Shown here one piece after another: positions 1-64,000 of a stretch of DNA of 64,000 nt. The translations under genes and the position numbers were made by a program. How positions within the stretch are numbered: the stretch's first letter is position 1; each line of letters starts with the position of its first letter. Source of the DNA: Morchella semilibera (Eukaryota > Ascomycota > Pezizomycetes > Pezizales > Morchellaceae); the NCBI GenBank assembly GCA_009192285.1, contig CM018604.1, positions 434,001 through 498,000 on the forward strand, read 5' to 3'. The notes below the pieces were generated by a model that was not told the origin of the DNA, made no database searches, and saw only the letters and a program-made list of their open reading frames with translations.

Positions 1-3000
1 ATGGAATTAATATGGGTAATATTTATAATAGAAACTCCCACAAGAAGATGGAAATTGATGCCAGGACAGCAAATATATACTGCACCAGATTTTGTCCATG
101 TCTCGGCCTGCCGGGCGACAGCCAACAATAGTATACGGATGAAGTGCCGCCACCAAATGGTAACTTCTGGGTATTTAGCAAATTTGGTCACTCTGTCGTA
201 GACCTTATAAGTAGTGGGTGTACGTACCGATTGTCGCTAACAAACGCGATCGAGCAACATATTGAGAATGAGAGACGAAATACTAGGCTGAGCCTTGACT
301 CGCCTATGGATAGCTACATGCCTAAGATTTATGCCTTAACTAAGTCATGATTGTTGCTCCCCAAGGCTTCTAAAAGATCTGGGTAAATGGTGCCCGCTAG
401 TAAAAAAAAAAAAGAGAGATGATATATGATGAGACGCATACACTATCTCAACCCCAGCCCATCATCTCAAGGGATATACTATGACACGCTCTAAATACAA
501 GGGAATCGAATGTTCTCTAGTGGATAGGATAGCAAGAGAATGGTAACACTAGCCTCGCTGTACGTGGTGAGACCTTTTTTCTACCCTCCGTCCTACTAAG
601 GCTAGCTACAGCCGTATAAGGAGGAGGAGAAATTATTACTATTTGGAGCTTTGGATATACTTGCGCTCCACGAAAAAAATTGGGAGAAAGATTCTTACTT
701 TAGGATTGACGCAGGCTCTAATAATTTATTGTTTTATCTGTTGTTTTGCTAAGGTTTTCTTAACTTGTGATCCGCGGGCTTGTTGCGTCACATAAAATAC
801 ATGTACTTTACTTCATATGGATAGAAGAAAGACCTTTATGATGTTTTTTTATCAAAGCTAAATCTCTCTTGCGAGTGTATGACGATAGTGTGGACTAATA
901 TAAAAATACTACAAGACGAACCACACCAAAATAGGGATGGGCACGAGACTACTATAGTTATAGATTATATAGAGTACTTTTAATAGTGGAAAGATTATAA
1001 TTCATAGATTATCACTCGACTATGAAACCTATGAGGTTAAAAGCGCAAGGGCGTCCTAATCGAAACCGGACATCGTGTAGCCCTAAGTGACAGGTTTTTT
1101 TAGTTGAAAGTAGTGGACGCGACCCAGTTAATTAAATGTAAAAGGTGGGAGGAAGAAAAAAAGAATAGTGCCCTGATTGGTATTAGGATCCAAGCTCCAC
1201 CCACAGCTCGATATATATCACCTACATGCTGGTTTCAAGGCGTATTATCACTACACTATCAAGGCCTGTGATTCCTTGAAACTTAAGCAATTAATTTTTG
1301 TATGGGGGTTTATTGAGATTTTATGGGTTTATAGGGCCATTCCAGGTATTACGTGTTGATAAAAAAAAAGGGCGGGACGTTGCAACGAGGTGCGACGAAC
1401 ACCGTGATATCAACCCTTTAAGCTCTCAAGCTACATTCTTAACTAACACACATACTAACCCACTAGTATTTTTGAAATTTTTCTTATGAGTTTGGGACCT
1501 GATTTGTGCAATTGTGGTTGCGGGGTTCGACTCGTTGCGTCCCACTTTTTTTTTTAACCTGATCAGTGCGCCTGCGGCACACTTATCTGACACTGGCCCA
1601 TTTAAAGTTTCGAACTTTTAGAGCCGGCCCGATGACTAATTGTAAGGTGCCCAGGCGCACAATAAGGTTTTCTTCCTTTTATTTCTTATTGCTATCCCGC
1701 CTCTTTAATTTCTTTTCCTATCAAACTTTAGTAAATATCTGTGTCAGCCCAGCCCAGCACAGGCAGAAGCTGGTCCTCAAACCCCTTTCCCCCCATCCCC
1801 TACACACTTGCAGTATCAAGTCTCCGAAGACCGACTCTCCACTCCAACAATTTAATCCATCCATCCTCACCGTAGTCGAGTAGAGGTAATTGCTTCACTA
1901 CGATCTCCCGTTGTTGCTCACTCATTAATTCCAATATCTTATAGGACACTAGCGAGTAACAGCGAGGGAGGCCTGAAGACCACAGGAGGGTAGACGATAG
2001 ACGACCCATCTTTGAGTAAAAGCCGTGTAGATGGGCGAGCCCGATGGGAATCGTACCTGCGTTGACGACGGTGGGTTCGAGGGATCGGTCCCAGGCACAG
2101 TTTTGTACACTGCTGGCTAACCTAAACCAACAAACAAGCCCATGGTACGGATCTAAATGCCACGTCTGCGTGATATCATCGTATGAGGAGATTCTAAGTT
2201 GAGTAGGAGCTGAGTTGAGCCCTGGATATCAACGAATCTCAACTCCATGAACTCAATTCATGTCATCGGGGAATGGATAAAGAGAAAATCCAGCCTTGTC
2301 GATGGTTCAAAAGGCTGTCAGACTAGGCAGACTGTGAGTTGGCGGTCTCTTTACTTCTTCTTGTGTTATTGCGAGGTGTCCGTACGTCCCTGTGCTGTGC
2401 CTTCACCGAAAAAAAAGGGGGGGGCTTTATAGGAGTAAAATTAGGATGGACACGTTCTTATGGTTGTCCGAGCCCACCAGCGCTTTGGTATCAGCGGTGA
2501 AGTTTCGCTATCTCTTTGTCGCCAGCAATCACTGCAAAGGGTGCTAATGGAACACCCGCATCTAGATATTAAAGTGCATATAAATATAGAAGGATATCTG
2601 TTCGATCTTCGGGCTTCTTCCCGTGGCTTTATCAATTTTTCGGGACTTCCATTGCCCGAGAACTATAGTTGGAGGCTGTACAAAAAAAAAAACACCATAG
2701 TTTTTGGTTGATGGGTTGATTTTTCCGAAAGGCTAGTCCTAGTTGGCCATGTGGTTATTTCCCGTCTATTAGAATGCCGGCCATTAGTGCGCATCTGGTA
2801 CCTAAATACCCATGAGGTATGCAAGTTTCCAGCCCTTTAGTTGTTCATGGTGTGCAATATCAGAGGTAGAAACCCTCCGGCTGATTATCAATTCGAAAAG
2901 CTATAAATGGCAGTTCCACCAAATATCTGGTTACTATATGTGTATAGCGGGAGGCTTCGGGTACAGCCTTTCCAATAATTACGTCCCCTCGATCTTCCAA

Positions 3001-5304
3001 GTGGTGTGGGTACCTTTACGTAAAAGTTCTAGGGTGATATGGTTCCCTCCCCCTTCTTATGGTATTAGCTTTAGATATTCATTCTGAAACCAAACAGACT
3101 TCATAGCAATTAGTTCCGGTCTTACTCAAACCTGAACCTCGCACCGCTCATGAAAAAAGCAATCAATGAATGTTAATCTCACTCCAGTGGCCAGCTACTC
3201 ACCGGGATCGAGTGTAATCGTGGCAATTCTTGCCCCCAAGTATAATCTGAGAGGTTAAAACTTCCCTCTGAACAACAAATCAGGGGAGAATTCGGTGCAT
3301 GGCATTTGAGTTTCTGCCCGGATCGCGATTGATCAATTGGCCACAAGGGGATAGAAAGATTCACTTTGAAACGTTATGGATTTCAAACCGTCAGCAGGTC
3401 GCTAGCCGGTAAATTACATATGATACCCAAGATCTGGGATCAATGAAACAAGCACTTGTCTTTGATGTATAATGAGTGGATGGGTAAGAATACCGTTCCC
3501 CACTCCCCGCATGAAGGCAAAGACGTGGTCACCTCTACAGGTTGGGCTGGCGCCTGTTGTGGGGGGAGGGGAGTACCGGCGGAGGTAAACCAAGTCTAGA
3601 TTCTAAGACTTGTACCATCCATTCGATCCGTCGGTCTATTTTCTCAGTCTGATTAGCTGTTGGCTCGACAACGGGGGGGGTTTTAAGTTTCTCATTCCAA
3701 ACTCAGCAGTGGCACAGCTAGGAGAGACATCGCTAATCGCATATTCCGCTCAACCAGAAAAGTTTTTCTCCCATTTCAAGGCAAGGAACCGCAACCTAAG
3801 CCCGTACGTTAGTGTATGGTGGAAATAGACGTACTGAGTAAGGGATAGCCCATCATTGCCGCTACTACATACCTCCTTCGTCTTGGCAACACTTCCTCCT
3901 TTCAATACTTAGCAAATACCCGGTAAAAAAGCTTCTTACAGACTACTCGAAACTCATCTCACCCCCACAACCCCTCACTGCGGACAGAGACGTCGTCGTA
4001 ATCACTCGGGGGGCTGAGTTTTTGCCAAGCCTCGAGTGATACCCGATGACTCCTGTCCTCAACAATACCGCAGTTCTGGGTAGTTGATATACCTACCTTT
4101 CCACAACTACTCATATGTATGTGTTACCATTGGCTTTGTCGTCGTCGTAATCCTCTGCCGACATAGCCGGATAAAGAAAAACAGGCTTGAGACCACGAGT
4201 TCTCCTGCAGCTTTGACTCATGATTGGGTTTTTTTAACACGGAGACTTCTCTCTCTCTTTCATGACGATGATGCGTCGCGTACGCAGACAAGAAGTAAGC
4301 TTAACTTTGCCCGAGCTACATACGTCCTAGTAGCACCCGTTGTGCCTCATCTACTAAAAACAGGAGCACTCGGATCAGCTCCGTCCCACGGGTATATGTA
4401 GATATACGTACTACTCACTAGATCTTCTCTTTCAATGATCGTGATGATGGAATGATTGATTGTTTGGGTGGTACCTACTATACATCTAAACGGAAACAGA
4501 AAAGTGGTATGTATACAACCCCCCAACCGCCCAGCAATTTTCATATATTGTGTCGACGCTAGGGCCACCTTTCAACTACATACTTATTTACCTCTGAGAT
4601 CAAAAATTCACAAATAAATAATTTTATACCAAGACGGGACCTACAGCTGGTTATCGAATCGTTGCCTGGGCGTACGTATTCATTCGTCCCATTGCTAGTA
4701 TTCCCCTCTACCAACATAGACTATTGCTAATATGCAAGCATTCACATCAAGTAGGTAAATTGAGGTCTCATTCCAAGTCAATGTAAATTGCCTAGATATA
4801 TCCATGTCTGCTCTAGATCCTGGAGGATACGCCTCACCACCACACCACACACACTCTGCCGAGAAAAAAAAAATAGAGAAAAGTAAAAGGCATAAAAACA
4901 CGTAGCCAACCCTGTATTCCCCAAACCAAATAAACAGATCCCCAAACCAAGACAAAAAGGAAAAAAAAAAAAAAAGTAGTAGACAACCAGAAGGATATAA
5001 AAGAAAAATGTGGAGTCACTCCAAAGAAGTAGTGGGGAATCTGTCGCAATAAGGAAGCGCTATTCGCCTAAAAATAATAACAGTAGAGTAAAGCAAAGCA
5101 AAGAGTAGTAGAAGACCAGAAGAAGAAAAATCAAAGAAATTCTAACGAACGTGTTTTTTCCCCCTAAAATACCCATTTCTCTAAAGCACAGACTTGACCA
5201 GTTAATGATGCTACACAAATACGCCCGGCCCCGAGACTAACTCCCATCGTCACACATAAAATGGTCAGAGTATACGACCAATTCCCCGAAAAATATTGTT
5301 ACGA
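1..5304. other. Gene-free left flank
   Basis: No convincing gene was found in these 5.3 kb. All open frames are short, lack splice-extended partners and have no recognisable protein motif. The tract is AT-rich with A- and T-runs. It holds two copies of the dispersed CGAGTGAT-N6-TGA motif (1002-1018 on the minus strand and 4033-4049 on the plus strand) and one TACATGTA palindrome near 804. A tRNA-like GGTTCGACTC box near 1525 followed by a T-run was examined and rejected. Confidence 0.6.
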
Positions 5305-7036
5305 TTATGATCCAACCATCAACCCAACCCTTCTGTATACACCCTCAACAGCATCCAGCATCCCGTTAGCTTCGACGACCTTCTCGATATTCTGGCCAAT
5401 CTCCTTGACAGCTTCCGGCGCTGGGGCTGGGGCGGCCTCCTCGAAGAAATCTTCTGGCTTAGCTTGACCTCCCACAATCATTTCGAGCCTCTCAAGAAGA
5501 GTGTTGACCCCATGGCCAGGGAAAAGTTCATCGAGTGACTTCGATTCTTCCACCTCTTTGGACTCCTTAGGAGCAGGGACACCATATTCCTCCTCATAGG
5601 CATCCATGAGATCCTCAGGTGCTTCATACTCATCATCATCCCAGCTGTAGTTGTTGTTGACAAAGTTGTTTGCGTCGCGGGGGAACGGACAGAAACCATC
5701 AGCAACGGGGTTGAGCTTATGCTCAGCGAATGAATCATCAAAGTCAGAGTTGACCTTTCCACTTAAGTCTTGGATGCTTGGGCCCTCTGGAAGCGCGGTA
5801 ACGGCGAAAACGGTAGATGAACTTCCTGCACCCCATGGGTATGCCAAGGGCCAAGAGTCCTCCGAGACAGCAAGGTTAGGATTGACGTCCTTGCGGGTAG
5901 ATCGAATCGGCTCGGGGATTGGTGCAGAAGTCATTTCTGGAGCAGGAGCCGCGGCAACGGTTCCAGATTCGATGGTAGCAGCGAGATACGCGGAGAAAGC
6001 AGGTGAGCTAAGAAGTGTCTTGGTGAATTCGCTGATCTTAGCGTTCTCCTCTCTCAACCTAGCATTCTCATTCTGCATCTCAAGATTTTCATCTTTACAC
6101 TTCCTAATTTCCTCCTCCAAATCCATAATGTATCCTACAAATATTTCATTAGCAACGACCTCCTAAAGCAATGTGGATTAAAAAATTACCCTTCCTCCTG
6201 CTCCTGAATGCGCGGGCTGAGACTTTGTTCCTCAGCTGTCTCCTCTCCTTACTCGTCAACTTCTTTCCCTCTTCACTAGCTAGAAGTCTCTCATCCTCGT
6301 CCATCTCATCCTCATCCTTCTTCTTCAACTTTGGAATATTGGGCAACACCGAGGGTGAGCGAACCGCAGTTGTTACTTTTTGGATTCTGAGCGAGTTCAT
6401 TATCTTCTCAACACTTTCCTCGACACTGTTTGGCTGCTTTGCCTGAGCCTTCTGTTGGAGCCACATCTGCTGCTGCTGCTGTTGGTAAACAGCCTGTTGC
6501 TGGTGAATACCAGGATAGTACCTTGCGGTTGCAGTCATAGGCGCGACCGCGGGGACTGGTGGTGGGGCTGCGGATACCAAGCCTCCCTCTGACTTGACAG
6601 ATGTCTCAATATCGAAGGGGGAAATAGCGCCAGGGTTGACGAAATCCGTGTTCCCATAGGACGACATCATGTCGTTGCTGGGAGGAGAGAGGTAGTCGTT
6701 ACCAAACATGTAGGAGTTGGTATCTGGTGACATTGATGTTGAAGAAGGGACCAAGTCTCTATAATAACCAGCGTCCACAGGTAGACTCCCTGTTTGTTGT
6801 GGGTGACGATCGTACTGATGACTAGGGCCTGCGAAGCCGGTAGCCGAGTGGGAGTTGGAGGTCTGGTTCAAACTAGACGAGGCCTGTGACGAGAACGAGA
6901 CCTGGGGTAGGGTAGGCGAGGGAGACGGAAAGGCACCGTCGTAGTTAATCCAGGAGTCGATATCGTTACTGAACGAGTCCTGGTTGCTGAAGGGAGAGCT
7001 TGAGGGATTTCTGCTCATACTTTGTTGGGAGGACAT
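5305..7036 (-). CDS. bZIP transcription factor
   Basis: This is a nuclear DNA-binding regulator of about 558 residues. Two exons are supported: 7036-6190 and 6134-5305, separated by a 55-nt intron that splits a Gly codon between the basic region and the leucine zipper. Residues 1-240 are Ser/Pro/Gln-rich and low complexity, typical of an activation region, with a poly-Gln patch. The basic region lies at about 265-282 (RRQLRNKVSARAFRSRRK) with the invariant N and R. A coiled-coil zipper follows, then a SSPAFSAYL stretch and an acidic C-terminus ending in a short helical segment. The family match is clear from the NxxxARxFRxRR core; the exact subfamily and target genes are not known. The junction reads KGYI where relatives I recall have KEYI. 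The start is the first ATG of the long frame and lies just downstream of a probable 5'UTR intron. Confidence 0.92.
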
Positions 7037-7068
7037 TGCAAACGTGAAGGCAGGAGCCTTTGTAGAAG

Positions 7069-7212
7069 CTGAAAGTTAGACAGTGGAGGGGCGATAGTGA
7101 TCACTTTATTACAGTAGATTTGAGTATCTCGCTTTCGGGCTGCTGATGAGGGGGGGGGAGGAATAAGTATGGCCGAGAAACTAAGCGAGGGTAGTAGGTA
7201 TTTGATACTTAC
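7069..7212 (-). other. 5'UTR intron of the bZIP gene
   Basis: On the minus strand a consensus donor GTAAGT begins at 7212. A CTAAC branch-like sequence followed by TTTCAG ends at 7069, 33 nt before the bZIP start codon. The 144-nt intron would lie wholly in the leader. The pyrimidine-rich minus-strand DNA from about 7213 to 7500 (CT runs and a G12 tract on the plus strand at 7240-7251) is then leader or core promoter. A 178-codon open frame across it is low-complexity and probably not translated as a protein. Confidence 0.6.
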
Positions 7213-7745
7213 AGATGATGCAGTGAAAGAAGTACGGGAGGGGGGGGGGGGAGGGGGGTTGTAAGGTATGTATGTATGTATCTCGTGGGAAGTAGTAAAT
7301 AATAGATGTATTGAAGTTGTTGATGTTGTTGTCGTGGGTAGTGACGATGATGAAGAGGGATGATGAGAAAGGAAGAAGAGGAGCGGCTGAACGGTGAATG
7401 GAACGAGCGAGAGGTAGTAGAATGGTGGTGGCAGCAGTAAATCGGTAGGTAAATGTGTAGGTTACAAGGGTGGGCTGTGTAGTGTGGGTGAGAGGAGAAG
7501 TAAGAAGAAGAGCAAATTCGGGGGAACATGCTGATTTGATTCAAGGGCAAGCAAACCCAGGGATCTTGCAGGCATCTGGGGGAGGGAAGCAGGCTGGGGG
7601 CTGTGCCTTGAACACACACACTAGTCTCGGCGGATTCGTGTTCACCCGCTCTTGCGATGCTCAAAACGGTCCTTGCAGTTTCTTGGCCCCAAAGAGCCCA
7701 AGTAAGAAAGAGGAATGCCTGAGTTGAGCTTGGGATCTTCCTCAC

Positions 7746-10700
7746 ATTTGCTATGCTAATTATTTTTTACAGGCCCAGTGCTTATGAGTGGATCAAATAA
7801 TTCCGTCACCCCCAGTACTTTTTTACACCAGTTGGCTGAGTGCACTGCTTCTCGGCCGTTGTCGCTTCTAACAATAAATTCTGTGAGGCAGCGAAAAAAA
7901 AAAAGCTTCTAGGAAACGAACGAGTAAGAGTACGAGTTACACGCCCAAACAGAAAGCCGCAGACTGCAGCCTAAGAAAAGGTAGGTATCACATCGTGGGA
8001 AGGCGGGTATCATGGCGTCTCCGCAGAAGATCGTTATAATATACATACAACATATTGTACCGGGTGCTTTACCTAGCATTACTCCACACGCCGCCGCCTC
8101 ACTCTCGGCCGAACTCCAGATAATTTTTATTTTTGAGATACGTTACCGTTTACACTCACCAGCCACTGGATCAGCATATAAACAAACCATGCGCCTAGTT
8201 CTCACACACAAGTTTCGTTGAAAGTTCTAAAACCTTTTCCCTTTACTGGCCCTCGAACTCTGGTCCTGGAGATTGTGGGCGCTTGGCATCAACAACTCCT
8301 TCCTTCCCTTTCTCACGAGCTTACGTCACGTACCCTGGTTCCTGTATGACGATAGGGCTTGGGGCTAAATGCACCCGGTACTCTATGTGTGGCTTGCGGA
8401 CAGGCTCAGAGTTACTATTAATAGATTTGAGGCTCTGGTCCCCAGGCAGTCATAAAAGGAAATCCGAAACAGAAACGATTTACGGTGGCTGATGAATTAT
8501 TACAAAAAAGCCACACGGGTTTTCGGACATTTGCTGAAATGGGGTGGGTTATGTAAGGATAGGTACCGGACCGTGCTCCAGAAGAAAATGACGGAACTTC
8601 CCGTTTATCTCCTTCCCAGACCCGAAACCCACTACCGATGCTCTTTCGGAAATCTAGCTAAGGAAAAATGGTGAAGCGATCTTTCGGTTAGACATGCTTG
8701 AAGATCAAATACTAACCTACTAATACCTGTGGGCCTGACAAGCTTCTGTGACCGATTCTGGAACGTGTATCATCTAAACGCTCCTGAGACGAGCGCGAAC
8801 TAGGTATCGTACCTAGCTCCCCTAATTCGGAAAAAAAAAGGAGGGGAAGAAAAGTTTCTAAGCTCCAGAGCTAATAGTAGGTTGTTTCGTTAGTTGTGTG
8901 GGTATAAAAATTCTCGTCCGTCCTATCATGCCGATACCGTTCCATCCGTGAAACAAAACATTCATGTTGACCTTTGAATGCCGCTGAACCATAGGTACAA
9001 GTATACCTCGGCAGTGGTTCCTGCCAAATAAGTTCAGACGCCGAGGTCAGTGCGATAACAATATGAAAGCTTAGTTAATTGCCGTCCCTGGAACTTTACT
9101 TAGAGTATAGGGTACCTTGACATTGAGTTGACTTGGCTCTTGGACCCTTCAGATATTAACAAAGAGTAAAAACTTCCTCGGGATATATATTCATTTCTAG
9201 ATTAAAACTACATGCAAAGGCCGACTCAGTACATATCGATTTCTTTCATCCAGTCCGAGCGGGGCCAGCAATCATACTATCGATATTGCCGTTATGCATG
9301 ATGGAATACTCCGTAGCCAACCCCTCCCTCTGGGTGGGAAGGATGAGCTTGTTCAGGAGTCTTCTTCTGGGCCGTTTCATCGGACAAACCCTCCTAAAGC
9401 AACTTATGGCGCGCTCCGGGGAGATCTCCTTTCCAGGGCCAAGAACCTTCGTGGGGCCGGATTTATGGATACAGCACTTGACTCTATGCAGTTGTGGGTA
9501 TGTTCCGGACAAGTGTGCTAAAATGTTTTTTGACGATCGGGATATTCGCCGTCCGCTGGGTACATGTATGTACCCTACTTTGTGAGCACTTGCTGGGTAG
9601 AAGGGAGAAAAAGCAGGCATCCTTTGGCGGGGCAAAGATCCAACTGAGAAAAAGGTCCTTGGTATTAACGTGCCAGCGCTTGATTGCATACATGGCCCGG
9701 GCTGTCACTGTCGCTTGTGGTTCAACTGTCGCCACTCACAAACACCGGTAGCAAATTCCCACTGGAACGTCAGAAAGAAGGTGGGTGCTAACGGGGAAGC
9801 TAACTTATCTAAGACGAAGTGAAACATCAAGAGCTTTGGTACTGGGCTTCTTCTAACCAAACCAAGGCGAAACTACATTAAGGGGGGTAATGATATTCGC
9901 AGATTGGAATTTCATGCAGATGATTCTCTGGAGAACATACCGGAGTAAATCTTTCTACTCTACGCGAGCTTAACTAAGGCGATGAGTGCAGTATCATTGA
10001 CCATCTAACTAAATATAGGGAGGGAATACGGCATGATTAATTGTAAGGCTGTCCCTGGCCCCCTTGGTGGTAAGCCGTCTTGATATATCCAGGTAATCTT
10101 TATTTACCTAATTCGCGAGGCAGATTATAAAGTCAGCCCTGTGAGAACGTCTTTCTAATATCCGTACGACGTGGTGCACTGCCCGCTCATCTCAAGGCTA
10201 GAAGGAGTGGGTAATATATGGAATTCCCCAAACAGTAATCAACGAATCCCATAAACCCACGAAGCACGATTGTTCCATAGGTAGCGAGTTCAGCATCGCT
10301 AACACCTGGATTCTGGATCTGTTCTGTTTTTCTTTTCTTGATTTGTGGTTTTTATCTTTGATGCGGATCGATTCATTACTACTGGCCAAGTTTGTTAATC
10401 GTTGATGCACCTATAGCTATAGGTCACTAGACTACCGCATTGCCACTAGACAGAGTAGGGTTCTCCGCTAGATGCAGCAATTTCGACTGGTGACTGCATC
10501 CGTCCCCAAGCGTTCCTCCAATCGGCCAAACCATATCACATAGCGAGTGATATTCTATGATCTATCTATCTGAGCCATATTTTGTATATATTTTATTATG
10601 ATCGTCGGACTTTTTAGTATTCACAAAAAAAGAAAAAAAGAAAAAGAAAAAAAAACATCATGTGAGATTTTAAAAAAACTCGACTCCCAGAAAGTATATA

Positions 10701-13700
10701 CATGTAGATATGGGTATCGGATAAATTAACGCCAGGGCCACAATCCCGAGTCTCCGTGGATCGGCCGAAGCCAGCCACAATATTGTCCCGTTACCGAGCG
10801 AATAACACAAAACCCATGGCATGGAAAATTGTTACCCTGCGTTCAGCTGAACAAGGTTTAGCTCTTTGAGATTGATGTGAGCATGAGGGGGGAACCTGTT
10901 TTTTTTATCTTTTATTTTTATTGATGCCGCCGTGGCCGTCTATAACTGTGCTAAATATCCAGATATCCCTGAGGTCGTCACGTCAAAGTCGCCTGTACGT
11001 CTTTGTGGGTGTGCGGAGAATCATTGCGCCCATGCATGTCTGAGGGTGTACCAGCTATCTAGCTCAGACGCTTTGATCTTCCAGTGGAAACTAGTCTACG
11101 CATAGGCACCCTCTACATACCAGATTACTGGAAAGGATGTTGCTTACCCATTGGTTTCTATTACGTGCGTGGGATTTGTCCAAATTCCGAATCATTTCTC
11201 ACGATCGACTGCTATCCCTATCCGTTTATTTATTTGTAACTTATACATGTGACCGATATCCATACAAAAGATTGTCAACATCGGCGGTAGAGAGTACATG
11301 TATGTACTAGATGAGCACATGGGTGGCATCTTGACCCACGATAATAGGAACGACAAGCGGGGAAAAAAGCGTGGGCCCCATAACAGAGAAACCCCCCCCT
11401 CCCCGAAACAGGCATATACGTACTCCAGATACAGCCTTGTTTTTCTGTTTCCTGGTCCGATATTGTAGAGAGTTCGCCGCCCCCTTTACCGTTTGAGAGA
11501 GCTGAACACAATTTACCCATTCTCTCTGATATCATTGACCTCGAGGAAAGATTTACAGCTCATCCCGAGAGCTCTAATGGCTGGAGAGCGTATCAAAAGC
11601 ATTCAACCGTATCAAAGTAGATGTAAAAGGAACTAGCCTATACAATAAATAAAGCTCAATCCCGGATTCGAAGTACTGGTTGCCGGAAGTTTCTTTTTGT
11701 TTCAAAATCCGGAGTGATAACCTCTACACTAATCGAGCACGCAAGTACACCTCAATCAAACATTTAAAATCTAAAGCTGACATCTTTTAGCTTCTTACGG
11801 GGCTCTGATATTTACCTATTTGCTCCTGTTGATCACATAATATCACTCGTTGATTGGTAACACCAAAAGCTCAAAACACAGTTTGAAAAGGTAATATACA
11901 GTAAACCTTGCGCATGGCTGCAACTTGCGCATACCCTATTCTCAGGACCCTCGGTATCATCTTACCAGCTATCCTTAATCCATGGAGTCATCACTTCACT
12001 TTACAAAAGAAATCACTGGATAAAAAGTTGCACTTAATAATTCCAGCCTTGCCCGTTGGCGCATATATCGATTGCAATTTGCCATAATCGACAGTACCAA
12101 GATCACTAGCGTGTGTCTGAGGGATCGACGCCCCCTCAAACCAGATCGCTCCGAGTAACTCCAAATCAGATGTCATTGCCAACAAAACTCATTTCTAGGC
12201 GCCTGTACTTGCCCCGTATAATGGACTTGCATGAACCATAATTACCGAATAAACGGTATTCCGTTGGATTGGGCGGTGAATAATCACTCAATATTGATCT
12301 AGACCCTAGGTAACTAATGATGCCAGAATATCACTCATAAATGTGATGAGTTGCTGATACTGAGTGGTCCTCTAGTTCTAAACTGAGTTTTTATGCATTG
12401 AGATTAACTTTTAGGCCAAGCTTGTGATAATTTGTATATCTCCCGTCTCCGCATGTGTAAACGTAGGAGCATAGGGATGTATCGTACCTTTTACAACTTA
12501 GAAGGACCTTTAAGATTAGCAAGGCTGTTCTTTCTAGACTCGTGGAACCTATCTCTTTGGCGTTCCTGTGTTGGGGGGTCATGCTTCTCGAACGCACATT
12601 AGACTGCTAGTATCATGATCAAGAGTTAAAGATTTGCCGTTGCAACGCTTCGCTTTGAAACAGAGCGGGAGATGTCTAATATCTACAACCTAGCTGAGTC
12701 CTTGCAATTACTTAGCCCAATAAAATTATAGGATCTGCATGTTCCTGACTTAGCTTCTGCTGCCGAGGTCCTTCATGTACGCCAAGCCACTTACATGCAC
12801 CTTGGCATGTAAAACCAAACAGCCTATCAGCCATCACAGTTGAATCTTTAGGAATAGAATCGGAAAGTAGTCCTGGGTGTGGGTGTTTGATGTTGGAAGG
12901 CTAGGCTTCATCAACAGGGCAGAGTCCGGGTAATTCCTGAAAGTTTTGGTCAATTACAGGTCACGTGCATGCGATGCACTAATGCGACGATTTGAATTCT
13001 CAATTACAACAGAGAGAAATAGAAACCAAAATACCCACATAAAAAACCGGATAGACAAGTTAAAACGGAGTTTTCACTCCTGTCAACCCCGTCCCCGGCC
13101 TGGTATAATGAGCAGTAACACGATTCATCTACGTAATTAAGCAGAATCGTGCCCATCGATTAACCAACGGGCACGGTTGCGGGCGAGTTAACGACAGTTA
13201 GGCGAGGAGGCTGGGATAAAACTCCCGTTATATCAGTAAGGTGAAACCTAGGGTGCTGTTACAATTTGCAATTTGGCGCTCAGTGTATGTCCCCTCCGAT
13301 CCTGACAGCTTCTACGGTAATACGTAGGTCGCCCTCCCATTCATCGTCGTCAGCAACCATCCGCGACGTGGGGTGGTTATCTCGTCAATAATGACCAATA
13401 TGACCATCTGGCGCAGCAGCTGATCCGGGATCCCAATCATACATCTGCTTTTCTCCTCGCATGTTGGAAATGTCGTCCCAAAGGACTGAATGGATGTGTC
13501 TGGGACTTGATAGATCCCTCGTGAATCCCTTCGAAACTGGAGAGATCTACGTACCCTTATCGTTAGTATGGTGGCGCTGTATACTATCTGATAGTATTTA
13601 CATGTAGGTAACATATACTAGGGAGTATTTGTAGGAGCTATTTTGAGCAAGATGAAAAGGATAGAGAACGAACTGTGTATCTTATTGATCTATCGAAGAG

Positions 13701-13769
13701 GAAGAGGGAAAAGCCCTCTTTATATAACATGAACTTGGGAACTATAACGGTACGCTCAGGACCAGAATT
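7746..13769. other. Gene-poor interval, 6 kb
   Basis: No supportable gene was found. The open frames near 9246-9751 overlap on both strands, have no motif and no splice continuation. Dispersed-motif copies occur at 10544-10560 (+) and 11833-11849 (-). TACATGTA palindromes occur near 9564, 10700, 11295 and 13600. A/T homopolymers are common, for example the A-rich tract at 10625-10655. Confidence 0.55.
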
Positions 13770-13924
13770 TGGTACCGTTATATAGAGGTTACCCTTGTAT
13801 AAAAGGTACTAGTGCTGAAGGCCGGGCAAAAAGGACTGAGAAGTGCTACCGTTATAGAGAGAATACCCTTATAGAAGGTACCGCTATAGCAAGCTTTCGC
13901 TGTAATAACATGTGAGCCAGGTCT

Positions 13925-14251
13925 CTCGAAGTTCATCCGCACAGACGCCGGAATTGCTTCCCTCGTAACTTGGGGCACCGTTATCGCAGGCATCATCGAA
14001 AACCACGTCGGACGAAAGGAAGACAAGAAAGGCATCAAGAAAGACATGGCCGAGATCAAGGAAGGCGTCAAGAACCTTGAAGGAAGGTGGACGACGTCGT
14101 GGCAAGTTTGGCTGTAGCAAGCAGCAATAGCTACTAGACCTCACTTTCGATTCTCAAGGCGCTCAACGGTGATAAAACGGAAATGAAGAAGAATCTAAAG
14201 ATGTTGGACGACATGGAAGGACGCATGAGGTCCGGCGGAACGGATTGCTAG
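13925..14251 (+). pseudogene. Broken coding remnant, family unknown
   Basis: From about 13931 one plus-strand frame reads a protein-like segment (KFIRTDAGIASLVTWGTV, then AGIIENHVGRKEDKKGIK) with a hydrophobic stretch followed by a Lys/Glu-rich helix. It stops at a TAG near 14115. Coding flavour continues in the next frame (KVDDVVASLAVASSN), is interrupted by another TAG, and resumes in a third frame (TSLSILKALNGDK, MLDDMEGRMRSGGTDC). This pattern of good codon usage in short pieces across frames suggests a decayed gene or missed introns. No family is recognised. It lies inside the inverted-repeat element. Confidence 0.35.
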
Positions 14252-14694
14252 GATTTCTTTACGTTTAAGGAGTAAGTGGCGGATCCTATTCCTTGGCTCA
14301 GGTGGCTAAAAGGCTGTAACTGATTAAGCATGCCCAGGAAGCCTATAGACTCGGTTTACGGAGTTCTTTTGTATCGATAGAGGGCCTGCATATCGGAACG
14401 CGTTATGACAGGTTGCTTTCAATTGTTTACTTTTCTGCTTGTACACACACCAGGCAATTGTATCATCATTTTACGAGGAATTAGCAAGTCTTTTTTGCTA
14501 ATATAATATAATGATTTTCATGAGAGATTTTTGTTATCGTGAGTTTGGGTTGTTAGTTAATTTTTTGGCTAGTGTGAAGTTGACGATGTTTGTTGGAGAA
14601 GAATTTTTTTGTGCAGAATGATTTCAAATTGCAAAGTTATAGTATTGTTATGGAAAGATGGGGGTACGGGGGCGGAGCCCCTGGTGACTAGGAT

Positions 14695-15147
14695 TTGGGG
14701 CGTGTCAGAGGAATGGCGACAGTAACAGACTCACCGCTGCCATGCGAGCCTTCTGATATCTATACGAAGTCATTGGTATCATCTGAAGAAATCAAAGAGC
14801 TCAATGTAGAAGTTGAGTCAATAATGGGACGGCTCGAAGACTTTACTGATCCTTCCTTTCCTCCTGGTACGCAGCAAAAGCTGACAGGCCGCGCGGGTTC
14901 TGCGAGTGAGGATACGGAGTATAAAATAGCGGAACTGGGATTATATAGGATTCGAAAGTCACACCTTCGGAAGGCGATAAAGGAACTGAAGATAGCGAAT
15001 TCTCCTATGCTGGCCTCCCTAAAACGCGAAGATACGAATGACGAGGATGGACCTACATGTAGTAAGAGACAACGTCTGGATTCGGATTCATTTCCACTAC
15101 CAACCACAACACCAAAAACCGAGTGGCTGCTAGATACCAGGCAGTAG
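14695..15147 (+). CDS. Hypothetical protein inside the inverted-repeat element
   Basis: The open frame has 150 codons; an internal ATG at 14713 gives 143 residues and may be the real start. The product is hydrophilic and Glu/Ser/Lys-rich, with a predicted helical middle (EIKELNVEVESIMGRL, then a YRIRKSHLRKAIKELKI helix) and a basic CSKRQR patch near the C-terminus that could be a nuclear signal. No transposase catalytic motif or other known domain is visible. It could be a complete small accessory protein or one exon of a larger gene. A TACATGTA palindrome near 15056 falls within the frame. The function is unknown. Confidence 0.4.
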   Translation: MGRVRGMATVTDSPLPCEPSDIYTKSLVSSEEIKELNVEVESIMGRLEDFTDPSFPPGTQQKLTGRAGSASEDTEYKIAELGLYRIRKSHLRKAIKELKIANSPMLASLKREDTNDEDGPTCSKRQRLDSDSFPLPTTTPKTEWLLDTRQ

Positions 15148-15733
15148 CTTTCATGCCACGCTCTTTCTCACCCTAGGTCAGGAGTAGTTCTCCAACACCC
15201 AGTATTATTTTAAGATCCCTTTTAGTATAACAAGACGACTAATATCATATAGATACTCCGGATCGGATGATTCGAACAAACTTCTTTCTTTGGAGTGAAA
15301 CTGTCCGGATGATATAGGGTTATGTGTTAAGGAGGTGCTGGAGCTGTCTATCCGTTTTTTATGGTAGAGGCTTCGAGGTTAATCATGAAAAGAATCTATG
15401 GTATATGCCCGAGGATTTCAAATACTAATGAGAAACAAATTCAGCTGCCGATATAAGCCCAAACATCAAATATGGGAGATGTGACGTGGCCACGTGGACT
15501 GGTAACGCACTTGCTTCAGATATGTGTTTAATGCTACGCCAATGGGCGTTTACCAAATCTTCCACTATAGTTCGATATATTATAATCTGGACCATTCAAT
15601 TGTGTCGGAGAGAGGCTGCAGTACTATAGCTGTAGCGGAGCTTGCTATAACGGTACTCTCCCCAGCTGATGCCTGTCCTTTATTTGTGTACTTTATATTA
15701 TATAGGGGTAATCTCTCTATGTAAGGGTACCAC

Positions 15734-16161
15734 TTCAATTAAAAATTCTCTTATAACGCCAGGAGGCTTTTATAGTTGAATAAACAAAGATTTCTCTACG
15801 TTCGAATGCCATTACCCTCTAGGAAAGCGTTTACCTTGATACGTTCCATATATCCAATATATCGACAAGGGAAGTAGAAAAGATAGATTTACGAATAGTA
15901 AGAGGGAGAAAAGAAGAGGGAGAAAGAAAAGAAAGAACGTATTAACATCTAACTACAAAAAAATGAAAATAAGAACAATGATTCCATCATACAAATTGCC
16001 AAACAGAACAGACACAATCAACTGATGCCTACAAAACCACACAGGTCCCAACTCAACACAAGGGGGATTCTCTACAATTGGCATCCGATGTGCCTAGAAC
16101 GTATGAACCATACCATCCAAGATTCAAAAGTGCAAAATCCAACCTCTAAAATCCCCAGCGC
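15734..16161. other. Short interval between the element and the next gene
   Basis: This is AT- and purine-rich sequence (AGAGGGAGAAAG-type runs near 15900-15935) with no gene. It is the 3' flank of the minus-strand gene that ends at 16162, so its right part probably contains that gene's 3'UTR. Confidence 0.5.
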
Positions 16162-17945
16162 CTAAACATCGTCAAAATAAGTCCACCACGGATTTTCCGG
16201 GCTCCAGTTGCCAGGCTTCCCCATAGGTCTAATATTCGGGCCCATTCTACGAGCTTCCTTCTCCCGAAACTCCCTCCTCTGTTGCAACCTGTTGTACAAC
16301 TTTGGTAGGGACCATTTTGTCCTTCTCTCCCCAGAGCAACCTGCATCCTCGTATAGAACCGTCCGTAGGTATTCTGCCGAGATGTTGGATCCACGGAGTT
16401 TCAGCGTCGGGTCTCCAACTGTCCAGATGTTCCACCTAGGATCATCGATTGGAGGGCGTGCGGGGCGTCCGCCTCTACTACCTTTGGTACGCTTTCTAGG
16501 TGGTTCCCTCTCTCCCTTACGGAGTGCGTACTCCTGGTTAGGGTCATATGATAGATTTCTTTGACGCCATTCTTCGAATCCAGGGTCTAGCACTCTCTCC
16601 TGGAGTGTACATGTGGTGGGTCCGTGGTGTCCACAATAATCGTTTTCCTGTTCTTCTTCCCCTCCTTCCTCTTCCCCATCCTCCCCATCCTCCTCCTCCT
16701 CTTCTTCTTCTTCTTCATGGTAGGTGCGCTTCCTTTTGTTTGAGGAATTCACAACTATTGTTAAGGGGTCAAGTTTATAGGTTTCTGGGCCGTAAGGCTT
16801 CTTGTTTTGGATGCTTTCCAAACCTTGACTGGTGCTCGCGACTTTGCCTTGATCTTTATCTGGTTCGGCGGTGTCTTCTGTCTTGCGTCCTGCGAGATAC
16901 TGGTTATACTTGTGCATCTCTATAACGTTCCTTTGGTACTCTAAGAAGTCTTTACGCTCTTGGGAGCTTTCTAAATCTCCCATGGCAATGCCAAAGAAGG
17001 CCTATAATAATCACTTATTTTAGCAGCTGTTCCGCGGCGGTTGAGAGATGAAAAGAACATACGGGGAAGTATTTATTGAGGTTATTCGGTTTAGGGGATT
17101 CCCGCAAGCCGCTAAGTATGGCAGGGAGGACCTGAAGCCCAGGGGTTGTGTGTCTGGAAGGAGATGCGGGATCATGGTCGTTCCTAGATAGGGTTGTTTT
17201 CATTAGTTACTTCACTCAGGAGGCGCTTCTCGGGGTATTTTCAGAGTTCGGTAGTGGAAATAGCGGCACTTTGGTAGGTAAAAGACCTAAGAACATACCA
17301 TTGTTCATTCAGCTCTGGATGGCCAGCAAATTTCTGTTGACGGGTTTCTTCGAGGTTATAAGCTGGTCTATCCTGCTGTTGATGATCCTCAAAGATATAA
17401 TTTTCCTCCTGGTATTGACGTTTTTTGAATTCGAGGGTGCCTTCATGATGATGTTGAGTTTCATCAAAATCCTGGAGCCGGCTTTGTTTGTTCCCTTCGA
17501 ATCTATTTGTGCCGGAGCCCTGGTGCTGAATTTCTTCGTAGCTGTGCGACCCTTGTTGCCTAGTTCTCTCAAAATTCTGTAATTCCTGTTGGAGACATTC
17601 ATCGGAAGTCTGAGGCTGTTGTTGGTTTTCTCCGAACTTGCTGGTTTCCTGATACTGACTCTCTCGGCCCGGACTTTCAGGTTCTTCGTTTTGATCTGCT
17701 TCGGAGCCGCACGGCGTCACTTTCTCCCCGCTCTCCCCCACTTGTAGTCCATCAAAGTCGTAATTACCGGGAGGCCATTCCATCAAGGGGTTCTCTCCCC
17801 AGTAGTCTTCCCCATTGGCAGTTGAAACCTGTGTAGATGGTTCATCAATTCTCTGCTGCTCCTGAAAATTTTGTTCAAAAGCTTTGGACCAAAGTTCCTG
17901 CTCGTGGGCCCATATTTCTTTTGACTGTTGCCCGTATTCACTCAT
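16162..17945 (-). CDS. Uncharacterised Gln-rich / acidic protein, three exons
   Basis: Three exons join in frame: 17945-17299, 17183-17063 and 17001-16162, giving about 535 residues. The introns are 115 nt (donor GTATGT, acceptor CTATCTAG) and 61 nt (donor GTATGT, acceptor TATTATAG). Both donors are identical and the phases (2 and 0) agree exactly, which supports one gene rather than two ORFs. Residues 1-215 are Gln/Glu-rich with degenerate units of roughly 10-14 residues built on F-E-x-x-x-Q-Q. The middle has a Lys/Arg patch (SSNKRKRTYH) and an unbroken acidic run. The C-terminal 130 residues are basic and Trp-rich (DPRWNIWTVGDPTLKLRG and a terminal NPWWTYFDD). The composition suggests a nuclear protein. 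No known domain is recognised and no function is proposed. Confidence 0.75.
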
Positions 17946-19730
17946 ATTGTTAAACTTGCGTGAGCTTTATCTAAATACTTGTATGAACTTTTTAAACCCT
18001 GGAACCAACAAAAGGTTCGAGTATCGAGTCAGAGATAATACTTGAAAAATGTCTTCTCTGACGGAGGGTTGACGGAGGGTTAACGGCCCCTTTCGATTTA
18101 CTAGGTAGAGTAGACCCGAGTGTAACAGGCGCTGAGAGGAAAGATTCAAAGGCACAGAATGGAAAATTTGATGTCGTGATTGAAGAGATAAGAAGGAGAC
18201 TCCCAGTGAAAAGGCTATATCGATGAATTCACAGGTGGGGTGTAAACGTGTTTTTAAAGTTATTTGGACGTAAGAAATCAAGTTGCCCGATACTATGAGC
18301 TTATCTTGACTTTAACGATAACAAAAAAAAAAAAAGTTTTTTCTATGCGAGACCTTGGAACCAATTTCCTGCCAATATCAGCTCATTTTTCTAACGGTCA
18401 AGGGTTAGTGCGGAAGTTTATGCATTAAAATAGAGTTCTGGGCCCCGTTGGGTACTAGGGTGGTTTGTATTGTGGCTATTTTTTTTTTCTCTGCCTGCTA
18501 TGGGGAGGGAGGAAGGCTCCTAGGGAAATACTATGAGGGAATGTCAACCTCGAGAACTTTCTGAGATACTTCTGAAGGGGAGTTTAGTGGCTATGACTTC
18601 TGTGTTGTAGTTGATCGTGATGGTCTTGGGCAGCGAAGTGTGGTTACCGTACCTGAGCTTAGAAGTACGTGTTTTCTTTGCGACGTGATATCTGTGGTTG
18701 GTTTAGAAAGGGTTGGTATAGTAAGAGAGAGTTGCCATAGAACTACTGTTCCCACCCCCCAAACTTACCTGGCGTAGCTGGTGGGTATCCCCACTAGAAG
18801 GACATGTCATTATCGCCGAGTGATATCCCATGATCCCACGTGACTCCTAGTGAAAAAATTTTCACCCCAAAAAAAAACTAGTCCGGTTCTGTAAACGTTA
18901 GAATCAAGAAGCCACAAAAGCTAAACGAGTCCGACTAGCTGGCTAGCTACATGTAGCTAATAACTCTACATTTCCTTTCCATCTCCACCTTTCTATGTGA
19001 ATTCGTCCATTTTTCTTCCACCTCTACCCCCCCACGAGGGGACCTCCTCCCCCCCAAAAGACAAGCCAAACTTCTTCTACACTAGCTCTACCATAACCTT
19101 CTGACAAGAATAAGGGGGGAGCATTTTGAAAACCCTAGCCCTCGAGTGATATGCTATGATCGCACGTTTTTAACTTACGCTGCTACTGCTAAATGCTCTA
19201 ACAGACTCAGTGTATTAACCCTGTGGTCTACACACAACGACCGCCTGGCTTTGCCACGCCTCGTGTTGTGATTGGGCTGACGGAAATATATGAGGCTTGA
19301 GATCGAGACCCGATCGCAAATTAAGACACCTAAAACAGACCAAAAAAAAACACAGGAGCGACTGTAAAAGAAAACTAGCAGAAGGTAAAACCTAGCAGCA
19401 GAGTTAGCAGCATCTAAGCCATGTGCGCTTCGAAGAGTGGGGGTTTGTGATGGACCATGATTTAGCCTGATTATGATCCTTAGCAGAAACCTAGCGGTAC
19501 TGCTAGAAAGTAAAAGTCAGGGTTGTGGTATGGTGAGCCGTTGAAGCGTAAGTACCACCCCCCCCCCCCCCCGCAGCTTCCACAAAACAAATCTTCTGTA
19601 CTCCAGATAGTGATTGTGCCAAAGGTGACAGCCTGACGGTCCAGTCCATGATTCCGAGTAGTCACATAGTGTTAGCAGATCCCCATAACCCGAAAGAGTA
19701 CAGCCGACACAAGAATTAGCAGACCACCGG

Positions 19731-19793
19731 TATGAATTATCAATCAATCAATCAAGCAGTATGAAGTATCAATCAATCAATCAATCAAGCAAG
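19731..19793 (+). repeat. Tandem duplication with (AATC)n core
   Basis: There are two adjacent units of about 29 and 33 bp. Each starts TATGAA-T/G-TATC, runs through three or four AATC repeats and ends with CAAGCA. It is a simple local duplication in the gene desert. Confidence 0.8.
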
Positions 19794-22516
19794 CAGCACC
19801 AGTTCCTCCATTTGATCGAGTGATATGTGGTGACTACGACCAAATTCCCCATTATGAAGATATTTCACGGAACTGGGGACATTGGAGTCATAGTGTTGGA
19901 ACTAACACTAAACTTTCAGCCGGGCAATGGCTGTGTAGGAGCTTCACTCTGTTCTGTCGGGTTTTTCTTCCACTGGCTGCGCAAGGCAGCTTTCTATGGG
20001 ATGGGAATACTGCCGCGCGAAAAGATTTTCTCACGCCTGGGGAATGTTTGCTAAGTCTCTATCTTATGCTAGTCAGCGTACTGTTACCGAGTACCTTTAA
20101 GTGCCTGAGAAAATTTATTACCTCTATATCTATTGGAGCTATTAAAAATGGCTCTCAACAATGATGCGTTGTTGGGCGTGTATACTGCCTATTAAAGGGA
20201 CTGGTTGGTGGCAACGGTGGGGTTGGTAGTGGGCTAGGAGCTTGGGGAGATTTTCAGGGTTATGAGGGAAAGGTATGTTAGAGTTTTTTACTTGGAAACT
20301 CTGTTCTCACAGAGCTAAACCTTTCAAAACCGAGTTTCAAGCCCATCACTTTGTTTTAGGCAACTACAAGACATGCTCTAACTTCTAACTTTCTAAGCGG
20401 TGTATCTCGCCTCTTAGAGAGCTTCGCTTGCTTCATGAAGTATACGAAATGTAGAATATCTGCTACTATACTACGGGTGTATACGTATGGGTAAGCCTGT
20501 TGACCGTGAGAACTGTTGCAACCCCACTGTCAACAAACTTGCTCCTAGAGTACACCCATAGTACTTCAATGGTGTTGGCGAGTGATAACCCATGACCGAA
20601 CTCCACTGGTACAACTTTGCAAACACTTCCCCCATCGCTAGAAGACCGGTCACTGGGTTAATAAGAATAATAATAATATAGTACCTAATAACCACATAAG
20701 CTTCTTATGGCATGGCCAGCAAAACTTCCTATGCCCGTGAATTTTTCTCATGCCAAGTTAATAGACAGATTATCGGCATTGCATCTCTAAATTTACATTC
20801 TCTTAACTACATGTACTCATTCTTCACAGTAACTACATGTATTCAACTAACCGCTTTTTCTTTAGCTCACCTCCTCCCGAGCCGGTGAGCATATATGCCG
20901 AGTGATATTGTGTGATCCGATTGGATCTCCAACCTAAACAGGTACACAGACTCCCTAAGCGCGGACTCTAGCACAGAGTTTCAGCGCAAATCAAGCCTTG
21001 GTATGTAGTACAGTAGTAACACGTCTTGAAGCTAGCATGTAGGAGCTATGAGGGAAACTCAGGTCCTAGAGCTAGGGCATACATGTAATTCTCGGTATCT
21101 ACCTTTTTGTCCCTCTTTCTACGTGAGTAGGCGGTGCTAGCTCCTTTCTGTCACTCAAGACTACAGAATACTTTTATTTTCGATATTTAAATGCTAGCTC
21201 TCAACTCCAACTGTTTTTTTTTAAAAAAAAAAATAGTTATAGCTGCCAGCTGATTACATTGACAAAGGCCGGCTTTCGGCAAGGTCAAGCCCGTTTCCGG
21301 GCACATTATGTCGATAGTTGCTAATTGTCCATCTAGATCTCCAACCAACCAACCCAACCCCGACCCCGACCCCAACCCCACCCCCAGCACCACTACAGAA
21401 CACCCAACCGAGTGATATTCCATGACCCCAACCCCTCACCCACGCACCACACTCCACCCACGCATAAGTGTGTGTATCCACCCTTTCACACCACCCTCTA
21501 CACCACCAAACACACTCCAGCTTTCCTCCGCGCGCCAAGCCACGCACTAACCCACACTGTCCACATCCCCGATTCGCGAAATCGGGCATCCAAACAGCGC
21601 TCGCAGATCCCCCGGATCGATCTACAGGCAAGGCTAACATAAAACCCTTCCTGCGCGGCGGGAACAAGAAAACAAAACCTGGTTGGAGGGTCCCGCGCGG
21701 GATCTTCGCCCATATATCTGCAAGCCTGCGTTGCATCATGCCGGCAGGTTACATATATATGCCAGATCGATTGCGGTTCGGCCGTTGCCCCGCAAAAACG
21801 GTTTTGCACATATATGCCGGAGTACCCTACTGGAGAGAGGGGGTGGGAGGGAAGGAGCACATATGGTCTTAGCACGTGGTGAAGCTTTTTCTTTTTGTTA
21901 TTATTGACCTGCGGCTTTCCATTATTATTATCGTGGGCTAACACACGTGGGCTATATGTTTAGCAATAAGGATTAAGCATCCGGGATACTATGATATATG
22001 GCGACGGTGGATTACGGATCCTGCCGTGCATCTCACACCATCGAAATCTGGGCGGGAGAGAACCAGATCTCTGACCCAGGTAGGATGTGTGATATACCAG
22101 TAGATCTCATCAATCTCGGGAGTTTTGGGGATTGTCCGCGATAGTCCCAAGACCCGGCCACCCCCCCCCCCCCCGGACTACGACTGGCCGTAGAACCGAC
22201 TCATGGATCGAGTGATGGCCCATGAATAATTATATAACCTCCTGGACACGACCACCACAACCACCTCATCTCAGCCTACGCCTATGGATGGATGTAAACA
22301 ACGGATAAGGCTGCGTCGCATGGGACGCGCTGGATGGTGGTGGCGGTCATGATGGTCATTCTCCGGCCCAACCGATCAATGCCATCAAGTAGAAAAGCAA
22401 AACACAACGTCGTCCAGAAAAGCAAAACGCATAGTCCGTTTTGCAATGCTTCTATTATGCTTATCTGTGCAATAATCATCGTTTTATTGTACATAGATAT
22501 CCGAGTAAATGGTTGT

Positions 22517-22556
22517 GGTGGGAGCACGTGGGAGCACGTGGGCGAATGGGCGAATC
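22517..22556 (+). repeat. Tandem short repeats carrying two CACGTG E-boxes
   Basis: GGGAGCACGT is repeated twice, followed directly by GGGCGAAT repeated twice. The overlap creates two CACGTG palindromes about 10 bp apart (near 22525 and 22535). CACGTG is the core bound by fungal bHLH factors such as Pho4/NUC-1, but no gene lies close by, so a regulatory role is not supported. Confidence 0.6.
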
Positions 22557-25500
22557 TGTATGGACGTTGGGTTTTGTGGAGGCTATAAGTGCTAGTTGAT
22601 AATTTATGCAAGAATGATGCAAGCCTCAGGGCAAATCAATTGAGAGCATCTCGCGAAAAGTCATCGAGGGCTTCAGTCTAACGTGGGTAGAAAGAACAGA
22701 AGAGCACAGTTACAGGACCATCGAGTGATATCGCGTGATTACACCCATCTGCTGTTATTATGTACATGTATCTGTACGGCCGACGCGACCAAGCTTAGGT
22801 AATTACAGTATAGCCTATTTTGGGGGGGCCGAATAAACTATCCGCAGAACTAGAATAAATTAGCAATAACAGTCCCGACGTGGTTGGGAATACATGTACA
22901 TACATAAGTTATACTGCGTCCATCACGGGTCAATACATTAGAACATACTTTCAATTAGACGTTCGGCCTCGCCGACAGATAATGTAATGGTTAATCCAAT
23001 AAACTCGGGTCAATATCTCCATGCAAGACTATCTAACACTATAATATTGTAGAAGTAGAGTAACTATATTTATGTACGAGCAAAGGGAAAAAGCGAGGTC
23101 GACACCCGCACGCGACCTGACGGAGATTTATATGGATGGGGTAAAAACTGGCTAAATGGATTTCATGAGCACTCGCGTATCGTAACGTTGTGTTACAGAC
23201 CTACACCTAAACTCACGGCAGTAGTTTCGTGCAGCCGTCACAGCTCGATAGCGATTGATGGATGTATGCGGGCGGACAGACAGGTCCTTTTAAAAGTCCA
23301 CTACATATACCCCCTTCACCCCTTGGAGCTGAGTCGACGGGAAGGCAGAAGGGGGAGCGGGGATAGATCTCCGAGCCTTTCCGTCAGGTGTAGTAAATCG
23401 CGGTTCCTGCTGTGTTACTGAGATGAAGAAAATAAAACAGGATGGTGATCTGCCTGCGTGTGTGTGCCCTGGTGCTGCCCGCGTTTCACAGCAGGGCAGG
23501 GTCATGGTGAATTGTTTAAACAATATTTCTTTTCCTTTAATTTAAGTCGCTGCAGCATATGGGCTTGCTTATTGTTGCTGGCGAGCCAATCATATGTTCG
23601 ATGAGGCTCGCTTGTCTCACCATCACAGGTTGGGTGCACCTGAAGAGTTTATTCTATCAGTAGGTTGACTTTCGGTGCTTTCGCTGATCTTGTGCGAAGA
23701 AGTGGGTGGCGATGTTGGCGATGCTGGTTGTGGTGTTACTAGTTAGCTCAGTAGAGATATAATAACCTATTGAATATACTCGAGCCCAGTGGAGTACATC
23801 ATGCTTATCCATTCCAGAGCAAACCAAAACTTCTCTCCCCCGATACAATCACTCTCCGAAAGTATTCACTCCCCTTAGAGCACTAGCCGAGGTTTTCCGC
23901 GTCGCGGTTTAATTTCCTTCTCTCTCGTTTTCTAGCCAGCAACTTAGAACCTCGAAAGCTAGAGCCTAGAGTAAGGGAGGGAGAGAAAACTCGTCTCGCT
24001 ACTTGTAGTGTCCTGACCTTCCTGAACTGGGCCGCTATTGCATACACCCAAAATCAGGAGCTTGGCGTATTTTTGTATGATATGCATTATCAGTCGCGTT
24101 CAAAAACAGTTAGTGATCCATGTATGTCTTGGCAAGAGCGTGGGCAGCTAACCATAATATGTAATGGTTACTAGTTTACTCAGAGGAGTTACCCCCACGC
24201 ACCATGCACCGCACGGTGCCTGTTCAGTTCCTGACTGTGCAACAAGCCAGATTCATGCATGCATGCGATTGTAGAAAATGTGATCTGCTCTTCTCTGCTC
24301 GCCGAGTGTATGCTTTCGAATTCGGAACTCTGAAGAGGAGAACTCTAGTTGAGATCTCTGCATGGGTATTGTTGATGTGGAGAAGGCTAGACTGTAGTGA
24401 TGGCTTTGGCCTAATATGGATGACAATTCTATAAGGAGGGGAGGGGATAGAAGGCTTGAGGGCTTGTCTCTCTTTCTCTGGGGGTGGTTACGAGGTACTT
24501 AGAGTAGAGTATTGTGTCATCAGGCAACCAGTGTCTCGGGAACTAGACGGTTTACTAATACGAGATTGTGGATACTTGTAGCCTTCTAAGTCTCGTGATG
24601 GTCTTGCTGATCTGGTTTCGTTTCGTTTCGTCTTGTCTCGTGCAGTAAACACCAAGTGTCTCAAAATTGTGTCACAGCACCTGTCCGGTGAGTTTGAGAG
24701 ATAAAATGCGGGTTCAAAAGTCACTTATACGGGCTACGAAAGAAATACATCAAAATCGAGTGATATATTATGATTACCCGCCAAACGAACCTACAACGTT
24801 CTACCGCTGTCATAGAAAAATAAAATAAAAAGGCTTATATTTTAATGGCCTACTGCAGGGGCGAGCGGTAAGCTCGTGTACTTTATATCCGCCAGAATAC
24901 CTCTTCATGTTCTTTAAGTTCACCCCACGCATAGAAGTATCATTTGAGAAGAGACTGCCAACTAGGAATATCCTTCCACAACCAGCTAGCTTACTAACTG
25001 GAAGGGGGTGTTGTAGTCCTGTAGATTAGAATAGATACGAAATTCTGAAATTAGATGACTATGTTTGAGGGCTGTCCTAATTTATTTTAGGAGAAATGTG
25101 AATTTCTCCTTATCAAGGGCCCACTCCCTAATCTATGCACATGTGTTCATGATCTAGGCAGGCGACTATCCAGAAGTACGGAAACAAGACTTTCGGTCTG
25201 TTGCGTAAGGAATGGCTTGGAAAACGTTTTCGGACTCCAGCGAGCCCAAGACCCCACGCGTCTCCCCTTTCACGCTGGTAGTACCCAGGTAGGCCGGGGG
25301 CATGATGTGATGCGCCCTTTATTCCAGAAGAAATGATGGATCTTATGGGTCCCAAACCGCTACCCGCTCTTCTTTCCGCCTCTTGTGGTTGGCCGACTCG
25401 AATCGAACAAATTCTGGGCGAGCTAGGATATTCGGGGAGCCCGCGATTGCGTCTGCCAGTCAACAAGAACCGTAACACGTTGATGCGCCACCTATCCCGC

Positions 25501-28357
25501 TACTCCCCGTGCTCCCTCGATCCTCCCGTGGTTACTGAACCGACTTGGCTTGGCCGAGGCGAATGGCGAAGGAGGCGAAGGAGAGGAATAAGAAGGAAGG
25601 CGTTGATGTTCCTTAGGTCTTTATTCAATCAGAACTGTGGCGCGGAATTGAAGCGTTGGATTTGTCTTGAGGTTCCCATGACACATGTATGTATCTAATG
25701 AGAGCATATATCGATATGCAGCTTTCCCATGGGACAAAGAAGAGGAAAAAAACGCCATCCTCAGATCTCTTAGGTGCCAGCCAAGAAGGTTACGCAGTCG
25801 ATCACAGGTGCAACAATTGGTCCTCTAAACGGTCCATCCACAAGGAGAAAAAATCACTCGGGTGGTATCATGTAATGGATGCGGATAGGCAGGTAACCTA
25901 GCGAGAGAAACACAGAAAACCCCTGTAACACCCTAACCCACCCGATTTCTGCGTTTCTGGGCGACATATGTCACCCTCACCTCACATCAACTCACTCTTT
26001 TCTAATCCCAGTTCCAGGTTGCCGGAATTTCTCGTTTCTGTCCCACGTTATGTGTTCCGGTTGGCGCCGATGCTGGTTTAGGAGTCACGGTTTATCACTC
26101 ATGCAGAGTCATGCTTGAGTGGAGCTCCCCTCGAGCTCGGTTGTGGTGGCGATACGGAGCGATTGCAGTCGCAAAATCAGATTTCTCGTATGGAGCGGCT
26201 GGCGGGATAAAATATCATGTTCTATCACAGACTTATCATCACCGCATCGTGATCGTCGGCATAGAAGACCCCGTTCTAATATCTGCCGTTCCAGAGTTTG
26301 AGCGAAGCCCTCGATCATTGGATTATTGAGAGAAGCAATTTTGAGTGTAGCGCGCGGAGGTTCACCCGTTGGTTTCCTTTTTCCTTTTTCCTTTTTCCTT
26401 TCAGTATTTCTTCCTTTTTATGTGGGGAAAGGAGGAAGGTGCTAGGAAAAACCAATGAGGGACTATCTGGGGCGCAACAACTTTTGTCATTTGTCGATCT
26501 GAGGTGAGATTGGTGGTTGGTTCGTTGACCTATGTTTTACAATTTGTGTAATTACTAGGTAATTCATTGGTGCCCCACTCAAATTCTATATCCTCAGACG
26601 ATCTGATACGCCGAGAGAAGGGGGGTTGGGTAGCTAGAGTGATCTGTGTAGAGTAAAGTAAACTTACGTGTAAAGCTAGGGCCATATCACTGCCAAATTG
26701 TAGGGTAAAGCTATGACGGGGCGGCGGCGGGGTTGATCTCGAATAACCGTACAGTCAAGACAGTTCTTCGCGAAAGTATTGGCATCGGCGTGATTGTGGG
26801 AGTTCTTGGGAGGTGGGAAAGATGTGCCTTATGTAGGTTTCTTGGCCCCTTGGCACTTGAGGTTGGGATGCACCAATCAGAGAGGGCCTTATGAGCACGT
26901 TCATAACCTATTGCCTAGAGGAATTGGCCCACGTTTGGCGGCTGTTGCAATGATTGGGCCACCGGGGGCACTCCCGCTACTATGCAGCAGATGCCTGTCT
27001 CTTGTTCAGCTTTTATTTTGATTGGTAGTAAACATGTGTACAGAGCAGATGCGTCTTGTCGTTTTTTTCTTTTCATTTTTGCCCTACATACAGAGTATCT
27101 CGGGTCGGGAGTAGTTTCGATTGTGTTTCTCTAGATCGTTTTAAGGTTAACGATAGTCCGAGAAAAAAAGTAATTATTGGGAATGGCACTTACTTACTTT
27201 TTCTTCGACTAGACTCGGTAATTCACCTCGTGTCTAGCCAAACGTAAAAGCTAAAATGCATCACCATAAGCTCTTGGCGCCAAGGGACCCACGACCTCCC
27301 TATCTTGAAAGGAGCTTAACCACTCTCCTGCCTGTGGAGGGAAGAAAAAAACTTCTGTCAGGACTGCCGCCACCAACAGCTGTAATAGGGATCTGGGAAA
27401 GAGAATTAGCCTCACCGAACTCATGATCAACTCTCCTTTCTTGGCCCTTTCTACACGTGTTGTGTTGATAGGAGGATCGAGAAGGCCACCACCACCGCTG
27501 CTGGGAGGAAATTTTTTAGATCTAGATAACATACATACTTTCACCTAGGAGGGTGGGGTTTATTTTGAAATTCCAAATTAAGGAATTAATGATAGTGGGC
27601 TATCTGATTTATCAAGCTGGTTGGTACTGCAATGGGAGGTGCCATCGGGGCTTGTAGTACTCTGTTAACAAGTTGTTTACAGGTATATGCGGCTCGTCTT
27701 TTGATATTGGCAGTACCCATATCTGTACTTGGACTCGTATTATCAACTATGATAATGAGACTTCAGTATAAATCTAGAGTACCTATATAGAAGGGAACTT
27801 CTACATCCTACCAATTAGGGACAGATTAGGGATTTGCCGCTGCTAATCTCAAGGCTAAAAAGATTAATAGACGCAAGGATAAATGTTAGACAGGACCCTG
27901 TAATGTATTCTACTCTAACCCCCTCCCCGCTACCTTCAGATATGTGCACCACCCACGAACTCGGTACCTGCCCCAGTCTCATATTACAACTTTTTTTTTT
28001 TTTTTTTCATTCTTACCGCCCTTCCAGACACGAATAGAATTGGGCCCGCGTGAGGGTGTGATACCTACATGTACCTAAGAGTTATTCCGAAAACTGATGA
28101 AACCATGCGCGTGGGTGGTAGGGAGGGGATTGGCCAACCTAGATTGTACATGCACTTGGCGAACATCAGCTCAGCTCAGAGGAGAGACTCTCATAAATAT
28201 GTCCTGCCTTTCGCATCCACCTGGGTCTTTTTCTCAGTCTACCACTCAACAACAGCTCAAAGCCGACAAAGGGTCCTGCAACAAGAACGAGCTCCCTGCA
28301 AAACTTTAATACTAGATTCTCCGATTGAGATCTTCTCAGTCAGCACCAACAGTCAAG

Positions 28358-30183
28358 ATGAGCGTTGGACAAGCTTTCCCCGAGTATGACTACATCTTCG
28401 CAATCGCAATGCTCTTTGCATTCTTGGTAGGCTTCGCCTTTCAAACGCTAATATTCTGAAGTTGTTACTGATATAGATGGGACTTGATAGGATGCATGGA
28501 ACATTGGTGCCAACGATGTAGCCAACGCTTTCGCTACTTCCGTCTCTTCCAGGTCTCTTACACTCTTACAAGCCATGATGATCGCTTCCGTTATGGAATT
28601 CGCCGGTGCATTGCTCGTTGGTGCTCGTGTCGCCGATACTATCAGGTCCAAGATTGGTATGTTGACCTACCTATTCAAATCACTATGGATATAATCCCGA
28701 TGGAGCACAATCTAATATGAAAACTTGTACTATAGTCAAGGTCGAGTATTTCGACGATCAACCTGCCGTCCTCATGTTGGGAATGTTGTGCGCCTTGATC
28801 GGTTCCTCAACATGGCTCACGGTTGCCACAGCTATAGGTTTGCCTGTCTCCACCACCCACTGTATTGTCGGTGGTGTTATCGGAATGGGAATTGCGACTG
28901 TCGGTGCCGATGGTATTACCTGGGGATGGGATGGAAAGGGTGTTGCTCAGATCTTTGCATCTTGGCTCATTGCTCCCGCGCTTGCTGGATCATTCGCCGC
29001 CATCCTCTTCTCCGTCACCAAATACGGTGTTCTGAAGCGCCAGAACCCCCTCAAGTGGGGTATGGTTATGGTCCCGATCTACTTTGCCATCACCTCCGGT
29101 ATCTTGACCATGCTTATCGTCTGGAAGGGTGCTGCCTCTTTGGACCTTGATGACTGGAACGCCGGCCAGATTGCTGGGACTATCTTCGGAGTTGCCTTCG
29201 GTGTTATGGCTATCTGCGTTGTCTTCTTCCTTCCTTACCTCCACCGCCTTCTTGTTCTCGAGGACTGGACCCTCAAGGGATGGGAAATTATCTACGGCCC
29301 TCTCCTCCTCCGCCGTGGTCCCGTTCCCGAGCGCCCCAGTGGCCATGTCGAGGTTATCAAGGACTACTACGCCGGCCATGCTACCCGCGATGAGCTTGAG
29401 GCCCGCAAGTTGAAGGACGTTGAGGCTGGTGCTGCTTCCACTGACAAACAGGTTGCCCAGGCCGGCGGCCAGACCCTTGAAGAGGTTGAGAAGGCTGATG
29501 CTGGTCCATGGTACACTCCTAAGAACTTGATGTTGTTCGCCTGGAACGCCTTCATGCATGGTGTACGCGTCGATGTCGTTGGCGAGCAGAGCCGTGATGA
29601 CTTCCTCTCTGGCAACCTCGCTGAGACCCACGCCCGCGCTGCCCACTTCGATAACAAGACCGAGCACTTGTACTCGTTCCTCCAGGTTCTCACTGCTGCC
29701 ACCTCTTCTTTTGCCCACGGTGCCAACGATGTTGCCAACGCCACTGGTCCCCTCGCCACGATCTTCTTGGTGTGGAAGACCGGGCACAGTGGAAAGAAGG
29801 CTGAGGTTCCTCTCTGGATTCTTGCCTACGGTGGTGCCGGTATCGTCATTGGTCTCTGGACTTACGGATACAACATCATGCGCAACCTTGGTAACCGTTT
29901 GACCCTCCACTCCCCCTCCCGTGGTTTCTCCATGGAGCTCGGATCCGCTATCACTGTCGTCATGGCCACCCGTCTTGCACTCCCCGTCTCCACTACTCAA
30001 TGCATTGTCGGTGCCACCATGGGTGTTGCCTTCTGTAACGGCGACTTCCGCGCCCTTAACTGGAGAATGGTCGGATGGTGTTATGGTGGTTGGATCTTCA
30101 CCCTCCCCATCGCTGGTATCATCTCTGGGTGTCTCATGGGTATCATCATCAATGCTCCCCACTGGACTCCTCCATCTCTTTAG
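28358..30183 (+). CDS. PHO89: Sodium/phosphate symporter, PiT family (PHO89/PHO-4 type)
   Basis: This is a plasma-membrane transporter that takes up inorganic phosphate with a cation. Three exons are supported: 28358-28426, 28491-28656 and 28736-30183, with introns of 64 and 79 nt, giving about 560 residues, close to yeast Pho89 and Neurospora PHO-4. The two inverted PiT signature copies are present: [13 protein letters not shown] from about residue 29 and [13 protein letters not shown] from about 407. The paired [11 protein letters not shown] (about 115) and [11 protein letters not shown] (about 495) motifs follow each. Multiple hydrophobic helices flank a hydrophilic cytoplasmic loop rich in Glu/Asp/Lys. 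The first intron splits the signature region ([13 protein letters not shown]), so the short 23-residue first exon is needed for the family N-terminus and fixes the start. No CACGTG site was noticed directly upstream. Confidence 0.96.
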
Positions 30184-32684
30184 TTTACGGTCTTTTCGGT
30201 TGTTTTTTCCCCCGTTTTTGCTCCCAGCTTAACCTACATGTAGAGCGAAATTTATATATACCTTGTTACTGACTAATTTTCCTTGTTTCCTTTATTTTTC
30301 TTGTTGGTATTTCTTTTCGGGGGCTTATGTTGTGGTTATTTCAAAAAAAAAGGATGATGTAACTAGTTATGGAATTAGCAGCAAAATATAAATTATATCT
30401 TTTGCTAGAGCTTCTCTCCTATTTCTTTTCCAGCTTCTCAACGTGAGACCGTAAAAGGTTTGGTTATCTGTTTTTTTTTTATTTATACATTTCTAGTTTA
30501 TATTTTATCAACCACTTTATCATTTCTCTTTCTTTACCAGAAATATAACCAAGGGGAATCTATTCAAACAAAAACAAAACTCAGCTGCTATGTGTGCCTT
30601 GCCGTGACCGATCGTGGCACCTCTTTGCAAACCGGGCCGCCAATTACACATGCCAACCTCCAACGGCCAGCTTGTTTCGTAGTTGTTCCAGAGCACCGTT
30701 AACTTAATGCACCCCACGTCTCAGAAACGGTGGCGCGCCAGATTCGCAACCTGACCTTGCAGAGCGCTAAACCCCACAGTTTCAGACTTTCTTTTTTTCC
30801 TGCAGGGGTTCAGGAGGGGGTTAAGCATTGATACTGTGGTGCGTGTGGGCAGAAACTTTGCTTGTGCGTGGACCGGGGGGGGGGGGGGCTTTGTGCGGCC
30901 ATGGCAACGGTGATGGCGGCACTTCAACTGCCCCCCCGCCCCCCTCATTATCCCCCCGTAGAGTTTCTGCGGAGGGCATAGGGATTGCATATTCTTGCCG
31001 GGTCTTGATGTCTTATATGCTGTGATACTTCTCCAGCTGCGAAGGAAGGCTGGGTATCGGGCGTGCGGGCTCTTGTATTGAGATAATAGCATAGTCCGAC
31101 GGCGAAAGGCGGGCTTACGGCCGCAGTACATGTAGTTAAGGTGGAGAGAAGGGCGGGCGTAGTAAGGAACAGGTGAGGTAGGTAAAGATTGGTGAGATTG
31201 GTGAGATTGGTGAGTGGTTGTACGCTCAGGTGAAGTGGACTCAGATCTGCTAGCTATTTTGACTTAACCAACCAGGAGCTTTTTCTGATTATTGATATTA
31301 CTAGTAGTTACGCATGTATGTCGATCTGTATTCTTTGGCAGTATCTAGGCAAATGTAGATGCTCTCAATTCCGTACAGCTGATCATCAAGCCGTATCTAA
31401 ACAGGTAACCCGACTACTGCCTAATCGAACCATTCATTCTCCGCCTTCAAATTTGAGTTTTCTATATCTGGCCACCTCATCTAGCTCTGAATCTAAGCCT
31501 ATGATCGGCCAATATCAGACGTAATCGATCTTGGCAAATTCTAGTCTTTTTATTATTATAAAAACCCCTCCGTTTCCCCTTAACCCTTTCTGCTGCTTCA
31601 AAAAAATTTCTGCTTGGCTTGTACTGAGGCCCATATTTGAATCCGTTTCGCATTCTGGGATGCGTGGTATACATGCTCCGAGGCCGTGAAACAAATACAT
31701 CAATGGGATCTTCCGGAGGTGAAGAGATGCTCTTCTGTGGTTCTAGGGCTGTTAAGTTTTTGCTGCTCCCTGAATCCTCTATCCCTATTCCCATCTTCAT
31801 CTTCCTCACCTTCCTCACCTTCCTCTCCCACCCGAGGTGCTAGGTACGCTCACGATTAGTGGTGGATGCAGGCAGTTCAAATTATAAAACAATTACAGTT
31901 ATATATAGCAAGAGCTAACTGAGGCGTACTTTTGGTATGATCTCTATTCTTCCCACTCTCATGCTTTGAATTCCCCAGTTACTCTTCACTCCCCTTACCT
32001 TAACCAAGAGCTCTGCTCGTATGCTCTACATGAGCTCAGAGACGAAAACCAAACCCCATTCTCTCGTTGGCTCCGTCTTTTGGTGCTCTGTACAGCAGCT
32101 ATACCCCACCTTCTTCCTTGAATTTTCCCATTTGAGCACTGAGAGGCTTTTTAGCGGTTGCGTATGCTAACTTCATGTACATGTACTTATGAACCGTCGA
32201 TGGCCGCAAACACTAAATACTAAAGATAAAGCTTAACAACATAAAGAAAGAATACCTCGTCAGAAAAGGTCAGCTATATGGCAAAAACATGAACTTCTAA
32301 TCATAGATTACGTCGAAGTCATTGTTTATCACTCGTGCATCCATAAGAATAATATTGTGGCTTATGTAATGATGACTGTCATGCATGCCAAGCTCGACAT
32401 GTATCCTCATCTAGTGAGTACAAGAAACTGTCCAACAGCCAAAGTAATTTGAGATGCTAACTTGTATATAATTACATGTAGTAGCGAATAGTGCTAAAAG
32501 ATTGCTAGATACATTTAAAAGGCATTGCTGAAGGCATCTTTGCCATTGAATACTGGATAAAGCCAAGAATGAACCAACCTCCGACATCAAGCCATCACCA
32601 CATGAAAAAAAAACACCTATGCATCATAATTGATGTTTATAGTACTAACTCCTCCGACTTTGACCACTTGAGAAATAATACGTA
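30184..32684. other. Gene-poor interval
   Basis: No recognised gene. A G14 tract lies at 30875-30888. Three tandem GATTGGTGA-type units sit near 31187-31212. A dispersed-motif copy is at 32319-32335 on the minus strand. TACATGTA palindromes occur near 30236, 31128, 32178 and 32476. A 113-codon minus-strand open frame at 31477-31818 is charged and protein-like but has no motif or splice support. Confidence 0.5.
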
Positions 32685-35656
32685 TCAAATATCCATACTA
32701 GTTTTCTCTATGGTTTGAATTTCCTCAGACGACAAGATTCCTACCTCCTTCAACAACTCGGACTCGGCATTTACCCTCTGGTTCTGTAGCTTTGTCATAT
32801 TATCTTCAGCTCTCTTCTCTTTGCGTGTTTCACCGGCGTTCAAAATATCTGAAATTATTTCTGAGCGCTTTTTCTCAAAAAGTGTCTTATTCCAGTATCC
32901 TTCGCCCAAGAGATGGAAAATCCTTTCAACCATGCGAAGGTGGTCGAGGACGACATAGTCCGGGAAACAAAATGTCCGCGGCGAAAAAGCCGGAATCATT
33001 TGTTTCCAGATGGCAAGAGTTGGTAGCGGATTCGTTTTCGCAGGCCCAGAGAAAGTAAGTGTTCTTTAATTTTTATGGTTAGTGGAACAACCTTTTAGGG
33101 CGGATCTAGGTGTAAACAAACTTACTTATGGTTCCCCTCGAGGAGTCTACATTGTACCTCTAATCCGAACATGAACTCTACGGGCCTTTCTCGTTTTTTG
33201 GAAGTACCGTCAGAGAACCTAACCTCCTGACGCCTCCATCTCTTCACTTCTTTCTTCAAGAGGTTGACATTTAGCGACATTTGCTGCGTCTTAAGAAAGT
33301 CACTGCAGGCGTGAACAACTGAGCATTCGATATAAGAGTACAACCCCGACTGCTGAAAGGGGCCTATAGAGATTGTGGGAGAATCAGGATTCAGGTTAGC
33401 CTTTCTCATGGCAGATTCAAAGTCGTTTTCCCTCATTCGGCTCGTATGTCCGTTTCCCTCAAATTGCTTATCCGCCCCTTCTGAGACACCGTCTAATTCT
33501 GAGGGTAAAGGTCCAGAATCCAGAGTTTTTGCAGGTTGTTTTAGCTTTGGAAAACCAGAGACTTCTTCCTCGATGGTAAAAGGGCTTCTTTTAATCGGCT
33601 CAGTCCCTGGAATGGGGCGGGCCGTAAGTACAATATCTGGCGTGGATCTGCTACCAGATAACTGCAAAGGGTTCCCATTGTGCATGGGTGCAGAGATGGC
33701 CATTTTATCGCCCAGCCTTCCCCGAGTCTTTATTGGGTTCTGGAAACTACGGTCAGTATCTGTGTGGGTATATTGCTGATACATTAACAAACCTTCCATG
33801 TTCTATTCATTCCATCGTGGACAACCCCACGGATCGATCTCAAGAAGGCAGGCTTGTTATCACCTTTAGCGTGAATTTTCTGAATCTCTTCCATTGGATC
33901 CTTCCCAAAAGGCGGTATGTGCGCGGCAAAGGTAGGATGGTTAAATCTACCAAGAACGTCTCTCTCCTCCTCTTGTACAATTTCCCTTGTAACAATAAAG
34001 GAAGTCGATTGCGAGGGGTTTGGGCTGAAGGTTGGACTATAATTTATATCAGTGGATTATGGTTAAAAAGGGTCATTCGGGGAGTTGACTAAAAACTTTG
34101 GACGGCTTTGCATCGGCATTACAAAGGTTAAAAGAAAATAGAGAGGTAGTAACGCAAAAATTAGGGTCTCTCTGCTTACATTTTTGTTCTAGTCCCTTGG
34201 TTCACATCCTCTTCATTGAGTTCGCTCCCCGATTTGAGCCTGTCCGAGTTTCCAACACTATGACCCTTGCTTTGAATAATAGGCTTACGGGTAACTTGAT
34301 AGCCTTTTCTCCCCTCGCTCGAATATCCAGGCTGACCTAGCTTTGTAGCAGTTTTCTCAGGATGATATGAGCGAGGAATACTTTCATAGGGGTTACTTGA
34401 GTCATAGTCAGGATAGGTCTTTGTAAAATCCGTTCTGGATTGGGCGGCACCGCTCGTATCCTGATCATTATATATATTTTCAGAATTGACCGAATACACT
34501 GAGGAGGGTGAAGGCACCCTCAAGGTGGGTGTCCAGTCCCCTAGCTGTAAGTGGCGGGGTCGGTCCCTACTCATATCAGGGGGACACCCGCCTTCTAGTG
34601 GTTTTCCGATCAAAGTCCCATATTCATGATTGGCTGCCAAATTATCGGTATAGTAAGTGCCCGGCCTATCTCTATAATAACGAGCCTTAGTTGCCCTCCT
34701 TCTCTCCTCGAATGATGTATATGTAGTATTAATCTCTGGAGGTTCGGAAACTAGGTCGCCATTTGCCAATATTAAAACGCTTAGGAATTCCATTATTAGA
34801 AGTACCAACTTGTACGCCTTGGGGACGACTGTAAGAAATTCCAGGCAGTGTTTCATTGGTAGAATAAGAACCCCTAGATGGGATCTCAACCTCCTTAAAA
34901 CTAACAGAGGGTAGCTTTGGTTGATAGTTTGTATTTGAGATGCTCTCTAGCTCTCCACGGGGTCTCACAAAGGCGGAATTGTTCAGATAGGGGTTCCCTT
35001 GGTTATGAAACTCATTAATTTGTGGTGTACGTAGGGGTGAGGTATAGCTTCTCGAGTGCCCCCCTGCTACCGTAGGCTTAAATTTAATGCTAAAACTTTC
35101 GTTTCCAGATTTGACTACAGCCTTAGGTGATCTATTTGGAATATAGATCACTTTGGCTTTGTTGGAATTTTGAGGCCATACTGGGGTTGAAAGTCTCCCT
35201 TGGTGATCCGAATCTCTATCTTCTGGCACTTCGGCGTCCTCTACAGTAAAACTGGAGTTTTCTGTTTCTTGTTTTACTGCAGTCCCACTGCTGTTGCCTA
35301 TTTTAGTAGGTAATTGAGGATCGATAGTTACCTCATTGGTTGCTGATGAGGGTTTGGGAAACTCGTTTCCTTTTGTGCTGTTCTTTTCTGATATTTGTTG
35401 GTGAGAATTATCTTGCCAGCGGAGACATATCTCGTCTTCAGTGACTAAAAAATTATTACTATATTTTAATATCAGGGGGTAAACAATTGTTAAAAATCCT
35501 AATGATTTTCTTACCTTCATCGTAGCCATTGCTTTCTAGATTGTCATCAGGTTTATCTTCCATCAAACCCCCCAAGGTCATTACTTCAAGATTTGGTGCC
35601 AGTACCATCAAGTTTGGGTCATCAGTATTGGCCGATGAGAGTCGAGAAGATTCCAT
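32685..35656 (-). CDS. Uncharacterised conserved-type fungal protein, six exons
   Basis: Six exons join in frame: 35656-35515, 35444-34806, 34750-34180, 34036-33793, 33739-33126 and 33063-32685, giving about 862 residues. The introns are 70, 55, 143, 53 and 62 nt; the last has a clear CTAAC branch point. Residues 1-520 are mostly disordered, rich in Ser, Pro, Asn and Tyr. The C-terminal 300 residues look folded. One segment holds a Trp/Arg-rich stretch (LLKKEVKRWRRQEVRF) followed by PVEFMFGLEVQ. A helical region after it reads RTFCFPDYVVLDHLRMVERI. From memory this resembles a domain of uncharacterised ascomycete proteins, but I cannot name it. The gene is transcribed divergently from the gene starting at 36357, with 0.7 kb between start codons. 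Confidence 0.8.
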
Positions 35657-36356
35657 TTCTTTGAGGATATAGTAGAGGATTTTACGTTTGTGCAGGTTAT
35701 GAAGTTGAAGATATAGGAAAGCTTGAGATGGAAAATTGTTGGGTTGTAGGTGCAGGGAGCCTTGAGGAGATAGTACGATATTGTGCTTGTAGATATAGGG
35801 AGCTTGACCGTTGATAGGATTATTTATTAATGGAGGGGTCGATTGGGACAACTAGCACAATGATGGGACTAACTGACTAGTACAAATAGGAACATTATAG
35901 TATGATTTACTTAGAGAGCCGGGCTAAATTTGACTATAGAATGGGTGAATGTCGCACAAAATCCTTTGCGCAGTATTTTTTGTGTGGGACTGGTACTGTT
36001 CACCTTGCCCTACTAGGGCGAATGGCTCTTGACTTCTTTCTCACCACGATCAACCACCCCCCACAACCAGGAACATCCCACAACAACTCCCCTCTTGGTT
36101 CCATCATACCCTAACGCAAGATCTTCAACACCTTTATCACCACCACTACTTCAAGGTACTACAGCCTTGAAAGTCTCAACTTCGTCACTGAAACAACTTC
36201 TGCTGGCTTCCCCACATCAACTACTGTTTCCCCCCGAATAGAACCTTACATCCGCCCTGGGCCCACTTTTTCATAGATTGGATCTCTCTTCTCAGGTAAA
36301 CACAATATCCTTGGTCTGCTCGTTATGAAAGTTTGCTAACAGTTTTCTTAGCTCGT
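35657..36356. promoter_or_regulatory. Shared divergent promoter region
   Basis: This 0.7-kb interval separates two divergent start codons. Its right end contains a probable 5'UTR intron (donor GTAAAC at 36296, CTAAC branch point, acceptor TTAG ending at 36351), five bases before the ATG at 36357. The CA/CT-rich plus strand at 36040-36290 looks like fungal leader sequence. No specific factor site could be assigned. Confidence 0.5.
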
Positions 36357-39300
36357 ATGGACCAAACCCCTGGCGGGTTACCGCCTCGTCGTGGTCTGAT
36401 ACCAACAGCCCAGCCCTTCTATCCACAGTTATTCGCTCCCCCTCCTCCTCCATTGATGCCGTTCTATGATCAACAATACCAACAGGGTGTCATGATGCCT
36501 CTGATGAACCCTGATGGCGCGGGAGCACATGTCCCCATTTGGCACCCCACTCCCAGCTTCTATCCATACTATCAGCAAGGTTTTGGCGTACCACTACACG
36601 CTCCAATCCATCAACAAAATCAGAGTTTTCCACATTCTAATGAACATATAAATGAGTACCCTCATGGTCAGTAAATAAACTCTGAAGTTCGAAGATTACC
36701 TTCACTAATGCCATCTAGGCGGCCGGGAACAATACTCAAGTGTGGGGGGGCTTGGAACTCAGCAAAATTTCGCTCAATCCCCTAATTCAAGATATTTAAA
36801 TAAGCCACAAAACACCCCAGAGTTTCCATATGTTGAACCAATCGACCATAATCAACCGCAACCAAATTCACCTGGCTCAAGCCTCGAAAACTATCCAACC
36901 AAGTCTACTCAGGTAACAAGGCACAGAGGAAGCACCTTTCCAGGAACCAGCCCTCCTACCTTCAAGCATTTTGAGGGCTCGAAGAAGCAGGACTGGAACT
37001 CGTATAGCAGTCAATCAGATTCTCAGCGAGGCAACAGGAGAAAGTCTGGCTCCTCTGATAGCAATATCTCACCTCCTAAAGTGATCAGATCGGGTAGTGG
37101 CCATAACGTTCCTAGTGGGGCCGATAGAGAACAGTCCTATAACAATTTCGCAAGCCAGGATGCAAGGAAACTACCCTGGACGAGCCAACCTAATTCTCAG
37201 GCTGCTTACCAAGATCGGGTAAGAGCAAACAAGGAATTTCACCCACAAGCCAGAAGAGACAGGAAACCAATCCCACCCGCGTTCCGGAAGCCACATTTCG
37301 CAGGGCCAAGCTTAATCCCACCAGCATCAACCCTCTACTGGGTTGAAATCAAGGATAGAAACAACGGTGAAAGTGTGCAAACCGACCAAAGTGGGATCTT
37401 TGGTCAGAGATCAACCTTTGATAACTCGAATCAGATTCCGCTCCCAAACCCTACTGTTCATGTTGAGAAGGCTTATTCACCACCACTTGTCGTCACCTCA
37501 GTCCCTGTAGTGAAAAACCCCGAAGATCCGTCCAACTTTACACTCAACCCGAAAGCCTCGAACTTCGTAATGGTGTCAAAAAGTGCTTTCCCAAAGGCTG
37601 ATGGTGAAGAGGATGAGTATGTTGGTTACTATATGGTTGGGGACCAAAATAAACCTCCGTGTTCAACAGAAAATGATCTTGTCATCTCCGGCGGTAACCA
37701 CCCGATGGATTGGCAGTTGCCAATTGAGGGCACAGTTAGAAAGATACCAAAGGAGCTTATTGGAAAAGTCCCAGGTAATATGGATTGGGAAAATGGTACT
37801 TTCAATGTCATTAGAGACGACCGGAGTGTCCGGTCCTGGGGAAGCTGGAACTCCGAGGACGAGGCGGAGGTCCAGGCCCGCATAGCTGCAACAGAGTCTT
37901 CCTCATCTCTGAAAGAATGCAACGAGAAATTGGAATCGATCTTCAGGGGATCGAGTCCTTCAGCTAAGGCAGGGAACTCGGATGAACAGGTGGAACCAAT
38001 CATCGGTAACAACCCAACACAAAGTGCACATACACAGGGCCCTGAGAATAACGACGAGGGCCTACTAAAATCTATTGAATTCCCTAAAAACATGCTCCTT
38101 GAGGGCAATAAGGGTATTGGGGTAAACGAACCAGTCGTCGAGGCCTTGAAAAACATCGTGACAAAAAGCAGCACCAATACCTGCATTTCTACTATGGTTG
38201 AGGAGAGCAATAACTCCGTTAGCCACAGTACCACAAGCCACACCCCCGAATGCGATACAGAAGGACTAGATTCTGAAGAGGGTCCTACACAATTTCAGGT
38301 GGTGAGAGGCAAGAAATTTAAGTCTAAGGGGAAAAAGAAAAAGAAGACAGGTCCAACTACTCCCTCAAAAGAGAAGCTGGTGTTAGGAGCCGAAGAGGTA
38401 TCGCGTATGAACGAAAAAGCGATGCCAGCACTATCACTAAAAACTATACAACCAGCTCAATTACAAGCAATGGCCACTGATTCATCAACGGCCTTGGAAA
38501 AGAGCGAAGACCCAAAGATTTCGGCACCCCTCCCTGTACGGAAAAATCCTGAGATTCCAGGGGTCACAGTTAATAATAAGGATGCTACACGGCCGATATT
38601 CAACTATCGTGACGCTTTGCTAAAGAAGATTGAAAGCCCGCAGGTCTCAGTTGCTTTACCAAATCCTCAGGCCCAAAAAGTTGAAGGAGCCACCACCCTA
38701 GACCCCGAAACTCAAAATATTAGAAACAAAACACTCTTACATTCTCAAGTCAAAGAGACTGAAAAGGATACCTCTTCAAAGCCCATCACTCCTACAGCTC
38801 GGATCCAGAAAGGTGATCAAACTGTCAAAAGTGGACCCTCTACAGCAATAGGCCTTCGAAGAAAATTTTTCTTACAACCGATACCAAGTACGGTCACTTA
38901 TCATTCTCTTATCCAGCACATTAAAGGTGGAATGATTGAAGACATTTATATCTCTGGGCTATCGCCTCATCCATCTGCATGGAAGGGTATAAGAAGTGGG
39001 AGCGAAAATCGGGGAGGTGATGAAAGTCGTTACGGCCATGTTAGTTTTTACTCAAATGAGGGTGCAAACAACTTTTGGGAACTCGTTCGCACCGGAAACC
39101 AACATCATGATTCATACAAAAGCCCATATGGGGGATTTGATGATGAAGCACCTGGCTATTTTATCTTTGATGGTGTCAAGGTTTTTGTCAGATGGAGGTA
39201 TAACGACCAGCGTCTTGTCAACCCCACAACATTAAGAGCAGTGGAAGATGAGAACGCCACCAGATGCATATTACTACGGTTCAGTGCTAGAGCTGCGGCG

Positions 39301-39984
39301 CAGTGGATCAAAGAGAGGAAGACAGTTCCGGGAAAACTTGTTAAGAATGAGATAGTATTCACTGGGCCGGACCTCATCAAAAAAGTAAACACCGAAATCG
39401 AAACCTGGGGTATGGCAGATTCGAACCTCGAAACAATTGAATTCATTGATGGGGAAAATCTTCCAGAACCGAAAAAAATGACAGGAAATTATACTGAAAA
39501 GCAAAAGCCAAAAGAGGCTAAGGTTGTGGTCTCGTTCATCAAAATTTTAAGTGCTGTAAAGCTCAAGAAGTTTCTCCTTGGTAAACCGGAATATTCCAAG
39601 GGAGGCTATTGTACTGTGGAGTATTACAAAGATTGTTGTGCTGAGCCGATCGACGAACTTAAGGCCATCCGAATGGCCGGGGTAAACCCAACTACTACTA
39701 AATCCCGCCGAAGGAAGGCAGCTCGTGCTGCGAAAGAGGGCATCAAAGAAAATGATGTAGTCAAGGAAACTGCCGAGAAAAAGGATTCTAAGGATAAAGA
39801 TGTGGCGAAGGAGAACATTACTCCCAGTAACCAAAGCGGGGGAGCAATTGCAAAGGAAGACAAGAAGACGACAAGGAGGAAGAGCGCAGAAGGGGGCAAT
39901 GGAAAGGCGGTTGGCGAAAATAAGCAGGTCAAGGAAGGGCAAGCCAAACTCAAAAAGACAGTCGTTATTGGCAAACTACTTTAG
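36357..39984 (+). CDS. Large disordered protein with RRM-like C-terminal folds
   Basis: Two coding exons, 36357-36666 and 36719-39984, are separated by a 52-nt intron and give about 1191 residues. The N-terminus (about 1-104) is Pro/Gln/Tyr-rich. Residues about 105-810 are Ser/Asn/Pro-rich and disordered, with a Lys-rich patch (KKFKSKGKKKKKTGPT) near 640. From about 815 the sequence becomes ordered. FFLQPIPSTVTYHSLIQHI with a later RYGHVSFYSNEGANNFWEL segment has the beta-alpha-beta spacing of an RRM, and similar patterns recur near 935 (RCILLRFSARAAAQWI) and 1050 (YSKGGYCTVEYYKDC). The tail of about 95 residues is Lys/Arg/Glu-rich. An RNA-associated role is an inference from fold pattern only. 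The start was chosen as the first ATG after the leader intron. Confidence 0.8.
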
Positions 39985-41381
39985 CCCAGGAAGCGTGGGT
40001 TTAACGAGGTTTTGTTAGGTTTGCTCTTCTGAACAGTGGTTTTATAGAGGTTGAGGTGATGGATGAGTTGGGGGCTTCTTTTTCTTCTCTTCCATTCCCC
40101 TTTCTCAATTTTTCCCCCAGTTCAGTTCACTCGGTAGAAATAATCTTTTTGTGGTTTCATTCGTCGGTACGAGTAGGATTAAACTGCTGTCAATAAACAC
40201 ATGTCGAGGGGTCTCTTTCTTTCCTTCTTTTTTTTTTCTTTTTTTTTTTTTTTTTTTTTCATTTCAGTTATAGTTGGATCATGTAGTGCGGTTTTCGGAC
40301 ATCAATACTCAAAGATTTACCACGAGAGAGCTGATTCAAGCCTCACATGTTCATACCCGACAAACAATTCACTGAACCAATATCCACTAATAGTACTGTA
40401 CTGTACTCTTCATCCTTCTATTCCATCATTCATACCAACCAACCAAGCAACAGAGATCTATACGTGCATGCATGCATGCATGCAGGCAACAAACCCCGTA
40501 CCCTACACCAGGTCTTGCTAACATTGTTTTAGGTCACAGAAAGGTAGATGGACATATTTCTGACCTTATCCCATTAGGGTGGTATTCAGCTCCATTCGTG
40601 CGAAAGAAAAATACACTCGATTTAGGGGAGGAGGTAAGGGGTGGACTCCCCCCCCCCCTTTAAGAACTACTGGTTACCACACACACACACCTACAGGTGC
40701 AATTATGTACGCGTGTGCGAGAGCCGACTCCTGGGAAGCTGGATCTGATTCATCTAATTCTCGGCGCTGGGAGATCGAAAGAAAGCCTTGCAGCGCCGTT
40801 TGGAAAAAAGCCTGGTTTACCGTTGAGGTCTACTAGTAGAGGTAGAGGCTTGGCGGGATCTGCAGTATTTGTCTTCTCAAGTAAGGGTCTGCATACTAAA
40901 ACAGTCTACATTACATCTCCATGTCCAAGTTTTGAAGTTGCACTCACTGTCTAAGAGTAGCATACAATAGAAATACGTAACGTAACCCATGCTACTACTA
41001 CTACCCGTTCCTTGAAATTACCAGCGCACTTGCATCATGTATTTTACACGGCCTCCTCTTGACGTTTTCGTGTTTGTGTTCCCGAATGGGTAACATTTAA
41101 GGTTGATCACTCCAGGTACTTCACTATTAAACTAAAAGATCTAATCTATGGCATGGGCGGCGGATGTGGGAGACCCCGGACATGGTACGATGACCGGGTA
41201 TGTAGTTTCCGTGCGGCTCTCGAAGACAAGGGTTCAGTCCGGGCGCGCTAGAAGCTATAGCTCGAGAGCCTCAACTCTATTTGGCGTTTATATACCAGCT
41301 TGCGCTTCCCCTCCGTATATGTGATATCAATATATACAGAAAACAGACACCGAGGGAGAAACCTGAACTTTCAAAATAATC
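39985..41381. other. Interval between genes
   Basis: No gene recognised. It contains a long T-tract (about 40238-40260), a TGCA x5 repeat at 40465-40484 and a C10 run near 40650. Its first part is the likely 3'UTR of the gene ending at 39984. Confidence 0.5.
40465..40484 (+). repeat. TGCA tetranucleotide repeat
   Basis: Five perfect TGCA units, a short microsatellite in intergenic DNA. Confidence 0.85.
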
Positions 41382-42333
41382 ATGTCAAACCTTACCTCTC
41401 TGCACCACCACCACCACTACAGTCCTTACTATCCCCAGGACCTCCACCTGCCACATTATGTGCCCAACACTCTCACCACAAAGGAGCTCATATCCACATT
41501 TGCAGCCACCTGCACCGTGATTGTGTCCGGAACTCTAATTCTCCTAGGAGCAGTGGAAGCGAGGGGAACGGGGGAGAACAGGAATTCGAGGAAGAGGCTC
41601 ACAACATATGAGAAAATGGTGGCCGTCTGGTTTATGCTGTGTAAGTTGTTGTTGAACTCAAAAGAAAAGAAAAGAAAAAAAAAAACTAATTTCTGTCCGC
41701 GGCACTGCTGCTGCTACATACATAGGCGGGTTCATACACCTGTTCTTCGAAGGCTATTTCGGATACACAGCCTCCAGAATTGCCGGAAACACCCACCTGT
41801 TTGCGCAGCTCTGGAAGGAGTACGCTCTTTCCGACTCGCGCTACATGTCCTACGACGCCTTCACCGTCGCCATGGAACGCATCACCGCCGTTCGACCCCC
41901 CCCCCCCCCCAATTCTCTCCAAAGCTGTCTAACTAACCGTTGCGAACGTACCCGTAGATCTTTTGGGGCCCACTCTCGTTCTACCTTGTGCACGCCATTG
42001 CAACATCGCACCAGTCGCGATATCCACTGCAGATAATCGTATCGCTCGGGCAGCTCTACGGCGACGTGCTGTACTATGCAACGGCGGCGATCGAGATGTA
42101 TGGTACTGTGAGGCCGGAGAGGTACTACTTCTGGGCCTACTTTTTCCTGGCAAACTTCTTCTGGATCGTAATTCCTAGTGGTATGTATTATATAGATACC
42201 TGTGACATTGCGAATTGAGTAGGGAGCTAACGGTGATGGAAAAACAGTGCTGCTTGTTCAGGCGTTTTTGGAGACGGCGAAGGTGTTTGGAGAGAAGGAG
42301 GGCGGGAAGGCGAAGGCGAAGGCGGGGGAATAG
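41382..42333 (+). CDS. EBP-family membrane protein (sterol isomerase-like)
   Basis: Four exons, 41382-41640, 41726-41889, 41958-42180 and 42248-42333, give about 243 residues, near the usual length for emopamil-binding protein. The family catalyses Delta8-Delta7 sterol isomerisation in the ER membrane of animals and plants. All six residues known to matter in human EBP have counterparts with matching spacing: H91 and E95 (GFIHLFFEGYF), E137 and T140 (MERIT), N207 and W210 (NFFW). The conserved QLYGDVLYY segment is also present. Four to five hydrophobic segments are visible, with a His-rich N-terminus and a Lys/Gly-rich tail. The second intron has a weak donor (GTTCGA) and contains a C15 run. 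Fungi make ergosterol with the unrelated ERG2 isomerase, so the substrate here is open. Confidence 0.92.
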
Positions 42334-43824
42334 AGTAGATGTAGAGCCAAGGTTTATGTTGTGTGAATTCCGTACTTAAGTAGACATTATAATAGATCCT
42401 GCCAACTTGGTTATTTAGCACCCGGCATCGAGTCTCCGAGAAATCTTGAGGGATTTTCACAAAAAGCAGGGCCGAGCACTCCATGATCCACACAATACCT
42501 CTTCTCCTTCCAAACCCTTCCAAACCCTTCCGAAGTCTAAATCATTCTCCATCCTTCTCATAAGCACAACGATAAGTGAAGTTTAACTCCCGACCATGCT
42601 GTTGTGCCGCGCTGCCAATGGGCGTCGAATAATGTGCAGGAGAGCAAGCACAACTGCAGATGTCAAAAATACCTGCATGCATGTATCAGAAGGGCACAAA
42701 ACGACAAGCGGCTATGTGTAGAATATATACTCCTCTGGGTCTTCCCTCCACCCACCCCCATGAATCTTTAATTTGCGGCCACGCATAATTATAACCATGC
42801 ACGTACCCAGGCCTGGCAGGTTTCAGTTCATAGCCCATCACTCGGGCCCACCCTATTATGTCATCAACACGACCACACACAGGATTCGGCGACCGTAAAT
42901 TACTCTAGACTCTACTTCTCGCATGAGAACCTCCGTGTAGCCAGCGCAATTTCTTGACCAGGAAACACATGTATGTATGTATCTGTAGGGTAAACCGCGC
43001 GCTACTACTTACATGCAAAAGACTGTTCAGGGATTAGAGCAGGTAATAAAAAAAAACATTACTAATTTCCAAATCGGGACCCATTATTACGATTTACCCG
43101 GTAGCTCTACTTTACATCCCTACTCGCTCCTGGATCTGGATCGATGTGTAACAATCTTTTTTTTTAAGGGTAGTGCTATAACCCCACTAGGATTGCCATC
43201 ACATCCGGGGTACTCCCCCCGCCGCGGACATACACCTAGATCTAAAATACGATGTTAAAAGAAGATGTAAATATTTATGATCTACCTGCTCCATCTACCA
43301 GTTCCCATACTTGGACCGAGAGCGGCTATGTGTAAAGCGGGTGGGTACATACTTTCTTATATGCACGGGTCCTTCGTTAAACCAACAAATTTCCAACCGT
43401 GCATCGTTTGCATGACCAACACTCAATGGGGGAAAACTACATGTGCCCCTCGTAGTTACTCGACAGCAGACCGGCCCGCTTGCTTGCATATAAGTGCGAT
43501 ACATTTTTATTTTTTTTACTTTATACTTTGTATTTGTGCATATGTTCGGAGGCAAAGGTTTTAAATATAGAAATCCGTTCAACTTGAGATATATAGATAA
43601 GGAGTGACTCAAGTAACCTAATGAAATAGTAATAAATAGGTGAATAGTGGGGAGGTCGAAATGGATGCGACAAAATTGAAGCAGACAGGGGAATAAGCAC
43701 CATATTATTTAAACAGAAAACAAAACATACAAATCATACCCGTAACATCTCCACCATTCCATCCAATATTTTCTCCTGAAACTTAAAATTTAAACAATAA
43801 ACTGTGTTTTCATCAGAAATTACT
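42334..43824. other. Interval between convergent genes
   Basis: No gene recognised between the convergent EBP-like and tyrosinase genes. It holds three AAACCCTTCC-type units near 42508-42533 and a dispersed-motif copy at 42828-42844 on the minus strand. Confidence 0.5.
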
Positions 43825-46613
43825 TTATAACATTCTCCACGGCCTTGATCTCTCCTTGAGACGGGCCGGAGTGGTAGAAGTGTAAGTGGGGCTAGTAGTA
43901 GTAGTGGAAGTTGAGTTGGAAGCCCAATTGGAATCGGCAGTAGTTCCATCAAGTACTGGAGGCGAGACCTCGCCCTGGACGAGATAGGTTTCGTTGGGCT
44001 GCATACCTCCCTCTTTTCCTTCGGTAACTTCGGTATGGATGTAGGACCGGCCCCAGATGGCAAGCTGTGTCTTATCATAAGGGTATCGAACTTCTGTGCT
44101 GGTAACGGCAATCTTCAAGGATTTGAGCTCAGATAGTGGCACACTGTATCCACCCTGTAGATATTCATGTCAGTAGCCATAGATTGAAGGCCCGGTTTAT
44201 GTAACTAACCTGTTTTACAACCCAATGGCACTCTTCTTTCAAGTACTTGACAGCGCTCTCAGGATCCAGCCCGATCCCTTTGTCAATCAAGGCCTGGGTC
44301 AACGGAACACTCGCTTGAATTACGTTGTGCATTGGCATATCGGCCCCGAATGTGGCGGATTCGCCAACAAGATTATCTGCGGTCTTCCATTCTGCAACGT
44401 TGTTCGGGGGGTCGCCCACAAATACCAGGACCTCAAAATCTCCGGGAATATCGGCGGTATCAACAGCCGTGACGGCAATCCATTCACGGCGAACTGTACA
44501 CTCAGAAGGCGCAGAACGCACAGAACGCGCAGAACTAGTTCTGGACATAGGGCTGTAAAGCTCGTTAATCTTTTCTGTAGTAAAACTACTGAGCTCCTCG
44601 GCACTCCTGCCCTGGTACTCCACCGGTACTTCGGGGTAGGCATAACCATAATCGAAGATACTTTGGGCGGTACTGACGTCTTGAGAGGTCCATTCAGCGC
44701 CGTCAGGGTGACGGAAGGGGTAAAGAGGTGTATTGATATCATCGACATCACCTTGGCTAGGCCGCCTGGCGAAAGTCCCACTGGCCGCCTGGGGTTCGAC
44801 GACTTTACCAGGCCAGACCGCTTGGTACATTGCAGTTAAGCGATCGACATTGCAATGGCTAAAAATTGCGTTAGTATTCCCCAAGGGAGCAGTACGGGTT
44901 AAGTTTTCTCTTACTGAAGCCAGAAGATTGGATCAAAAGCAGCATAATCAACATAGGACATGTGTCCACCCGTTCCCCAAGATTGGCTATGATTTTGTGT
45001 CAACATAACCACATATCTTCTTATGTCAATTCATGCAGAGTTTACCATGGATATTATTGTGGATAGATTCAACACTGGTCCACGCATTAGGTGACGAGCC
45101 ACCATCCCACGCATTGCTTGTAAATCCCTGGAATGTCGGTATCGAGAAAAGATTGTAGGTGTTTTGACGGCGGCTGATTTTGGAGTGAGTCACTTAGCTA
45201 ATTCCGACTTTATTTGTATGGGCTAAACTCACCCGTCATATGTGTTTGCCATTTGCTGGTCTGCCAGTGCGTTACGAGAAGTCCCAGTACCGTCCGGTTG
45301 TCTACGAGTACTGGAAGTAGCCGCGAACTTCGGGTGATCAGCTAAATCGAAACAATTTATTGGAAATGGGAATCTTACAACGCCTCGAAAGTAATTCGTT
45401 CTGTAGTCGACTCGGGTGAAGGTGTATGAGTACAATGGATTCAGAATATCGACTGTTGCGGGCGCTCCACCCTCAGGCGCAGGTTTAACGACGCTTATAG
45501 TTTCAACCATCATAGATGATGGAAGATGAGACCTCGTTGACTCAGAAGCCCAATCCCAATATCTAGAAGCCTTAATTAACTACCCAGTCGCACTTAAGAT
45601 ATTTCTTGGTACATACGGAAGTCGGACTTTCCCCGCAGCGTCTTGATATTTCTGTGCGTCCGGCCCAGTGAACTTATTGGCTTCTTCAAATGCATGAGAT
45701 ACAAGAGTTTGCTCGACAAGTGACAGATAAGGACGATGCCATGTTGAGAAGAGTGCACTAGAATGAGTACAGTAACCACGGTTGGGCATTTGGGCGCTAC
45801 TAGTCGGGTATTGCCAAGGAATGAAGGGGCGACCGTGAATTCCACTAATCTGGTAGTAACTGAGATCAAGAGACTCCTCAACAGCCATCATAGCTTCCAA
45901 TCCAATCAAGAACATATTCCAAACATCGGGAAACTGAGTCTGAAGCTCATCAATAGGTAACCTGGGCTCAATTCCTGGAGGGCCAACAACGGGCGTGAAC
46001 CCCACATCACCGGAAGTATCATTAGTAGTGCCGTCATTGCGACTCTTATTGTGGTTAGTGGCACGAGATGTGCCTGTCTCTTTTGGATCATCAACAACGG
46101 TCACTGCTGTAGCGCTGCTGTATGGATCGGGGGGGTGTAAGTAGGTTCATCTGTGGCCGGAGCATATGATGTTTCACCAGGTCCTGGGACATATGTCGTG
46201 GGAGTATATTCGGAGGCGGTTGGCACCGGGTATGTAGGGTATGCTACTGATGTAAATTCAGGAGTGTTGCAGCTGGTCGGAGGCGAAGAACTGGGAGAGA
46301 TTAATACAGGGCTGCTGCTTCTAACATAGCTTGATGGGGGTTTATACTCTAAGCTTACAGACGTATCTCCAGAACCAACATGTGGAGGCGAGTAAACAGA
46401 TGTATGCGCCGGGGGTGTATAAACTGAGGTATAAACCGGGGGTGAATAGAGCTCAGACGACCCCGAAGGCGTGTATGGTGGAATAGTGTATACTGAAGTA
46501 TACGGCGAAGGACTATAAACTGAGGTATACTCTTCCGGGGGTGATGATTGCACTCTTGCAGCCCCTATAAACACTAGTGCTATAGAAAGCACGTTAAACG
46601 AGTGTGGTCTCAT
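43825..46613 (-). CDS. Tyrosinase with Tyr/Pro-rich N-terminal repeat domain
   Basis: This is a type-3 copper monophenol/diphenol oxidase. Exons: 46613-46178, 46106-45617, 45562-45233, 45173-45046, 44986-44915, 44858-44210 and 44154-43825, about 811 residues. A signal-like N-terminus precedes about 120 residues of TSVYSPP / TSVYTPP-type repeats. CuA shows H at about 236, 260 and 269 (THSSALFSTWHRPYL). LPYWDWA is restored by splicing. CuB shows IHNNIH and HHCNVDRL, the latter split by an intron. A C-terminal tyrosinase domain and Ser/Thr-rich tail follow. The first intron could instead be a one-base slip in a C7 run. Between exons 4 and 5 the phases disagree by one base: splicing at CATG|GTAAAC and CATAG|CC puts the GGHMSY motif out of frame. 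One extra base in the G4 run near 44975 would repair it. Confidence 0.92.
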
Positions 46614-46733
46614 GATGATGACCCTGTCGATTCTGACGACTTTTTAACGAGTGTATAAAGATCTCAAAGCGAGTGTCTGTGCTGTGTAGATGGTTGAGCC
46701 GAGTGAAGGCTTTAAACGTGAAATCCAGGGAGC

Positions 46734-46743
46734 TTTATATATA
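46734..46743 (-). promoter_or_regulatory. TATA box of the tyrosinase gene
   Basis: TATATATAAA on the minus strand lies about 120 nt upstream of the tyrosinase start codon, a suitable place for a core promoter. The position is the only support. Confidence 0.5.
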
Positions 46744-47652
46744 CCAACATCTGGAACGGAATAGTTTTCAAGCACGCGCTCTAGTACAAACAGATGCATG
46801 GTCCCGAGCGTGTACGACCAATGATGGCTATGTAATTTAGTTGGCTTACCCGATTTTCTTTTTCATACACCTCATACGTGCCTGGTACTGTGTAGGACAT
46901 GTCTACGGCTGGAAGGCTTTCTTTTGTGTGGCGTGTGTGCCCTGAAGTGAGGTTCATTGACTTTCAAGGTAGGTTGGTAGCCAATAGGCAGTCTCACTCA
47001 CATACACGCTAGGCCACAGTGGGACATAGCTTTTAGGAGAGGTTCCCATTCTAGCCGAGACTACTGCAGGTGGGGTTGGGACCTACCGCAAAATCCCAAG
47101 GGATCACCCATCCTATCGAGCTAGGTGCATATTAAGGTATTGCCCGAAACATCCAGGCAAAGGGGGGGGGGGGAACCATCCCACAGTGCGATCTTCTCTA
47201 GGGGACTGAAGTCCCTTCCCCTGATGTTCTTCCAACAATTCTTACCGACTCTCAAGATCGACCTTTCTAATTCTAGTGACGCGTAGATATATGTACTGTT
47301 GCCGATCCAATCTTAGACGCTGGTTGTTACTGAAAATAGGGAGTTGACGAGTCTAGTCCTGGCCACACCCACTAGAGCTGGTCATGCATGATCATCACGA
47401 ACTGTTTGCGAGAACAAGAACAAGCATTCCTTGCTGGTCGTACAATTAAAGTTGAACCCTCATTCACAAATAATCTGTTTCAGCGTTACACCACATTACT
47501 ATAAGAACAGAGGACTAGGATCCGTGGCCTTGGAATCCATAGGCGATTTGTTTATTTATGGGTACTTCTTATGATGGCAGATCCGGGGAACCTGGCTTTC
47601 AGCCGCATTTTTACTGTCCATACTGAATAAATTAAAGTCCATTTCTACTCCA

Positions 47653-47705
47653 TACTAGGCCCTTTGCACAAAAGACTCTAGAGTCTTTGTGCAAAGAGCC
47701 TACTA
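47653..47705. repeat. Near-perfect 53-bp palindrome
   Basis: The left arm TACTAGGCCCTTTGCACAAA continues to AGACTC. The right arm is its inverse with one-base differences and indels, so the whole folds into a hairpin with almost no loop, centred near 47679 on CTCTAGAG. It could be a tiny fold-back MITE or a decayed pair of transposon ends. No matching gene end lies close enough to make it a terminator. Confidence 0.75.
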
Positions 47706-48194
47706 TTCAGATTATACCTACATAAATTAGCTAATTAATAAAGTATACACACAAGATACTATCCACCGACCTAAACGCCCCCTGGTTTCTATTAGGAGGG
47801 TTAATATAGGGCCGGGGCAGCTGCAGTTAGAAGTCGCACTATGAAATATCACAAGCCCGCAAACAAAGTTTAAGGAGTATATTCTATACTCAAGAAGCAT
47901 ATATAGAAAGGCTCGATATACCCACTTATGTATAGGCCCGATAACTCTTTGGTCCATTCGAAAAATGAGTTGTCAATCGTGATCAACACATGTACATAGC
48001 AATTGACTAATAGCAATCGATTAATCCCCCATTCAATTCTGGTGTACTTTAATCTGACTAGACCGGGAAAGGTTTTGGAACCGATAAGGCAAGCCCCTGC
48101 GTAAAACAGTTCGAGCTAGTCAATGTTGTAGGCATTTTTTGCACTCTTCATCTAATGGACGTACTATATGTCGCATATATAGGGCCGGTTAGCA

Positions 48195-48220
48195 CATGTA
48201 TGTATGTATGTATGTATGTA
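48195..48220 (+). repeat. ATGT tetranucleotide microsatellite
   Basis: A run of about six GTAT/ATGT units abuts the left end of the MITE that starts at 48221. Confidence 0.8.
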
Positions 48221-48353
48221 CTCGGGCAGGTAAATAGTACCGGACAATGCAAGTTTTGTCTCTGGGCTTTTTTTGCAGTGGTTCTCGCCTAGTACGCGCA
48301 CCCATTGGTGAACCAAAAACCTCCATTGTCCGGTACTTTTTACCTGCCCCGAG
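48221..48353. mobile_element. MITE with TA target duplication, family 1
   Basis: A 133-bp element has terminal inverted repeats of about 35 bp. Left end: CTCGGGCAGGTAAATAGTAC. Right end inverted: CTCGGGGCAGGTAAAAAGTA. Both continue into CCGGACAATG. TA dinucleotides flank both ends (48219-48220 and 48354-48355), as expected for Tc1/mariner-type insertion. The interior of about 60 bp has no coding potential. Confidence 0.85.
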
Positions 48354-50316
48354 TATGTGGCAAACAGTTCTGAGTTGAGTTACCTACATGTAATTCCAAG
48401 GCATTGCTGGTTACTCAAGTAATTACTGCACATGCTGTATTGCTATATAAGTACATAGTTGAGTCGATAACTAACATTAAGACAAACGGGAAGATCCGTG
48501 ATCCGGATGGTTCGGGATAAACCTACAGATGCTCTCCTGGGGGCATCACATCATCTGAATCTCTACGTGTTGAATGTGACGCAGTCCACCCATCTCTTCG
48601 CAAAATTGCCACGTTGCTGTGGTGACACTGGTGAGCGGTCCGGTAACCAGTAAAAGCTGAGCAGCCCCCAATCCAAGAGGATAGAGTGATCGGCCAACTA
48701 ACACTACATGTAGGTATCAGGTCAATCGATACTGCTTAAAGAAGCGAGTACTTTGATCGTCTTGTCATGCGTGTACAGCACTGTAACAAGCCTTACGATT
48801 TCAAGTAGAGTAGAGTGGGCGGATAGACAGCCGTTGGATGACTGCCGTGTTTTTGACGCGCAGAGGAGTTTTCTGATGTAAAGGTCACTTGTTCGATGCC
48901 AGGCACGGCAAAGTCACAATACTCTAGACATATGTACCCCTGCATCCGTCGTATCGATAACAAAAATAGACCTAGAAAAAGCAACATCACCATGATTCTT
49001 CGATTCTGCACACGCACAACAATCCCAACCATTAGGTATGGCTCATGACAAAGAGCAACCTATTCGGGAAACTGCTTCAAAGTGCATTTTACCCGAGATC
49101 TCATCTTCCCACTCCCCTCCCTACTAGTACGGCCAAGGTAGCCCAAAACACGACCCGAATGAGCTGGATCATAGACCGACCGCACGACTATTCACAGAAT
49201 ATGGATTAATAATACTAATAATACACAATAACCCTCTTTGGATGACCCCGTCTGGGGAGCAGATCGGAGACGATGACAAAAACCTCCGACCCAAACCGGG
49301 TTGGGAGGTGCAGTTGTTGGATTTCCCCGATCCACCATTTCAATTCGCTAAAGTATCCTATCACATCCTATAGGTGAATTTTCATATATCGTACAGGTTT
49401 CAATCACTTATAGGGTGGGCTGTGCATTTATATCGTGTTGAAATAGTAGCAAGTGCAATATCGGAAACCCATCAATTGAGTAACCTCCTATACCCAAAGG
49501 CAAACAAGTGAACATTACAGTGCCTTCAACACAGCATTTCAAAATATTCCCCATCCCATATACGGAGACGACATTTCCTAACGCAAAGGAAATCTTGCAC
49601 TTATTTTTTGCACTATGATAAATACACATATAATTGATACTCGTAGGTTCATAACGTTTCCAGACACGGCCGCTATTGCATGCCATAAAAAAAGTCCTTG
49701 GCGCAATATCAGTCGTGTCGTTAGCACATGTATCAACTCGATATAAGTATATTCGGCAGACGCGAAGTTGGAGTGTTTCTATTAAATGATCCGGCAACTA
49801 TTAATATATATTAAAGTCACCATTCATGAAAGAACTTCTAAAAAGTAAGCCCCATAATCCTTTTTGTTCACTACCAGTAATTACTCTCCCAGACATCGCG
49901 GGACTGCGCGCGTCTGAGTGTTATTACCGACTGGGTTTCAACCGCGACAAGCATCCCCGCCGAAAGTCAGAGTTTTTATCCAAAGTCTTAAACCCGGTGC
50001 TCCAAACTGTCACGGTAAGATATACCACAAATGGGTGAGACATTCGGTGCACCGAGACTAAATCGTTTTCAACCTGTACTTACTGCATACATGTACTTAC
50101 CCACTGATTAATTTTGGCTGAATGTTTCAGCTGGACTTTACCCAAATACTTCATCATGACCAATCACTCGGTCTCGCAAGGGGACAAAGCTTCAATAGTT
50201 TTTTTTTTTTTTTTTTTTGAATTCATTAATTAAGTTTCAACAGTTAGAATGGGTGCGTTTGAATCCACAAACTTTGCTTCAACAGCTTAAGCTCGTCGCT
50301 CAAATTGAGAAATGAC

Positions 50317-50612
50317 TTAAGACCTTAATTCCTTGCTTGCAATTGTGAGATGTACAGCCGCGTTCGAAAAGCCCTGGCACCCTATTATATTATATTGAGT
50401 CTGTTCATGAATTGTAGCCCACAAATAACCATTGCTCTTGCGCACATGCGCATACTCAACAATTAATAGGTATGGCCGCAAAGGAAAAGATATATCGCAG
50501 CTTTCTCTGACTATGGCCTCGATTAGAGGAGGATTGGAAGGCAGAAGGGGCCCCTCATAGTTGGCCTGGGGTGCCAAGTCTTTTTGGACGCAGATGGTAT
50601 ATACTTGTTAAG
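50317..50612 (-). pseudogene. Protein-like open fragment, family unknown
   Basis: About 95 codons stay open on the minus strand without an ATG start. The reading includes VYTICVQKDLAPQANYEGP, then an EAIVRESCDISFPLRPYL segment and NGYLWATIHEQTQYNI. Composition is that of a folded protein and is better than neighbouring frames. A stop lies just upstream, and an AG could act as a splice acceptor. It may be one exon of an unrecognised gene, a relic, or chance. Confidence 0.25.
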
Positions 50613-51159
50613 GCCCCTCATGAATACTGGGTGTTGCAGATGAAGAGTCCGAAAGTCTGAGCCAATAAAAACCAAATTTATCTACTGATCCCACAGCTTA
50701 ATTAGTAGCTTTTCCTACCATAGCTCTAAAGTTTATAATGGTATCTACATGCGCTTTCATCCCCCACGTGTACGATACCTAGTCCTTGTTTTGGGCTTCC
50801 TCAAAAGCATGTTATAATTAATACCTTGCCCCCTAAATACGTAAGCGGGTATTTTATAGTCATTAAGGCCCAGTATGACAGGCACAATATTTATATAACT
50901 GCGGGCCTAGAAACTGCAGAAACCACCTTAACCCAATAATATATCGATCAATTCAACCTCCCTAGGTTTTACAAGGTAATATTGTATCCCAAAAAAGTTT
51001 CTTCTGCTTTTAATTTAAATCCTCTATCTCCTCTTTACTTTATCTGCCCACCCAACGCCCTCAATGATTGATTTCTAGTTCCTCCGGATCTGGTAGCCAC
51101 CACGAAGCAAACAAATAGAAATTAAAGATTAAAGCATAGTCAACCACCTGGTGTCAATT

Positions 51160-52298
51160 TTACCACGAATGATGACCTCCATCAATGATCAAGTCTGCCC
51201 CCGTCATAAAGCTACTAGCAGGGCTGATCAGGAATACGCCCGCGCCCCTGTACTCCTCTGGCTGACTGAGCCGACCGAGCATATTCCCATCGCTAAGCTC
51301 GCGCTCTCGTTCAGGAGAGGATAGAAAATCACTTCTCGTCATTGGAGTGACTATATACCCAGGCGAAATCGAGTTGACCCTAATTCCGAACCTTCCCCAC
51401 TCAGACGCTAGGTTTCGGGCCAGCTGACATACTGCTGCTTTGGAAGAGTTATAGGCAGCACAAACAAGACCCTATATTTGATGATTTCGTGTTAGTTATA
51501 CGATGTTTTATAATTCAATTGTGGAAAGCGTTAGTTACCCTATTAGCTATCGTTCCGCTCATACTAGCAATCAAACATATGGAACCTCCTGTTTTCCGCT
51601 TTACCATTTCGTTGGCAACTGCTTGTGCTGTTGAAAAAACTCCAGTGACATTGACTTGTAGAATTTTGTTGAAATCTTCGGCTGCGTATTCTAAAGAGTC
51701 GCCTTCTTTGTTGATGCCTGCGGCTGCTATAAGACCATCTATTCTTCCATGTTTTTCGGCAATATCGGCAACTACTTTTCGAAGCCCAGACTCATCGGTA
51801 ACATCAATCTTGCGGTATCGCAATCTAGTACCTAATGTTGCTTCGGCACGATCACACGCTTCTTCAAACTCTTGAGGAGGTTTCTCGCGGCGGTCCAGTG
51901 CATAGACTTTATGTTGAACTTAGTCCATGTGGTCTTTATGTTAAGGCTGTAAGAATCTCACCTATTGCTCCTGCTTCAAGAAGAGCCTCAGATTGAACTA
52001 ATCCCAGGCCACCGGCACCGCCAGATACGAGAACTACATGGTCTGCGAGATTGAATTCGGGGAGTCGTTTCTTTGTTCCAAGAAACGTGGGTGCCTCCAA
52101 TCCAGTACGGAGATTGTGTGTTTCCGTGGAAGGAGCATTTGGAGGATCCCGTGTAGTGGCATGCGCCACGATGCAAGATGAGGAAAATGACCGAGGATGA
52201 ACTTTAGAGAAAGTAGATTGAGAATATATTTTGGATAAGGTTCTTGTCGGTCGAAGAAGAGGGAATATTGATGGGTGGTTAGGCTTTAAAAGAGGCAT
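51160..52298 (-). CDS. Short-chain dehydrogenase/reductase, mitochondrial-type (polyol dehydrogenase-like)
   Basis: Three exons, 52298-51962, 51906-51539 and 51471-51160, give about 338 residues. The first 70 residues are basic and Ser-rich without acidic residues at the start (RSFSSS patch), as in a mitochondrial presequence. The rest is a classical SDR: cofactor motif GGAGGLG at 93-99, an AAAGIN segment in place of NNAG, a catalytic Ser near 227 (IASMSG), YNSSK with Y242 and K246, and a C-terminal MTGADLIIDGGH. Fungal relatives include D-arabinitol, mannitol and sorbitol dehydrogenases; substrate assignment is by resemblance only. The start at 52298 was preferred over an in-frame ATG at 52358 because it begins the targeting-like sequence and removes an atypical leader. 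Introns are 55 and 67 nt. Confidence 0.92.
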
Positions 52299-54321
52299 AG
52301 TTGTTGTATACGTATTTTTTGAATTATAAAGGGTCCAATTTGATTTATCGGGTAGCAATATCAGAGATGTGCATTTGATCTTGCTAGAAAACGGAAAACC
52401 TCAATTCCGGTGTGGCGATGAGCTTGTTTAAATAGCCCCTCTATCGTACACCTAAATACTGGCAGTAGTAGCTGAATAACAAAAGAGTTCTTGTAGTTCT
52501 TATGCCGTGATTTCGATACCGTAACCTGATCCCCTATAATTATGATTGGTATTTACCTACTCGTTCATGATCATGTATCTCCTAGCTCGCTAGCTAGCTA
52601 GGTACCGCCGCAACCAACAACCCGGTCCTGGGGGGCGCCACAGTGATTTTCGTGCCAATGATCAGTGCGACATATCAACGTCGAACTGACGTCAAGGTAT
52701 GTCTTTGAACCTACATGTTCTTATGATCTTCTAGATACCCATTCATTTGCGTGGGGTAAATGCGCGTAAGGTCTTAAGGAGGGCTGGTGTAACTGAATAA
52801 TACTCGTTTACCACGAAAAGAACCAAAAAATGCAGTTGCTCAGGGCAAGGATAATTTGTATGGACTGATGATGATAGGTTTCAGTCACTTGCATTTTCTG
52901 GTTCTTTTCGTGGTAAACGGGTACATAGACGACTTCCCTAGCCACTCGAATACCCCTCACTCGAACATACTTAGTATGGGTACGTACTTCGGCAACCAGA
53001 TCCTTAGAGTATGCATAACCAAGGCAGACACGACCGGTTAAGGGATTGGGGTTGGGGACCGAAGTCTTCCGTCCAATGGCTGACTGGGCTTGACTCTGGG
53101 GCAACCCTTGGCCGCTGGTCTACTGCGTAGTACTAGTATTAAGAAAGAGGAAGCTGGCAGCCTAGTTTAGTTAATTAGTGAAGCTCAGAATGATGGACAT
53201 CGATACACGAACGTCACGTAATGCATGCGTAAAATCCGGGAAAAATTATTAAGTATTGACTTGTTGAGATCTGAGGTGATATAGGTACGTAGACTCGCTC
53301 CATGGCCTGTGGTTTGGTTTGGTTATTGATGAGGAGCAAGTTGCTCATAGTGGACGATGGAGTATATGTGGGCCTATAGCTACCCGATAGTGCACATATA
53401 TATGTAGGTAGACTTAAGCTTATTGCGCGATTCTATCCCTCGGTAACTAAGAGTAGCCGCAGCCATGCGTACCTGCATAAAGTAGAGTACTGAAAGATCA
53501 CCCGCGGTAGAGCAATGATATAGCGTCCATGGCCACACCCGTATAATATTTCTTCTCTGGATTGAGATTCAATATCCATTCATGGGATGGGACTGTTATC
53601 AAAACCAACATTCCTTATACAGTATACATTTGGGATTACCCTCGAGTCGGCTATCGCGGTTTGCGCTAGGGCTTTTTAGCCTTTCAAAGCGGTAAGTTTA
53701 AAGAAAACCGATTGCACAAAGTCGGCCACGGACAGAACTAGAGAGGAAGGAAAAACTTGAACATTTAAGTCAGGAAGAAAGAATTTATATTCCGGTGATA
53801 TTCTGCATGCATGTTACCCCCACGTCGGTAAATAAACCTTAAACCCACGAATATTCGGTCGGCAACGGCCCGAGACTTCATCCGAACCCCTTCTCTTTTT
53901 TCCCCTACCCGCTGTAGGGAAGGAACGATAGAATACTGGGGAACTGTAGCCAAGCTTTCCTCTCGGTGCTGATTATTCCGAGATCGGATAAAACCACCAA
54001 GTGAGCTAAACTATTTGGATTCTGATGGACGGGTGCGAGCGGTTAATACATGTAGTTGAACCCTGGATGCCCCTCCAAAACCCCGCCATTGCTATTAGCT
54101 ATGGAACTACATGTAGAGATGCGTCCGAGAGATGAGTTCCCATGCGCGCATAGGATGCTCTAAACATGGGGGTGTGATGCCGACGGTTGGATCCTAGGGC
54201 CCAAGAAATAGGCTGGTATAAGTTTAAGCAGTTCTGTCCTTTCGAAAATTTCCTTCACTTCCTCTCACTATTTTATCACCAATACCACTCATCATATTCT
54301 AGCTCCCCCAATATATCCAAG
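52299..54321. other. Gene-poor interval with second MITE
   Basis: No gene recognised. It contains the MITE at 52803-52921, a GCTAGCTAGCTAG run near 52584 and TACATGTA palindromes near 54049 and 54111. The right 200 bp is the leader and promoter of the aldo-keto reductase gene. Confidence 0.5.
52803..52921. mobile_element. MITE with TA target duplication, family 2
   Basis: A 119-bp element has terminal inverted repeats of about 36 bp. Left end: CTCGTTTACCACGAAAAGAA. Right end inverted: CCCGTTTACCACGAAAAGAA. Both then read CCARAAAATGCA. TA flanks both ends (52801-52802 and 52922-52923). It shares the TA target and the CYCG tip with the element at 48221, and both inverted repeats run into AATG, but the rest of the ends differ, so it is a different family of similar build. 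Confidence 0.88.
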
Positions 54322-55514
54322 ATGTCTGTTCCGTCAAGCTTCAAACTCAACACTGGTGCTTCCATCCCATCGATCGGTCTAGGTCAGAAAAACCCCACCA
54401 GATTCTTGGCGTGCTATTTTTCACTAAATAACTCCGGTTATAGGAACCTGGCAAGCTCCTGCTGGTGAGGTTCAAAAGGCTGTTGCCCACGCACTATTGA
54501 AGGCAGGCTATACACATATCGATTGTGCTTGGTGTTACGGCAACGAGGAAGAGGTTGGTACTGGGCTAAAGGAGGCCTTTGATAATGGCGTAAAGAGAGA
54601 AGATATTTTTATCACTACCAAAGTCTGGTCGACATATCACTCTCGTGTAGAAGAGGCTCTCGACAAGAGTCTGGAGTTGTTGGGTTTGGATTATGTCGAC
54701 CTGTACTTGATGCATTGGCCTGTGCCGCTGAACCCGAACGGAAACCACGACAAATTCCCCACTAAGCCAGAAGGTGGACGTGATTTGCACGAGGGGTGGG
54801 ACTATATCAAGACTTGGAAGTTGATGGAGAAATTGTTGGAAGGAGGAAAGGTTAAGGTGGGTTTTTTTGCTTCCGGCTTCCCGACCCCCCTTGATTAAAG
54901 CGCGCTAATTAAACGGTTGTTACTAGGCTATTGGTGTGTCCAATCACTCGGTTCCCTTCCTGACCAAGCTTCTTAAAGAGGCCACTGTTGTTCCTGCGGT
55001 CAATCAAATTGAAAACCACCCCTTGCTGCCACAGGATGACGTGGTGGCGCTGTGCAAGGAAAATGGAATCCTTGTAACAGCCTATTCACCTCTTGGATCT
55101 GCCGGCGGGCCATTGTTGAAGGAAGAGAAGGTGTTGAAGGTTGCTGAGAAGCATGGCGTCGATGTTGGAACAGTTTTGCTAAACTATCATGGTAGGCGGC
55201 CATCCCTCTATCCTAGAAAGATTTACTTATTAATGAAAATAGTGAACCGTGGTATTGTTGTTTTGGCGAAATCCGTGACCCCGTCAAGAATCGAGGCGAA
55301 CAACAAGCTGCTTAAGCTTGATGAGGAGGATCTTGAAGTATTGGGAAGCATATACAAAGAGAAGGGACCCAAGAGGTATATAATCCGTCACATATATTTA
55401 GCCTAAACCCTGCGCTAATGATAATACAACAGATTTGTTACTCCACCATGGCCCATTAACTTCGGGTTCCCTGACTGGAAACAAGGTGGTGCCAACGTTT
55501 TCGAAGCTGCTTAA
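54322..55514 (+). CDS. Aldo-keto reductase, GCY1/glycerol dehydrogenase type
   Basis: This is an NADP(H)-dependent cytosolic carbonyl reductase. Five exons, 54322-54382, 54444-54856, 54927-55191, 55243-55375 and 55433-55514, give about 317 residues, normal for the family. The catalytic tetrad is complete: D47 and Y52 (HIDCAWCYGN), K80 (ITTKVW) and H111 (LMHWP). The cofactor-binding AKSVTPSRIEAN segment and the C-terminal FVTPPWPINFGFPDW typical of fungal GCY1/GLD enzymes are present. Fungal members reduce glyceraldehyde or dihydroxyacetone to glycerol, and some serve in D-galacturonate breakdown. The first donor (GTCAGA) and fourth intron are less canonical, but all phases fit. It lies 0.46 kb upstream of the hydroxyacid dehydrogenase, on the same strand. 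Confidence 0.95.
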
Positions 55515-55973
55515 ATTGGCTTTCATGGACTGGGAAGTGCTTCTATTGATTGGTAACTCATATATAGAAGTGATTCTATAATAAAAAAAGAAATCCAATG
55601 AGTAAATTTGATAGAATAAAAGTCCGTTCACTACTGCACACATATGGCAAATCAGGTGAAATGTAATCAACGAACTAAACAAAAAGAAAAAAAACCTCGC
55701 GTCGCGTGGTGCTTTGTACGAGTGAGAATCTATGAAAGGGCCGCTTTACACAAAATAGCGCACGCTACTGCACGTAATGGGACGTGGGGGTTGTCAAACG
55801 ACGCAATCAGAATCAATGCAACTCATCGAGCGGGGCAATTTCGGTAAATTTGCGGGGTGCTCACATCAGGCCCGAGGTTCTAGCAGTTTCGCCTCAGGAT
55901 TCATTGGTTTATATCTCTCTGAAAAGACCCTCCTCATCAATTCTCATAGCTCTTTGAGTATCCAACCATTACT
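55515..55973. other. Intergenic interval, AKR to hydroxyacid dehydrogenase
   Basis: This holds the 3' flank of the aldo-keto reductase and the promoter of the following gene. No specific site was recognised. Confidence 0.5.
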
Positions 55974-57269
55974 ATGGCTCGTCCTACTGCGCTACTGATT
56001 GGTCTTATCGACCATGCAAAGAAGGAGTGGGAAGCTCTTTCAGAGATTGCGGATCTGAAGGTTTGTTTCTTATCCTAGACCTCGTACTTTATATATTTCT
56101 CTAATTCGAGTTTATCTAACTAGGAAATCACATCTGGCACCCGTGAATCCATTCTCGCCGATTTCAGAAGCGGTAAATATGACGGTGCCGTAGCCATCTA
56201 CAGAACTTTTGGCTCTACAGGGGTCCGCACCCCCACCCAATTACTGAGTTCTAGGAGGAAGGAGCTTACTAGATCAGTTCACCGGAAGATTCGACAAAGA
56301 ACTTGTCTCAGCGCTTCCCAGTAGTCTCAAATTTGTATGCCACAACGGAGCTGGTTACGACCAGATTGACATTGAGCCATGTTCTCAGCGCGGTAAGATT
56401 GAGCTGGTCATCTTTCAATGGGGGATTTGCTAAAATTGTACTCGTGTTAGGCATCTTCGTTTCCCATACCCCCACAGCCGTGGACGCCGCAACCGCAAAT
56501 GTTGGAATGATGCTTCTACTTCAAACCCTCCGTCGCTCCTACCAAGCCGAGACCTCGCTCAGGAACGGCGAATGGCGCGGAGACCTACAGCTCGGCCACG
56601 ATCCCGACGGCAAGACATTAGGTATCCTGGGAATGGGCGGCATTGGATCAGCGCTTGCGGTGCGAGCGGTAGGGTTTGGACTGAAAATCGTGTACCATAA
56701 CCGCAATCCCGTTCCGGATACGGCAAACCCGACGGGCGCGCAGTACATTGCCAGCTTCGAGGAGTTTCTGGGGGTATGCGATATCATCAGTGTGCACCTA
56801 CCGCTCAATGAGAAGACGAGGCATTACATTGGCGCAAAGGAGTTTGCCATGTGTAAGGATGGCGTGGTAATCATCAACACGGCGCGAGGGGCGGTGATAG
56901 ATGAGGCCGCGTTGGTGCAGGCGCTTGAGAGTGGGAAGGTGGGAGGAGCGGGGTTGGATGTGTTTGAGGAGGAACCGAAGATCCACCCGGGGCTGATAGG
57001 GAGGAACGATTGCATTTTGTTCCCACATGTAGGGACGTTTACAGTGGAGTCGCAGGTGCGCTATATATATTCTCCCCATTGGATTTTGCGGTGTTGTTAC
57101 AGAAGAAAGCTAACAAAAGGTCTCGGGGTTGCAGCATAAAATGGAAAGCTTGGTGATCAACAATGTCAAGTCCGCTATCGAGAAGGGGACTTTACTCACG
57201 ATGGTGCCTGAGCAGAAGGGAAGGGTGGATGAGATCAAGTCAAATGGGCGGGCGTCGCCAAAGTTGTAA
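55974..57269 (+). CDS. D-isomer-specific 2-hydroxyacid dehydrogenase (glyoxylate/hydroxypyruvate reductase-like)
   Basis: This NAD(P)H enzyme interconverts 2-oxoacids and D-2-hydroxyacids. Five exons, 55974-56060, 56124-56222, 56278-56392, 56451-57055 and 57135-57269, give about 346 residues. The nucleotide-binding motif GMGGIG is at 161-166. The catalytic set is R246 (INTARGAVID), E near 274 (GLDVFEEEP) and H293 (LFPHVGT). The N-terminal HNGAGYDQID segment is typical of the fungal glyoxylate reductase group. The second intron was chosen by phase: donor GTCCGC at 56223 and acceptor CAG at 56277 give the family sequence FTGRFDKEL, whereas the nearer CTAG does not keep the frame. The donor is weak but no alternative fits. 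Substrate specificity is not determined by the sequence alone. Confidence 0.94.
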
Positions 57270-58997
57270 ATAGATGATGGAGGAGTACTGAGTGGGTGAT
57301 TTTAACTAAATTTGGTTATTTCCAAATTACTTTATTTATTACCATACCATCGCGAGCATACTATAACAACAATCTACAAAGGTTTAAGCTAGTCCCGTTC
57401 CCAGAGCTTTGTCAACTCGTCCCTAGTTCAGGCTACAGCCTTGAACTGATTCAATGTAAGTTTTTGTAATACCACATACAATCTACAAGAAAGATTGACC
57501 TCACCTTATGATATATCTATATTCGGCTCTTGGACCCCCTTCCATCGAGCCCTTTCCCCACCCCACCGCAACAGAGTACCTCTCGCCTGCCATATACCTC
57601 CGCGAAACATTCCTGCGCCGCGTAAGTCAGTGCCTTTCTCTCGGTAACGTGAGCTTTTGGCGCGCGCTGTTGGAGTGTTGGCGAGATAAAAAAAAAAAAA
57701 AAAAAAAGAACAGAAATAGAAAGAAAGGAAAGGGAGAAAGTAGTAAACCCACACAGGGAGAAGAACAAGTTAACCAACCGGCCGACCAATCAACTAAAGT
57801 AAGCAAACCACAATTAACGGCAAGCTATGTCAAACAACTAACGCCCCCCTATATCAGACAGAGAGCATGGGTCGACAATTAAATTCTTGCTAATATAATC
57901 CGGTTCATCGAAAATCACTCGGAATTTGAGCATATTGTGTTATACCTACAACCTACCACTATAACCCGTGCACGGCACGCGCGCGGCACGCTGATGTTTG
58001 AAGCGATGGGTTATACTAAAGTAGCTAATAGTTGGATATTGTTCTAGCTAGGATCGGTCATAATTGCTCACACATATAGTACGGACATCTTCCCGAGCCA
58101 TGGTTTAAACCTCTGCCAAGAATGAAAGCGATAATATAATAGTCGCGGTTTCAAATCGCCGCTATAGATTAATGCGCTCATTGGATTATTGTTATGGATT
58201 TGAAAGAAAAAAACATGCCTCGGTAGAGAAGTATGGTACGTAGTATAATGTAACGCCATGAAGCCGAAACCTGGCTCTGGGTACAAGTGAGCAGAGTGCT
58301 TGTCGGTGTATAATTTCTTCCCGAAGAGTCAATTACCGATTTACCGCGCGCGCATTATTGAGCGGTATTCAGACTGTCAAACCCCTGACCGGAGAATTAA
58401 GGAGTGCATGTCGTGCCAAGCACGGCGGAAATATATTCCGCGTTGAACTTTTGGTGGCTGGGTAACATACATTCCTCCGATGTCGCACCTACCCAAGTAC
58501 ATACTAGAAGAGACCGAGTGCGTATTCGAATTCGTAAATATACTAAACACCAACCACATCTGTTAATTGCCAATATAATACCCCTTAAGCTTCCATTAAT
58601 TCCATCTATCTTAGATTACATACATAGTACTCCCGAGTACTGCCATAAGCTTCTTTGGAAGTTTACTTATATGCTTACTTTTTCTTTGATCACATACATG
58701 TACAGAGTACATACATGCACTCTAGAAAGAAAGAAGGAAAAAAACCTCCGAGCGCAAATATATGCAAGGAACCCTTCCATGCGCAAGAATTACTAACTGA
58801 ACGAGTACATGTACCTAATGCCAATTTGTATCTTCCAAAGCGTCGATATTTGGGTGACGCGTCGTGAAGCTAGCTGAAGAAAGGTTTGATTGGGGTCTAC
58901 GCCGTTATCGGTTGCACTCTACCTACATGTAGTTGTGTAGTTGGGAGGGATCATGGGATATCACTCACTTTCGGTACGTTCGGAGTGTTGAGGTATT

Positions 58998-59032
58998 ATA
59001 CATACATACATACATACATACATACATACATA
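58998..59032 (+). repeat. (ATAC)n microsatellite
   Basis: About eight to nine perfect ATAC/CATA units, a simple tetranucleotide repeat. Confidence 0.9.
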
Positions 59033-59682
59033 AACAGGTACACCATGTGACAACAGGTCAAGGGAGTTGAAGAGGCGGGGCTATGTAGCTTGGCGGTTTA
59101 CATCATGGGTGTTTAATGGCATCGGAGTTTGTTGTTGTTGGCCTTTTGAAGGTAAAAGTACATGTACTTGCAGGCTACGGTAGGGAGACCTGTTTTTCTT
59201 TATCGCGGCTCAGGTCAAAATCAGAACGGAGTCCTTCTTTACAAGATCGTGTAATTGGATGTTTTTATCTGAACGCTTCTTTCAAGTGATGCAATCCCCG
59301 TATGAATTGCACCAATTCCTGCTATGAGGCCAATATCTATCTATATTATGAAATCAAGCATTCATATTTGTGGATCATATAGCTGAGCTGCCTAGCTAGC
59401 TAGAGTTGGGACTGCACGACTCAACCCCGTACCTATGGAGCTCCAAGGAGCCTCCCTTTCGAGACATATAGCCGGGGGAGAAAAAAAAAGTCACCCTCGC
59501 GTAATAGATTTCCATAGAACTTTTTCTTGTTAGCTGATTTTGAAACCCCCCTCAAATCACCAACCATAAACTCAAAGTCAAACCCACACTCCTCAAATCT
59601 AATCCTACCCGCACACGTGCTTCTACCAACCCCCCCCCCCCCCAATCCGTCCATCGAGTGAGCGCAAAACCAATATCGACCG

Positions 59683-59878
59683 TTGTATAATAACCAGCCA
59701 CCAAAAAAGGATCCAGAACCCCCCGCTTCGACATTCTCCTCAGCCTCATACTACCTAGTGCCTCCCGCCTTCATCCCACTCAGTCACACAACCATCGGCC
59801 GAGCCTGTATAACGGTCTGGTTGGGCTTGATTACCCCGCAATCCTCAGGCTTCATGCGCTGGGGCCTGTATCTAAGGT
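59683..59878 (+). CDS. Possible lone exon of a membrane protein
   Basis: An open frame of 65 codons reads a Pro/Ser-rich start and then a hydrophobic stretch (IGRACITVWLGLITPQSS followed by GFMRWGLYL). It ends at a good donor (AAG|GTAGGT at about 59878). The pattern resembles a first membrane exon, but no continuing exon was found in the next kilobase, so it may be a relic or chance. Confidence 0.22.
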
Positions 59879-61636
59879 AGGTACTGCGGAACTTTCCATA
59901 TATCTCTCCGATGGAAGGGGCATGGGAGCAGCTTTAAACGGAGCCTGGGATTTCCCGAGCAAGTCGCTTGGTTTTTTACCATTGAGCCTAATTGTGATCA
60001 AGGGGCGCGAATCGGAGTGTATTGGGGCTTAAGCTTTATTTCGCCCCTTTATATAATTAAGGAGTTCCGGGTTATGTTGGCCTGGGTGACCAGGAAGATA
60101 TAGGTGATCATATAGGAGGTTTTAAGGATCTCTGAACCTTTTGGGGAGTGGGTGTGGGTCGAGAGTTGAGGCAGATGGTGTTTTTTTTTTTTTTTTTAAA
60201 TGTCTTGTCGTATGTGTAGCATCTGTAGAGACGTGGATAACATGATAATTTTCCCCTTCTCTCTTTACCATATCTATAATAATCGGAAGTATTTCGAGGG
60301 GGTCGGTTCACCCACTCCTCAATTCCGCACAACTACTTCGAGTCCCACTTCGGTCTCCGAACAGCGGGTGCGGGTGAAAACACCTGGATAGACTCCACAA
60401 TATCCGCTGACGCCAGGACCACAGTCCATCACGCCTTCAATTCAGGCTGGATCTAAATTCTAGATTTCTCGTAAACTTTCCTAGGGCTAATATCTGAAAC
60501 CGCCAGCGTCAGCTTCTAATGTCAGGACCGACGATATTTTCGGTGTCGCTTAGCGTTGTAGCCCCCCCCTGGAACCGGAAGCAATCCTTCTTCAAGCTTC
60601 TTCTCGGCAGAAGAACCTTGGAATCCACGGGACGTCAACCGCGGTTAGGGTAGGGTAGGGCACGGCAGGGCAAACTGGGTGTAGGCTATCCATGAAATGT
60701 TGTAGGAGGTTGGCTTCGCTATCTCGGTGGAATGAGTGAGTTGTGAACTGCAAGGATTGACTGCTCTTTTTTAATGTCTTGGGTGACTCTTTTTGTTATT
60801 TAACGGCGCCGCAGCCCTTGTTGCACTTACACATATCATGACATGTGCTTTGGGTCGGATGTTAACCGAGCAACGTGTGTGTATGATGTATCTCCGCGTT
60901 TCGTTTAGATGCCTGCCAAGATAGAGCCAAGAGGTTGAGATTAAGTTTCCGGCGAATATATTGCGTGACAGGGGTGCATGAAGTATGTAGCCAGGTACTG
61001 GGAGGAAGTAAGTAAAGGTAAGTAAGTATTGTCGGAGAATGTGGTGGATTGAACAGCGTTCCGGGGGTTGGGTGCTTGGATCATGGAAACGTAATATGGC
61101 GGAATAATTTGGGGTCTGGATGGTGAGTAATGTGATACTGTTAATTTTTGGTGATGAATTGCTAGATGTTTAGCTATACCAAGTACAACTTACAGCCGAG
61201 GTCATGTTCGTTCGGATGCTACATGTGCTCATAATTATGAGTTACTAGGGAGTTGAAGAGAGAGATTACATGTAGTGAGATGTATGTACACGATATGATG
61301 AAGTCCTTGGGCACTTGCAATTGTATTGTTGTTTGTTATATGTACCTGATGCTATGCAAGTAAGTACTCGATGCAGCTCATGCTCAGGAACGTGGTCCCT
61401 GTACACAAACAATCTGTCGGCTGCAGCGCCTTCATCTATTGAGTCCTTCCCTATATGCCTGCCTGTTATTACAAATTACAAAATTTCACAAGGTATGTCA
61501 ACACAACCGGGAAGCAATTGCAAGGGCACGGACACTCCAGTACACTAAGGATTGGTCTGGTTGATGATCTGTGACATCCCAGAATTCCTAATACCTACTT
61601 TTCTTCTTTAGGATCTTTAATATATTCCCAACTGCG

Positions 61637-61644
61637 TATATAAA
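61637..61644 (+). promoter_or_regulatory. TATA box of the pectate lyase gene
   Basis: TATATAAA lies about 180 nt upstream of the pectate lyase start, followed by a CT-rich leader (61660-61800) typical of highly expressed fungal genes. Confidence 0.6.
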
Positions 61645-61821
61645 GCATCCCATATCTCCTTCCAATGCCTTCTCATCATCAGTTCAGTTCACATTCACTT
61701 CATTCCTTCCATTCTTTCCTTCCTTGACAGCTAGTCCGTCAGCCCTTCCTTCAATCCATTTCATTACTTCCATTCACACTCGTTCGTTTTCCGGAAAAAC
61801 GCTAGACCTTACATCCTAGCC

Positions 61822-62916
61822 ATGAAATTCGCAATCTTCACCGTCAGCTTCCTCGCCGCCTTTGTGGCCGCCGCCCCCTCCTCGCTCGGCAAGCTCAACA
61901 AGCGTGCCTCCGCCTCCGACGCCGCCTCTGTCGGTTACGCCACCCAAAACGGCGGTACCAAAGGTGGTGCCGGTGGCTCCACCACCACCGTCTCCTCCCT
62001 TGCCGCGCTGCAGACCGCGGCCACCTCATCGGGAGCCAAGGTCATTGTTGTCAAGGGCACCATTACCGGCAACACGGTCATTAAGGTTGCCAGCGACAAG
62101 ACAATTCTTGGTGCTGATTCCAAAGCTAGTAGGTTTTCCCCGCAATGGAGGTTGAGTGTGAGGGTATTTGTACTGACATAACGGTGATTGATAGTCCTCT
62201 CTGGTGTTGGCCTCCGCATGAACGGCGTCTCCAACGTCATTGTCCGCAATCTCACCATCAAGAAGGTCCTTGCCTCCGCCGGCGACGCCATCGGTATCCA
62301 AGCCTCCAAGAACGTCTGGATCGACCACTGCGATCTCTCTTCCGACCGCGACCACGACAAGGACTACTATGATGGACTTCTCGACGTTACCCACGCATCT
62401 GACTACGTTACGCTCTCCAACAACTTCTTGCACGACCACTGGAAGGCTTCGCTCGTCGGTCACTCTGACTCAAACGGCAGCGAGGACAAGGGCCATCTCA
62501 CTGTTACATATGTCGGCAACTTCTTCTACAACTTGAACTCGCGTGGCCCTTCATACCGCTTCGGAACTGGACACATCTACAACAACTACTACCTCTCAGT
62601 CTCTGATGGTATCAACACCAGACAGGGTGCCCAGCTCCTCGTCGAGAACAACGTCTTTGTCGACTCTGATAAGCCTCTTTACTCCACCGATGCTGGTTAT
62701 GCTGTTAGTCCCTCACCATCCCTATGATACTACTGGTGCCCATTTGTAATTGCTAATATTTTACACAGTATGCCAGCGGCAACGACTTCGGCGATGGCGA
62801 GAACACGGCTCTCACCGGCACGCTCAAGTCCGTCCCATACTCGTACACCAAGGTCGCCGCCTCCGCCGTCTACTCGGCCGTCTATGGAACCGCCGGTTGC
62901 CACCCTCACCTTCTAA
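61822..62916 (+). CDS. Secreted pectate lyase, polysaccharide lyase family 1
   Basis: This cleaves polygalacturonate by Ca2+-dependent beta-elimination outside the cell. Three exons, 61822-62128, 62195-62703 and 62769-62916, encode about 320 residues. A signal peptide (about 1-18) is followed by a short propeptide ending in LNKR, a Kex2-type site. PL1 motifs: VWIDHCDLSSDRDHDKDYYD with Asp ligands for calcium, WKASLVGHSD, and the catalytic-type RGPSYRFG. The beta-helix Asn ladders are visible. Near the end one extra T (GCCGGTTGCC at about 62891-62900) shifts the frame. Without it the protein ends AGATLTF and TAA at 62914, as in relatives; as written, the frame runs on to a TGA at 63033. The given end assumes the family C-terminus. 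Confidence 0.94.
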
Positions 62917-64000
62917 ATGCTTGGAGGCCTTTAATTTTTAATCTGGCCCAGTTGACCCGGCGCGCGCGGTCAATTGAGGATCGAATTGTTTATATATGTA
63001 TGGTCGATGGCGGAGAGATCGGTATTTTAGATTGATAGTTTTTTGTACTATATTATCAAAAAATAATAGCGCGGTTGATTCCGTGATGCTTTATCCTAGA
63101 TGCTTGTTATGCCTGTTTGAAGTGAGACTTTGAGAATACCGCCTTGGATCATGATCAGAGAGTGATGGCATACTGTTTCTTGGCACGAGTGATCGCCCAT
63201 GACCTAAACTCTTCTTTCTTGGCCCGCGTAATATGTACTCTAATCCCCCCCTCCTGAACCTCACATCGTAGATCAACCCCAATACTGCCCGGCCAGGGAG
63301 GTTCTGCAGCTAGAGTAGAGTACATCTAGGTACATGCATAGCTCGCGGAGAGCTTCCCATACCGGTACCAAGATCACTTTTCGATATCGTCCGTGGGCGC
63401 AAGTCTCGTAGTTCTAGAAGATGTGTGGATACATGTAGCTCCAACCACAAAGAACAGCTCGCTATTCGCGGGCAGAAACATGTATGTACATACCTTGTTC
63501 TATATTGCAGAGCCTCCCTGGGATCATCCCCACCCCAAAAACCCCCGGTATGAACAACGGAGCCAACACACTAGCAGGCTAGCTAGCTAGGTGCGTGGTC
63601 GTCTTGTTTGTTGTTATCGTCAAGGATAAATACATGCACACTCGAGGGAGAGTACTCTACAAGAAGTATGTACAGGATGGATGATGATGAGGAGCGGTGT
63701 CTGTCCCGGTTGTTTTATTACCGGTTGGGGCTTAGCGCACCAAGGGGTTAAACTAAGTTTTATTAACTCATGTCCCCGGTTGAGTTCGGTACGATCGAAA
63801 TGCCCTTTGAGCAGGGGTGTCCGATCTGTCAAATAGTAACAATGGGAATTTAAAACAGTAGTTGGTGATCACCAAGCAACCAAGATTTCACGCTACGGAA
63901 TCGGGGGGTTTTTGCTTTCCCTGGAGATGATCTTTTGCAAGTGCTTGTTATATGGACCAATATCGATATCAATAAGAAAAAGAAGGAAAAAACATTAACA
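62917..64000. other. Right flank
   Basis: No gene recognised. It includes the 3' flank of the pectate lyase, one dispersed-motif copy at 63186-63202 (+), a TACATGTA near 63432 and a GCTAGCTAGCTAG run near 63580. Confidence 0.5.

Follow-up and report, generated by a model that had tools for sequence, protein, structure and literature searches.

A sharp bipartite DNA motif with thousands of dispersed copies in the genome of the morel Morchella semilibera

We describe a bipartite DNA motif, CGAGTGAY-N5-RTGA, of which there are 7,438 copies in the 56,756,124-base assembly (23 contigs) of M. semilibera; reversed patterns, which served as the control for genome counts, gave 16. The motif was proposed from a sequence-only reading of one 64,000-base stretch (C2:434001-498000, here called the window), and with a genome-wide count hundreds of times above the control, the proposal stands. 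That reading had offered two explanations, a site for a DNA-binding protein and the core of a short element. We favor the first and reject the second. The motif is best read, with a probability of roughly two in three, as the selected, high-specificity site of one abundant putative chromosomal protein, a general regulatory or architectural factor.

Definition and copy number of the motif

An exact scan of the window returned the same 18 matches to CGAGTGATNNNNNNTGA, on the same strands, that had been reported from sequence alone. Nine of them form a cluster that is described below. The others are at 4033-4049, 10544-10560, and 63186-63202 on the plus strand and at 1002-1018, 11833-11849, 32319-32335, 42828-42844, 50154-50170, and 57905-57921 on the minus strand. 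The estimate that such a pattern should be very rare by chance was borne out, since 100 dinucleotide shuffles of the window had a mean of 0.02 copies and a maximum of 1. With up to two mismatches allowed, the window had 37 matches compared to 14.5 expected. These included the two copies already reported to have T at position 1 (26085-26101 and 58951-58967, both on the minus strand) and two one-mismatch matches that the earlier list had lacked. One of the latter, at 55719-55735 on the plus strand, has G at position 8. The other, at 38776-38792 on the minus strand, has a pyrimidine at position 14, lies within a predicted exon, and is probably a chance match.

The motif had originally been written with six free bases ahead of the second TGA. 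The TGA was confirmed, but the spacer had to be shortened: the base preceding this TGA was a purine in 18/18 window copies and in all 41 sample rows listed (two of these come from places that overlapping loci show twice). Since this purine is constant, only N5 remains as spacer, and the motif is written CGAGTGAT-N5-RTGA, or CGAGTGAY-N5-RTGA in the form used genome-wide. At position 14, a purine was found 7,438 times genome-wide and a pyrimidine 68 times (control, 16). Position 8 was T in 6,041 copies (2,997 + 3,044; control, 7), C in 1,397 (control, 9), and a purine in 1,032 (control, 28); among the places listed, the purine was G in all but one. Bases other than C at position 1 were also above the control (1,058 versus 94). 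Allowing at most one mismatch gave 12,188 matches compared to 683 for the control, which works out at ~1 percent for each substitution at a strict position, if the rest is divided evenly among the nine such positions.

The distance from one TGA unit to the other is 10 bp, as had been noted, and the spacer between the half-sites is rigid. A spacer of five was found 7,438 times genome-wide, and a spacer of four 84 times (control, 22). When spacers of 0 to 13 were scored for copies with T at position 8 in a 224-kb sample, a spacer of five accounted for 31 copies, one of four for 2, and one of eight for 1; no other length was represented. In the same sample, CGAGTGAT occurred 41 times, 31 of them with the correct second half, compared to ~5 expected by chance (4.9, standard deviation 2.6, from a slightly smaller sample); the ~10 occurrences lacking the second half are thus some twice the chance number. 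Among 100 sites, the spacer showed a preference for A at position 9 and for pyrimidines at positions 12 and 13, and position 18 was a pyrimidine in 27 of 36 sites. From the data on the spacer, position 14, and position 18, we define the site as CGA-GTGAY-N5-RTGAY, which consists of two direct half-sites 10 bp apart.

Sites of eukaryotic factors are usually degenerate and hold less information than would be needed for finding them. The morel motif holds ~20.1 bits per site, an estimate that presumes an even distribution of the remaining mismatches over the nine strict positions, compared to 13.3 bits needed for ~11,500 sites. An excess of ~7 bits, repeated in more than 7,000 copies, indicates that the motif either matters to the fungus or is written by some process. 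The mean density is ~1 copy per 7.6 kb over 56.8 Mb, and copies are ~2.6 times as dense in the window as in the genome on average (18 versus 6.8), largely because of its one nine-copy cluster.

In a scan of gapped ten-mers across 164 kb, the motif had the top excess ratio. Another word, CTAGCNNGCTAG, also scored highly in the gapped-word scan, with places in the window at 18935, 52582, 59392, and 63571. We rejected it as a second motif: it had 244 sites genome-wide compared to 55 for the control, and the places listed were mostly (CTAG)n simple repeat. The contig pairs C9/C10, C12/C13, and C21/C22 had identical matched words at shifted positions, and one locus on C9 (L013) was 100 percent identical to one on C10 (L014) across 9,758 bases. 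Hence, duplicated or second-haplotype scaffolds seem to be present in an assembly that is described as coming from a single-spore isolate. With part of the assembly present twice, the copy counts given here are inflated, by a tenth or so as estimated from the lengths of the contigs.

Placement relative to genes and flanking sequence

Gene models were made with an ab initio gene finder trained for this analysis, and start codons were used as a proxy for transcription starts. The models place 11 genes in the window, compared to ~13 expected from the published density for Morchella crassipes M10M26, whose genome report counts 11,565 predicted proteins and puts transposons at 5.9 percent (PMC7014384). 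The models missed at least one gene, that of an aldo-keto reductase at ~54428-55406, which holds no motif copy.

Placement was measured in the window together with ten loci, a sample of 164 kb with 35 copies, 18 of which are those in the window. None of the 35 copies fell within a predicted gene span, and these spans take up 44,075 bases (27 percent of the 164 kb). The chance of this result is 0.001 when the stop codons of the motif, whose TGAs block two of the six reading frames, are allowed for, and ~0.006 when the window cluster is left out. The earlier statement that copies lie outside exons therefore agrees with the ab initio models for all 18 exact copies in the window.

There was no preference for predicted gene starts in this sample. 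For 18 of the 35 copies, the closest gene end was 5′, compared to 48 percent of random intergenic points; excluding the window cluster, this was so for 9 of 26. The median distance to a gene end was 1,325 bp for the copies and 1,565 bp for random intergenic points. On the basis of these 35 copies and ab initio start codons, with no bias toward predicted gene starts, a simple promoter element is disfavored.

The window cluster extends from 18817 to 24773 and comprises nine exact copies, all on the plus strand (18817-18833, 19143-19159, 19817-19833, 20579-20595, 20899-20915, 21409-21425, 22209-22225, 22722-22738, and 24757-24773; scan P value of 0.00075 given 18 copies). It lies within a 10.6-kb stretch that has no predicted genes and that is bounded by divergent genes at 17945 (minus strand) and 28575 (plus strand). 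No Pfam match was found in the ten longest listed stop-free frames of this stretch, which could possibly be a regulatory region or a long non-coding RNA. Regular spacing of the motif was rejected in favor of mild clustering, since the 99 gaps between plus-strand sites with T at position 8 on contig C1 had a coefficient of variation of 1.21. Four repeat-rich loci (L009, L016, L017, and L020) had no copies and a fifth (L021) had one. However, 4 of 10 other 10-kb loci (L015, L019, L022, and L023) likewise had none, so that depletion of the motif in repeats is only weakly suggested.

The flanks of the motif could not be aligned, as had been reported, in 44 contexts with 250 bp on each side, which argues against the copies being fragments of one transposon. 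Apart from overlapping contexts, simple repeats, and matches 20 to 44 bases long, the only sequence shared among the contexts came from one pair of subtelomeric paralogues. The five spacer bases vary freely, as do the flanks. In the 44 contexts, no 5- or 6-mer recurred often enough at a constant offset to pass the count cut-off within 400 bp. Since the flanks of these contexts were unalignable and held no sequence that accompanies the motif at a set distance, we rejected both a transposon and the suggested core of a short element.

A putative binding site and its closest alternative

The core is exact, the spacer and the flanks are free, the spacing is rigid, and the places number in the thousands; together, these features fit a selected protein site. 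An origin by copying is disfavored because copying would carry the flanks along. We infer selection from the shape of the motif and not from divergence. The putative protein would touch the DNA through two modules that read RTGAY-like half-sites in the same orientation, 10 bp apart, with contacts that include the CGA ahead of the first half-site. One helical turn between the half-sites would place them on the same face, and such spacing would suit a pair of similar modules, within one protein or a dimer. Purifying selection would keep the sites exact in their thousands; they occur on both strands and are intergenic in the sample. The factor may sit on its site constitutively, exclude nucleosomes, and insulate or organize adjoining transcription units; it would most likely serve as a general regulatory or architectural factor. 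The 44 contexts count against this reading in that they showed neither elevated A/T runs nor a partner motif.

General regulatory factors of yeasts bind promoters. Reb1, Rap1, and Tbf1 are abundant, sequence-specific factors that act at promoters or telomeres, and Rap1 recognizes direct hemisites through tandem Myb-like modules. The morel motif has the thousands of dispersed, high-specificity sites that characterize such factors. However, its lack of promoter bias in the sample differs from the textbook yeast factors, and an architectural or boundary role is possible. It also differs in sequence from the sites of Reb1, Rap1, and Tbf1, and the Reb1 core TTACCCG was at its chance level here (22 versus 20.2). 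Abf1, a general regulatory factor of budding yeasts, has the site consensus CGT-N5-RTGAY on this strand. In the Abf1 site, the bipartite form, the rigid N5 spacer, and the RTGAY right half are all like those of the morel motif. In contrast, the left half is CGT in Abf1 and CGAGTGAY in the morel, and for this reason we rejected identity with the Abf1 site; the absence of promoter bias is a further difference. Abf1-type sites were only mildly raised here (26 versus 17.4; standard deviation, 3.9), and the Abf1 family (PF04684) had no match in this genome and none in 14 control genomes either. Abf1 sites are described, in a passage of PMC8708972, as dispersed and as having roles in transcription, replication, and silencing.

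The half-sites can also be compared with those of other systems. Homeodomain proteins of the TALE class bind direct tandem TGAC or TGAT half-sites, and the morel motif similarly has direct tandem TGAY half-sites, but the TALE spacings known to us are different. The top five motifs from ATAC-seq in Aspergillus include E-box, SltA-like, and bZIP motifs, as listed in a part of PMC8419926, and none of these three is the morel motif. A report of the motif was not found among the matches listed from open-licence literature, which is weak evidence of absence. With the motif letters as the query, none of the matches listed had the motif in its title or abstract, and the titles pointed to primers or oligonucleotides. 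The main text of the M. crassipes M10M26 genome paper never uses the word “motif” (PMC7014384). The 17-bp consensus, for which tolerated variants are known, could serve directly as bait for the putative protein.

The closest alternative is a subclass of the binding-site reading, in which the motif would act as a CTCF-like boundary or stall cohesin and would serve loops rather than single promoters. Animal CTCF sites are long, high in information, and dispersed. The morel motif is likewise long, high in information, and dispersed, and its density of ~1 copy per 7.6 kb and lack of promoter bias would suit a boundary site. Neighboring copies, however, follow no orientation rule: 54 of 99 neighbors were on the same strand among the first 100 listed places with C at position 8, a thinned list (P = 0.20), and we rejected such a rule; the window cluster is one-stranded. 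We regard a boundary or cohesin-stalling site as a tentative possibility. Its more specific form, a lineage-specific CTCF-like architectural protein in morels that has a strict bipartite site and uses it about ten thousand times irrespective of promoters, is slightly more doubtful. If a CTCF-like reading were true, the motif would be, to our knowledge, the first sequence-defined insulator or boundary system in a filamentous fungus. Passages of one paper state that CTCF is not found in fungi and that fungal boundary elements and loop limits are incompletely characterized (PMC10246852), which leaves room for a boundary site and is the context that gives the motif its relevance. The same passages, on the other hand, name heterochromatin or convergent genes as possible fungal loop anchors (PMC10246852), which counts against a CTCF-like role.

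Local context and the remaining alternatives

Copies that are dispersed over both strands and lie outside predicted genes would also be compatible with a replication origin, or with another control point of replication or recombination. Across the motif, GC skew shows a tendency to change from G to C, but the effect is weak (P values of 0.005 to 0.74 over six window sizes, from overlapping contexts and uncorrected for the six sizes). A/T runs near the motif were not elevated in the 44 contexts, which also speaks against origins, and we consider a replication or recombination role unlikely.

Nematode 21U-RNA genes have a promoter motif, and a sharp motif with thousands of copies and variable flanks might similarly mark thousands of small non-coding RNA genes. 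Given that A/T runs were not elevated and that no 5- or 6-mer at a constant offset within 400 bp passed the cut-off, we regard a promoter element of this kind as very improbable. Least probable of all is that the motif is left over from a mobile or self-copying element or is written by a mutational process: a few copies lie in repeats, one 17-mer with C at position 8 recurs among the places listed, and subtelomeric paralogues have sites in common, but flanking sequence and the bases of the five-base spacer differ freely from copy to copy and the five repeat-rich loci hold one copy among them (4 of 10 other loci also being empty).

These paralogues are on contig C1 (L001, positions 1347-1688; L003, positions 1355-1665). 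Motif sites are common to L001 and L002/L003. In the alignment, one paralogue has T in place of C at position 1 of the common site, and the same paralogue has an intact extra site 26 bp upstream of the altered copy. In this single case, from one gapped alignment, the change would fit turnover of a site under selection. Among the places listed on C1, some complete 17-mers recurred, for example with the spacer ATCAT after C at position 8 or with the spacer GGGTG and A or G at position 1. This recurrence suggests that a few repeat families carry or mimic the motif.
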